Shown here: positions 1 through 45,150 of the stretch, in pieces
Layout of the letters: the number at the start of each line of letters is the position of its first letter
Position numbering within the stretch: position 1 is the first letter of the stretch
Virus record (IMG/VR): IMGVR_UViG_3300028569_000060
Location: 1-45,150 of that record
Origin: a virus
Direction: 5' to 3' (one strand)
DNA length: 45,150 nt
The notes under the pieces: generated by a model
What the model saw: only the letters and a program-made list of their open reading frames with translations
Database searches by the model: none
What the model was told of the DNA's origin: nothing
Position numbers and translations under genes: made by a program

Positions 1-103
1 CCAAATGACTGGTAAAATCTATATTAAACCTACAAAATCTTTAGAGTTTATCGATATCACATTCTACATTACACCAACTGGTGCGTCGTTTGATGATGTA
101 TAA
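1..103 (+). CDS. gp18: Contractile tail sheath protein, C-terminal fragment
   Basis: Open reading frame entering from the left edge and stopping at TAA 101-103; only the last 33 residues are visible. They contain KIYIKPTKSLEFIDITFYI followed by TPTGASFDDV. A beta strand ending in 'EFI.I.F.I' and a closing 'TGASFD' are typical of the C-terminal domain of T4-like tail sheath proteins, which polymerise around the tail tube and contract on infection. The tail tube gene lies about 1 kb downstream, the T4 gene 18-19 order, and a terminator hairpin follows the stop codon. The call rests on a short fragment plus synteny. Confidence 0.7.
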   Translation, partial: QMTGKIYIKPTKSLEFIDITFYITPTGASFDDV

Positions 104-125
104 TAAATTAAAGGTTATTATAAAG

Positions 126-150
126 TGGGGGTCATTGATCCCCATTTTTT
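126..150 (+). terminator. Rho-independent terminator after the sheath gene
   Basis: TGGGGGTC (126-133) pairs with GATCCCCA (137-144) around a three-base ATT loop, with one G-T wobble, and is followed by six T (145-150). AAA before the stem and T bases after it can extend the pairing. A GTG at 125 opens a frame into the next gene, but it sits in this hairpin and is unlikely to be a start. Confidence 0.85.
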
Positions 151-161
151 ATTTTATGTAA

Positions 162-170
162 TATTTATTA
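162..170 (+). promoter_or_regulatory. Candidate late promoter TATTTATTA
   Basis: One instance of the TATTTAT motif that recurs before most gene starts in this window. It follows the sheath terminator and ends only two bases before the ATG at 173, so a transcript from it would be leaderless or nearly so. Function is inferred from recurrence and position. Confidence 0.5.
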
Positions 171-172
171 AT

Positions 173-1006
173 ATGAATTATAAAAGAATAGTTAGGCAAC
201 TCATTAATGAAATAATTGATGATGCGCACACACCAATTATGAAATATTATGCTTTTGATTGGGATGATAATCTAATGTATATGCCAACAAAAATATATTT
301 GAAAGATAACAATGGTAAATCGGTTGGTATGTCGACAGAAGACTTTGCTGAATATAGGACTTTAATTGGAAATGAAGATTTTAATTATGAAGGCAATACT
401 ATTGTAGGTTTTGATGAAGACCCTTTTAGAGATTTTAGAGTAACTGGGGATAAGAAATTCTTGGAATATGCAATGAAAGCACCCACTGGACCCGCTTGGC
501 CCGATTTTATAGAAGCGATTAATAACGGTTCTATATTTTCAATTGTGACGGCAAGAGGTCACACACCAAGTATATTAAAACAAGGGGTATATAATTTAAT
601 AAAGAAAAATATGCACGGCTTAGATTCAAATAAACTTGCAAAAAATTTATTAAAATATAGAAATCTAGCGGATGAAGATAAATTAACAAAAGACCAACTA
701 ATAAGAGCTTATCTTGATATGTGTAGGTTTTATCCTGTTTCTTTTGGCGAAGGTTCGGCAACCAATCCTGAACAAGCAAAAATAGAAGCTATGGAAGAGT
801 TTGTTGATTATGTAAAACTTACTTCAAGGAATCTACAAACAAAAGCTATGATGAAAAATAAAATTAGTAATTACTTTACACCATTTATTGGATTTTCAGA
901 TGATGATGTAAGAAATGTAGACTCTATGAAAAAACATTTTGATAAGAAAGAAGACAATATATTAAAGACTTATTTAACAGCAGGAGGAAAAAAGAAGCAA
1001 TATTAA
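173..1006 (+). CDS. HAD-superfamily phosphatase-like protein with a possible capsid-targeting N-terminus
   Basis: 277 residues from ATG 173; this start is preferred over GTG 125, which lies in the sheath terminator. HAD signatures are visible: motif I FDWDDN with the nucleophile/acid pair D29 and D31, motif II IVTARG with T126, and motif III GFSDDDVRNVD with acidic residues 243-245. HAD enzymes hydrolyse phosphate esters through an aspartyl-phosphate; the substrate here is unknown (nucleotide, polynucleotide 3'-phosphate or other). The first 17 residues, MNYKRIVRQLINEIIDD, form a short basic-amphipathic segment like those on the proteins at 29864 and 33107, possibly a tag for packaging into the head. 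The gene interrupts the conserved sheath-tube pair and has its own TATTTATTA motif. Enzyme family fairly sure; role unknown. Confidence 0.7.
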   Translation: MNYKRIVRQLINEIIDDAHTPIMKYYAFDWDDNLMYMPTKIYLKDNNGKSVGMSTEDFAEYRTLIGNEDFNYEGNTIVGFDEDPFRDFRVTGDKKFLEYAMKAPTGPAWPDFIEAINNGSIFSIVTARGHTPSILKQGVYNLIKKNMHGLDSNKLAKNLLKYRNLADEDKLTKDQLIRAYLDMCRFYPVSFGEGSATNPEQAKIEAMEEFVDYVKLTSRNLQTKAMMKNKISNYFTPFIGFSDDDVRNVDSMKKHFDKKEDNILKTYLTAGGKKKQY

Positions 1007-1007
1007 G

Positions 1008-1050
1008 TAAGTAGTTATTATATATATTAATTAAGTAGTTATTATATATA
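1008..1050 (+). repeat. Direct repeat of 19 bp in the sheath-tube gap
   Basis: TAAGTAGTTATTATATATA occurs at 1008-1026 and again at 1032-1050, a 24-base period, just after the phosphatase stop codon. No hairpin or gene is seen in the rest of this 144-base gap apart from the TATTTATCA motif at 1105-1113. It may be a slippage duplication. Confidence 0.7.
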
Positions 1051-1104
1051 GGTATATTATTTGAAAATAATTTGAAGTAAATAGAAAAATTTTTCATAAT
1101 CATA

Positions 1105-1113
1105 TATTTATCA
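1105..1113 (+). promoter_or_regulatory. Candidate late promoter TATTTATCA
   Basis: TATTTAT motif 37 bases before the tail tube ATG. The downstream sequence ATAAAGAAAAATAAA resembles the context of the copy at 4226. The long A-rich leader to 1150 has no Shine-Dalgarno sequence. Confidence 0.55.
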
Positions 1114-1150
1114 ATAAAGAAAAATAAACATTAAAAAAAAATAAAAAATT

Positions 1151-1639
1151 ATGGCTGATTTATTAATGAAAATGCCAGTTCCGTATGAACCGAAAAGACA
1201 GAATAGGTTTATCGTTAGGTTTCCTTCAAGTTTGGGGATTAACGAATGGTTTGTTGAAAGTGCATCAAGACCGTCAATTAAAGTAGGTTCAACAGAAATC
1301 CAATTTCTAAATACCTCAACTTATGTTGCTGGTAGATTTAACTGGGACCCAATTACTGTTAAATTTAGAGATCCAATTGGACCTTCCGCATCACAAGCAC
1401 TAATGGAATGGATGCGTTTATGTGCTGAATCAGTTACAGGACGTATGGGTTATGCTGCTGGTTATAAGAAAAATGTAGATTTAGAAATGTTAGACCCAAC
1501 CGGTGTTGTTGTCGAAAAATGGATTTTAGAAGGTACATTTATGACTGACTTGAACTTTGGTTCTTTATCTTATTCTCAAGATGCAATTGCTGATATTTCA
1601 GCAACACTTAGAATGGACCGTTGTATATTGGTTTATTAA
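1151..1639 (+). CDS. gp19: Tail tube protein (T4 gp19-like)
   Basis: 162 residues, essentially the length of T4 gp19 (163). Recognisable family features are the N-terminal NRFIVRFPSSLGINEWFVES, the 'SASRPSI' turn, the central DPITVKFRDPIGPSASQALM and a C-terminal SYSQDAIADISATLRMDRC strand. gp19 subunits stack as hexameric rings forming the inner tube, onto which the sheath assembles. The position downstream of the sheath gene and upstream of the chaperone and tape measure genes agrees. Expression is probably late, from the TATTTATCA motif at 1105. The start follows an A-rich leader; the upstream frame offers no alternative. Confidence 0.92.
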   Translation: MADLLMKMPVPYEPKRQNRFIVRFPSSLGINEWFVESASRPSIKVGSTEIQFLNTSTYVAGRFNWDPITVKFRDPIGPSASQALMEWMRLCAESVTGRMGYAAGYKKNVDLEMLDPTGVVVEKWILEGTFMTDLNFGSLSYSQDAIADISATLRMDRCILVY

Positions 1640-1669
1640 TTTTTTACACACCCTTTACAACCAAAATAT

Positions 1670-1709
1670 AAATCCATATATTTATTAGAAATAGTAAATG
1701 TATGGATTT
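1670..1709 (+). promoter_or_regulatory. Hairpin with nested TATTTATTA motif covering the endonuclease start codon
   Basis: Bases 1670-1687 pair with 1692-1709 for 18 positions (two G-T wobbles) around a GAAA tetraloop (1688-1691). The left arm contains TATTTATTA (1679-1687); the right arm contains the ATG of the endonuclease (1702-1704). RNA reading through from the tube gene would hide the start codon, whereas RNA started at the motif would lack the left arm and leave it open. This is the design known for T4 I-TevI; its working here is inferred. Confidence 0.7.
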
Positions 1710-3285
1710 TTCTTTTTTTACAACTAATAATAAGTCTGGATATAAGACCAATGAAAAGTGGTTAAGTAATAATGAACCAGAATTGTATTCAAAAATAGTT
1801 GAGTATTCAAAAAAAAACCAAAGTGATATAACATTTAAGGAAAAAATATATTTTTATTTTCATAATTTAACACAAAGACCAAAATGTGTTTCTTGTAATA
1901 ATGAAATAAAATTTAGAAATAGATTTGATAAACCATACGGTGATTTTTGTTCTTTAACTTGTGCGAATAATTCAAAAGAAGAATTGGTTAATCGACAGAA
2001 AAAAACATTCAATAAAAAGTATGGTGTTGATTTCTACACCCAACACAATGATTTTGTAAAAAAACAAAAAGAAACCAAACTAAAAAAGTATGGGAATGAA
2101 AATTACAATAACGTAAAAAAAAGTAAAAAAACCAAAGAAGTTAATTATGGTAATGGTAATTACAATAATATAGAAAAACAAAAATTAACTTGTAAAACAA
2201 AATATGGGGTTGATAATTATGCAAAATCAAATAACTATAAAAATAAATTAATTAAGGAATTTAAAAATTTATATTCAGACATTAACTTTAATGAAGTTAA
2301 AAAAGGTTCGGTTGTTATTGTTTGTCCTACTTGCAAAAAAGAATCTGAATTATCAAAACAACTATTATATGAAAGACATAAAAGAAATTATGAATGTTGT
2401 CTTAATTGTAACCCAATTGGTTTTTCCCAAAGGAGTGGTTATGAAGACGAGATTTCAAGGTTCTTAAATGAAGTTAATACAAAACATATAACAAACTACA
2501 AATTACCAAATTCAAAGGTTGAGATTGATTTATTTATTCCAGAACATAACCTGGGTTTTGAATTTAACGGACTTTACTGGCACAATGAATTATTTAAAAC
2601 ACCAAACTATCATTTAGAAAAAACGATTAAATGCAATAATCTTGGAATTAATTTGGTTCATATTTTTGAAGATGAATGGATTTATAACAAAGAAGTTGTA
2701 AAATCAATTATTAAGAATAAATTAAACATTAGTGAAAATAAAATTTATGCTAGAAAGTGTATAATAAAAGAAGTGTCAACACAAGAAACCAAAAAATTCT
2801 TGGAGGACAATCATATACAAGGAAATGTAAATTCAAGTGCTAAGTTAGGATTATACCACAATAATGAACTTGTATCCCTTATGACCTTTTCAAAAGGGAG
2901 AATTATTATGGGTGGGAAAAGTAATGAGTGGGAGTTAAATAGATTTTGTAATAAGTTAAATACAAATATAATTGGTTCAGCATCAAAATTATTAAAATAT
3001 TTTGTAACAAATTATAAACCAGAAAAATTAATATCATATTCTGATATTAGAATTTTTGATGGTAAAATGTATGAAAAATTAAATTTTAAAATGATTTCAC
3101 AATCAAAACCAAATTATTGGTACGTAATTGGAGACAAGAGACATTATAGATTTAATTTTAAAAAATCAAACTTGGTAAAAGAAGGTTATGATAAAAACAA
3201 AACCGAAAAACAAATTATGTTTGATAGGAAAATTTATAGAATATATGATTGTGGAAACATTAGATGGGAATTAACTATTGATTAA
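1702..3285 (+). CDS. Large free-standing homing-type endonuclease (Vsr/PD-(D/E)XK-like)
   Basis: 527 residues. An N-terminal four-cysteine zinc-finger-like unit (C62, C65, C83, C87) is followed by several short repeats around KKYGV/KKYGN/NYGNGNYNN/TKYGVDNY (about residues 100-175), which resemble the DNA-binding repeats of phage homing endonucleases. A second CxxC pair lies near 209. A Vsr-like nuclease core follows at about 245-330, with 'SKVEIDLFIPE' and 'GFEFNGLYWH' supplying candidate acidic residues, then HIFEDEW. The C-terminal part (about 380-500) has the LGLYHNNELVSLMTF and SYSDIRIFDGKMYEKLNF segments common in this family. It sits alone between tail genes, as mobile endonucleases do, and its start codon lies in a regulatory hairpin. 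Exact family name uncertain. Confidence 0.8.
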   Translation: MDFSFFTTNNKSGYKTNEKWLSNNEPELYSKIVEYSKKNQSDITFKEKIYFYFHNLTQRPKCVSCNNEIKFRNRFDKPYGDFCSLTCANNSKEELVNRQKKTFNKKYGVDFYTQHNDFVKKQKETKLKKYGNENYNNVKKSKKTKEVNYGNGNYNNIEKQKLTCKTKYGVDNYAKSNNYKNKLIKEFKNLYSDINFNEVKKGSVVIVCPTCKKESELSKQLLYERHKRNYECCLNCNPIGFSQRSGYEDEISRFLNEVNTKHITNYKLPNSKVEIDLFIPEHNLGFEFNGLYWHNELFKTPNYHLEKTIKCNNLGINLVHIFEDEWIYNKEVVKSIIKNKLNISENKIYARKCIIKEVSTQETKKFLEDNHIQGNVNSSAKLGLYHNNELVSLMTFSKGRIIMGGKSNEWELNRFCNKLNTNIIGSASKLLKYFVTNYKPEKLISYSDIRIFDGKMYEKLNFKMISQSKPNYWYVIGDKRHYRFNFKKSNLVKEGYDKNKTEKQIMFDRKIYRIYDCGNIRWELTID

Positions 3286-3322
3286 ATCAAGTATTGATAT
3301 ATTTTTATAATAAAAAAAGAAT

Positions 3323-4093
3323 ATGGAAACTAATGTTAATGATTACGGCCAAATGAATTTTAATTTACCACACGATGTGGTGCCACTTCCATCCGGAGGG
3401 ATATTCTATCCAAACAAAAAGAAAAGTGTTAAAGTTGGTTATTTAACGGCCGCTGACGAAAATATATTAGTTAATATGGATGGTAATAAGTCAATTAAAG
3501 AAACCTTAATATTACCATTATTAAGAAATAAATTATATGAACCAGATTTAAGACCAGAAGATTTACTTGATGGTGATTTGGAAGCAATTTTATTATTTTT
3601 AAGAAACACATCTTTTGGTCCAGAATATACTGTTTCTGTTAATGATCCACAAACAGGAAAATTATTTGACGCTACAATTGTTCTTGATGAGTTAAATATT
3701 AAAAAAAATTCAGTAGAACCAGATAGTGATGGTACGTTTACTGTTACATTACCAAAATGTAAGTCAACAGTTAAATTAAAACCTTTAACTATGAAAGAAT
3801 ATTTAGAAATAGAAAGAACGTTAGATTCGTACCCACAAGGTAGAATACAACCTACTGTTACATTAAGACTCAATAAACTTATTGTTGAATTGGACGGAAA
3901 AGAAAATAAAGGAGATATCGCAAAATTTGTCGAATCAATGCCAATCTCTGATTCAAAGTATATTAGAAACTTTATGTTTGAGAACGAACCTAGACTTGAT
4001 CTATCAAAAGAAGTTATCGCCCCATCAGGAGAAAGAGCAGTAGTGTCTATTGCTTTTGGGGTGGAGTTTTTTCGGCCTTTCTTCTCAATATAA
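3323..4093 (+). CDS. Tail assembly chaperone / gp26-like protein, short frame
   Basis: 256 residues in the unshifted frame. The N-terminus has VVPLPSGGIFYPNKKKSVKV and YLTAADENILVN, followed by a helical DLLDGDLEAILLFLRNTSFG segment; these resemble T4-like gp26-type baseplate/tail assembly proteins. The gene lies between the tail tube and tape measure genes, the usual place of the G/GT-type tail assembly chaperones that coat the tape measure during tail growth. As in those systems, an ORF without an ATG overlaps its 3' end in another frame (4044-4223), so a longer product of about 299 residues is likely. The TATTTTTATAATAA leader resembles a degenerate copy of the late motif. Chaperone role is from context; gp26 similarity is from memory of the family. 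Confidence 0.72.
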   Translation: METNVNDYGQMNFNLPHDVVPLPSGGIFYPNKKKSVKVGYLTAADENILVNMDGNKSIKETLILPLLRNKLYEPDLRPEDLLDGDLEAILLFLRNTSFGPEYTVSVNDPQTGKLFDATIVLDELNIKKNSVEPDSDGTFTVTLPKCKSTVKLKPLTMKEYLEIERTLDSYPQGRIQPTVTLRLNKLIVELDGKENKGDIAKFVESMPISDSKYIRNFMFENEPRLDLSKEVIAPSGERAVVSIAFGVEFFRPFFSI

Positions 4094-4223
4094 ACTAAGA
4101 CTTATTGACGAATACATCTACTTAGCTAGAATGTTAAAACTATCATATAGTGATTATCTGATTATGCCAACATATTTCAGAAGGTATGTTGTTGATAAAA
4201 TTTCCGAACAAAACCAACAATAA
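4062..4223 (+). CDS. Frameshift extension of the tail assembly chaperone (+1 or -2)
   Basis: This frame is open from 4044 to TAA 4221-4223 but has no ATG before 4131. It encodes about 53 residues in phage-like sequence, including YKLRLIDEYIYLARMLKLS and DYLIMPTYFRRYVVDKI, a pattern I associate with chaperone C-termini. Translation could enter from the 3323 frame by a +1 slip. Two sites allow re-pairing: GGG-G at 4058-4061 (TTT GGG G TGG) and TTT-C at 4070-4073. Both would give about 299 residues. Alternatives are a separate gene starting at TTG 4050/4056 or ATG 4131, or a sequencing error. Tail chaperone genes of many phages use such a shift, which supports the reading. Confidence 0.65.
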   Translation, partial: WSFFGLSSQYKLRLIDEYIYLARMLKLSYSDYLIMPTYFRRYVVDKISEQNQQ

Positions 4224-4225
4224 AG

Positions 4226-4234
4226 TATTTATCA
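4226..4234 (+). promoter_or_regulatory. Candidate late promoter TATTTATCA
   Basis: TATTTAT motif 15 bases before the tape measure ATG, within the 26-base gap after the chaperone extension. The 12-16 base spacing recurs before 1702, 6323, 18437, 29864 and 33565. Confidence 0.6.
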
Positions 4235-4249
4235 ATAAACTAAAACCCA

Positions 4250-6259
4250 ATGATGTTTAACGATAGTACTAAAACAACTGATGCGGGACAAACCGATATT
4301 AATACTACCGAAACTACAGCTACACGTGCTATGCAAGGTGCCACAGTGGCATCTGATGCGTTGGATGCGGCGGCTAAAAATGGTATTAACGTATTTAAAA
4401 CCGCAGGTGATTTATTAGGTTCAATAGGTACTGAACTAAACAATATATTTTCAATAGAAAGTAATTGGGAAAGATTAAAACTACTTGATAAACAATCTGC
4501 AGAAATAAATCAAGCGTTAGGGTTAGGAACAAAAAAAGCTGGAGAATTTAAACAACTATTAGCAGACTCCTTTCCAAAGTTTGCAGAACTTGGTCTTGAT
4601 ATTTCCGAAGTACAAAAACAATATGTTGGTTTATCTGAAGTCTTTGGTTCAAATATATCAATTACCGATGAACGTATGGCAGAACTTGCCGCAACATCTA
4701 AAGTAACTGGTGTTAGTGCAAAAGATTTAGCATCATCATTTAGAAGTGTTGGTGGAAATTTATCAAATGTTGCCGACAAGATGATGGTAGTTACAAAGGT
4801 CGCAAAAGAATCTGGGGCTATTGTAAGAGATGTTACCGACAAAGTAACAAAGAACATTGGTCAGATGAATATGTATAACTTTGACGGTGGTATAAAGGGT
4901 CTTGCTAAAATGTCATCACAAGCTTCTAAACTTGGGATTGATATGGGTAGTATATTTAAATTAACTGAAAAAGTATTTAATCCAGAAGGTGCTATTGAAA
5001 CAGCAGCAGCATTACAAAGGTTAGGTGTTCAGACAAGTGCCTTAACAGACCCACTAAAGTTAATGGATTTATCGGCTAATGACCCAACCGAACTACAAAA
5101 TCAAATTGTTAAAATGTCAAAAGATTTTGTAAGTTTTAATAAAAATCTGGGGGAGTTCCAAATTATGCCTGGAGAAAAAAGAAGATTAAGAGAAGTTGCC
5201 GATGCTTTAGGTATGACATCCGATGAATTGGCTAAAATGTCTTTGAATGCTAGTAATTTGGATTATAAAATGAAACAAATTAAATTTGCTCCTGGTACAT
5301 CTAAAGAGGATAGAGAAATGATTGCCTCAATGGCACAAATCAATAAACAAGGTATGGCTGAAGTTAAAGTCAAACAAATGAAAGAGGTTGACGGTAAACA
5401 AGTTTTTACTGGTGAATATGAAATGGTTGAAGTTGGAAAATTAACAACAGATCAAATAACATTATTAAAAGAATCACAAGAACTTCAGGGTGCGTCTATG
5501 GAAGAACTTGCTATTGACCAATTAAGTGAATTAGCATCATTGAACGCAAAAATGTCAGCATTTTTAACGGCCACTAGATTTGGTGCACCATCTGGTACAG
5601 CAATGCAAGGACTTTATAGTACTGCAACAACTGGTACAAGAAAAGCGGCCTTTACAGAATATGATAATTCTGGAACAGGTATTATATCTAAAGAATCCAG
5701 AGAAACCGAAAATACTAGAGATTTTGTAAACAAAATGACAAATAAAGTTGGTGATATATTTTCAGAGGTTAAGAAAAAAATTAGTGAAGTTAAGAGTATG
5801 GACGATGTTGAAACCTTATTTACTGGGGCCGCTAATGATTTAGGTGGTATATTTACTGGTTTAAAAAATAAAGATATACTTGGTGAACTAACTAAATTTA
5901 TGGATGAAAAAAACATAAAATCCTCAATGATATCTGATTCTAATGCTCCTAATAGTTCTAATACATCAATAAACACATCTAATAGTGCTGTTAGTTCTAG
6001 TAATATTATAAATAACCCCTCAACAACACCAGCATCGGTAGTTCAAAACAAACCATTAGAATCTAATGTTAATTTATCAAATAAAGTTGATGTTAATGTT
6101 ACAATGGACCCCTCAATAAGAAACGAGGCGCTAACAACTTTAATGAGTGGTGCTATTAGAAAATACTATGAGGACCCAAGTAAAATGGCTGAGTTTATTA
6201 AAAAGATTAATGACATTCAAACCAATAATAATTTAATACCAGCCTGGTACAAACCATAA
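4250..6259 (+). CDS. Tape measure protein
   Basis: 669 residues, largely helical by composition, which would fit a short-to-medium contractile tail. The 'SKVTGVSAKDLASSFRSVGG' segment (about residues 158-177) resembles the recurring 'xxxGVSAxELxxAFxxxGG' pattern of tape measure proteins. It is flanked by long Ala/Lys/Glu-rich helices, with a Ser/Asn-rich low-complexity linker at about 565-605 before a conserved-looking C-terminal helix ending in LIPAWYKP. The position right after the tail chaperone is canonical; the equivalent T4 protein is gp29 (590 residues). It is expected to sit in the tube lumen and set tail length. ATG-ATG offers two starts; the first is used. Confidence 0.78.
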   Translation: MMFNDSTKTTDAGQTDINTTETTATRAMQGATVASDALDAAAKNGINVFKTAGDLLGSIGTELNNIFSIESNWERLKLLDKQSAEINQALGLGTKKAGEFKQLLADSFPKFAELGLDISEVQKQYVGLSEVFGSNISITDERMAELAATSKVTGVSAKDLASSFRSVGGNLSNVADKMMVVTKVAKESGAIVRDVTDKVTKNIGQMNMYNFDGGIKGLAKMSSQASKLGIDMGSIFKLTEKVFNPEGAIETAAALQRLGVQTSALTDPLKLMDLSANDPTELQNQIVKMSKDFVSFNKNLGEFQIMPGEKRRLREVADALGMTSDELAKMSLNASNLDYKMKQIKFAPGTSKEDREMIASMAQINKQGMAEVKVKQMKEVDGKQVFTGEYEMVEVGKLTTDQITLLKESQELQGASMEELAIDQLSELASLNAKMSAFLTATRFGAPSGTAMQGLYSTATTGTRKAAFTEYDNSGTGIISKESRETENTRDFVNKMTNKVGDIFSEVKKKISEVKSMDDVETLFTGAANDLGGIFTGLKNKDILGELTKFMDEKNIKSSMISDSNAPNSSNTSINTSNSAVSSSNIINNPSTTPASVVQNKPLESNVNLSNKVDVNVTMDPSIRNEALTTLMSGAIRKYYEDPSKMAEFIKKINDIQTNNNLIPAWYKP

Positions 6260-6287
6260 TAAAGTCTTAATTACATTTCAAAAAAAT

Positions 6288-6310
6288 TATTTATAATCTA
6301 TTTATAAATA
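6288..6310 (+). promoter_or_regulatory. Two TATTTATAA motifs in tandem
   Basis: TATTTATAA occurs at 6288-6296 and 6299-6307. The second is part of the palindrome TATTTATAAATA (6299-6310), which also contains TATAAATA, the T4 late promoter core. The second copy ends 15 bases before ATG 6323. Confidence 0.6.
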
Positions 6311-6322
6311 AAATTAAAATTA

Positions 6323-9300
6323 ATGTCTGAAAGTTCATTATCGTTTAATTCAACTGCTACATTTAGGAATACTTTAATGGGTAGGAATTTAACACCCTAT
6401 AATGTCCCAGGGGCTTATAGTCCACCATCTGGAAATGTAAATTACGAAGTATCACCAATGAATGATAGTTCAGTTATTGATTCACCAAATGATTTAATTG
6501 GGACTACAGTACAAGCAAACCAACTTTATTCATTAAATGAATATGGGCCAGAAGGTGGTTATAATAATATTATATCAACTGATGGTGAACCATTACCAGT
6601 AACACCAAATCAAGGTGAATACGGACAAGACAACGCAGAAATAGATTTAGTTAATGAATTTTATATTGATTCGGCATACATAAAAAATGTTTATGGACCA
6701 GAAAGTGGTTATAAAGATTTAGTAATTATTACTGATAATTTTAATAACCTACAATACTTTTCACCATATGCTACATCTAATGGTAGCGTATTTCAATCAG
6801 TACCTATTAATTTTTTATATTCTATATATAGTCCTTTTGAAATTCTGTCATCTTCAAATCCGACGGGAACACCAGGACCTTTATCGCAAGATTCATTACT
6901 AGCACAAATTGGTGCTAAAAAATTAAAAGAAGCTTTTGAAAAAAGAATTGCAGATGAGGTTAATAACACAATTAATAGTATTGTTAACTTAGATTCTCTA
7001 CAAGATCCATTTGAAGCCTCACTTGTTGCAAGTGGTCAACAACCAATTATAAATAAAAATTGGAAAATTACAGTTCCAGACAATCCATTATTAGCGGCCG
7101 TTTCTTTTGCAAATAGATTAAGTGGTACCTATTTTCCGGTATCATTAATACCTGGTGACTATTTTACAAAACCATTTAAAGGACAAGATAATCAAACACA
7201 AGGAGCACTTAATGTTGTAAACAATTTAACTGGTGGTGCCTTAGGTTCTTTATTAGCAACTAGTGAAAATCCTTCAGTTTTATTTTTAAAAAATACAGGA
7301 TACGGTCAAAAATCAGTATTATTTAAAAGTATTGAATATAACATCTATAGACCAAACTATGATAAAGGATTAATACTTGGTGTAACAGACGCCATTAATA
7401 ATCTCTTAGGTGGAAACACAGAGGCCGGTGGTAGTGGTTATTACGTTGGTAGTAGTCAAGCTGAACCGTCATCAATAAATTCACCAGCAAATGAAATACC
7501 TGTTGATAGGTTTGGAAATCAACAACCAAGTCCAGTTTATGGTCCAGACACGTTAGGTAAACTTTACGAAGGAAACGAAGATAAAATTAAATTTGGTCTG
7601 GGTGGAAAGCCCTATTCAAACCAAGGAGGAATTACAGGACAGTTTACTTGGGTTTCACCAAAATATAAAGACAATTTAGGATTTAAGGTTGCACCTGGTG
7701 GTGGCCCAGTACAACCACAAGATAAAGAATTTGACTCAGTTAAAGGAGAATTTAACGCGGATACAGAATCAACTGGTTTTGAATTTAAAGGTGGTTCTAT
7801 TTTAGATAACACACAAAGATTAATTAATGCCGCCGATAATGCTACAGGAGCAAAAAGATTACAACACGTAGGAAACGCAATTAATCAAGTATCCAAAGTC
7901 TTTAATGACGGATACAAAGAAATGACGAAAGGCTCACAAGTAATTGCTTATTATGATAGTGTAACTGATTCGGAAACAATAGGGATTGAAGGTTCGGAAG
8001 TCGGAAGAGAATATTGTAGGGTGTTCCAAAAAGATACACCTTATTTAACTTATGCTGACTTACAAAAAACAGACGGTATTACAATTTCTGGTAGAAAATT
8101 TGACTATTCAGTATTAGATAATACATATAATTTGAACATTGCACCATTAAGAAATCCTGGATCAACAAACATATTTGACCAAAAAGTTAAAAAATATATG
8201 TTTTCTTTGGAAAACCTTGCGTGGAGAACGTCAAGTCAACCAGGTTTTACGTATGATGATTTACCAGTATGCGAAAGAGGACCTAACGGCGGTAGAATTA
8301 TGTGGTTTCCACCATATGATTTAACATTTAGCGATTCATCAACAGCTAACTGGAATCCAACATCGTTTCTTGGTAGACCAGAACCAATACACACATATAA
8401 AAATACAACAAGGACTGGTTCGATATCTTGGAAAATTGTGGTTGACCATCCTGCTATGATGAACACAATTATTAGAAAACAATTAGATAAGTTTTCACCA
8501 GATCAAGTTGACTCTATTATGGATTCATTTTTTGCTGGTTGTGTTAAATATGATTTATATGATTTGGCCGCTAAATTTAATACAATTCCAGTTAATCAAC
8601 TTTATGAATATCAAAAATTATTAGCAGACCCAAGACTTACGGATGAAGAAAAGTATGGTGTGCTAGATGAAATACCAGTAAACCCAGAATCTGTGATAGA
8701 CGGTAATGGCGGTGATAACACCGCTGTTGCAAAAACAGGAAACGGTGTTAATGTTACAACACCCAATGGAAATAATATTTCAAATACAGCCGCAGCATCA
8801 AGTAAAGAAGATGTTATTGTAACAACAGAATTAACAGAATGGGAAGGATACGCGTTTTATTTTGATAATGACTACCCATTTGGGTATGGAAGTTTTGAAA
8901 CAACAGTACCTAACAATCAAGATTATAAACATTGGTACGATATATATTTAGGAAGAAAAAATGTATATAACTCAACTTCAGCACCTTTAAATGTAAATAG
9001 TGGTGGTGCTGTATTCACAAGAGCCGAAGTAATACCATTTTTTGATCAAGTAATTATTGGTAATTTTAAAAAAATTAATGATGAACTTTTACCAAAACTT
9101 AAAGAAATAATTATAGATCAAGGTGGTACCGTAGTTTTAGAATTACAAGGATCCGCATCAGCCCCAGCCTCAGTTGGGTATAATGATAACTTATCACAAA
9201 GAAGAAATGATTCTGTAAAAAAATGGTTTTTAAAACAAAAACTTGGGAACGATACAATGGCAACATTACAAAGTCAGGGTAAAATTAAATTTAAATATAG

Positions 9301-11542
9301 CGCAAGTGGTGAACAATATATAATACCACAAACAAATAATGGTGCCGGAAAAGGTGTTAATTGTACTAACAATATTAAAGATGTTAATTTAAATGCTGTT
9401 ACAAACAATTCTCAATGGTATAGTGTTCCAGCAATGGTATGTCGTAGAGTTGGTATTAATAAAATTACAGTAACAAAACCAACACCAACAACAACTACCA
9501 CAACAACCGTAACACCAGTAACAACAACTAGCACAACGGCTCAAACACCAGTAACAAAAAGATATAAATGTGTAAATGGTATTTGTATTGAAACTGATGA
9601 CCCTGCAGCACCTTTTAGTGGTTTAACTGATTGTGAAAATAATTGTGGTGACCCACCAATCGAAGATGTTGTTGTAACACCTGTAACAACAAGACCAATT
9701 GACCCGGCAAAAAAATTAAAAGAAGGAATATCAAAGAAAGTACTAAGATTTTTGTTTTCTGAATGTGATTATTTTGATTTAATAAAAGAAGACCAACCAA
9801 TGGTCCTTGCAAGTATTCAAGATAAGATAAAGTACTTCCATCCGGCTTTCCATTCAACAACACCAGAAGGGTTAAATTCTAGACTAACATTTCTTAATCA
9901 ATGTGTTAGACCTGGTCAAACAATTCCAGTAATTGGCCCAGATGGTAAACCAAAATATAATGACGCAAAAAATACTTCATTTGGAACACCACCAATATTA
10001 GTATTAAGAATTGGTGATTTTTATCACACTAAAATTGTTCCAACAACATTACAAATAACTTATGATCCATTAATATACGACATTAATCCAGAAGGAATTG
10101 GTGTTCAACCAATGATTGCCAAAGTTTCATTGAGTTTTGATTTTATTGGTGGACATGGACTAGCAGAACCGGTAGCTCAATTACAAAATGCGTTGTCGTT
10201 TAATTTTTATGCTAATACCGAAATATACGACGATAGAGCTGTTGCAACAGACCAAAGTGGAAAAAAGAATGATGAAGACTTTGCTAAAAAATTACTTTCA
10301 GTTAAAGAAACACCACCACCACCAATACAAGTAACTAATACTAATGTTCCAGATACTATTAATAACAATGGTGGCTCAACAATTGGTAAAATTTTGAGTA
10401 CAATATCATTTGATAATGGTGAATATGAAGAAGGTGAAATAGAATATACTGATATCTTTAAAGAACTATCTGATAAAACTAAAAATTATTTTACAACAAT
10501 TTTTGACCAATTAAAAACAATTAATGATGTAACAAATTATGGTTTTATACAGTATGTTTATAAAAATGTTAAATATTTTTCAGGTGAATTAGCACAGTAT
10601 GATGATGATGAGCAGTTAACTGAAATTTTTGGAAAACCAACAAAAGTTGAAGATGATGTTGAAAACATTATTAGACAAGCTAGAAATGATGTAAAGGACG
10701 ATAAAAACCCAATTATTGTAAAAGTTAAAGGAAGTACAAATGGATATCCAGATTCAGCAATTAGACAACTTAAAAACAAATTAATTGATATAGTAACCGA
10801 AAGATTAGATGAATTAAATGAAACGCTTATAGGACCACAAAATGAAATAACAAAATATCAAGAAGATTATGTACAAACTTTTAGAAAGTTAGATTTAGTT
10901 AATCACAAAATAGATGGTTATAGATTAGATACTGGTAAATTTAAAGTTTATAATTTACAACTACCAACACCATCTAGCGCGACAACAACACCATTTAATT
11001 TAATAGCTAAAAACTATCAAACTAATGTAAGTTACATATTACTTGATTATATTGAAAAACTTAAATCCAGCAATGTATTAAATGAAGATGTTATAACAGA
11101 CGATTATAATTTTAAACCATTATTAAAATCAGACTCACCACTCTTTAAGTTTTCAACAGTAGAGGAAGAAAGATTTTATTTGTGTATGTCAAGTGTTTTT
11201 ACTGACGACGCAAGATATAAACCATTTGTTGAAAGTTTAATGACCGAATTAGTTAAGAAAAATACTTTAATGGAAAAAGACATAAGAGATACTTGTGAGA
11301 AGTTAAAAGTACTTTTTGTTAAAGAAAAAGAAACCGAAATAAAACTTTTAAAAGATTTTGAAGACGGACCTTCTTATCAAACTTTCAAAAACTACGTAAT
11401 TGAACCATTTGAGACTAAAGTGAAATATTCAACTGAAAAAGATAATAACTATAAAGACAATGAAAAATTATTAAAACAAACTTATTCTGATAATAATATC
11501 AATAATGATAATAACTTTAATAATAAAATAACATTTAACTAA
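6323..11542 (+). CDS. Giant baseplate/tail protein with OmpA-like domain and Cys-rich motif
   Basis: 1739 residues, in the place of T4 gp48/gp54 (after the tape measure) but far larger. At about 650-715 it has RIMWFPPYDLTFSDSS, FLGRPEPIHTYKN and WKIVVDHP, a block I associate with tail proteins of this phage group. At about 900-1010 an OmpA-like fold is suggested by VVLELQGSASAPASVGYNDN and LSQRRNDSVKKWF; OmpA domains bind peptidoglycan diaminopimelate. A Thr/Pro linker (about 1051-1079) leads to a four-cysteine unit YKCVNGICI...LTDCENNC (about 1082-1109). A second structural block at about 1170-1320 includes ILVLRIGDFYHTKIVPTTLQ; charged helices close the protein. The 3' neighbour starts one base after its stop codon, suggesting coupling. 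Virion location inferred from context; the wall-binding role is a hypothesis. Confidence 0.75.
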   Translation: MSESSLSFNSTATFRNTLMGRNLTPYNVPGAYSPPSGNVNYEVSPMNDSSVIDSPNDLIGTTVQANQLYSLNEYGPEGGYNNIISTDGEPLPVTPNQGEYGQDNAEIDLVNEFYIDSAYIKNVYGPESGYKDLVIITDNFNNLQYFSPYATSNGSVFQSVPINFLYSIYSPFEILSSSNPTGTPGPLSQDSLLAQIGAKKLKEAFEKRIADEVNNTINSIVNLDSLQDPFEASLVASGQQPIINKNWKITVPDNPLLAAVSFANRLSGTYFPVSLIPGDYFTKPFKGQDNQTQGALNVVNNLTGGALGSLLATSENPSVLFLKNTGYGQKSVLFKSIEYNIYRPNYDKGLILGVTDAINNLLGGNTEAGGSGYYVGSSQAEPSSINSPANEIPVDRFGNQQPSPVYGPDTLGKLYEGNEDKIKFGLGGKPYSNQGGITGQFTWVSPKYKDNLGFKVAPGGGPVQPQDKEFDSVKGEFNADTESTGFEFKGGSILDNTQRLINAADNATGAKRLQHVGNAINQVSKVFNDGYKEMTKGSQVIAYYDSVTDSETIGIEGSEVGREYCRVFQKDTPYLTYADLQKTDGITISGRKFDYSVLDNTYNLNIAPLRNPGSTNIFDQKVKKYMFSLENLAWRTSSQPGFTYDDLPVCERGPNGGRIMWFPPYDLTFSDSSTANWNPTSFLGRPEPIHTYKNTTRTGSISWKIVVDHPAMMNTIIRKQLDKFSPDQVDSIMDSFFAGCVKYDLYDLAAKFNTIPVNQLYEYQKLLADPRLTDEEKYGVLDEIPVNPESVIDGNGGDNTAVAKTGNGVNVTTPNGNNISNTAAASSKEDVIVTTELTEWEGYAFYFDNDYPFGYGSFETTVPNNQDYKHWYDIYLGRKNVYNSTSAPLNVNSGGAVFTRAEVIPFFDQVIIGNFKKINDELLPKLKEIIIDQGGTVVLELQGSASAPASVGYNDNLSQRRNDSVKKWFLKQKLGNDTMATLQSQGKIKFKYSASGEQYIIPQTNNGAGKGVNCTNNIKDVNLNAVTNNSQWYSVPAMVCRRVGINKITVTKPTPTTTTTTTVTPVTTTSTTAQTPVTKRYKCVNGICIETDDPAAPFSGLTDCENNCGDPPIEDVVVTPVTTRPIDPAKKLKEGISKKVLRFLFSECDYFDLIKEDQPMVLASIQDKIKYFHPAFHSTTPEGLNSRLTFLNQCVRPGQTIPVIGPDGKPKYNDAKNTSFGTPPILVLRIGDFYHTKIVPTTLQITYDPLIYDINPEGIGVQPMIAKVSLSFDFIGGHGLAEPVAQLQNALSFNFYANTEIYDDRAVATDQSGKKNDEDFAKKLLSVKETPPPPIQVTNTNVPDTINNNGGSTIGKILSTISFDNGEYEEGEIEYTDIFKELSDKTKNYFTTIFDQLKTINDVTNYGFIQYVYKNVKYFSGELAQYDDDEQLTEIFGKPTKVEDDVENIIRQARNDVKDDKNPIIVKVKGSTNGYPDSAIRQLKNKLIDIVTERLDELNETLIGPQNEITKYQEDYVQTFRKLDLVNHKIDGYRLDTGKFKVYNLQLPTPSSATTTPFNLIAKNYQTNVSYILLDYIEKLKSSNVLNEDVITDDYNFKPLLKSDSPLFKFSTVEEERFYLCMSSVFTDDARYKPFVESLMTELVKKNTLMEKDIRDTCEKLKVLFVKEKETEIKLLKDFEDGPSYQTFKNYVIEPFETKVKYSTEKDNNYKDNEKLLKQTYSDNNINNDNNFNNKITFN

Positions 11543-11543
11543 T

Positions 11544-11867
11544 ATGACACAACAATATTATAACAGATATGCAATGTTTTTACAAAATGGTCAACAAACT
11601 GTTGTACCATACGTAAATGCGGCTAGTAAACCATCTGATAAAAAACATATATATAGGTTTGGACAATCAAGATTAGATAAAATATCACAACAACATTATG
11701 GTAGTCCATTATTTGGTTGGTTAATAATGCAAGCAAACCCAAGATATACCGGGATGGAAAGTAATATACCAGATGGCGCTGTATTGACTATTCCATATCC
11801 GTTACTAACTTCTGTACAGGAATATAAAAGTGCAATAGATAACCATTTCCTATATTATGGAAGATAA
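11544..11867 (+). CDS. LysM-containing baseplate wedge protein (gp53-like)
   Basis: 107 residues. A LysM-like unit covers about residues 36-86: IYRFGQSRLDKISQQHYG, GWLIMQANPRY and IPDGAVLTIPYP. T4 gp53 is a baseplate wedge component with a LysM fold, and short LysM baseplate proteins occur in many contractile tails, where the domain serves assembly rather than lysis. The gene starts one base after the preceding stop codon and overlaps the next gene by 11 bases, so the three large-small-large genes look translationally coupled. It is shorter than T4 gp53 (196 residues), so it matches only the domain, not the full protein. Confidence 0.75.
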   Translation: MTQQYYNRYAMFLQNGQQTVVPYVNAASKPSDKKHIYRFGQSRLDKISQQHYGSPLFGWLIMQANPRYTGMESNIPDGAVLTIPYPLLTSVQEYKSAIDNHFLYYGR

Positions 11868-14800
11868 CTCAGAAAACATATTAGTTGAATTTGATTACCA
11901 AAACATATCAGTAATAGACCCAAACAAAGTAATAGATAACGATGGGAATGTTAAAGATAGGTTAATTAGACAGGAAGATTTGGTAATGTATGCCAACCTT
12001 GAATGTTCGGTAATACCCAGAACTAAATTAGCCGTTGGTGTTCCAGCAAATGAAGCTGTAAAAACAGTATCCGTTGGAAAAATTAATTTTTTGAATCCTG
12101 GGTTTAAACAATTTTTAGATACTAATTGGTCTGACGAATTAACCGGTAAAGGAACAATAGAAGGTAAGGGTGTGAATCAACCAAGAATTACAGTAACTCA
12201 AAACCCAAACTTGTCTGACGATTATTATATTAACCAAAGTTTATATTCAAACGGAATTGAAGGTGCTGTTGATAATGGTTTACTTGGTATAACCCAAATA
12301 AACATTGATTATGGTTTAGATTTTTTACCAGTAATTAGTATAACATTTGAAGACATTAAAGGTCGGGCATTATTTGAAGCCGGAAACAATTCACCTTATG
12401 CCGCATTTTTTCAGTTACCCTATCCTGTTTTTTATTTAACAATAAAAGGTTATTTAGGTAAAGCAATAAGACTTCCATTGATGTTACATTCATTTACAAG
12501 TTCTTTTGACCCTTCTTCACATAACTTTAGAATCAACTGTCAGTTTTACACTTATAAATATACAATTATGAGTCAGGTAAGTTGGGCTGCTATGTATGCG
12601 GTCCCATCTATGTACCAACTCTCAATAACAAAACCAAAAACAGTAACAACAAACTCAAGTGGAGGAAATTCACAAACCGAAACGGTCACAAGTAGTTTAG
12701 GTCTTCAAAAAATGAAGGAACTTTATTCTGAATATAAATCAAAAGGGTTAATCGATGATAATTTTCCGGAAATAACAATATTACAATTAAAAGAAAAACT
12801 TGAAAAACTAATAACAACAATTGAAGAAAAATTCAAAAAGAAAAATTTGGATGTTTTAAATAAAGTTGAAGATTATTTAATTAAGTTAGGTGAATACACT
12901 AGTGAAATATATTTGTATTCTGGTATTAATTCTTGGAAAGGAAGATGGTTTGACGATGAAAATGTTTTTATAAAAAACAACAAAGAAAAAACAGTTCTTT
13001 ATAAATACAAACCAGAATTTAGTGATGCTCAACAAAAATCAAAAGCAATCACAGATTTAGATGGTATTATAAAAAAATATAACAATATACTAACATCTAA
13101 TTCTGCTATAGGTAAAGATATATCAATACCAATTACTATAGGTACATTTTTCCAAAATGTTAATATTGGTGATATTAATATATCTGAAACATACAAAAAA
13201 AGAATTGGACAAACTTTTTCTGGTTTATCAACCAGTGAAGAATATATTAAATATAGAAATGACCTTAATAAAGAACTAACCGATTACTCAAATGTCGGAC
13301 AATATCCTGGTTTAACATATTTTGAAGGACCAAAATCATATGAAGACTTGATTAAAAAAATTCAAGAAAAATATGAAATAAAGAAAAAAGAAATTGAAGA
13401 AAATATAACCAAAGAAATCCAAGCAGAATTTTCTAACCCAACAAATGGATTAGGCTTCCAACCAACGATTAGAAATATTTTAGCAGTATTTTTTGCACAA
13501 GGCGAAGCTTTTTTACGAATGATGGATGATGTTCATACAAAAGCTTGGGATTTGAGGGATGACGCAAATAGAAAAAAAGCCGTTTTTAACACAAGCCTTA
13601 CGGTACAAAGTGTTGATTATAAAAATGGTGAATATGATTCACCAATTTATCCTTGGCCACAAATTATAAAATCTTCAGTCGAGGAAGGTAAAGAAAAATA
13701 TGAATTAGCATACCCTGGTGATGATGAGTTAGCCTTACAATTTAACGCGTATAATCCAGAAATTTGGCCAGAAGTACAATTTGTTGAAGAATTTTTAAGA
13801 GGTTACACACAAGTTAGTCCACCAAAATTTGATAACGGACCAACTGGTAATTTCTTAGAAAGACCAAATAGATTTAGTTTTAATGCTGCGGAATTTACAA
13901 TTGGAAATGATGTTTACCAAAATACTGAAGAAGTAAAATTCTTCTACGAAATTTATGAAAGAATGTTTGTAAATTCTTTTTATTCTAAATTTAATCGAAA
14001 AAGTATTAAAGATAATAATATACAACAATATGTTGGTGAGTCAGAAACAACAGACATACTTAAAGCTATAAGTGATGATAACCCATTCATAAGTCAAAAA
14101 CTAAAAGAGTATAATATAAACGCCTCAATCTATGGAGGATTTTTAAGACACATCTCAAATCAAGGTGAAGGTCAAAGTTGGCAAAACTTTATTCGTGGGA
14201 TTATTAATACACCATATTTGAAAAACGATACTGACGTTTCATTTTTTATGTATAAAGGTTCTATCCTAGACGAAGACAAGGCACTTCCAAATGTTGGTTT
14301 AACAAACGAGCAACCAGTTATAAATTATTTTGGTGGGTCTGTAATAAATGATGATTATGATTTTACAGATTTATACCCATTAACTGATTTAGATTGGTGT
14401 AAAGACCATTTAGCAAATGGTAAAGCAATCCAATCAAAGGTAGATGTGTTTAAAACAAGTGATACGTTAGAATATAACAAATCTATCAAACTTGTAAAAA
14501 ACAAAGAGAACCTTTTACCTATTGTTAACTTTAATTATAAATCTAGTGTTTTTGACCAAACACTTAATTTACAAAATTTAGAAACTTTTTATAAACAAAG
14601 AAAAATTAAAGAACAATACACAACCGAAGGAAATGTTGTTTATGAAAACTATGATGGTAAACTTGTTGCAAAACAAACAACATCATTATTTAATACACCG
14701 TATTTTGCAAACGCAATCCAAAAAGGTTTATATGAATTTAAATATAGTTTAATAGAAAAATCACCTTATAAGGCTGCGGCTTATCTATTTTTAAATAGTT

Positions 14801-17800
14801 TACCACTAGCAACATTAAGAGATAAATATAAAACATATAATTCAGATGGTTCTATAATAACAAATAGTTACATTTTACCATCACTAAAAAAATTCGGAGC
14901 AATTCACGAAGTACCATACGCTTGGGTTTTAAAGTACGGTGGAATTTGGCATAGATATAAGAAGTTCAAACTTGATGGTGTTGATATTTTAGACGGAATT
15001 TGGGATAACACAGATTATGTTGGTAATTATGACCCAGCATTTTCATCGACAACAACACAATATAACTTACAAGTTGATGGCACTAATTACGATATCGTGT
15101 TAGATGGTGTTAACACATTAGGACCAAATCAAAAAACAATTATTAATACTGGATTTTATCCTAAATTACTTGATGATTTTCACGTTTTCTTTAAAGGAAC
15201 AAAATTATTTAGTCAAACATCAAACATTGAAGGAACGTATTATGTTACAGGTAATACCTTGCAGGTCGTTTCATTAAACTTTATTGCTTTAGAACCAGGA
15301 TTAGTTTTGTCTGGGTCAACTTTAGCTCCAGGAACAACAATAATACAACAATTAACTGGTGCTACTGGAAGTACTGGAACTTATATAATAAGTCCCGTAC
15401 AAGGTGTTGTGGTTTCACCACCAACAGCCGCACAACCATTTATTGTTACAAATAAACCAATACCTGGTTACCAAAATTCAAGTATACAAAACGCATTAAG
15501 TGAAAACTTTAGAATGATTCCAACAACAAGTGCTTTAATTAATAAAGGCCCTGGGATTCTTTCACCTAATAGTTCACTAATTTGCCTTCCTTGGAGTTGT
15601 TATACCCTTACACCGGACAAAAAATCGATTTATGTTCTACCATCTTTTGGCTCAAATATTAATCAAGCAAAACAAGAATGTTTTAATAATAATGGTAGTG
15701 TGAAGATTGATATAAGTAATAATCCAGCACTTCACAATGGAGCGGTAAGATTATTCTGGAAGGTACCAAACTACGGTTATTTTGATAATTCAAAATTAGC
15801 AAAACCACAACCAGACGAATATATAAGAGAAATTTTTACAAATGATGAAGAACAACAAAACTTTGGAATTTTCGGAGACCCAACAAAATACTCAAAGATA
15901 AGTGAATTATTTACAACATTTACACCAGAAATATTAGATCAATTTGAAAATCAATTCTTATTGTTTAGTAAGTCTGTTTATGATTTTGAAAGTAATTTAC
16001 AACCAAGGGAAGATGAAATTACTGTTGAAGAAACATACGAAAATTTCCACGGATTAATGCGAACAATGTTTAAAACAATTAATCCAGAAGGATTAACTGG
16101 AAGTGCATTAATTAATGAAATAACGGAAAACCAAAAAAAATCTTTTCAAAAAACAATTGAAACATTTATGGATTACCAAGTCGTATTCAAATACGGTAAC
16201 CCATCTAATTTTGATAAAAAAATGTTTTACACGTTCTCAACTGATTTTATACAAGACCCATACACATGGGCCGGGTATGTTCAAAACTCACCTGGTTTAT
16301 TACCAACACAAGGTGGTACAATTACATTAGCACAATCTAAAACACAAAGTCCAGAAACTTGGAAAGCTTTAGAAACTTATGTTGGTTTTTCTGAAATACC
16401 AGAATTAGAATATACAGATAATGGTTCATACATTACCGATTTCTTTATTGATATGGATATGGAGTTTACAGAAAGTAATGTAAAATTTTATGCACCAATG
16501 ATTAAATTATATGCAACACAAAAATTAAAAGACCCAACTTTAACAATGAATAAGTTTTTTGGTCTTATGAATAGCTACATAAGGGATGGTGAAACATATT
16601 TAAATCTAATTTTAGATAATACTTTAACGTCAGTTAGAAACAAACTAGGTAGTGTTTCGATTAAACAAAATCAAACTGGTGTAAAATTTAAAGAATATCT
16701 TGGTGAAATATCAAGATATGAAATGTGGGACGCTTTTAAAGGTATGAACGATTCCTGGATTGCCGGAGCAGACCTACGAAGTAAAACATTATTTGAAGAT
16801 GTTTTAATTGTTGATAGAGCAAGTAGAGATGTCGGACAAAAAATATTTGTTGATATTTTCCTACTTAAAGATAGGATAGGTGAATGGATGCACACAAATA
16901 ATATGTTGGGTATTATTAATACAATATTTTCAGATAATAGATTTACATACTGGATTTTACCAGCATATGCTAATTTTTATAATGTACAAGATGTTTCTAA
17001 AAATCCAAACCCAAGACCAGAAGGTACCTTAGAGTTTGCTAAAACATTATTTGGAACACACACAACAGTTGACTATCGTGAAACTGGATCAAAAATAGTC
17101 GCAATGTACGCACATGCTACCAGTCAACATTTAGGTATGAATGAAAATGCTGATTATAGATTTAGAGACGATGCTTTTGATATGAGAAGAGCTAGTGATA
17201 ATCCGTTAATTGAAAACCAAGAAGGAAAAACAAATTGGGATAAATCAAATAAAGTAGTTGGGTTTAATGTGGACTTTGGACCACAAAACCAACAAATATT
17301 TAAACAATTGGATATTGGTCAAGATGTTGGAAAACCAACAGCCGAATCTCTTGAAATGTTAAACCAAATGGCGAACCAATCAAGAAACAGAACAAGTGCC
17401 TCACAAAGTGTTTCGTTATATAATATATATAGAAATAGAAGTTATAAATGTTCTATTGATATGTTGGGTTGTGCTTTAATACAACCAACAATGTATTTTA
17501 ACCTTAGAAATATTCCAATGTTTAGTGGACCTTATATGATTACAAATGTAAGTCATAGAATTAGTGAAAATGGTTTTGATACCTCAATTGAAGGTCAAAG
17601 ACAACCTTTTTATAGTATTCCAGCAATTGACTCGTTATTACAATCATTAAGTACGAGCATTCTTACAACAATCAAAGAAAGAATTAAAGAAGAAGAAGAA
17701 ACTAAAAAAACAGCTGAAACTAATAATGTAATAAAAGAAACTTCTGATGCAACTAATAAAGTACAAGAAGGGAATGTATTCAAACCAACTGAAGTACAAA

Positions 17801-18396
17801 ATTGTTCAACTACGTTAAATAGTGCGTATGTAAATTATACAACAACAACACCAGTAAAAACAACAATTACAATTGCTGAAGCTTACAATAAAATTACACA
17901 AATTGTTAATCAAGTATCACAAAATAAACCACCACAAGAAACAAGTGCTGTAATTAACACTTTATTCTCTTTGATTTATTTTGCTAGTAAAAACGGTGAA
18001 AGTCTCTCAAGTTACAATAATAATTTTGCTTTGGTACCATTAAATTCAAACTATGGTAGTTTGGCACCAAAATACTTTAACAATAATTATGTTTGTTTAT
18101 CAGCTTTAAACACACAATTGTCATATGCAACATTCTCAAGTTTTGAATCACATATTAACTTTTTAGGTGAAAAATATGCAGATAAAATATCAGCATCACA
18201 AATACCAAATATAGTACCAAATTCACCAACAAATATACAATCATATATTGTTAGTATTTCAGAATTCATTGTTAATAATTTCCCAACAGAAAAAAATGTT
18301 TGGACTTCATTATCTGAACAAATTAAAACAGAATATATAAAAATTGTTTCAAACCCAATTAACTTTGTTTTAAACAATGTTCCTAAACCACAATAA
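11857..18396 (+). CDS. Giant baseplate hub-like structural protein
   Basis: 2179 residues, the largest gene here. The N-terminal part (about 170-250) has DFLPVISITFEDIKGRALFE, PYAAFFQLPYPVFYLTIKGY and HNFRINCQFYTYKYTIMSQV. A coiled-coil-like charged stretch lies at about 305-350. Near 1149-1183 is the phage structural-protein bead PGTTIIQQLTGATGSTGTY. At about 1862-1915 the sequence YKCSIDMLGCALIQPTMYFN, then IPMFSGPYMITNVSHRI and GFDTSIEGQR, resembles the C-terminal part of gp27-type hub proteins. A low-complexity Thr/Asn tail follows. Position before the replication module and after gp53-like suggests a hub/wedge scaffold. The ATG overlaps the upstream gene. Function beyond 'baseplate structural' is inference. 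Confidence 0.68.
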   Translation: MEDNSENILVEFDYQNISVIDPNKVIDNDGNVKDRLIRQEDLVMYANLECSVIPRTKLAVGVPANEAVKTVSVGKINFLNPGFKQFLDTNWSDELTGKGTIEGKGVNQPRITVTQNPNLSDDYYINQSLYSNGIEGAVDNGLLGITQINIDYGLDFLPVISITFEDIKGRALFEAGNNSPYAAFFQLPYPVFYLTIKGYLGKAIRLPLMLHSFTSSFDPSSHNFRINCQFYTYKYTIMSQVSWAAMYAVPSMYQLSITKPKTVTTNSSGGNSQTETVTSSLGLQKMKELYSEYKSKGLIDDNFPEITILQLKEKLEKLITTIEEKFKKKNLDVLNKVEDYLIKLGEYTSEIYLYSGINSWKGRWFDDENVFIKNNKEKTVLYKYKPEFSDAQQKSKAITDLDGIIKKYNNILTSNSAIGKDISIPITIGTFFQNVNIGDINISETYKKRIGQTFSGLSTSEEYIKYRNDLNKELTDYSNVGQYPGLTYFEGPKSYEDLIKKIQEKYEIKKKEIEENITKEIQAEFSNPTNGLGFQPTIRNILAVFFAQGEAFLRMMDDVHTKAWDLRDDANRKKAVFNTSLTVQSVDYKNGEYDSPIYPWPQIIKSSVEEGKEKYELAYPGDDELALQFNAYNPEIWPEVQFVEEFLRGYTQVSPPKFDNGPTGNFLERPNRFSFNAAEFTIGNDVYQNTEEVKFFYEIYERMFVNSFYSKFNRKSIKDNNIQQYVGESETTDILKAISDDNPFISQKLKEYNINASIYGGFLRHISNQGEGQSWQNFIRGIINTPYLKNDTDVSFFMYKGSILDEDKALPNVGLTNEQPVINYFGGSVINDDYDFTDLYPLTDLDWCKDHLANGKAIQSKVDVFKTSDTLEYNKSIKLVKNKENLLPIVNFNYKSSVFDQTLNLQNLETFYKQRKIKEQYTTEGNVVYENYDGKLVAKQTTSLFNTPYFANAIQKGLYEFKYSLIEKSPYKAAAYLFLNSLPLATLRDKYKTYNSDGSIITNSYILPSLKKFGAIHEVPYAWVLKYGGIWHRYKKFKLDGVDILDGIWDNTDYVGNYDPAFSSTTTQYNLQVDGTNYDIVLDGVNTLGPNQKTIINTGFYPKLLDDFHVFFKGTKLFSQTSNIEGTYYVTGNTLQVVSLNFIALEPGLVLSGSTLAPGTTIIQQLTGATGSTGTYIISPVQGVVVSPPTAAQPFIVTNKPIPGYQNSSIQNALSENFRMIPTTSALINKGPGILSPNSSLICLPWSCYTLTPDKKSIYVLPSFGSNINQAKQECFNNNGSVKIDISNNPALHNGAVRLFWKVPNYGYFDNSKLAKPQPDEYIREIFTNDEEQQNFGIFGDPTKYSKISELFTTFTPEILDQFENQFLLFSKSVYDFESNLQPREDEITVEETYENFHGLMRTMFKTINPEGLTGSALINEITENQKKSFQKTIETFMDYQVVFKYGNPSNFDKKMFYTFSTDFIQDPYTWAGYVQNSPGLLPTQGGTITLAQSKTQSPETWKALETYVGFSEIPELEYTDNGSYITDFFIDMDMEFTESNVKFYAPMIKLYATQKLKDPTLTMNKFFGLMNSYIRDGETYLNLILDNTLTSVRNKLGSVSIKQNQTGVKFKEYLGEISRYEMWDAFKGMNDSWIAGADLRSKTLFEDVLIVDRASRDVGQKIFVDIFLLKDRIGEWMHTNNMLGIINTIFSDNRFTYWILPAYANFYNVQDVSKNPNPRPEGTLEFAKTLFGTHTTVDYRETGSKIVAMYAHATSQHLGMNENADYRFRDDAFDMRRASDNPLIENQEGKTNWDKSNKVVGFNVDFGPQNQQIFKQLDIGQDVGKPTAESLEMLNQMANQSRNRTSASQSVSLYNIYRNRSYKCSIDMLGCALIQPTMYFNLRNIPMFSGPYMITNVSHRISENGFDTSIEGQRQPFYSIPAIDSLLQSLSTSILTTIKERIKEEEETKKTAETNNVIKETSDATNKVQEGNVFKPTEVQNCSTTLNSAYVNYTTTTPVKTTITIAEAYNKITQIVNQVSQNKPPQETSAVINTLFSLIYFASKNGESLSSYNNNFALVPLNSNYGSLAPKYFNNNYVCLSALNTQLSYATFSSFESHINFLGEKYADKISASQIPNIVPNSPTNIQSYIVSISEFIVNNFPTEKNVWTSLSEQIKTEYIKIVSNPINFVLNNVPKPQ

Positions 18397-18414
18397 CTTT
18401 TTTATAAAGTAAGA

Positions 18415-18423
18415 TATTTATAA
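18415..18423 (+). promoter_or_regulatory. Candidate late promoter TATTTATAA
   Basis: TATTTATAA within the palindrome TATTTATAAATA (18415-18426), 13 bases before ATG 18437. Like the pair at 6288-6310 it includes TATAAATA in the sense direction. Confidence 0.6.
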
Positions 18424-18436
18424 ATAAATAAAAAAT

Positions 18437-18661
18437 ATGAACACAAAACTAATATTGGATAATTACTTAGGTAAGAACACAAGAATGTCAGAAAAAGACG
18501 CTGGTAATGGATTTAAAGAAGTATGTGATTTAGATACTGGTGATTGTTATACAGTTAGAATGAAAGACGGCCTAATTGAAAGAGTTGATAACACAATGAA
18601 ACAATTTAAAAAAATTCAGGTTGAAACAAAATCTGGAATAAAAACATTATTAAACGGATAA
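18437..18661 (+). CDS. Small hypothetical protein
   Basis: 74 residues, not recognised. Two nearby cysteines (VCDLDTGDCYTVRMKDGLIE) and a basic C-terminus (KKIQVETKSGIKTLL) are the visible features; there is no signal peptide or membrane segment. It has a TATTTATAA motif directly upstream, and the next gene begins one base after its stop codon, so the two form a late-type pair. A virion or assembly role is possible from that pairing but nothing in the sequence shows it. Confidence 0.7.
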   Translation: MNTKLILDNYLGKNTRMSEKDAGNGFKEVCDLDTGDCYTVRMKDGLIERVDNTMKQFKKIQVETKSGIKTLLNG

Positions 18662-18662
18662 G

Positions 18663-19349
18663 ATGAGTGTAGACCAAAAAATTCTAGAAGAAATTGCAAG
18701 ATACAATAGTATCAACAAATACATTATGGAGCAAGTTCCACCCCCTCCCCTAGGAGACGAATTAGGAGCACCACCACCCCCAGGAGGTGAAGCACCAATA
18801 GGAGGTGAAGCCCCACCACCGGCAGGAGCTGTACCGCCACCGGCAGGAGCTGTACCGGGAGCACCAGCGCCACCAACAGAAGGTGAACCAGTTGATGTTA
18901 AAGCTGATGCTGACGTAGAAGAAATTGGTGCTGATGAAGAAGAAGGTGGAGAAGAAGAAATTGATATTACGGATTTAGTGGATACACAAAAAACAATGTC
19001 AGACAAACAAGAAGAATATTTTAATAATCTTTTTTCACAACTTTCAAACCTAGAATCAAAACTTGGTGAAATGGACCAACTTGTTAATAAAATTAATTCA
19101 CTTGAAACTAAGTTTGACCAATTTAGACCAAAAACACCAGAAGAAAAACTTGAATTAAGAAGTTTAGATTCTGGACCATTTAAACAAAAACTATCTGATT
19201 TCTTTGTTGATAAACAAGAAGAAATGAGACAATCAGGTAAAAATGAATATGTATTAACATCTGATGATGTTGAAGAATATTCACCAGAAGAAGTAAAAAC
19301 TTCTTTTAATGACTATGAAGACGAAGACGAAAATAATATGATGAGATAA
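18663..19349 (+). CDS. Proline-rich, acidic, coiled-coil protein of unknown function
   Basis: 228 residues in four parts: a helical N-terminus (KILEEIARYNSINKYIMEQ, residues 5-23), a Pro/Gly/Ala linker (about 24-75), an acidic stretch (EEIGADEEEGGEEEIDITD) and a heptad-like coiled coil (about 105-150), then a charged C-terminus. The N-terminal helix ending in MEQ followed by a flexible linker resembles the tag-like N-termini elsewhere in this window. Acidic plus coiled-coil composition would suit a scaffold, head-core or chaperone-like protein, but no family is recognised. The linker is locally GC-rich because of its codons. Its stop codon lies inside a strong hairpin. Confidence 0.7.
   Translation: MSVDQKILEEIARYNSINKYIMEQVPPPPLGDELGAPPPPGGEAPIGGEAPPPAGAVPPPAGAVPGAPAPPTEGEPVDVKADADVEEIGADEEEGGEEEIDITDLVDTQKTMSDKQEEYFNNLFSQLSNLESKLGEMDQLVNKINSLETKFDQFRPKTPEEKLELRSLDSGPFKQKLSDFFVDKQEEMRQSGKNEYVLTSDDVEEYSPEEVKTSFNDYEDEDENNMMR
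18816..18857 (+). repeat. Perfect 21-bp tandem duplication encoding the Pro-rich linker
   Basis: Bases 18816-18836 are repeated without change at 18837-18857 (the unit begins CCACCGGCAGG), giving twice PPAGAVP. The two identical copies point to recent slippage. The surrounding 18735-18890 is markedly more GC-rich than the rest of the window. Confidence 0.85.
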
Positions 19350-19381
19350 TTTAAGGTCGTCTTGTACGACTTTAAATTATC
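19345..19381 (+). terminator. Long hairpin overlapping the stop codon, upstream of gp32
   Basis: Bases 19345-19360 pair with 19366-19381 over 16 positions (one G-T wobble), loop CTTGT. It has no T-run after it, so it may end transcription weakly, block RNA 3' decay, or act as a boundary. The TAA of the preceding gene (19347-19349) lies in the left arm. Confidence 0.6.
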
Positions 19382-19384
19382 TTG

Positions 19385-19413
19385 TTGACTGCGACACAAA
19401 TTTTAACTATAAT
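19385..19413 (+). promoter_or_regulatory. Near-consensus sigma70-type promoter for gp32
   Basis: TTGACT (19385-19390) and TATAAT (19408-19413) are separated by exactly 17 bases. A start site near 19420 would give a leader of about 25 bases to ATG 19445. It is the only such match I noticed in an intergenic region here and precedes the replication module. A Bacteroidetes-type -7 box (TAnnTTTG) is not clearly present. Confidence 0.7.
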
Positions 19414-19444
19414 TTCTATTGTAAACTTTTAATAAATAATATAT

Positions 19445-20311
19445 ATGGCGACAAACAATGTTTTAGATGCAGTTTTGGCTCAGTATGAGAGCGCGAAACA
19501 AAGTGGTTCTTCTTCCACTTCAAAAATGTCACAAGAAGAAAGAATGAAAAAGTATTTTGCTGCAATACTTAAAGACAACGAAAAACAAGGACAAAAGAAA
19601 ATCCGGATTTTACCAACTCCAGACGGGTCTTCACCTTTTAAAGAAGTTTGGTTTCACGAAATCAATGTTGATGGTAAATGGCAAAAATTCTATGATCCAG
19701 GAAAAAACGACAACGAACGTTCACCGTTAAGTGAAGTTTACGATGTCCTTATGTCTACTGGTAAAGAATCAGACAAAGAATTGGCAAAACAATACAAACC
19801 ACGTAAGTTTTATATTGTTAAAGTTATTGACCGTGATAACGAACAAGATGGCCCTAAATTCTGGAGATTCAAGCACAACTACAAACAAGAAGGAATTTTT
19901 GATAAAATCATCCCAATCTACAAAGCAAAAGGTGATGTAGCTGACGCTGATAAAGGTCGAGATTTAATTCTTGAACTAACAAAAGCAAAAACACCTAAAG
20001 GTGCGTTCTACACTGTAATTCAGACGGTTATGTATGACGACCCATGTGCTGTTCACGAAGATGAAGATACAATGACCGAATGGGTTAATAATGAACTCAC
20101 TTGGGAAGATGTTTACTCTAAAAAACCTGCTGAATACCTTGAATCAATTGCCCGTGGTGAAACACCAAGATGGGACTCAGATGCTGGAAAATACATTTAT
20201 TCTAACAATGAAGAAAGTGAAGTTTCTATGGGTGGTAACAAATCTAAAACTGAAACTAAAGTTGAGGATCCACAAGCAAACGATGAAATTGACGAAGAAT
20301 TACCATTCTAA
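19445..20311 (+). CDS. gp32: Single-stranded DNA-binding protein (T4 gp32-like)
   Basis: 288 residues. The core begins with KIRILPTPDG (residues 52-60) and PFKEVWFHEI, followed by PRKFYIVKVIDRDNE and KFWRFKHNY, matching the OB-fold strands of gp32-type proteins. An N-terminal basic helix (residues 29-50) would serve cooperative self-contact. The C-terminus is acidic and ends DEIDEELPF, like SSB tails that recruit replication partners. The T4 zinc-binding Cys/His set is not seen. It leads the replication module, directly before uvsX, with its own sigma70-type promoter and a terminator after it, so it is probably expressed earlier and more highly than its neighbours. Confidence 0.87.
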   Translation: MATNNVLDAVLAQYESAKQSGSSSTSKMSQEERMKKYFAAILKDNEKQGQKKIRILPTPDGSSPFKEVWFHEINVDGKWQKFYDPGKNDNERSPLSEVYDVLMSTGKESDKELAKQYKPRKFYIVKVIDRDNEQDGPKFWRFKHNYKQEGIFDKIIPIYKAKGDVADADKGRDLILELTKAKTPKGAFYTVIQTVMYDDPCAVHEDEDTMTEWVNNELTWEDVYSKKPAEYLESIARGETPRWDSDAGKYIYSNNEESEVSMGGNKSKTETKVEDPQANDEIDEELPF

Positions 20312-20327
20312 ATTTTATTAAAAATAT

Positions 20328-20361
20328 GTGGGTATATTGGTATACAATGTACCCACTTTTT
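20328..20361 (+). terminator. Rho-independent terminator after gp32
   Basis: GTGGGTATATTG (20328-20339) pairs with CAATGTACCCAC (20345-20356), one wobble, loop GTATA, followed by TTTTT (20357-20361). A GTG at 20328 would extend uvsX upstream but lies in the stem, so it is not taken as a start. uvsX then depends on read-through or an unseen promoter. Confidence 0.9.
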
Positions 20362-20384
20362 CTTATCTTTTTAAAAAAGAATAT

Positions 20385-21395
20385 ATGGCAATTAAGAAAA
20401 ATGACTTTAGTTCGATTAAGAAAAAATTCTCTTCGGACGCAAAATACAAACCACAAAGATACTTTGATTTAGGACCAGCATTTTTGGATGCAGTTGGACT
20501 TCCTGGTCCTGCGATGGGACATATTAATATGTTTTTGGGTCACTCTGATACTGGTAAAACAACAGCACTTGTTAAAACAGCAGTTGACGCACAGAAAAAA
20601 GAAATACTACCAGCTTTTATTATCACAGAACAAAAATGGTCTTTTGAACACTCAAAACTTATGGGTTTTGAGTGTGAAGAAGTTGTTGATGAAGAAACTG
20701 GAGAATTAACTTGGGACGGATTCTTTTTATTCAATAATAATTTTAGTTACATTGAACAAATTACAGACTATATTAATGATTTGTTAGATGCACAAGAAAA
20801 AGGTGAACTTGATTATTCACTATGTATTATGTGGGATTCTGTTGGATCTGTTCCTTGTAAAATGACCTATGAAGGTAAAGGTGGTAAACAACATAACGCA
20901 TCAGTTCTTGCCGATAAAATTGGCATGGGAATTAACCAACGTATTTCTGGGTCAAGAAAAGCAGATTCAAAATTTGAGAATACATTGATTATTGTAAATC
21001 AACCTTGGGTTGAATTACCAGACAATCCATTTGGACAACCAAAGATTAAGGCCAAGGGTGGTGAAGCAATTTGGTTAAATTCATCATTGGTATTTTTATA
21101 TGGAAATCAAAAAGGCGCTGGAACAACAAAGATTACCGCAACAAAAGACAAGAGAACTGTTAAGTTTGCATCAAGAACAAAAGTATCGGTTATGAAAAAC
21201 CATATCAACGGACTTGGATTTGAAGATGGAAAAATTATTGTTACACCTCATGGATTTTTACCTGGAAAAGACGCAACAGAAGAAAAGAAATCTATTGAAG
21301 ATTACAAAAAAGATTATGCTGAATATTGGAAAAATATTATTGGTGTAGATGGTGAATTTGATTTAAAAGAAGAAAAAGTTTATGAACAAGAATAA
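20385..21395 (+). CDS. uvsX: UvsX/RecA-family recombinase
   Basis: 336 residues from ATG 20385, the start that leaves the upstream terminator outside the gene. Walker A is GHSDTGKTT (residues 52-60); Walker B is CIMWDSVGS (about 146-154); the RecA-like NTLIIVNQPW strand and a GGEAIWLNSSLV segment follow. UvsX coats single-stranded DNA, searches for homology and exchanges strands; in T4 it works with gp32 and drives recombination-dependent replication. The gp32-uvsX pairing here fits that partnership. The C-terminal 14 bases overlap the methyltransferase start, so the two are probably coupled. Length is shorter than T4 UvsX (about 390). Confidence 0.9.
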   Translation: MAIKKNDFSSIKKKFSSDAKYKPQRYFDLGPAFLDAVGLPGPAMGHINMFLGHSDTGKTTALVKTAVDAQKKEILPAFIITEQKWSFEHSKLMGFECEEVVDEETGELTWDGFFLFNNNFSYIEQITDYINDLLDAQEKGELDYSLCIMWDSVGSVPCKMTYEGKGGKQHNASVLADKIGMGINQRISGSRKADSKFENTLIIVNQPWVELPDNPFGQPKIKAKGGEAIWLNSSLVFLYGNQKGAGTTKITATKDKRTVKFASRTKVSVMKNHINGLGFEDGKIIVTPHGFLPGKDATEEKKSIEDYKKDYAEYWKNIIGVDGEFDLKEEKVYEQE

Positions 21396-23466
21396 GTTGA
21401 AAGTAGTATCATTATTTTCCGGTTATGGAACGCAAGAACTAGCACTTAAATATATTGGGGTTGATTATGAAAACGTTGCAAATTGTGACAATTTCAAACA
21501 AGCAAACGAATGTTATGACGTTTTACATACAACAACAAATGGAAATTTAGGTGATATTACAAAAATTGATGAAAATAACTTTCCAGAATGTGATTTATTG
21601 ACATATTCATTCCCTTGTTTTACTAAAGACACATTAATACTAACAAGTACCGGTTATAAAAATATTGTTGATGTTGAAATTGATGATTTAGTTTTGACAC
21701 ATACTAACACATATAAAAGAGTTACAAACAAATTTGATCAAGGCAAGAAAGAAATTTGGAATGTAACATCACCAATATTTGATGAATTAAAAACAACTGA
21801 AAACCATAGGTTCTATGTTGTGTCTAAAATTGATGGAAATAAAAATAATCTAACAGAACCTTATTGGAAAGAATGTAAGGATTTAACAAGTAATGATTAT
21901 CTTGGTGTTGCGATAAATCAAAATAGTATTATACCAAAGTGGGATGGGATTGATTTTAAATGGGGAGATGGTAGAAAAACCAGACACAAAAATGAATTAT
22001 CAAAATATATGGATAATAATGATTTTTGGTGGTTGATTGGAAGATATATTGGTGATGGCTGGATGAGACATCAAAGTGGTATCATAATTTGTTGTACTAA
22101 TAAAAATGATAAAGAACTTATTGATATTAGTGAAAGATTAGAAAGATTAGAATTTAACGCAACTGTTGTTAGAGATGGGTCAACCTATAAAATACATTTA
22201 CCAAAAAAAGAAATTGGTTTATTTGTTGAACAATTTGGTAAATATGCTCACGGTAAAAGATTAAATAATACTATTTTAGATTTACCGATTAATTTATTAG
22301 AATCATTTATTGAAGGGTATTTTTCTGCTGACGGTTATACAATGAAAAATGGTTTAAAAAGATTTACAAGTGTGAGTCGAGAGTTAATATATGGTATCGC
22401 ACAGTGTGTTAGTAAAGTTTATAAAGTACCATATTCTATCTACAAAACAGAAAGACCATCAACCTACGTTATTGAAAATAGAGTTGTAAACCAAAAAGAC
22501 ACATATCAAGTAACATTTAAAACTGAAGAAATAAAAAGAAATAAAATATTCTATGATAATGGATATGTTTGGTCAAAAATTATTGGTGTTGAAAACACTG
22601 AAAAAAATGATTCAGTTTATGATATTGAAGTAGATGAAGATCATTCATTCACTGCAAATGGTTGTATCGCCCATAATTGCCAGGACATTTCAATTTCTGG
22701 TGTACAAAGAGGAATTAAAGAAGGAACAAGAAGTGGATTATTATTTGATGTTGAAAGATTATTATCGGCAAATAGACCAAAGTTTCTTTTAATGGAAAAC
22801 GTAAAAAATCTAATATCAAAAAACCACATAGAAAATTTTCAAAAACATATCTATTTTTTAAGAGGACTTGGTTATAGTTCATTTTGGAGAGTACTTAATG
22901 GTGCTGATTTCGGTTGTCCCCAAAATAGAGAAAGAGTTTTTATGATGTCAGTCCTAAATAGTAGTGTTGATGAAGTTAAAGAAAAGATGATGAACGTTGA
23001 TAATCATAAAAAAACAAGAATCTCTATGAGACCCCATATTGAACAAAATTTTGATGAATCATTAATTGTTAATTGTCAGTTCACACCACACACACCAAAA
23101 AAACATACAATTTGTAAATTAGTCGGTAGAAGGGATGATGTTAAATATGATCAAGCTAGAAGAATTTATTCTGTTGATGGTTGTTCACCTTGTTTAACAA
23201 CAAGTGGGTCTCCGCAAATATTGACAGAAGATGGTAGAGTAAGAACAATTACAGCAAGAGAAGGTTACAGATTTATGGGTGTTAAAGAACAGGATATTGA
23301 CACACTTCTAACAACATCATTATCAAATACAACACACGTAGCTTTAGCTGGAAACTCAATTTGTGTACCTGTAATGGAAGCAATATTTTCAGAGTTCTTT
23401 TCTGATTATATGACTAAAAAAGAACCAGTATTGTCAAACCCACTTAACGAAGAATTTAATGACTAA
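21382..23466 (+). CDS. DNA (cytosine-5) methyltransferase containing an intein
   Basis: 694 residues as encoded; about 340 after removal of the 354-residue intein (79-432). Extein motifs are all visible: I LFSGYGTQE (11-19), IV FPC|QDIS with catalytic Cys433 joined to Pro78 after splicing, VI ENVKNL (472-477), VIII QNRERVF (514-520), then a target-recognition region, IX CLTTSGSP...TAREGYRFMG and X ALAGNSICVPV. Such enzymes transfer a methyl group from S-adenosylmethionine to C5 of cytosine, here probably to guard phage DNA against host restriction or to mark it. The recognition sequence cannot be read from the protein. It overlaps uvsX by 14 bases and the 5' nuclease by 8 bases. Splicing must occur for activity. 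Confidence 0.93.
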   Translation: MNKNKLKVVSLFSGYGTQELALKYIGVDYENVANCDNFKQANECYDVLHTTTNGNLGDITKIDENNFPECDLLTYSFPCFTKDTLILTSTGYKNIVDVEIDDLVLTHTNTYKRVTNKFDQGKKEIWNVTSPIFDELKTTENHRFYVVSKIDGNKNNLTEPYWKECKDLTSNDYLGVAINQNSIIPKWDGIDFKWGDGRKTRHKNELSKYMDNNDFWWLIGRYIGDGWMRHQSGIIICCTNKNDKELIDISERLERLEFNATVVRDGSTYKIHLPKKEIGLFVEQFGKYAHGKRLNNTILDLPINLLESFIEGYFSADGYTMKNGLKRFTSVSRELIYGIAQCVSKVYKVPYSIYKTERPSTYVIENRVVNQKDTYQVTFKTEEIKRNKIFYDNGYVWSKIIGVENTEKNDSVYDIEVDEDHSFTANGCIAHNCQDISISGVQRGIKEGTRSGLLFDVERLLSANRPKFLLMENVKNLISKNHIENFQKHIYFLRGLGYSSFWRVLNGADFGCPQNRERVFMMSVLNSSVDEVKEKMMNVDNHKKTRISMRPHIEQNFDESLIVNCQFTPHTPKKHTICKLVGRRDDVKYDQARRIYSVDGCSPCLTTSGSPQILTEDGRVRTITAREGYRFMGVKEQDIDTLLTTSLSNTTHVALAGNSICVPVMEAIFSEFFSDYMTKKEPVLSNPLNEEFND
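21616..22677 (+). mobile_element. Full-length intein with LAGLIDADG endonuclease
   Basis: 354 codons, in frame within the methyltransferase. Splicing signals: first residue Cys (CFTKDTLILTSTGYKNI, block A), block B TTENHRFYV, block F VYDIEVDEDHSFTANG, and block G IAHN followed by Cys as the +1 extein residue. Two dodecapeptide motifs, WLIGRYIGDG and FIEGYFSADG, mark an intact DOD-type homing endonuclease with both acidic residues. The element would splice itself out of the protein and spread by cutting intein-free alleles of the same gene. It sits at the most conserved point of the host enzyme, directly before its catalytic cysteine. Confidence 0.95.
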
Positions 23467-24475
23467 AACCTTATTGGTTGATGCTAATAATCTATTAAAA
23501 ATAGGTTTTTATGGGGTTAAAGATTTCTTTAATAAAGGAGAACACGTTGGTGGTATTTGGCATTTCCTTAATACTTTAAGAAAATTTTTAGAGGAAAGTA
23601 ATTACAATAAAATTGTTGTTTGTTGGGATAGTGAAACAGGTTCTTCACAAAGAAGAATCATCTATCCCAAATACAAACTAAATCGAAAACAAAAAGACGA
23701 AGAAGATTTTAAAGAACAATCTTTTTTAAAACAAAAACAAAGAGTAAAACAATACCTTGAGGAAATGTTTGTAAGACAATTGGAGGTAGAACAATCAGAA
23801 GCTGATGATTTGATTGCCTATTATTGTCAAATTTCTGAAGATGAGGACAAAACAATATTTTCATCAGATAGAGATCTAACACAATTAATTTCTGAAAAGG
23901 TAACCATATATTCACCCCAACAAAAGCGATATTATAAGAATGGTGACGGAATTAAAATATATGAATCCGAAATACCACACTATAATGTTAAAACCTATAA
24001 AATATTAACTGGTGATAGTTCAGATAATATTGATGGTATTTTTTATTTGGGTGAAAAAACATTTCTTAAACTGTTTCCTGAAATACTTGATACTGAATTA
24101 AAATATACCGATATTTTAACAAAGGCAGAAATGTTACTTTCAGAACAGAAGGGAAATGTTGCTTTACAAAATCTCCTAAGCGGGAAAACCAAAGAGGGAA
24201 TATTTGGAGAGGAGTTTTTCATAATCAACGAAAAATTAGTGGATCTTGCAAACCCATTAATTTCTCAGGAAGGAAAAGAACTTGTTAGGTTATATTATTC
24301 AGAGTCCTTGGATCCAGATGGAAGAGGACATAGAAACCTAATAAGAATGATGATGGAAGACGGGTTCTTCAAATTTCTCCCAAAGGGTGACGACGCTTGG
24401 GTAAATTTTTTAAAGCCATTTTTAAAACTATCAAGAAAAGAAAAAACAAATTTTAGAAACAAAACAAAAAAGTAA
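23459..24475 (+). CDS. rnh: 5'-3' exonuclease, FEN1/T4 RNase H family
   Basis: 338 residues. The PIN-like/FEN active site is represented by VDANNL (D8), VVCWDSE (D57), SEADDLIAYY (E114, D116, D117), FSSDRDL (D137, D139) and TGDSSDN (D186, D189), the acidic set that binds two metal ions. A helix-hairpin-helix-like region follows (GIFYLGEKTFLKLFPE). T4 RNase H is 305 residues and removes RNA primers from lagging-strand fragments. The neighbours (SSB, recombinase, helicase) support a replication role. Its ATG overlaps the methyltransferase stop by 8 bases, suggesting coupling. A basic KTNFRNKTKK tail closes the protein. Confidence 0.88.
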   Translation: MTKTLLVDANNLLKIGFYGVKDFFNKGEHVGGIWHFLNTLRKFLEESNYNKIVVCWDSETGSSQRRIIYPKYKLNRKQKDEEDFKEQSFLKQKQRVKQYLEEMFVRQLEVEQSEADDLIAYYCQISEDEDKTIFSSDRDLTQLISEKVTIYSPQQKRYYKNGDGIKIYESEIPHYNVKTYKILTGDSSDNIDGIFYLGEKTFLKLFPEILDTELKYTDILTKAEMLLSEQKGNVALQNLLSGKTKEGIFGEEFFIINEKLVDLANPLISQEGKELVRLYYSESLDPDGRGHRNLIRMMMEDGFFKFLPKGDDAWVNFLKPFLKLSRKEKTNFRNKTKK

Positions 24476-24479
24476 AAAA

Positions 24480-24929
24480 ATGAAAGATCAAGACGTAACA
24501 AAAGTAGAATTTCTTCTTATGTGTAATGATAACATCGTTGTACAAAGATTCTTTAATGTTAAAGGATTTAACAAAAACGCACATAAGTCTGAACAATTCT
24601 ACGACTACGTTAAATCATTTTGTAATGGATTACAATATGATTTAAAAATGAGATCGGTTGTTTATATGATGGAAAACCAGTATGAAATTATGGAAAATCC
24701 AGATGTATTAAACACCTCAATTACCGAAGGACAAGAAAATTTTAACCTTTATATTAAGGTTGAGAATATGACAATTTGTCAGAGGACATTTGACGCAAAA
24801 GTATACCCCCCAAAGGTCAGATATACCGTAGACCTACGCCCAAGGCTGAAAAGCATATTATCTGAACTTACTGACATTTTTTCAGGTAGAAAATTTAATT
24901 ATTTTTACCCACAATTTATTCAAAAGTAA
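24480..24929 (+). CDS. Conserved-looking protein of unknown function in the replication cluster
   Basis: 149 residues, not recognised. It begins with strand-like KVEFLLMCNDNIVVQRFFNV, then a helix (EQFYDYVKSFCNGLQYDLK), and ends with KVRYTVDLRPRLKSILSELT and FSGRKFNYFYPQF. No catalytic motif, membrane segment or signal peptide is seen. It lies four bases after the 5' nuclease stop codon with an A-rich leader and ahead of the helicase. In T4 the rnh gene is followed by dsbA, 33 and 59, so a helicase loader or late-transcription factor is conceivable by position only; the sequence does not show it. Confidence 0.7.
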   Translation: MKDQDVTKVEFLLMCNDNIVVQRFFNVKGFNKNAHKSEQFYDYVKSFCNGLQYDLKMRSVVYMMENQYEIMENPDVLNTSITEGQENFNLYIKVENMTICQRTFDAKVYPPKVRYTVDLRPRLKSILSELTDIFSGRKFNYFYPQFIQK

Positions 24930-24932
24930 TAG

Positions 24933-24941
24933 TATTTATCA
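24933..24941 (+). promoter_or_regulatory. Candidate late promoter TATTTATCA before the helicase
   Basis: TATTTATCA lies mostly in the loop of a small hairpin (AGTAAT 24925-24930 with ATTACT 24941-24946). It is the only copy seen before a replication gene. The helicase also has a clear Shine-Dalgarno-like GAAGGA at 24951-24956, six bases before its ATG and unusual in this window. Confidence 0.45.
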
Positions 24942-24962
24942 TTACTAACAGAAGGAAATTAT

Positions 24963-26351
24963 ATGGCGACAAACAAAAATTTTGAATATCTTGGCAACAA
25001 TTTTCAAATACAATTACTTAACCAAATCATTGTAGACAAAGATTTTTCACACTCAATTATTGAAGTAATCGAAAACAATTACTTTGAAAATAAGTACTTC
25101 AAAATCATTATTCAAATGATTAAAGAATACTATATAAAATATGATCACACACCATCATTTGATACATTAGAACAAGTCGCAAAATCCGAATTACAACAAG
25201 AAACTGCTGTTAAAGTAGTTCTTGACACAATCAAGAAAATCAAGTCTGCACCTATCGAGGGAGTTGATTTTGTCCAAGAAAAAGCACTTAAATTCTGTAA
25301 ACAACAAGAATTACAGAAGGTAATGAAAAAAGCTCAGAAAATTATTGACGGAGGTGAGTTTGAAAACTATGACACACTAGAAGAATTAGTAAGAGATGCG
25401 TTACTTGTTGGGTCAAAGGACACCTCAATGTTAGATGTCTTCTCAAACCTAGACCAAGTCCTAGATGAAGACTATAGACACCCAATCCCAATGGGAATAC
25501 CAGGTATTGATAGATTATTGAAAGGAGGACTAGCAAAAGGGGAAATAGGTGTTATTTTAGCACCAACCGGTGTAGGTAAATCAACCATTCTTACAAAGAT
25601 CTCAAACCACGCATTTAACCTAGGATTTAACGTTCTTCAAGTATTTTTTGAAGACAACCCAAAAGTGATACAGAGAAAACATTTTATTCTCTGGACAAAG
25701 ATTCACCCTGACGAATTGTCAGAAAAAAAGGAAGAGGTGATGAAAAAAGTAAATGAAATCAAGGAGACGATGCCAAATGAGTTAATCTTAAAGAAACTAC
25801 CATCTGATACAAAAACTATGTTGCAAATCAAAAATGAAATAAGAAAAATGATTGCAGACGGTATTAAAATAGATATGGTTGTTTTAGACTACATTGACTG
25901 TGTTGTTCCGGATAAAAACCTAGGAGATGAATGGAAAAGTGAAGGCTCTGTAATGAGAGGATTTGAAGCTATGTGTCACGAATTAAACCTTGTTGGTTGG
26001 ACTGCAACACAAGGAAATAGAGCTTCTATTTCATCGGAAGTTGTAACAACAGATCAAATGGGTGGTTCAATTAAGAAAGCACAAGTAGGACACGTTATTA
26101 TTTCAGTAGCAAAGACATTACAACAAAAAGAAATGAAATTAGCCACAATAGCAATTACCAAGTCTCGTATTGGAGATGATGGTGTGGTGTTTGAAAATTG
26201 TAAATTTGACAATGCGATGATTGAAATAGACACAGAATCCACAACCACATTCTTAGGTTTAGAAGAACAAAAAGAAGAAAGACAAAGACAGAGAGTCAAA
26301 GAATTGTTGGAAAAAAGACAACAAAAAGAACAAGAAAAACAAAAATCTTAA
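24963..26351 (+). CDS. dnaB: Replicative DNA helicase, DnaB/T4 gp41 family
   Basis: 462 residues, the usual length of gp41/DnaB. The N-terminal helical domain (about 1-150) is followed by a RecA-like ATPase domain: GIPGIDRLLKGGLAKGEIG (about 179-197), Walker A APTGVGKST (200-208), Walker B MVVLDYID (about 303-310), a sensor-like LVGWTATQGNR segment and SVAKTLQQKE. The hexameric helicase unwinds the fork 5' to 3' and partners with a primase. No primase gene is in this window. The C-terminus is a highly charged Glu/Lys/Gln helix (EERQRQRVKELLEKR). Start chosen at ATG 24963 behind a good Shine-Dalgarno sequence. Confidence 0.92.
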   Translation: MATNKNFEYLGNNFQIQLLNQIIVDKDFSHSIIEVIENNYFENKYFKIIIQMIKEYYIKYDHTPSFDTLEQVAKSELQQETAVKVVLDTIKKIKSAPIEGVDFVQEKALKFCKQQELQKVMKKAQKIIDGGEFENYDTLEELVRDALLVGSKDTSMLDVFSNLDQVLDEDYRHPIPMGIPGIDRLLKGGLAKGEIGVILAPTGVGKSTILTKISNHAFNLGFNVLQVFFEDNPKVIQRKHFILWTKIHPDELSEKKEEVMKKVNEIKETMPNELILKKLPSDTKTMLQIKNEIRKMIADGIKIDMVVLDYIDCVVPDKNLGDEWKSEGSVMRGFEAMCHELNLVGWTATQGNRASISSEVVTTDQMGGSIKKAQVGHVIISVAKTLQQKEMKLATIAITKSRIGDDGVVFENCKFDNAMIEIDTESTTTFLGLEEQKEERQRQRVKELLEKRQQKEQEKQKS

Positions 26352-26375
26352 ATAAAATAATTAAATTTGTAAAAA

Positions 26376-28235
26376 ATGAATATTTCACAAAAAATATTGA
26401 GCGATATTACGGTGTATATGAAATACGCTAAATTTGTCCCTGAACTAAATAGAAGGGAAACTTGGGAAGAATTGGTGACAAGAAATAAAGAAATGCACCA
26501 AAAAAAATACCCAAACATTAAAGACCAGATAGAAGAAGTATATAAAATGGTATACGATAAAAAAATTCTTCCATCTATGAGATCATTACAATTTGGTGGT
26601 AAACCAATTGAGATTTCACCAAATAGAGTTTATAACTGTGCTTATTTACCGATAGACCATACAGACGCATTTTCAGAAACAATGTTTTTGTTATTAGGTG
26701 GAACTGGAGTAGGATTCTCAGTACAAAGACATCACGTAGATAAACTACCAGAAATTAAAAAACCAAATCCAACAAGAACAAGAAGATACTTAATTGGTGA
26801 TTCTATTGAAGGATGGGCTGATGCAATTAAAGTATTAATGGAATCATATTTAGGTTACAAAGCATCAACACCAGTATTTGACTTTTCAGATATTAGACAA
26901 AAAGGCGCTTTACTTGTAACTTCTGGTGGAAAAGCACCAGGACCTCAACCATTAAAAGATTGTATTCACCACATTACAAAGGTGTTGGAAAACAAAAACG
27001 ATGGTGATAAATTAACACCAATTGAAACTCACGACATTGTATGTCATATTGCTGATGCAGTATTAGCGGGTGGAATCAGAAGAGCGGCCCTTATTTCATT
27101 ATTCTCGGCTGATGATGATGAAATGATTTCTTGTAAATCTGGAAATTGGTGGGAATCAAACCCACAAAGAGGTAGAGCAAACAATTCAGCGGTTTTATTA
27201 AGACATAAAATAACACAAGAATATTTTATGAGTCTTTGGAAAAGAATTGAGTTATCTGGAGCTGGTGAACCAGGGATTTATTTGTCAAACGATAAAGATT
27301 GGGGAACAAATCCTTGTTGTGAAATAGGTCTTAGACCATACCAATTCTGTAATCTATGTGAGGTTAATGCTTCAGATATTGATTCACAAGAAGATTTTGA
27401 AAAAAGAGTTAAAGGGGCCGCATTTATCGGAACATTACAAGCTGGATATACAGACTTCCATTATTTGAGAGATGTATGGAAAAGAACAACTGAAAAAGAC
27501 GCACTTATTGGTGTAGGAATGACAGGTATTGGTTCTGGAGTTGTTTTAGGTTATGATATGAAAGCAGCCGCTGAAGCCGTTAAAGAAGAAAATGAAAGAG
27601 TTGCAAATTTAATTGGGATTAATAAAGCTGCCCGTACAACAACCGTTAAACCATCTGGTACCTCATCATTGGTTTTAGGTACATCATCTGGTATTCACGC
27701 TTGGCATAATGATTATTATTTAAGAAGAATCCGAGTTGGAAAAAATGAGGCAATATATTCATACCTTGCAATTAATCACCCAGAATTAGTTGAAGATGAG
27801 TACTTCCGACCACACGATACTGCGGTAATCACCATACCACAAAAGGCACCAGAAGGGGCTATTATAAGACACGAGTCTGTATTCCAAATGTTGGAAAGGG
27901 TTAAAAAAGTTTCACAAGAGTGGATTAAACCAGGACATAGAAACGGACAAAACTCTCACAACGTATCTGCAACAGTTTCAATTAAAGAAGATGAATGGGA
28001 TTTAGTTGGTGAATGGATGTGGAACAATAGAGATTTCTATAATGGATTATCGGTACTGCCCTTCAACGGAGGTACTTATACCCAGGCACCTTTTACCGAT
28101 TGTTCTAAAGAAGAGTATGAAAAATTAGTTAGATCATTAACCAATATTGACTTAACTAAAGTAATTGAATTACAAGATAATACAGATCTTCGTGGTGAGG
28201 CCGCGTGTTCTGGAGGCCAATGTGAGATTATATAA
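26376..28235 (+). CDS. nrdJ: Ribonucleotide reductase, B12-dependent class II (NrdJ-like)
   Basis: 619 residues. Reductase signatures: VYNCAYLPID (first redox Cys), LLLGGTGVGFSVQ, VLAGGIRRAALISLFS, radical-site NPCCEIGL (C314/C315, E316) followed by YQFCNLCEVNA (partner Cys), KPSGTSSLVLG and the C-terminal redox pair in ACSGGQCEII. The set fits adenosylcobalamin-dependent enzymes that need no NrdB partner, and no small-subunit or glycyl-radical gene is nearby. It makes deoxynucleotides for phage replication; the Lactobacillus-type monomer is about 739 residues, so this is a compact version. It follows the helicase with a short A-rich leader and is followed by a strong hairpin. It would need cobalamin from the host or surroundings. 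Confidence 0.88.
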   Translation: MNISQKILSDITVYMKYAKFVPELNRRETWEELVTRNKEMHQKKYPNIKDQIEEVYKMVYDKKILPSMRSLQFGGKPIEISPNRVYNCAYLPIDHTDAFSETMFLLLGGTGVGFSVQRHHVDKLPEIKKPNPTRTRRYLIGDSIEGWADAIKVLMESYLGYKASTPVFDFSDIRQKGALLVTSGGKAPGPQPLKDCIHHITKVLENKNDGDKLTPIETHDIVCHIADAVLAGGIRRAALISLFSADDDEMISCKSGNWWESNPQRGRANNSAVLLRHKITQEYFMSLWKRIELSGAGEPGIYLSNDKDWGTNPCCEIGLRPYQFCNLCEVNASDIDSQEDFEKRVKGAAFIGTLQAGYTDFHYLRDVWKRTTEKDALIGVGMTGIGSGVVLGYDMKAAAEAVKEENERVANLIGINKAARTTTVKPSGTSSLVLGTSSGIHAWHNDYYLRRIRVGKNEAIYSYLAINHPELVEDEYFRPHDTAVITIPQKAPEGAIIRHESVFQMLERVKKVSQEWIKPGHRNGQNSHNVSATVSIKEDEWDLVGEWMWNNRDFYNGLSVLPFNGGTYTQAPFTDCSKEEYEKLVRSLTNIDLTKVIELQDNTDLRGEAACSGGQCEII

Positions 28236-28248
28236 TTAAATTTTAGTA

Positions 28249-28287
28249 TTAGAATGGTGATAAATTAAACTTTACTCACCATTCTAA
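28249..28287 (+). terminator. Inverted repeat after nrdJ
   Basis: TTAGAATGGTGA (28249-28260) is perfectly complementary to TCACCATTCTAA (28276-28287), 12 bp with a 15-base loop, followed by TATTTATT. It begins 13 bases after the nrdJ stop codon and could terminate nrdJ RNA and shield the next gene from read-through. Confidence 0.7.
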
Positions 28288-28326
28288 TATTTATTATGTA
28301 TGGGACGTAAAGGTATTAGTAAATAT
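28287..28326 (+). promoter_or_regulatory. TATTTATTA motif in a second hairpin around the HNH start codon
   Basis: TATTTATTA (28288-28296) ends three bases before ATG 28300. ATATTTATTA (28287-28296) can pair with TAGTAAATAT (28317-28326), one wobble, leaving the ATG in a 20-base loop. This fold competes with the inverted repeat at 28249-28287 only at base 28287. Compare the hairpin at 1670-1709. The stem is AT-only and weaker, so less certain. Confidence 0.45.
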
Positions 28327-28860
28327 GACAATTTTTTTCAGTTAGGACAAAAATATGGAAAATGGTTGGTTATTGGAGAAAAACTACAAATAGATAGAGA
28401 AGCTAAAATTTTATGTAGATGTTTAGAATGTAACAAAACAGAAAAATATGTTTCAGCATATCAGATAGTCACGGGTGTTTCTAAAAGATGTTCTGTTTGT
28501 GGGTATTCATTGAAAGAAGAAAATAACCCAGCTTGGAAGGGATGTGGTAAAGTACCAGGAGAAAAACTCTCAAAAATAATGAGAGGTGCGAGATTAAGAA
28601 ACATAAATTTTAATCTTACAATAGAATACATTTCTGAACTTTATAATAAACAAAATGGTTTTTGTTACTATACAAATTTACCAATATCCTTCAAAGACAA
28701 AACCGCATCATTAGAAAGAATTGATAGTAAAATTGGTTATGAAGAATCTAATGTTGTTTGGGTTCATAAAAATGTTAACATTATGAAGAGGGACTTATCT
28801 TACGAAGAATTTTATAATGTATGTAAATTAGTTGTTGAAAATAAAAAAGAAAATATTTAA
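28300..28860 (+). CDS. HNH-type (His-Me finger) homing endonuclease
   Basis: 186 residues. The N-terminal half is a zinc-ribbon-like DNA-binding unit (GKWLVIGEK, CRCLECN, GVSKRCSVCGY). The C-terminal half is the nuclease: LYNKQNGFCYYTNLPI, TASLERIDSKIGYEESN and VVWVHKNVNIMKRDL, the 'ERID...GY..sNv.wvH..vN.MK' signature of phage free-standing HNH enzymes. It resembles the split gene at 29231-29778 throughout, so the two are relatives or copies. It lies alone between nrdJ and a small gene, with its own hairpin and TATTTATTA motif. Target probably in or near a neighbouring gene; not determinable here. Confidence 0.87.
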   Translation: MGRKGISKYDNFFQLGQKYGKWLVIGEKLQIDREAKILCRCLECNKTEKYVSAYQIVTGVSKRCSVCGYSLKEENNPAWKGCGKVPGEKLSKIMRGARLRNINFNLTIEYISELYNKQNGFCYYTNLPISFKDKTASLERIDSKIGYEESNVVWVHKNVNIMKRDLSYEEFYNVCKLVVENKKENI

Positions 28861-28864
28861 AATT

Positions 28865-28945
28865 ATGAAAGCAAGTTGGGGAAATAATGTAACACTAACA
28901 TATCAAGTATTGTTAGCGTTTTATAACCAAAGAAAAACTAACTAA
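28865..28945 (+). CDS. Possible 26-residue ORF
   Basis: ATG 28865 to TAA 28943-28945 encodes a short peptide starting MKASWGNNVTLTYQ. It fills the gap between the HNH gene and the next gene exactly, with an upstream A/T-rich leader. Against it, an inverted repeat (AACACTAACA 28891-28900 with TGTTAGCGTT 28911-28920, one mismatch) runs through it and may be an RNA element instead. No family recognised. Confidence 0.3.
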   Translation: MKASWGNNVTLTYQVLLAFYNQRKTN

Positions 28946-28946
28946 A

Positions 28947-29162
28947 ATGACAGTAAACGCATCAAAAGATTGGGTACAACAGTTATATGTTCAGGAGACA
29001 AATAAAAAATCTCCTGAACCTGACTTTTATAAAGATGATTCTGGAAATATTGTTATGACAGAATCTTTCCATATGAGACGAGGTAAATGTTGTGGGTCTG
29101 GTTGTTTACATTGTTGTTATTGGCCACCACATATTAAAGGTAATGATAAATTAAAAAAATAG
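28947..29162 (+). CDS. Small cysteine-rich protein, DUF5522-like
   Basis: 71 residues. The core DSGNIVMTESFHMRRGKCCG, followed by SGCLHCCYWPP, carries five cysteines (C48, C49, C53, C56, C57) in the spacing of the DUF5522 family ('vfTe.yH..RG.CCgsgCrHCpy'). The cluster could bind a metal or iron-sulfur group; no activity is known to me for the family. It sits between two HNH endonuclease genes, in the same operon direction as nrdJ, so a link to ribonucleotide reduction or redox is imaginable but unproven. The ATG follows an A-rich leader one base after the small ORF. Confidence 0.65.
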   Translation: MTVNASKDWVQQLYVQETNKKSPEPDFYKDDSGNIVMTESFHMRRGKCCGSGCLHCCYWPPHIKGNDKLKK

Positions 29163-29180
29163 TTAATATTTAACATTTGT

Positions 29181-29221
29181 GTTATGGTTTATATTTATAT
29201 AAAAAATATATAAACCATAAC
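29181..29221 (+). promoter_or_regulatory. 14-bp hairpin with nested TATTTATAT motif before the second HNH gene
   Basis: GTTATGGTTTATAT (29181-29194) is perfectly complementary to ATATAAACCATAAC (29208-29221), loop 29195-29207. TATTTATAT (29192-29200) spans the left arm and loop, so a transcript starting about six bases later would lack the left arm. The right arm ends nine bases before ATG 29231. It could equally be a terminator for the upstream gene, though there is no strong T-run. Confidence 0.65.
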
Positions 29222-29230
29222 ATTTTAATA

Positions 29231-29521
29231 ATGCACTTTAATACTAAAAATTTAATTGGTCTTTCTTTTAATAAATTAACACCAATAAAAGTTGTTGAAA
29301 AACCAGAACATAATACCAGTAAACGAAGAGGAACATTTTGGTTATGTCTATGTGAATGTGGAAACGAAAAAATTGTAATATCAACAGATTTAACACGAGG
29401 AGAAACTAAATCATGTGGATGTGGTAATAAATTTGAAAATTCACACAAATATAAAGGTGTTGGTAAATTAGCACAATCTAAATTTTCACATATTGAATGG
29501 GGGGCAAAAAAAGAGGTTTAG
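29231..29521 (+). CDS. HNH homing endonuclease, N-terminal part (frame broken)
   Basis: 96 residues from ATG 29231; an upstream in-frame ATG at 29177 is inside or before the hairpin and unlikely. It encodes the DNA-binding half: NLIGLSFNKLTPIKVV, FWLCLCECGNEKIV and LTRGETKSCGCG, the zinc-ribbon-like N-terminus common in phage HNH enzymes. Reading continues to HIEWGAKKEV and stops at TAG 29519. The C-terminal nuclease half follows in the -1 frame (29497-29778). The break is at GCAAAAAAAG (29504-29513), a possible A AAA AAA slippery sequence or a lost A. Shifting -1 there restores GAKKRGLEF, which aligns with the intact relative at 28300. Confidence 0.7.
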   Translation: MHFNTKNLIGLSFNKLTPIKVVEKPEHNTSKRRGTFWLCLCECGNEKIVISTDLTRGETKSCGCGNKFENSHKYKGVGKLAQSKFSHIEWGAKKEV

Positions 29522-29778
29522 AATTTTCAATAACTAAAGAATACGCTTGGGAATTGTATGAAAAACAAAATGGTAAATGTTTCTACACTCAATTACCAAT
29601 TGATTTAAATACGAGGAATAATAGTATGACAGCGTCTATTGATCGGATAAATTCTAATGAAGGATATATTGAAGGTAATATTGTTTGGGCACATAAAGAC
29701 GTTAATATTATGAAAAATGTTTTTTCTAATGAATATTTTTTAATGTTATGTAAAAAAATAGTTGAAAATCACGGATAG
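29497..29778 (+). CDS. HNH homing endonuclease, C-terminal nuclease part (other frame)
   Basis: 93 residues if begun at ATG 29497. It carries the nuclease signature LYEKQNGKCFYTQLPI, TASIDRINSNEGYIEGN and IVWAHKDVNIMK, closely matching residues of the gene at 28300. As a stand-alone ORF it would hold only the nuclease domain. More likely it is the continuation of 29231-29521 through a -1 shift at the A7 run (29506-29512). Whether this is programmed frameshifting, real decay or a base-calling error cannot be told from one sequence. Substitutions otherwise keep the frame open and the motif residues intact. Confidence 0.7.
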   Translation: MGGKKRGLEFSITKEYAWELYEKQNGKCFYTQLPIDLNTRNNSMTASIDRINSNEGYIEGNIVWAHKDVNIMKNVFSNEYFLMLCKKIVENHG

Positions 29779-29806
29779 AACCAAAAAGGTAATACAAACT
29801 TAAAAG

Positions 29807-29835
29807 AATCACTAAGAAATTAGTGATTTTTTTTT
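29807..29835 (+). terminator. Rho-independent terminator after the HNH gene
   Basis: AATCACTAA (29807-29815) pairs perfectly with TTAGTGATT (29820-29828), GAAA tetraloop, followed by a T-run to 29835. It isolates the HNH patch from the hydrolase gene. Confidence 0.9.
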
Positions 29836-29842
29836 ATCATCA

Positions 29843-29851
29843 TATTTATAA
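29843..29851 (+). promoter_or_regulatory. Candidate late promoter TATTTATAA
   Basis: Directly after the terminator at 29807-29835 and 12 bases before ATG 29864. A terminator followed at once by this motif also occurs at 126-170, which supports a promoter role. Confidence 0.6.
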
Positions 29852-29863
29852 AATAAAAGTATT

Positions 29864-30640
29864 ATGAAAATCAAAATAACCGAAAGTCAATTAAAAAGAA
29901 TAATTGAAAGATATACAGATAATAGTACATTAAATGAAGCTTGGTATGACGACGCTTTAGATTTTGTTAAATCTTCATATGAAACAGTTAAAGGTAAAAC
30001 AAAAGAAGTTTTTAAAGACCTAACGGGTGTTGATTTTGATAAAAAAGATAATATTAAGATTGATGAAGTACCAACAAATAAGGAAATTAAAAATAAAATC
30101 GAAGATATTAAAAAAGACGTAAAAATCGGTAAAGATAAAGAAGAAAAAGATACTGAAGAAAAAAAAGACGAAAAGAAAACAAAAACGGAAAGTGGTGGTA
30201 CTACTGTAGTTATTGGTGGTATAAGTTATGCAACAGCTAATTGGATGAAATCACAATGGGAAAATGCCGGATTATCAACAAAAAATGTTGAATTTATAAA
30301 CTACAATGAAGGCTCAAAATTAGAAAAACTTAAAGATACTAAAAACGTAACAAAAATTATGGGATTTTCAGCTGGAGGAAGATTGGTCTGGAAAGAAATA
30401 GATAACAACCCAAAAGACTATGATTTTATTGGTCTTATTGATCCATCTTCATCAAAAGCGTACACAAAGTTACCGTCAAATGTTAAATCTTTATCAAATA
30501 GTGGTAATTGGGGTGGTTATCCTTCGATTAAATCAGTACTTGCTGCAATGGAAAAAAATGGTACATTAACAAAAACCAGTAAAGCACACAGAGACATACC
30601 ACTAGAATTTTTTAAAAAACACGAAGATAAATTGGATTAA
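29864..30640 (+). CDS. Putative alpha/beta hydrolase with a tag-like N-terminus
   Basis: 258 residues. The N-terminus, MKIKITESQLKRIIERYTD, is a short basic-amphipathic helix like that of the protein at 33107. A Lys/Glu-rich low-complexity linker (about 55-108) joins it to a hydrolase-like domain (about 110-258). This has a strand TTVVIGGISYATA, the nucleophile elbow IMGFSAGGRLVW (S169), an acidic candidate in GLIDPSSS (D193) and a histidine candidate in KAHRDIP (H242). The GxSxGG elbow suggests esterase, lipase or peptidase chemistry; substrate unknown. Flanked by its own terminator and TATTTATAA motif and placed before baseplate genes, it may be a late, packaged enzyme. The D193-S169 spacing is short, so the triad is tentative. 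Confidence 0.6.
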   Translation: MKIKITESQLKRIIERYTDNSTLNEAWYDDALDFVKSSYETVKGKTKEVFKDLTGVDFDKKDNIKIDEVPTNKEIKNKIEDIKKDVKIGKDKEEKDTEEKKDEKKTKTESGGTTVVIGGISYATANWMKSQWENAGLSTKNVEFINYNEGSKLEKLKDTKNVTKIMGFSAGGRLVWKEIDNNPKDYDFIGLIDPSSSKAYTKLPSNVKSLSNSGNWGGYPSIKSVLAAMEKNGTLTKTSKAHRDIPLEFFKKHEDKLD

Positions 30641-30666
30641 TATAATTTATAAGTAACAAACTTAAT

Positions 30667-30701
30667 TATTTATTCAAAATTACTATAATGTATATTTATG
30701 T
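30667..30701 (+). promoter_or_regulatory. Two TATTTAT motifs before the gp25 gene
   Basis: TATTTATTC at 30667-30675 lies 29 bases, and TATTTATGT at 30693-30701 three bases, before ATG 30705. The downstream copy has the same near-zero spacing as those before 173 and 28300; which is active, if either, is unknown. Confidence 0.5.
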
Positions 30702-30704
30702 TAT

Positions 30705-31166
30705 ATGGCATACGGAACAACATATGGTTTAGCTTTTCCTTTTGAACAATCATCACTTGGTAAGTATCTTGGCGTTACACAAGTTGCTGACGACGAAATA
30801 AGAAGTAATTTAATTCATCTTTTATTAACCAGAAAGGGTACCAGATATTTTTTACCAGATTTCGGAACAAGATTATATGAATTTATTTTTGAACCATTAG
30901 ATAGTCCTACTTTTTCTGATGTTGAATCTGAAATTAGAGAAAGTGTTGGAAGATATATGCCAGGAGTACTGGTCACAAATATTGAAATAAAAGAAGCAAC
31001 TGCTGATTTAGAGGACCCAGGAGCAACATATATTAACTCCGAAGGTCAAAGAGAATTTCGTGTGCCTGGATTATCACAAAAAGAATATACGGCAAGAGTA
31101 AAAATTGATTATAAAATTACAAATAGTGCTTTTGAATCAAGTGATTTTGTAATACTTAATATTTAA
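30705..31166 (+). CDS. gp25: Baseplate wedge protein gp25-like
   Basis: 153 residues. The family hallmark is clear: NLIHLLLTRKGTRYFLPDFG then TRLYEFIFEPLD, the gp25/W-like lysozyme-fold core of contractile injection systems, followed by EIRESVGRYMPGV. T4 gp25 (132 residues) starts sheath assembly on the baseplate. The insertion after the core (about 105-130) accounts for the extra length. The next gene, gp6-like, starts five bases after its stop codon, matching the conserved gp25-gp6 pairing of contractile baseplates. Confidence 0.93.
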   Translation: MAYGTTYGLAFPFEQSSLGKYLGVTQVADDEIRSNLIHLLLTRKGTRYFLPDFGTRLYEFIFEPLDSPTFSDVESEIRESVGRYMPGVLVTNIEIKEATADLEDPGATYINSEGQREFRVPGLSQKEYTARVKIDYKITNSAFESSDFVILNI

Positions 31167-31171
31167 AAAAA

Positions 31172-33010
31172 ATGGCAGAAAAGAAAATATCGTACACAAC
31201 AAGGGACTTTCAAGGAATAAGAACCGAACTTATTAATTTTACTAGACAGTATTATCCAGACCTTGTACAAAACTTTAACGATGCCGGTATTTTTTCGGTA
31301 TTTTTGGATTTAAACGCGGCGGTTACAGACAATCTACAATTCCATATTGATAGAAGTATTCAAGAAACTGTTTTACAATATGCCCAACAAAGATCTTCAG
31401 TTTTTAATATCGCAAGAACTTATGGGTTAAAAATTCCAGGACAAAGACCTTCTGTTTCTTTAGTTGACTTTTCAATCACAGTACCAGCTTTTGGGGACAA
31501 AGAAAATTTAAGTTATTGTGGCATATTAAGAAGAGGTGCTCAAGTTCTTGGTGCTGGACAACCATTTGAAACTGTTTATGATATTGATTTTTCATCAGCA
31601 GTAAACGCCGAAGGATCACCAAATAGATTAAAGATACCTAATTTTGATTCAAACGGAAAAATAATAAACTATACAATCATTAAACGTGAAGTTGTTGTTA
31701 ATGGTGTTACAAAGGTATTTAAAAAAGTTGTTACACCCAATGATGTTAGACCTTTTTATGAATTATTCTTACCAGAAAAAAATGTATTAGGTATAACAAG
31801 TGTACTAATAAAAGAAGGAACACAATATGTAACAATACCACCTACTCAAGAATTTCTCGGTCAAAACAATAGATGGTATGAAGTTCAAGCCTTAATGGAA
31901 GATAGAGTTTTTATTGAAGACCCAACAAAAACATCTGATAGTCCAGGTATTAAGGTTGGAAAATATGTTACAACAACAGATAAGTTTATAACTGAATATA
32001 CGCCAGAAGGATTCTTTAAAATGACTTTTGGTGGTGGTAATACCTCAGCTGAAGACCAGTTAAGAGAATTTGCAAGAGATGGTCTTTCGTTCGACCTTTC
32101 AAAATATACAAACAACCTAACATTAGGTAGTGCATTAAAACCTAATACAACAATGTTCATACAATATAGAGTTGGTGGTGGTAGTAATACAAATTTAGGT
32201 ATAAATGTAATAAGTCAAATTGGAACTGTTAATTTTGCAGTTAATGGTCCATCAGACAATGTTAATAGAAGTGTTATTAATTCTTTACGATGTAATAACG
32301 TTACAGCAGCAATTGGTGGTGCTGATAACCCGTCAACTGAAGAAGTTAGACAAATGGTTTCATTTAACTTTTCAGCACAAAATAGAGCGGTTACAATCAA
32401 TGACTACGAATCAATAATTAGAACAATGCCATCACAATTTGGAGCACCCGCTAAAGTTACAATTACAGAAGAAAATAATAAAATTAAGATTAAATTATTA
32501 TCTTATGACAGTGATGGAAAATTAACTGAAATAACATCGAATACACTAAAACAGAATATTGCTAATTACTTATCAAATTACAGAATGATTAACGATTATA
32601 TTTCTGTTGAAAGTGCTAATGTTATTGATTTAAGTACAAATGTTGATGTTGTTTTAGATGCAAGCCAAAATCAAGGAACAATCGTTACACAAATTATAGA
32701 CATAATAACACAATATTTTTCACCGGCTAATAGACAAATGGGTGAAAATGTATATATTTCTGAAATTAGAAAACGAATCCAAAATTTAGATGGTGTTATT
32801 AGTATATCTGATGTACAATTCTTTAATAAAGTTGGTGGTCAGTACTCGTCATCACAAACATCACAAAGATATGTTGATCCAGCAACAAGACAAATAGAAT
32901 TAATTGCCGATACAATATTTGCAGAACCAACCCAAATGTACCAAATTAGGTTCCCAAATAAGGATATTAATGTAAGAGTTCTTAACTTTAAGGGTATTAA
33001 CTTTTCTTGA
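31172..33010 (+). CDS. gp6: Baseplate wedge protein gp6-like (baseplate J family)
   Basis: 612 residues, close to T4 gp6 (660). The N-terminus SYTTRDFQGIRTELINFTRQ and DAGIFSVFLDLNAAVTDNLQ, then RSSVFNIARTYGLKIPG, are characteristic. The J-like central domain contains VRQMVSFNFSAQNRAVTIND and YESIIRTMPSQFGAPAKV, and the C-terminal part has the NVYISEIRKRIQNLDGV segment. gp6 dimers form the ring connecting baseplate wedges. The order gp25-gp6 and the five-base gap suggest a coupled late operon. No anomalies seen. Confidence 0.93.
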   Translation: MAEKKISYTTRDFQGIRTELINFTRQYYPDLVQNFNDAGIFSVFLDLNAAVTDNLQFHIDRSIQETVLQYAQQRSSVFNIARTYGLKIPGQRPSVSLVDFSITVPAFGDKENLSYCGILRRGAQVLGAGQPFETVYDIDFSSAVNAEGSPNRLKIPNFDSNGKIINYTIIKREVVVNGVTKVFKKVVTPNDVRPFYELFLPEKNVLGITSVLIKEGTQYVTIPPTQEFLGQNNRWYEVQALMEDRVFIEDPTKTSDSPGIKVGKYVTTTDKFITEYTPEGFFKMTFGGGNTSAEDQLREFARDGLSFDLSKYTNNLTLGSALKPNTTMFIQYRVGGGSNTNLGINVISQIGTVNFAVNGPSDNVNRSVINSLRCNNVTAAIGGADNPSTEEVRQMVSFNFSAQNRAVTINDYESIIRTMPSQFGAPAKVTITEENNKIKIKLLSYDSDGKLTEITSNTLKQNIANYLSNYRMINDYISVESANVIDLSTNVDVVLDASQNQGTIVTQIIDIITQYFSPANRQMGENVYISEIRKRIQNLDGVISISDVQFFNKVGGQYSSSQTSQRYVDPATRQIELIADTIFAEPTQMYQIRFPNKDINVRVLNFKGINFS

Positions 33011-33015
33011 TAATT

Positions 33016-33105
33016 TATTTATATTGTAAATAATGAATCAAAAAAAAAACAAACTTTTCATAATATCAATATTTTTATATTGTAAATAATGAATCAAAAA
33101 AAAAC
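33016..33105 (+). repeat. Duplicated promoter-and-start segment before a small tagged gene
   Basis: TTTATATTGTAAATAATGAATC occurs at 33018-33039 and 33074-33095, each followed by an A-run and C (10 A, then 9 A). The first copy has TATTTATAT (33016-33024) and opens an 18-codon ORF (ATG 33033) that ends in TAATG, overlapping the second copy's ATG 33089. The second copy has a weaker TATTTTTAT. A tandem duplication of about 56 bp has left a leader-peptide-like ORF. Confidence 0.75.
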
Positions 33106-33106
33106 G

Positions 33107-33436
33107 ATGAAAAAAATAGTTAGATTAACAGAATCAGATTTAACAAGAATTGTTAAAAGAGTAATTAAAGAAAGTAACCTTAGACCATATAATGATGAAG
33201 ATAGGGCCGAAGACGAAAGGATTGGAGAAATGATTGACGAATTTCAAGATTCATTTTATGATGTTTTTGATTTTGACTATAATGAGGCATTTCCAGAATT
33301 TAATAAAGAATCATTTAGATTTAACGATAAATTAAATGATTTTATTGTTGATATGGTAGATGAAGACCCAGAACATGCTGTTAGAATGTTACGTAAAGAA
33401 CCTTGGTTTAGACCATATGTAAAATATCTTAGATAA
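33107..33436 (+). CDS. Small acidic protein with a shared tag-like N-terminus
   Basis: 109 residues from ATG 33107; ATG 33089 would add MNQKKT, which derives from the duplicated leader. The N-terminus MKKIVRLTESDLTRIVKRVI matches the style of MKIKITESQLKRIIERY at 29864: basic, amphipathic, with an 'LTES/ITES' turn and later a Glu that could serve as a cleavage point. The rest is acidic and aromatic (DEFQDSFYDVFDFDYNEAF), ending EPWFRPYVKYLR. No enzymatic motif is visible. A terminator follows. The segment may direct proteins into the prohead; that is a hypothesis. Confidence 0.65.
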   Translation: MKKIVRLTESDLTRIVKRVIKESNLRPYNDEDRAEDERIGEMIDEFQDSFYDVFDFDYNEAFPEFNKESFRFNDKLNDFIVDMVDEDPEHAVRMLRKEPWFRPYVKYLR

Positions 33437-33458
33437 TATATTAAATAAAATTAAAATT

Positions 33459-33486
33459 AAACCCCAATTACAAGTTGGGGTTTTTT
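33459..33486 (+). terminator. Rho-independent terminator
   Basis: AAACCCCAA (33459-33467) pairs with TTGGGGTTT (33475-33483), loop TTACAAG, T-run to 33486. It closes the gp25-gp6-tagged-protein group. The rest of the gap to 33564 holds only the promoter motif at 33540. Confidence 0.9.
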
Positions 33487-33539
33487 CTTTCTTTTACTTT
33501 TTTTATAAAAGGATTATTTTTTGAAAATAGGAAATAAAC

Positions 33540-33548
33540 TATTTATCA
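33540..33548 (+). promoter_or_regulatory. Candidate late promoter TATTTATCA
   Basis: TATTTATCA, 16 bases before ATG 33565 and about 55 bases after the terminator. It would drive the long run of tail genes 33565-42913, which are closely packed or overlapping. Confidence 0.6.
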
Positions 33549-33564
33549 AAAAAGAAGAAATTTA

Positions 33565-36500
33565 ATGCCAAAATCATATAGAATAAGAACCCAGGTTGGG
33601 GTCGACAAATCAGTTAAAATTAATCTGGACCAAGATTTTGACCAAATCAACATACTTTCTCTTAAAATATTACAGAGTGAGGTTTATAGCAGACAATGTT
33701 CTGACTATGGCGTTATTGTTGGTCGTGTATTTGTTAATGGTGGTTTTGGATTACCAAATGCAAGGGTTTCTATTTTTATACCGTTACAACCAGAAGATGA
33801 AAATAACCCAGTAATAACTGAACTATACCCTTACCAAAGTTTATCTGATGTAAGTGACGACGGTTATAGATATAATCTATTACCTAAACTACCTTCATAT
33901 GAAGGTCACGCAGCAACTGGAACTTTTCCAACAAAAGAAGAAGTTTTATTAGACCAATCTTATATTGAGGTATACGACAAATATTATAAGTTCACAACTA
34001 AAACAAATGAAAGTGGTGATTATATGATTTTTGGGATTCCTTTAGGAACCCAGACTGTATTTTTGGACGTTGATTTGTCGGACATTGGTTGTTTTTCACT
34101 AACACCACAAGACTTAATCCAGAATGGAATTGCCACAGAAAATCAAGTTGATGGAAATACATTTAAGTCTTCTACAAATTTAAATGAACTTCCACAGATA
34201 AAAACATTAAATAAAATTATTGATATTTCACCATTATGGGGTGATACAGACGTTTGCCAATTAGGTATTACAAGAGTTGATTTTGATTTAAGTGAAGCAA
34301 ATATAAGTATTGAACCAAAAGCAGTCTTTCTTGGTTCTATAATATCAACAACTGATGACGATGCGTTAAGAGTAAGTTGTAAACCAAAAAATAATACTGG
34401 AAATCTTTGTGAGTTAATTGCAGGTCCAGGACAAATATTATCGATTAGACAAACAATTAATGTTGACCAGTTAGGACTTCCAATACTTGAAGAATTTAAA
34501 TTACCAAATAATGGAAAAGTAATAGATGGTGATGGTTCATATTTGGTTAATTTACCTATGAATATAGAATATGTTTATACAAATGAATTTGGTGAGTCTG
34601 CAATTTCAAACGACCCAAAAGTTGGTATTCCAACAAAAGCAAGATATAGGTTTAAATTTAAGTGGGAAAACGAAGGTGGACTACAAAACGAGTTTCAAAG
34701 AGCAAATTTCTTTGTTCCAAATGTAAAAGAACACGGATGGACAACATCAACATATAGTAATGATCCACTTAAAACTGGCACAGTACAGTTACTTACTGGA
34801 ACAATACAACCAGGACAAGGTACTAGTGTTATATTTGGTCCACTTGGAAATAGTGGTTTAGTTTTTAAAGAAATTGTAAATGTATCAAGTTATTCTGTTG
34901 AAGTAGGACCAAGTATTGGTGGACCTTGGACACCATACTATGGTGACACCCAAGTGATATCAACACAAACACCAAATGATTTTATAAATGTAACTTTGGT
35001 TCCAGAGGACCCAAACCAACCATCAAACATTGTTTACAAGTTTTTTAATCAAGACTATTTTGATTTATTAAAATCATATTCATTTAGTTTAGATTGGGAC
35101 GACTACGCAGATTCACAAGCAGCAATAAATTGTGAAGATACTTTTTATGAATTTCACTATAATAAAGTATATACAACAGCAATGTTTCTTGATCGTTATA
35201 AAAGAGGTCTTGGAAGAGGAAAACATTTAGGTATAAAAGAAATTGATAGTAGAACTTGTAAATCGGAGACAAATACGTTTCCAGTAAATGATGTTATAAG
35301 AAATTTTGATTTCTTATTTTTTGTTTTTAATTTATTTTTATCAATACTTGCACCTCTTGTTTTTATACCATTATTGTTTATCGCACATTTAATTGCGTTT
35401 ATATGGCCAGTGCTTAAATTCTTGTTAGTATTTTTGGGGCTTTACATAACATATCTTGGTATTGATTCGGCAATTGATTTATATTACTACATAGCGTCAA
35501 TAGGTGATGCAAACTTAGGTGGTCCAGTAATTTCTGTAGCAACAATTCTACAAATTATAAAACAAGGTTTGAAAGTCATATTTATGGTTGCCGCAGGTAT
35601 TGCTTTTACTGCTTTTACACTAAAATATTTGATAAATATTGATAACTTCCCAAGACTTGGCTTACCAATGTTATCATATCCCGATTGTTCATCTTGTGAC
35701 TGTGAATGTGGTAATGCTGATTTTTCAGAAGCAAATAATATAACTGAGTCTAGTGTTAACCAAGGAATATCTGACGCCCAATCACAAGTTGATAGTACTA
35801 ATTTACCACAAGGAATACCAATAACCGCAATAACTGATAATTCTTTTATTGCACCAATAAACTTACCTTCAGCTTTTCCAACATTATCACACCCAAATGT
35901 AAGTCAAGCAGAACCACAAAACGAACCAACTGGCGGGCTTTATTATTATAATGGTCTTAGTTGTACAGTCCCACCATTTAATTGTAATTCATCGTTAGCT
36001 TGGAATATACCCTTTTGTGGCCACAAATCCTTAAGTTATTCAATCGGAGAACAATGGATAGACACAAATGTTATTATTGCCGCAACTCTTGGGTATCAAA
36101 GATTATTAAGCGGTAGTGAATCACTTGATGTTGGAAATGATTATTATGGTGTTCCAGATAAAACATTTCTACATGCACCAAATCATTTCTTATTATCAGC
36201 ACAAGAATATAGTGGCAACGCTTGGAGATTTTTTGCAAAACCATATACAGAAACATATTCACAAAAATTAAATGAATTTAATTTAAGACAAAAGTATTTT
36301 GACGGTGTAAACCAAATTGAAGCTACCTTTAACACAACAAGCACAAACAATCAAAATACAAAACATAATGACCAAGTATTGGTAATACTAGCAAAAGCTG
36401 GAACTGCAAGTCAAATCGGCAATGGTAAATTATTTACATTCCAAGACGGAGTAATTTCATTATGTAATCCAAATTTAAGTGGTGCTACTTTTCACGATGG

Positions 36501-39186
36501 TAATAATTTTGGTGAAAATCAATTTGGAAATAATGCCGTTACCGGTTTTACATCAACTGGTATTAGTATTACAAATTTAAGTTATGCAAACCCAACAACA
36601 CCAACCAACTCCCAATCAGTACAATATGAACTATTCTATTCTGGTGAAAGTGAAAATTATTTACAGTACAACATAGATTTAGAATACTTCCAGTTAATTT
36701 CCGGATATACGTACAACCAATTTAATTCACTTGCAAATTTCACAAACGCAAATTACTTCCCAAGTAAATATCTAAAACACGATGCTGTTTTTGTTTATCA
36801 AAACGGTAATTGTAATTTAACACAAGCACCACCACCAGCAAATAATTACCAATATTCTACTTTTAACAACATTGTTGAAGATATTTCCCAATTTGGTAAT
36901 TTAGAAGTTTTAATCATTACCAGAGGTGTTGACCCACATTCACCAAAACAAAAAAATAAATACGATTTATCTAGAATTTTTGGTAAGTCTTTTGGTCAAG
37001 GACCAATTGTTGAGGGTGAATATTATTTGAATATACCAATACAAGCTACAGGTGTAAAACCAACAACACATATTGTTTCACAAAACGATTCAGCTCCAGA
37101 TTTATTTTTTGAACCATATAATTTTAGAATTGGTGAAACTTATATTGTAAGTGGTGTTACTTGTAACGAATTTACTGGTTTCACATCAACTTTACCTTTT
37201 TATTATTTATGTCCAGATGAATCAATTGCAAGTGGATACAAACCATCATCACTACTGACTTTCCAAACAATATCTTTGTTAAGTCCAAACCAAGATGTAA
37301 TACTAAGCAATTCAACCGGGAGAGCATTGGTTTTACCAACAATATTTGACGCAACAAATACACCAAATCACGTAACTTTATTACAATCTACTTTAAATTA
37401 TTATTTTGCTGGTGGTTCTTTTACGGCATCTAATTCATCTGCCGGTTGGATATATCAAGCTATGACTCAAACTTTTCCTAATAATAACGACCAATATTCT
37501 GTAGGACTTACAAAATATGCAGTATATTCACCTGCTTACTATAAGTACAATCCGGCACCAATAGTATTTACAGTTGACCAAACACCTGGACAACCACAAT
37601 ATCTTGTTATGAGAAGTGATAGATTACCTACATCAACAAGAACCCAAGAAAATTACGGGGAAACAAGTTATGCTTTACATCAAAATAGCAATTTTCAATA
37701 TTTCGGTGCACAAGGACAATCTTCACCAACAATATCTTTTGCTCCAGACCCTTCAGCTGGTCAAGCTGTTTATGATGAATCAGAATTTGTACAAGGTTTA
37801 ACATCAACATTAAGTTGTGAAAATATGAAACCTTTAGAATGTTACCAAGGTAGCGGAACTAACATAAGTATTAACCCTAATTGTGATATACCAGATAATA
37901 GAATGGTTAGAGGCTGTTATTGTTTATTAAATAAAACTTTTTTACTTGAATTTCCAGCTGACGGTAGGTTACTTCTTGAGTGGAAAACAAGATTTACATT
38001 GAATTTTGCCGCTTGTAGAGGTGTATTTTCTCAAACATTTCAGAATAACTGGGTTAATGGTGTTTTATATATGTTTACATTTAATAAGGCAACCAAATTT
38101 AATTTAGCACAACCTGATGAACCACAATATAAGTACTGTCAAGACACTATAGTTTATAACGAATTAACTAATGGTTTTTATTATAGATCTTCACCTTGGA
38201 ATGGTAATAATTTTATCGGCGTTGAATCACCACCAGCAAGTCAGTTTTGGCCACCACAATTAATAAATGATTTCCCAGGTTTAGGGTATAACGCAAAAAG
38301 AATCCAATTTCCAACAACAGTAATGGATATGGGACCTAGAGATAAGTTTATAAGTCAAATATGTAATGATTCAGATTTTAACGGATATCTTGTTGACCAA
38401 GTAAAATCAACGTCTTACCAAGATAATTCTGATTTATTACAAATGGGTTTCATCTCAAGACTACTTAATGCCTCAGTTTGGGACCAAATTATACCAGTCG
38501 GAAGTCCAAGTGGTGGATCATCAGAAGGTAAAGGGATTGTTCAGTTTTTTAATAGCTCAAGACAAGCAGAAAGAATTGACGGTGACATTGCACAAGCGTT
38601 ATCAATAAATTCTGAATGGAGAGTTAGTCCATACATTGAAGAAAATTACCCTAATAATTTCTTATACATTGGTTCAGACGCAACATCAGACGCAAAACCA
38701 GTATTTGGTATTTTCTTTTCATCATCTACTGAAGATTATAGTTATAGAAGAAAATTATCACCTGGTATTGAAGCTTTAAGTTATAAGTGTGGTGGTGTAT
38801 TTAGTTATTATGGTTATCCTCACGACCAAAATGTACCACATTATTTATGGAGGATAACAGGACCAACAAATAGTATTTTTGGGACAGAAGATAATAACTG
38901 GAATACACAGGTTTTATCAAATGGTGGGTTCTTTAGTAAAACTTATCAAGATTTAGATTTTAATACAGATCCATATTTTAGAAAATCAAATAATTTAGAA
39001 AATTTTGGATTTATAACAAACTTTGATTCTAATGATAATCCGGAAATTTTACCAAATGGCGTTGTAAATGGATTACCAAATCAAAGTGTTATTGTTGGAG
39101 CGCCATACCATTTCTATTTCGGACTTTCAAATGGAAATACGGCAATTGATAAATTCATAAAAGTTTATATCAACACCGAAGGATAA
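33565..39186 (+). CDS. Giant tail/baseplate protein with a membrane-like hydrophobic block
   Basis: 1873 residues, in the place of T4 gp7 (after gp6). The N-terminal region (about 50-190) resembles carboxypeptidase-regulatory/transthyretin-type beta sandwiches: GVIVGRVFVNGGFGLPNARV and KTNESGDYMIFGIPLGTQTV. At about 579-632 comes a continuous hydrophobic block (FDFLFFVFNLFLSILAPLVF, then IPLLFIAHLIAFIWPVLKFL) and at about 654-692 another (GLKVIFMVAAGIAFTAFTL), together enough for about four membrane helices. A cysteine cluster CSSCDCECG follows (about 708-716). The remainder is Asn/Ser/Thr-rich beta structure. Membrane segments in a virion protein are unusual; they may insert into a host membrane at infection. 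Its final A is the first base of the next ATG. Identity as a gp7 counterpart is positional only. Confidence 0.7.
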   Translation: MPKSYRIRTQVGVDKSVKINLDQDFDQINILSLKILQSEVYSRQCSDYGVIVGRVFVNGGFGLPNARVSIFIPLQPEDENNPVITELYPYQSLSDVSDDGYRYNLLPKLPSYEGHAATGTFPTKEEVLLDQSYIEVYDKYYKFTTKTNESGDYMIFGIPLGTQTVFLDVDLSDIGCFSLTPQDLIQNGIATENQVDGNTFKSSTNLNELPQIKTLNKIIDISPLWGDTDVCQLGITRVDFDLSEANISIEPKAVFLGSIISTTDDDALRVSCKPKNNTGNLCELIAGPGQILSIRQTINVDQLGLPILEEFKLPNNGKVIDGDGSYLVNLPMNIEYVYTNEFGESAISNDPKVGIPTKARYRFKFKWENEGGLQNEFQRANFFVPNVKEHGWTTSTYSNDPLKTGTVQLLTGTIQPGQGTSVIFGPLGNSGLVFKEIVNVSSYSVEVGPSIGGPWTPYYGDTQVISTQTPNDFINVTLVPEDPNQPSNIVYKFFNQDYFDLLKSYSFSLDWDDYADSQAAINCEDTFYEFHYNKVYTTAMFLDRYKRGLGRGKHLGIKEIDSRTCKSETNTFPVNDVIRNFDFLFFVFNLFLSILAPLVFIPLLFIAHLIAFIWPVLKFLLVFLGLYITYLGIDSAIDLYYYIASIGDANLGGPVISVATILQIIKQGLKVIFMVAAGIAFTAFTLKYLINIDNFPRLGLPMLSYPDCSSCDCECGNADFSEANNITESSVNQGISDAQSQVDSTNLPQGIPITAITDNSFIAPINLPSAFPTLSHPNVSQAEPQNEPTGGLYYYNGLSCTVPPFNCNSSLAWNIPFCGHKSLSYSIGEQWIDTNVIIAATLGYQRLLSGSESLDVGNDYYGVPDKTFLHAPNHFLLSAQEYSGNAWRFFAKPYTETYSQKLNEFNLRQKYFDGVNQIEATFNTTSTNNQNTKHNDQVLVILAKAGTASQIGNGKLFTFQDGVISLCNPNLSGATFHDGNNFGENQFGNNAVTGFTSTGISITNLSYANPTTPTNSQSVQYELFYSGESENYLQYNIDLEYFQLISGYTYNQFNSLANFTNANYFPSKYLKHDAVFVYQNGNCNLTQAPPPANNYQYSTFNNIVEDISQFGNLEVLIITRGVDPHSPKQKNKYDLSRIFGKSFGQGPIVEGEYYLNIPIQATGVKPTTHIVSQNDSAPDLFFEPYNFRIGETYIVSGVTCNEFTGFTSTLPFYYLCPDESIASGYKPSSLLTFQTISLLSPNQDVILSNSTGRALVLPTIFDATNTPNHVTLLQSTLNYYFAGGSFTASNSSAGWIYQAMTQTFPNNNDQYSVGLTKYAVYSPAYYKYNPAPIVFTVDQTPGQPQYLVMRSDRLPTSTRTQENYGETSYALHQNSNFQYFGAQGQSSPTISFAPDPSAGQAVYDESEFVQGLTSTLSCENMKPLECYQGSGTNISINPNCDIPDNRMVRGCYCLLNKTFLLEFPADGRLLLEWKTRFTLNFAACRGVFSQTFQNNWVNGVLYMFTFNKATKFNLAQPDEPQYKYCQDTIVYNELTNGFYYRSSPWNGNNFIGVESPPASQFWPPQLINDFPGLGYNAKRIQFPTTVMDMGPRDKFISQICNDSDFNGYLVDQVKSTSYQDNSDLLQMGFISRLLNASVWDQIIPVGSPSGGSSEGKGIVQFFNSSRQAERIDGDIAQALSINSEWRVSPYIEENYPNNFLYIGSDATSDAKPVFGIFFSSSTEDYSYRRKLSPGIEALSYKCGGVFSYYGYPHDQNVPHYLWRITGPTNSIFGTEDNNWNTQVLSNGGFFSKTYQDLDFNTDPYFRKSNNLENFGFITNFDSNDNPEILPNGVVNGLPNQSVIVGAPYHFYFGLSNGNTAIDKFIKVYINTEG

Positions 39187-40934
39187 TGCCAATAGATAAC
39201 TCAACTGTAATAGTACAAAGTAACAAAAGATACCAGGGTGCGCCAGTACTTGATGGTCAACAAAAAATTGTTCTTGAGCAAACATCACACGAACAAGTTG
39301 AATATGAAAGATATATAGACGTTAACCTTGAAGAAACTTTTGTTAATGAAAGAGAAGCGTCTAATGTTTTTAGACCAAGCACAAAATATAATCTAATAAT
39401 AAAAAACAAATATTCTGGAAGTACCGTTTACCAACCATATGTTGATTATTTAGCATACACAAAAGTAACTGAAACAACTGAAAAGATTGCTTGTGGTTTA
39501 ACACCTATTGAATGGTATGGTTTTCCACAATATTCTGAATTTGATTTTATAAGAACTGATAATAACCAAGTTGGTTACACATCAGGTGTTAATAACCATC
39601 AAATTTTTATAAACAAAAGTGCGTCAACCTATAATTGGACACACTATATGACTTACCCATATTCAAACGACTATACAAAAACATTATATGTTCACGACCC
39701 ACAAACAATTGCAACTTGGACTTTCCAAGCTCAAGACGGCATACCTTATTTAATCACATCAAGAATTAATAATTTAATTACGTTTAGATGTCCAATGAAA
39801 CACGGATTAAGTACAAGACAATATGTCCAACTACCATTCAGTTATAATGGAACAGACTTATTTGAAGTTGATTCTGTTGGTGATGGTGGTTCTGGTAGTG
39901 AAGAATATATTTTTAACATATTTGATATTGGTTATTTAACAACAAATTTTAATCCAGGAAACACTGGTAATTTAAAGAAAGTTTTGGATCCAGTAAATTC
40001 TGCCGAAACAATGTCGAAATATTATGTTAAGGTTAATAAGATTTTGACTGAAGTTGGTGATGCAATTTTAACAAAATCTGGATTTGAAGAAAACATTTTT
40101 AATTTAAAAACACAATTTGAAAAAGTTTTATCTGGAGGAACACCACTTCAAATTCTAACACCACCAACTTGTCCAAGAACATCAATAGTTGAAGGTTCAC
40201 AATGTTATACACTATCATTTAATCGAGACATTGATATTAGTAAAATACGAGATAATCAAAATAGACCAATAAACGAACTGTACTTTACAAGTGTTTGGAA
40301 AGGATATTGGGGTTGGACAAATAAATTAAGAGAAGGATATGAATTTAATATGCCTTTACAGAATAATGCACCGTCCATTTATTGGGATTTAAATAATGGT
40401 CTATCAAATACTAATATTGCAAATATTTCATATACAACTATTGCAGGTTCTGGACCTTTTTACTATAATAGTGATTTAAAAAAAGATGATTTATTATATG
40501 GTGATTTTTGTGAGTGGAATGACTTTACACAAGAAGAAAGGATTGTTTCACGTAAAGTTCATAAATTTACATTTAATCAAAATTGGTTTACACAATATGA
40601 TTTATTTTCATTAACTAACCAACTTGGTTATTACTATTACCCACACAATCCAGTAACAATTAGAGTTTTTTCTGAATATGTTGAAGAAGGTGATGTAAAT
40701 GTTGTGACAGGAATACCAGATTGGGCATTTTATTCAAATAGTTCAAATGGTTTTAGATGGAGAGATATATATCCTTATGGTTATGTAGATTCTTCTGGAT
40801 TAGGTGTTGATTATCCATTCACAAATGGAAAACATTATCCTTTTAATACAACAATTTTTAGATTATTCTATGAAGGTATAGGTCAACCAGATATAACACA
40901 AATACAAGAACCAACCGAAGATGAGTGTGAATAA
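39186..40934 (+). CDS. Tail/baseplate structural protein
   Basis: 582 residues. Visible blocks: an N-terminal EYERYIDVNLEETFVNEREA, a central PPTCPRTSIVEGSQCYTLSF, LLYGDFCEWNDFTQEERIVS, and a C-terminal YYYYPHNPVTIRVFSEYVEE, then GFRWRDIYPYGYVD and YPFTNGKHYPFN. These aromatic, Tyr/Asn-rich strands fit a surface tail protein; I associate the C-terminal block with tail proteins of T4-like phages of Bacteroidetes. The ATG overlaps the preceding stop codon by one base and its end overlaps the next gene by 14 bases. The T4 counterpart by position is gp8, unproven. Confidence 0.62.
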   Translation: MPIDNSTVIVQSNKRYQGAPVLDGQQKIVLEQTSHEQVEYERYIDVNLEETFVNEREASNVFRPSTKYNLIIKNKYSGSTVYQPYVDYLAYTKVTETTEKIACGLTPIEWYGFPQYSEFDFIRTDNNQVGYTSGVNNHQIFINKSASTYNWTHYMTYPYSNDYTKTLYVHDPQTIATWTFQAQDGIPYLITSRINNLITFRCPMKHGLSTRQYVQLPFSYNGTDLFEVDSVGDGGSGSEEYIFNIFDIGYLTTNFNPGNTGNLKKVLDPVNSAETMSKYYVKVNKILTEVGDAILTKSGFEENIFNLKTQFEKVLSGGTPLQILTPPTCPRTSIVEGSQCYTLSFNRDIDISKIRDNQNRPINELYFTSVWKGYWGWTNKLREGYEFNMPLQNNAPSIYWDLNNGLSNTNIANISYTTIAGSGPFYYNSDLKKDDLLYGDFCEWNDFTQEERIVSRKVHKFTFNQNWFTQYDLFSLTNQLGYYYYPHNPVTIRVFSEYVEEGDVNVVTGIPDWAFYSNSSNGFRWRDIYPYGYVDSSGLGVDYPFTNGKHYPFNTTIFRLFYEGIGQPDITQIQEPTEDECE

Positions 40935-41739
40935 ATATAAAATAGTGAAATCAGCAATTGGTAAACAAATAGATTTACCAATCGAAATGAAATGGGATTT
41001 TTCAGAAAGAGACCAAGCCATTGATACCTACCAAGGTGAAGTACTTGATGAACTTATTGGATTACCAAATGACTTTGAACTTTCAAGATTTTCACATAGT
41101 CAGTATGTTGCAACAAATAATGTGGACATACTAACAAAAATAAATTACGAATTTTATTTCTTTGATACTGGAGATACAATAAACAACTCAACATCTTGGC
41201 ACAACAGTTATCTATATGAAGATTTTACAAAACAAGATGTTTATTACTTTTCAAAACCTTTTACGAAGTCATTTTTTAAATTAGATTTTTATGATACACC
41301 AAATGAATCTAACCAAAAAAACTATTTTTCTATAATACTACCAGTACAACAAGGTGATTTTGAAACAGTAACAATTTCAACTTTTTTACAGAACGTACAA
41401 ATTAGAAAACCAAAAATGGGATTAGATTTTGTTGGGGATAAAGAAGGATTTTTCATTTATTGGTTACGTGAGAATTTTTATATAAACATAAATGAATTTT
41501 ATATGTCTGCTAAATTTTTTAATGCAAGACGAGGGATTTTTGTTAATATGATGAATCGACCCCAATCAATATTTTCAGCATCAGGTAATTATTATACATT
41601 TAATAAAGCAAATTATTTTTACTATAAAGTTAGTTTAAATTACCCGTCAAAAACATATGAGGTTTATGATACAATAACTGGACTTAGAGTTGGAACAGAT
41701 GTTTCATCGATAAATTGGTATGAATATTTAAACCCATAA
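40921..41739 (+). CDS. Tail-associated structural protein of unknown function
   Basis: 272 residues, not recognised. It starts with MSVNKYKIVKSAIGKQIDLP and DFSERDQAIDTYQGEVLDEL, then aromatic beta-rich sequence (GFFIYWLRENFYININEFYM) and ends SINWYEYLNP. No catalytic motif, signal peptide or membrane helix is seen. It overlaps the upstream gene by 14 bases, and the next ATG starts one base after its stop codon, so it belongs to the same translationally coupled late operon. A baseplate or fibre-attachment role is inferred from context. Confidence 0.62.
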   Translation: MSVNKYKIVKSAIGKQIDLPIEMKWDFSERDQAIDTYQGEVLDELIGLPNDFELSRFSHSQYVATNNVDILTKINYEFYFFDTGDTINNSTSWHNSYLYEDFTKQDVYYFSKPFTKSFFKLDFYDTPNESNQKNYFSIILPVQQGDFETVTISTFLQNVQIRKPKMGLDFVGDKEGFFIYWLRENFYININEFYMSAKFFNARRGIFVNMMNRPQSIFSASGNYYTFNKANYFYYKVSLNYPSKTYEVYDTITGLRVGTDVSSINWYEYLNP

Positions 41740-41740
41740 T

Positions 41741-42913
41741 ATGGAAGAGCAAAAGTATTATTTTAAAATTTCTAGAGAAAACATATTGGGTGATATTGCT
41801 CAAGTACCTTACACTGGTGAAACCGATATTACGGTTTCAATAGATCCTTGTTGTCCTATAACATCAACAACAGTAAATACCTTGACTGGAACGACTGGTT
41901 ATTATTTACCAATGGACTACTTATTGTCTGCAGGACCAAATAATCAGTCATTACTTACTTGTTTAACAGTACCACTTCTTTTCACACAAACAGCAATAGA
42001 TATTGGATATTACACACCTTTTGATGGTGCCGTATTACAAAAAGATGTTATTATTAATTTTTTATGGTCAGCAGATACAAGCTCACCTTATACTGTAACT
42101 TTTTTTAATACTTCAGAGAAAGAACTTAAAAAATTCTTAACACTAAGTAAATACACATTAGATTGGGGTGATAATTCACCTTTAATAACATTAACAAGTA
42201 GTTTACCAATAACGCATACTTATGTTAATTCACCACAAGATTATGTTATTAAATTGAAGTCTGAATCACCTTGGGGTATGTCTAACGTAGAAAAACCAAT
42301 TAAATTACCATATACTGGTTTAACAATCGATAATCCACAAGGTACGGCATATTTTACACCAGCAGGTTGTACTTGGACTGGAACACCAGTTAGTTATGAG
42401 TACATATTTACTGGTGACTCAAATACAAACATTCTTGATTATAATAGTAGTAATTACACCACAGTTCCTTTTTTAATTACTGGTTTTACACAAAGTAGTG
42501 TAAACGATCTTGCGGTTTATGGCCCAAAATTTAATTTATTTGGTGGAAAATTTAAACTTAATATACCAATAACTGGAAACTCTGGGACACAGGGTGTTTA
42601 TTTAGGTCCAGACCCAACAAATAGTTATACGGCATATACAATAGACAATATTTTATATTGGGATTTATCCGATGGTACTACAATTTATTTTATTTCTTCT
42701 TATGGTATAGATGTAGATTTATTCACATTATCAGCAATAACAAAAAACGAGGCATTACTCAATGTTATTGATGAACCAGCGATTGAATCGGAGTTATTTA
42801 TAGAACGCGGTAAGGTTTCGGGACTAGAAACAATGCAGAGACTTGGTGAAATAGATAACTTGGGAGATATAACCAAGTATGGTTATGGATTTTTTAGAGT
42901 CAAAAAATTCTAA
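41741..42913 (+). CDS. Tail protein with PKD-like domain
   Basis: 390 residues. A PKD-like beta sandwich is suggested at about 138-174 by YTLDWGDNSPLITLTSS and ITHTYVNSPQDYVIKLKS, the 'W.fGD...hTY...G.Y.V.L' pattern of extracellular PKD domains used for binding polysaccharides or proteins. A second beta-rich half follows. The C-terminus, LFIERGKVSGLETMQRLGEI then DNLGDITKYGYGFFRV, is a block I associate with phage tail proteins of this type. Position in the tail operon suggests a short fibre, adhesin or baseplate surface protein. Domain call moderate; receptor unknown. Confidence 0.6.
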   Translation: MEEQKYYFKISRENILGDIAQVPYTGETDITVSIDPCCPITSTTVNTLTGTTGYYLPMDYLLSAGPNNQSLLTCLTVPLLFTQTAIDIGYYTPFDGAVLQKDVIINFLWSADTSSPYTVTFFNTSEKELKKFLTLSKYTLDWGDNSPLITLTSSLPITHTYVNSPQDYVIKLKSESPWGMSNVEKPIKLPYTGLTIDNPQGTAYFTPAGCTWTGTPVSYEYIFTGDSNTNILDYNSSNYTTVPFLITGFTQSSVNDLAVYGPKFNLFGGKFKLNIPITGNSGTQGVYLGPDPTNSYTAYTIDNILYWDLSDGTTIYFISSYGIDVDLFTLSAITKNEALLNVIDEPAIESELFIERGKVSGLETMQRLGEIDNLGDITKYGYGFFRVKKF

Positions 42914-42920
42914 AAGGTCG

Positions 42921-42949
42921 TATTTATTAAAAGATAAACATTATAAATA
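42921..42949 (+). promoter_or_regulatory. Late promoter-like pair TATTTATTA and TATAAATA
   Basis: TATTTATTA at 42921-42929 and, 12 bases later, TATAAATA at 42942-42949, the exact T4 late promoter core. The latter ends seven bases before the GTG start at 42957. The pairing leaves open which sequence is the element used. Confidence 0.5.
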
Positions 42950-42956
42950 ATTAAAA

Positions 42957-43865
42957 GTGGCAACAGGAAATTACGGAACCATAAGACCAGCAGATGTTAG
43001 TCCAGAAGATGTTGAAATTATACTAAATTACACACCTTCAAGAGACGACACTGATAATTTTTTACTTACAAAATTAGATGCTAGGGCGGTTCTAAAACCA
43101 TATTTTCATAATATTAATACTGGTGGAAACGCTAATGTAGAGATTTTGGGCGGGCTTTACAATCTTAAATTACCTGCTGACCAATTTAATAAATTAGGTA
43201 TATATACACTCTATATAAGACCAGCGGAAATCAGAACAAAAATAACAGATTGTGGCGTACTATCATCATTACCAAACGTTCAAGGAATTGTTATTGATAT
43301 TAATAACGTACCAAGTACATTTAGAAATAAATTTGTTAATCAAGGTTTAATTGGTTTTAGAGTTGAATATTTGAATGATAACGGAACAAAAATTCCTAAC
43401 TTTTTTAGACTTATAACATCTTCGTTTTATTGTGAACCAGTTTATGTTAACCTAACAAATACATCACAAAAAGCTGTAAGATATAGATACGTTGAGGGTG
43501 TTACAAATTTACTTTTTTGTACTCTTTCACCATCATCGTCACCAACAAACAAACCAAACGCTATTCCATTTATTGGTCAACCAAACCAAAATATACTAAT
43601 AACAAATACATTTTTTAATCCAATAACAACTGAAATTGAAATTGTTGAACACGATGTCTCAACACTTGCAATTGCCCTTTATGGTAATCAAACCAAATCT
43701 ATTGATGATGGTGTTTATACAATATACGATAGTCAAAATAACATTTATAAACAATACAATCTATATGAAATTCGTGACCAATTTAATGAATTATTATTTG
43801 AAGTTAGACAAGATAGAGGAACAAATATAGACTTTAGTAAAGCATTCAATAACATAACAGGATAA
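42957..43865 (+). CDS. Tail structural protein of unknown function (GTG start)
   Basis: 302 residues from GTG 42957, directly in an A-rich leader; no better in-frame ATG precedes NYGTIRPADVSPEDVEIILN. Later segments include DARAVLKPYFHNINTGGNAN, KLGIYTLYIRPAEIRTKIT, FFRLITSSFYCEPVYVNLTN and KQYNLYEIRDQFNELLFEVR. They are strand-rich and structural in style; I do not recognise a family. The gene overlaps the next by one base (TAATG), so the pair is likely coupled. Among the main genes of this window it alone starts with GTG. Confidence 0.62.
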   Translation: MATGNYGTIRPADVSPEDVEIILNYTPSRDDTDNFLLTKLDARAVLKPYFHNINTGGNANVEILGGLYNLKLPADQFNKLGIYTLYIRPAEIRTKITDCGVLSSLPNVQGIVIDINNVPSTFRNKFVNQGLIGFRVEYLNDNGTKIPNFFRLITSSFYCEPVYVNLTNTSQKAVRYRYVEGVTNLLFCTLSPSSSPTNKPNAIPFIGQPNQNILITNTFFNPITTEIEIVEHDVSTLAIALYGNQTKSIDDGVYTIYDSQNNIYKQYNLYEIRDQFNELLFEVRQDRGTNIDFSKAFNNITG

Positions 43866-45150
43866 TGGCAATAAATAAGTTTACATGCCCACCACAAGCA
43901 TCCGGTCAAGGATCCTTTTCTGACAATCTAGTTGGTTTACAATTAGTTGACGGTGGTGGACTTACCCAAGCAAATTTTGCCTTCACAACTAATATTACAG
44001 AAAAACAAGATAGGAATTTTGAGATTGGTTCGTTCTCAGACCCAATTTCACTTGACACTATGAATATATCTAATGTCGAAGAATCAAAAATGATTATTGC
44101 AAATAATTTCCAGGTATATCCAAATTACGATTTATCCCAAGTTACAAACTTTACATTATATGGTTCTTTGGTTCTAAGATTTTCAGCTTCGATTAAAAAG
44201 ATAATTAATTTTTTTCCAGCAGCTCTTGAAGTTACAAACCCAAGAATAAATTACTTAACTGGAACAACAGCAATAAATATTGTTTACAATTCTGTTGAAA
44301 ACGAAACAAAACTTGAATTAGAATTAGAAAATATTAATAATCCATTTGGAATTGATTTTACGGTTAACGCAGAAAAAAACTTTCAAGCAACTGAATTATC
44401 TATTTCAACCCTAAGAAATTTAAAAACTAACTATTCAAAATATGTCGTTATTGTTGATGATAAACATTATCCAATAAATGAAATTGTACCAGTAACAAAT
44501 GTAGACCAGGTCTTAACAATTTACGTTGAAGGTAACGCATTTTCTGGTAATTCGGTTAGTTACGACAATATAATAGTTAGACCTAGTGATTTTTATGTTA
44601 ATAAAGTTTTTAACGAAGATTTTGATGAGGTAGAAAACTTTTTATTAAATAGAAATAACACACCAATCTATACATCTTATTTTTCAGTACCAATTGAAAA
44701 TGAAGACGGAACTTTTACGTTCAGTTATAAAGCATTAAGATTCCCAAAAAACGGTCCTTGGAATTTAGATTTACAAACTAGGTCGTTTGATAATTATTTG
44801 TCCGAACTTAACAGTTTTGCAACAAGTCTTGATTTATATAAAACAAATTTAATTTCTAGGTTTTTAACAACTGCATCAATAAAAGAATTTGATACTGTTG
44901 ATAAAAAAGTTGAAAAAGTACTACAAATCTATGGAAGAAGTTTTGATGAAACTAAAACATTTATTGATGCTTTATCAACAATGAACTCAGTTAGGTACAA
45001 TGTTAAAAATGATATACCGTCACAATTGCTTAAGAATTTAGCAGAAACATTGGGTTGGAAAATGAATATGTCACCAATCACTGAAGAGAATTTCTTAAAC
45101 TCTGTTTTTAGTACAAGCGAAAGTGGTTTTAGTGGCGTACCAGTAGGTAA
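43865..45150 (+). CDS. Tail protein, 5' part (cut by window edge)
   Basis: ATG 43865 opens a frame that runs uninterrupted to the right edge, 428 codons visible. The N-terminal part is beta-rich (QLVDGGGLTQANFAFTTNIT, FTLYGSLVLRFSASIKKIIN). The last part is helical, with YKTNLISRFLTTASIKEFD, KVEKVLQIYGRSFDETKTF and IPSQLLKNLAETLGWKM. That helical pattern recalls the tail protein I/baseplate class in other phages. It overlaps the upstream stop by one base. Function is inferred to be baseplate or tail; the C-terminus is not visible. Confidence 0.6.
   Translation, partial: MAINKFTCPPQASGQGSFSDNLVGLQLVDGGGLTQANFAFTTNITEKQDRNFEIGSFSDPISLDTMNISNVEESKMIIANNFQVYPNYDLSQVTNFTLYGSLVLRFSASIKKIINFFPAALEVTNPRINYLTGTTAINIVYNSVENETKLELELENINNPFGIDFTVNAEKNFQATELSISTLRNLKTNYSKYVVIVDDKHYPINEIVPVTNVDQVLTIYVEGNAFSGNSVSYDNIIVRPSDFYVNKVFNEDFDEVENFLLNRNNTPIYTSYFSVPIENEDGTFTFSYKALRFPKNGPWNLDLQTRSFDNYLSELNSFATSLDLYKTNLISRFLTTASIKEFDTVDKKVEKVLQIYGRSFDETKTFIDALSTMNSVRYNVKNDIPSQLLKNLAETLGWKMNMSPITEENFLNSVFSTSESGFSGVPVG

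Follow-up and report, generated by a model that had tools for sequence, protein, structure and literature searches.

Why does a single AT-rich word, TATTTAT, stand before so many genes of this viral DNA, and what reads it? T4 late transcription is the textbook example of a phage sigma factor, and an earlier note had read TATTTAT as a candidate late promoter recognized by a gp55-like sigma. We analyzed virus DNA of 45,150 nt (IMGVR_UViG_3300028569_000060, positions 1-45,150), here called the window, together with relatives that include three large genomes of 309-321 kb (G002, G013, and G014). Gene starts come from a simple ORF caller, and enrichment was judged against dinucleotide shuffles of the gaps (2,000 for the window).

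The 1,471 intergenic nt of the window hold 16 sense copies of TATTTAT, while 1.97 are expected and the largest count in any shuffle was 8. The motif occupies 14 of the 18 gaps of at least 20 b, and every copy that the earlier note listed before structural or accessory units is present. Coding DNA has 5 sense copies in 43,679 nt; TATTTAT is thus far commoner between genes than in either shuffled or coding DNA. Over the entire window, both strands counted, there are 36 copies against 40 expected, which is not above chance. Since the whole-window count is near chance and the intergenic count far above it, location is what matters. The whole-window count and a composition of about 70% AT would suit a base-composition artefact of AT-rich intergenic DNA. 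However, shuffled gaps give 2.0 against 16 in the window and 11 against 94 in G002. Ten A/T control 7-mers tell the same story: eight precede 0 to 4 genes at a distance of 4-6 nt, compared with 102 for TATTTAT, and the remaining two (18 and 28 genes) overlap TATTTAT. The artefact, to which we assign practically no probability, is refuted by the shuffles. Between window genes, ATAAATA, the reverse complement, occurs about as often as chance predicts (5 versus 3.0 expected), and tandem gaps of the window carry 15 sense and 5 antisense TATTTAT (expected 1.8 and 3.1). At 6299 and 18415, TATAAATA marks junctions where TATTTAT runs into ATAAATA. The copies and their neighboring elements, with distances to the start codon, are as follows.

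126..150, + strand: intrinsic-terminator-like hairpin and T-tract, flagged by the detector; the T-tract ends 11 nt 5′ of the motif at 162
162..168, + strand: TATTTAT, 4 nt 5′ of ATG 173; follows the terminator at 126-150 and is a predicted late promoter for a leaderless message
1105..1111, + strand: TATTTAT, 39 nt 5′ of the tail-tube gene (1151); conserved in 77 of 80 relatives
1679..1685, + strand: TATTTAT, 16 nt 5′ of ATG 1702
4226..4232, + strand: TATTTAT, 17 nt 5′ of ATG 4250; 16, 18, and 20 nt in orthologues
6288..6294, + strand: TATTTAT, first of two, 28 nt 5′ of ATG 6323
6299..6305, + strand: TATTTAT, second of two, 17 nt 5′ of ATG 6323; 13, 14, and 16 nt in orthologues
18415..18421, + strand: TATTTAT, 15 nt 5′ of ATG 18437
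19385..19413, + strand: sigma70-type promoter, TTGACT-17-TATAAT, before the gp32 gene (19445) in place of TATTTAT
24933..24939, + strand: TATTTAT, 23 nt 5′ of the DnaB-like helicase gene (24963)
28247-28260 / 28276-28289, + strand: hairpin placed by eye, its 3′ end overlapped by the next motif
28288..28294, + strand: TATTTAT, 5 nt 5′ of ATG 28300; predicted leaderless
29192..29198, + strand: TATTTAT, 32 nt 5′ of ATG 29231
29843..29849, + strand: TATTTAT, 14 nt 5′ of ATG 29864; a weak hairpin and T-tract, placed by eye, lie upstream
30667..30673, + strand: TATTTAT, first of two, 31 nt 5′ of the gp25 gene (30705)
30693..30699, + strand: TATTTAT, second of two, 5 nt 5′ of the gp25 gene (30705); predicted leaderless
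33016..33022, + strand: TATTTAT, 66 nt 5′ of the ORF at 33089 and 10 nt from a nearer ATG (33033) that is part of a short duplication
33540..33546, + strand: TATTTAT, 18 nt 5′ of a 1,873-aa ORF (33565) that has no Pfam match; 14, 17, and 16 nt in orthologues
42921..42927, + strand: TATTTAT, 29 nt 5′ of GTG 42957; 16 nt in the orthologues of two relatives

Distances earlier given as 2-37 nt had to be corrected to 4-39 nt, plus 66 nt once. As the note had said, TATTTAT is absent before the genes for gp32 (19445), UvsX (20328), the methyltransferase (21382), the 5′ nuclease (23459), and nrdJ (26376), and a sigma70-type promoter similar to the one listed above precedes gp32 in all three large relatives. 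The copy before the DnaB-like gene is possibly due to chance or peculiar to the phage of the window, because the orthologues in the three large relatives have no TATTTAT directly upstream. A terminator had been proposed before two copies. By eye, a hairpin with a T-tract precedes the copies at both 173 and 29864, but the detector, which requires G+C, flags only that of 173; the hairpin at 28300 was likewise placed by eye. The two distances seen at gp25 recur singly in the relatives: G002 and G014 have the 5-nt spacing and G013 the 31-nt one.

TATTTAT is enriched in the window and in all seven relatives tested (G002, G004, G006, G007, G008, G013, and G014). It precedes 94 of 199 gapped genes in G002 and 90 of 241 and 91 of 210 in the other two large relatives, with 11, 19, and 14 expected. 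Motif discovery, which the note had put forward as a check, returned it as the top 7-mer in the window, G002, G004, G007, and G008; in G006 it came third, with GATATTT on top. Before tail-tube genes, 77 of 80 loci have the motif (3.3 expected). Counted by distinct sequence, the figure is 55 of 57, though these sequences share ancestry and so are not independent. Read toward the gene, the consensus is RTATTTATW.

Orientation is just as uneven. Tandem gaps of G002 hold 70 sense and 5 antisense copies (expected 7.7 and 6.1), those of G013 hold 65 and 14 (12.2 and 15.6), and those of G014 hold 64 and 16 (8.8 and 9.8). This bears out the claim that the box lies in the opposite sense to the T4 core: it spells TATTTATW in the direction of the gene, and T4 TATAAATA is the reverse complement of that. 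One could suppose that the functional element is in fact a T4-type TATAAATA on the opposite strand that drives antisense RNA, given that reverse complementing the T4 late box yields exactly TATTTATA and that T4 late transcription is described as proceeding in both directions (PMC2988020). We hold this to be very unlikely: the copies point toward the gene, their distance to the ATG is tightly constrained, and a peak of A lies on the gene side.

The genes behind the motif are mostly late in type. Among 13 named structural or lysis genes of G002, 8 have TATTTAT directly upstream and 3 more lie in motif-headed runs, and it precedes none of seven replication-type genes (SSB, UvsX, 5′ nuclease, DnaB, ThyA, PhoH, and the sigma gene). 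The hub, nrdJ, and a nuclease are exceptions to this split in G002, and the baseplate-hub gene lacks TATTTAT in each of the three large relatives. In G013, a motif-headed run includes the genes for the 5′ nuclease and DnaB. In G014, TATTTAT occurs 42 nt upstream of the SSB gene, within the spacer of a sigma70-type promoter, probably by chance. Upstream of the motif we found no −35 element: no position from −45 to −3 exceeds 0.31 bits, compared with 1.4 in the core. Nor do motif-bearing gaps of G002 match the Bacteroidota housekeeping promoter, TTTG-N17-21-TAnnTTTG. Its looser form, TTG-TAnnTTTG, occurs in 10 of 94 gaps without TATTTAT (0.46 expected) and shows no enrichment in the motif-bearing ones (1 of 82; 0.23 expected). 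Early and replication genes would use sigma70-type or Bacteroidota-type promoters instead.

The distance from motif to ATG falls into two classes. For 275 genes, 102 distances are 4-6 nt, 8 are 7-11 nt, and 87 are 12-17 nt, where uniform placement gives means of 18.6, 31.1, and 34.8; the distribution is bimodal, extends to 40 nt, and avoids 7-11 nt. The triplet 4-6 nt past intergenic motifs is ATG in 133 cases, TTG in 6, GTG in 1, and CTG in 1. In the far class, A peaks at the 5th to 7th nt past the motif, the very position of the A of ATG in the close class. A terminator T-tract ends no more than 15 nt 5′ of the motif in 10/53, 6/43, and 3/34 close-class genes of the three large relatives and in 5/48, 3/44, and 5/49 far-class genes. 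In the 10 of G002, terminator and motif are 1-11 nt apart and 12-24 nt separate T-tract from ATG; in three G002 genes this interval is only 12-13 nt. Orthologues tend to keep their class: 17 pairs are close in both genomes, 38 far in both, and 4 swapped for G002/G014; 12, 29, and 5 for G002/G013; and 12, 29, and 6 for G013/G014.

From the spacing, the near-exclusive ATG, and the terminators close upstream, we infer that the close class probably gives leaderless mRNA. RNA would start on an A at about the 5th to 7th nt past the motif. With an ATG 4-6 nt away, the starting A would be that of the AUG; with an ATG at 12 nt or more, a short A-rich leader would result, of the kind favored by Bacteroidota ribosomes, and leaders of about 2-6 nt would be avoided. 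Leaderless messages had been suggested for 173, 28300, and 30705, and these fit the large predicted close class of the relatives. In the three large genomes, spacing predicts leaderless messages for 39 of 94, 36 of 90, and 27 of 91 genes with the motif; for the window and fragments, the prediction is 2-5 of 13-23. TATTTAT could also be imagined as an RNA element in the 5′ leader (a translation enhancer or a stability or processing site) with the promoter further upstream, and close-class motifs, 4-6 nt from the ATG, do sit near the position of a ribosome-binding signal. But the region upstream has no strong element, the distances form two groups and extend to 40 nt, terminators leave little room in the G002 close class, and in one case two opposed TATTTAT fit within the 33 nt that separate two start codons. 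An RNA element is therefore improbable.

A gp55-like sigma gene, expected by the earlier note, is present in the large relatives but absent from this 45-kb fragment, and from fragments G004-G012 as well; it occurs in 5 of 16 contigs that have a similar uvsX. T4 gp55 as a query matches the clade sigma with E 1.7e-4 among 406 proteins. The clade profile, in turn, has gp55 as its best PDB match (E 0.0035) and finds gene 55 in T4 (E 5.9e-5), so the relation is weak but reciprocal. PHROG 234 scores weakly against the clade sigma (E 0.043 in a library scan, 0.004 per genome). The sigma alignment omits rows L345, L346, and L348. By sequence, then, region 2 of this protein appears distantly related to T4 gp55. 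An AF2 model of middling confidence (pLDDT 68, pTM 0.40) suggests that it carries the region 2 fold: it superimposes on sigma-E region 2 (4lup_A) with Z 9.1 and rmsd 2.5 Å over 91 residues, on a scale where helical folds can often give Z values up to about 13. Foldseek with this model returned nothing below 1e-3.

The clade sigma is about 60 residues longer than gp55 and has a C-terminal domain in place of the gp55 tail. The gp55 tail binds the clamp. A hydrophobic C-terminal motif is described in gp55 (PMC2988020), and in an alignment by eye, the T4 tail is without a clear counterpart in the clade domain. The domain (model pLDDT 80) aligns with sigma-A region 4 (6ono_B) at Z 5.3 and rmsd 3.5 over 68 residues, a score that other helical chains equal, and a fold search gave no clear match. 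By PF02916, a gp45 clamp scores above the cut-off in T4 only (1 of 9), with weak signals in LR756508 (0.011) and G002 (0.035). The phrog_223 model found none in 16 records, with its control silent everywhere, and four proteins from around the Mel-JY01 clamp loader gave no match at E 0.1 in the three large relatives. PHROG 12791, a second late-sigma family, found nothing in the 16 records, its positive control being silent too. RNA polymerase beta′ (PF00623) was found in none of 8 records (control, 14 of 14); because a phage beta′ was not found, we infer that host RNA polymerase is used. Bacterial genomes yielded no sigma relatives in a host search whose query reaches close relatives only.

Other phages bear on whether sigma and motif belong together. 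Flavobacterium phage immuto has TATTTAT in 33 of 96 gaps and Microcystis phage Mel-JY01 in 22 of 71, and each has a sigma relative, gp118 in the case of immuto; among 7-mers, TATTTAT ranks fourth and tenth there. Rhodothermus phage RM378 has TATTTAA in 18 of 56 gaps, a weak sigma relative (p020), and an annotated sigma factor (p144). The sigma relatives of all three are annotated as hypothetical. Spacing differs, being 11-24 nt in immuto (21/33), 32-41 nt in Mel-JY01 (12/22), and 6-9 nt in RM378 (10/18). LR756508 has the sigma (E 1.2e-36) and TATTTAT in 1 of 98 gaps versus 1.9 expected, with 140 of its 484 kb read. This phage, and RM378 with its weak relative and second sigma, would suit a promoter read by a host sigma or another phage regulator instead of the gp55-like protein. 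Against this, TATTTAT is not enriched in two AT-rich Bacteroidota phages that lack the sigma in the stretch read (1/25 and 0/28 gaps), and the host-type TTG-TAnnTTTG is enriched only where the motif is missing. On balance, another regulator seems unlikely, though less so than the alternatives above.

The reading we prefer, with a probability of about 0.78, is that RTATTTATW is a late promoter box: a −10-like element without a −35, to which a gp55-related phage sigma would direct the host RNA polymerase late in infection, with starts and leaders as proposed above. Intergenic enrichment, motif discovery, and the sigma gene in relatives support the earlier note on this point. Also in its favor, sigma and motif occur together in immuto and Mel-JY01, and the two Bacteroidota phages with a similar AT content show no motif enrichment and lack the sigma in the stretch read. 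Counting against it are the sigma of LR756508 without motif enrichment, the weak gp55 family-model scores, the middling structure model, and the other 7-mers that outrank TATTTAT in G006, immuto, and Mel-JY01.

T4 late promoters are likewise described as a lone AT-rich box about one helical turn 5′ of the start, with AT-rich DNA downstream (PMC2988020). Both systems lack a −35, serve late or structural genes, and have a phage-encoded sigma-like factor. In the clade, the box stands about one turn from the predicted start, and G002 shows the late-gene preference, with its exceptions. It is the box facing the gene that differs, TATTTAT being the sense form. The same pipeline recovered TTATAAA/ATAAATA from T4; 12 of 13 TATAAATA copies there lie at 14-28 nt from the start, and a 4-6 nt class is missing. 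phiKZ and AR9 resemble the clade as giant phages with short late motifs; phiKZ late promoters are given as TATG with G as the start, phage transcripts as often leaderless, and AR9 leaders as 26-491 nt (PMC5312081). Unlike the clade, in which no beta′ gene was found, phiKZ and AR9 use phage-encoded multisubunit RNA polymerases at late promoters.

The clade may belong among the Far-T4 phages, uncultured T4 relatives from seawater and freshwater (Roux et al. 2015, PMC4360716). The main text of that paper does not contain the words promoter, motif, sigma, or gp55; tetranucleotides there favor an Anaplasmataceae host for one clade, whereas we propose Bacteroidota for the present one. In open-licence PMC papers, titles, abstract starts, and text matches do not describe TATTTAT as a phage late promoter. 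We lean, somewhat better than evenly, toward a giant T4-related clade, probably of Bacteroidota, with a flipped T4 box, a gp55-family sigma with an extra C-terminal domain, and two late regulons set by spacing alone. The leaderless regulon would comprise mostly genes without a known family, along with gp25 and a head-completion gene; the regulon with short A-rich leaders would hold most of the major structural genes. Such a system would be a sister of T4 late transcription that reads the box from the opposite strand, and would illustrate how specificity can flip. Spacing would then act as a built-in switch between two modes of translation, in hosts with few leaderless mRNAs: the spacing rule predicts far more leaderless genes than the 5.5% of examined mRNAs reported for Flavobacterium psychrophilum (PMC9723704). 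Motif and spacing together offer a rule by which the operons of these genomes can be located and their gene starts called correctly, and the motif's presence in a cultured phage makes the promoter question testable. The clade is common, with at least 600 related stretches matched.

TATTTAT is no more frequent than chance over the window as a whole (36 copies against 40 expected). Intergenic DNA (1,471 bases) holds 16 sense copies against 1.97 expected, the highest count in 2,000 shuffles preserving dinucleotides only being 8, and the 43,679 coding bases hold 5 sense copies. This comparison with shuffled intergenic and coding DNA bears out the observation of the earlier note that the motif stands before transcription units. 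It is present in 14 of the 18 window gaps of 20 bases or more and is the top enriched 7-mer; ATAAATA between window genes reaches 5 copies against 3.0 expected. With gene starts taken from a simple ORF caller, we counted motif-bearing genes in the window, four relative fragments (G004, G006, G007, and G008) and three large relatives (G002, G013, and G014). In G006, GATATTT and ATATTTA rank above TATTTAT, which is third.

Genes preceded by a gap that carry TATTTAT (expected number in parentheses)
Window: 14 of 19 (1.8)
G004: 23 of 51 (4.9)
G006: 16 of 48 (5.4)
G007: 13 of 26 (3.7)
G008: 18 of 27 (3.0)
G002: 94 of 199 (11.1)
G013: 90 of 241 (18.8)
G014: 91 of 210 (13.9)

The window, an IMG/VR virus record, has a GC content of 28 to 34% along its 45,150 bases, and its main genes lie on the plus strand.

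Pfam assignments in the window
T4 gp19 tail tube: E 2.3e-5, under its cut-off
T4 baseplate; gp32; 5' nuclease; DnaB-like helicase; class II RNR; gp25; Baseplate_J
RecA/UvsX-like protein: under cut-off
C5 methylase with intein

The intein carries a LAGLIDADG endonuclease domain and splits the C5 cytosine methyltransferase gene (21382-23466). Separately, two copies of a stretch with TATATTGTAAATAATGAATCAA lie at 33016-33110, one immediately ahead of ORF 33089 and one where it begins, and this start looks duplicated.

The tail-tube search gave at least 600 matches. Judged by tail tube, the nearest named relatives are Microcystis phage Mel-JY01, uncultured phage LR756508, Flavobacterium phage immuto, and Rhodothermus phage RM378. 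At 77 of 80 mutually related loci (3.3 expected), or 55 of 57 distinct sequences, the tail-tube gene is preceded by TATTTAT; two of the three loci missing it have TGTTTAT. G002, an uncultured phage of 321 kb, was picked via the tail tube and has same-order counterparts for 20 of the 25 window proteins tested. G013 (309 kb) and G014 (317 kb), picked for holding the sigma gene described below, are similar.

Extended to 8 letters (TATTTATA), the motif is the reverse complement of the T4 late box, TATAAATA. The orientation of its copies was counted in gaps whose two flanking genes run the same way.

Sense/antisense copies (expected in parentheses)
Window: 15/5 (1.8/3.1)
G002: 70/5 (7.7/6.1)
G013: 65/14 (12.2/15.6)
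G014: 64/16 (8.8/9.8)

Divergent gaps hold copies facing both ways in 8 of 33, 7 of 39, and 10 of 35 cases (G002, G013, and G014), and at one G002 site two copies are squeezed into the 33 nt separating two ATGs. The sense excess and these two-way copies indicate that the element functions in the TATTTAT sense, opposite to the T4 core, one of the two options raised in the earlier note. When T4 late genes were run through the same pipeline as a control, TTATAAA, ATAAATA, and TATAAAT were among the top 7-mers, and 12 of 13 cases of TATAAATA lay 14 to 28 nt upstream of a start. TATTTAT occurred 7 times in T4 (1.3 expected), which may be due to divergent genes. Because its sense sequence differs, the motif does not count as a T4 late promoter in the strict sense, yet to judge from sequence it functions similarly.

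The consensus at 98 G002 sites is [AG]TATTTAT[AT], with 50 sites in a close class, 4 to 6 nt before ATG, and 48 in a far class at 12 nt or more. Between -45 and -3, information peaks at 0.31 bits in the far class (A/G preference at -4) and 0.22 bits in the close class (A/T at -17), compared with 1.4 bits per position in the core; a -35 element is therefore absent. Far-class sites mostly have A at the fifth to seventh nt past the motif, where the close-class ATG has its A. If the A of TA is set at -11, by analogy with sigma70-type promoters, +1 would be the sixth nt past the motif.

Distance from motif end to ATG, 275 genes of G002, G013, and G014 (random placement in parentheses)
0-3 nt: 2
4-6 nt: 102 (18.6)
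7-11 nt: 8 (31.1)
12-17 nt: 87 (34.8)
18-40 nt: 52
>40 nt: 24

In 5,000 trials of random placement in the same gaps, none was as high as 102 or 87 and none as low as 8. With gene calls ignored, the codons 4 to 6 nt past 365 intergenic copies in the three genomes are ATG 133 times, TTG 6, GTG 1, and CTG 1. A terminator T-tract ends no more than 15 nt before the motif in 10/53, 6/43, and 3/34 close-class cases and in 5/48, 3/44, and 5/49 far-class cases (G002, G013, and G014), and in 1/3 close and 0/10 far cases in the window. At G002 122852, 177649, and 265118 the T-tract ends 1 nt before the motif and 12 to 13 nt from the ATG, and hence leaves no room for another promoter. Spacing class is kept between orthologues (close here being up to 8 nt). 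The 259 G002/G014 pairs (median identity, 64.5%) include 17 close-close, 38 far-far, and 4 swaps; the motif call is missing in the partner for 16 close-class and 12 far-class genes, partly through start-calling differences. G002/G013 gave 12, 29, and 5, and G013/G014 gave 12, 29, and 6. The gp25 gene has close spacing in the window, in G002, and in G014, and far spacing in G013; 3 of the 14 motif-bearing window genes are close. The predicted leaderless starts at close-class genes have good, purely computational support. Small genes are densely packed at about 195 to 245 kb of G002; many of them carry close-class motifs, and several resemble one another at the N-terminus (MKYIIT..., MNLNEN...).

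In G002 the motif directly precedes the portal, prohead protease, sheath, tube, head completion, gp25, and two endolysin genes; motif-headed runs include TerL (5 genes on) and the major capsid protein and baseplate wedge (1 gene on). It is missing before SSB, UvsX, 5' nuclease, DnaB, ThyA, PhoH, and the sigma gene. The hub gene is also without it, as is a fibre-like ORF where the contig ends. Exceptions that carry it are a nuclease (4 nt) and nrdJ (53 nt). In G013 a close-class motif heads a run holding the 5' nuclease, DnaB, and an NrdB-like gene. In G014 a copy lies 42 nt upstream of SSB, the first gene of a run that includes UvsX, 5' nuclease, and DnaB; this copy falls inside the spacer of a sigma70-type promoter. 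TTGAC(A/T)-17-TATAAT-like promoters precede the gp32 genes of the window and all three large relatives. Enrichment, orientation, conservation, spacing, and the link to structural genes make the late-promoter reading of TATTTAT, as put forward in the earlier note, well supported at the sequence level.

The G002 hub gene (~49185, minus strand) starts right behind a conserved hairpin, AACCGTA...TACGGTT, whose T-tract touches or nearly touches the ATG, with counterparts in G013 and G014. This terminator-like element, in place of the absent late motif, is possibly an attenuator.

A candidate for the gp55-like late sigma factor proposed in the earlier note was found in the three large relatives; the window itself lacks it. 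Among 406 G002 proteins, T4 gp55 as a query retrieved a single one, 248 aa long (E 1.7e-4), which in turn matched one immuto protein (E 2.3e-13). A profile of 32 relatives (31 at least 83% identical, plus immuto) placed gp55 top among 177,635 PDB sequences (E 0.0035; runner-up, 0.31) and gave 7 matches in 18 records. Those in G013, G014, G015 (a further record), and immuto are not independent, being chosen for sigma or inside the profile; the independent ones are Mel-JY01 (4.7e-33), LR756508 (1.2e-36), and T4 gene 55 (5.9e-5). There was no match in the window, G004 to G012, or RM378. PHROG 234 matches sigma in G001 (another record), G002, and immuto (3 of 16 records, E 0.004 to 0.008), but reaches only E 0.043 in a library scan. 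Sixteen contigs were picked by uvsX, from 80 loci among the matches listed; five carry the sigma gene, with uvsX 89 to 92% identical to that of the window, and the contigs closest to the window are without it.

The AF2 model of sigma (pLDDT 68, pTM 0.40) matches region 2 of sigma-E in complex with the -10 strand (Z 9.1, 2.5 A, 91 residues); Foldseek returned mostly sigma factors, none below E 1e-3. At the C-terminus, 93 residues make up a helical domain of their own (pLDDT 80) with a weak likeness to sigma region 4 and no clear counterpart in T4 gp55. RNA polymerase beta' (PF00623) was not found in 8 records (control positive, 14/14), so the host RNA polymerase is the likely partner. That this sigma would recognize TATTTAT has good support, all of it computational.

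Motif-less G002 gaps contain TTTG-N17-21-TAnnTTTG, which we take to be the promoter form of Bacteroidota, in 10 of 94 cases (0.13 expected); a looser TTG form is in 1 of 82 motif-bearing gaps (0.23 expected). In the leader of the tail-tube gene, A is conserved at -3, -5, -6, -12, and -13; according to PMC6847099, initiation in F. johnsoniae is aided by A at -3 and -6, and -12 and -13 are also named. Together, the promoter form and leader positions point to Bacteroidota as likely hosts. Bacterial genomes scanned for close sigma relatives yielded none.

In immuto (150 of 160 kb read), TATTTAT is in 33 of 96 gaps (5.1 expected; fourth 7-mer by z), including those of terL, gp20, sheath, tube, hub, tape, and also PhoH; it is not directly before gp23. 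Mel-JY01 has it in 22 of 71 gaps (4.9 expected; tenth 7-mer; 150 of 190 kb). In RM378 (100 of 130 kb), TATTTAA ranks first, in 18 of 56 gaps (1.5 expected), with 10 of 18 copies 6 to 9 nt from ATG. LR756508 is a real exception to sigma-motif co-occurrence: sigma is present, and TATTTAT is in 1 of 98 gaps (1.9 expected; 140 of 484 kb). Two AT-rich Bacteroidota phages with sigma absent in the stretch read, Cellulophaga phi14:2 (half the genome) and Flavobacterium FCL-2, show no enrichment, with TATTTAT in 1 of 25 gaps (1.06 expected) and 0 of 28 (2.06 expected).

Other intergenic 7-mers are strongly enriched in immuto (DNA stretches L106, L111, and L107), e.g., TTTAGGT, AGGTATC, GGTATCA, ATCAATA, and TTCGTAT; these may mark an early or middle promoter, or an operator. 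Those of Mel-JY01 (L110, L260, and L261) overlap into TTCTTGCATAC, a candidate early or middle promoter. RM378 p020 (L109 17032-17826, annotated hypothetical) is matched by the Mel-JY01 sigma relative (44% over 43 aa, E 2e-3) and may be RM378's own late sigma.
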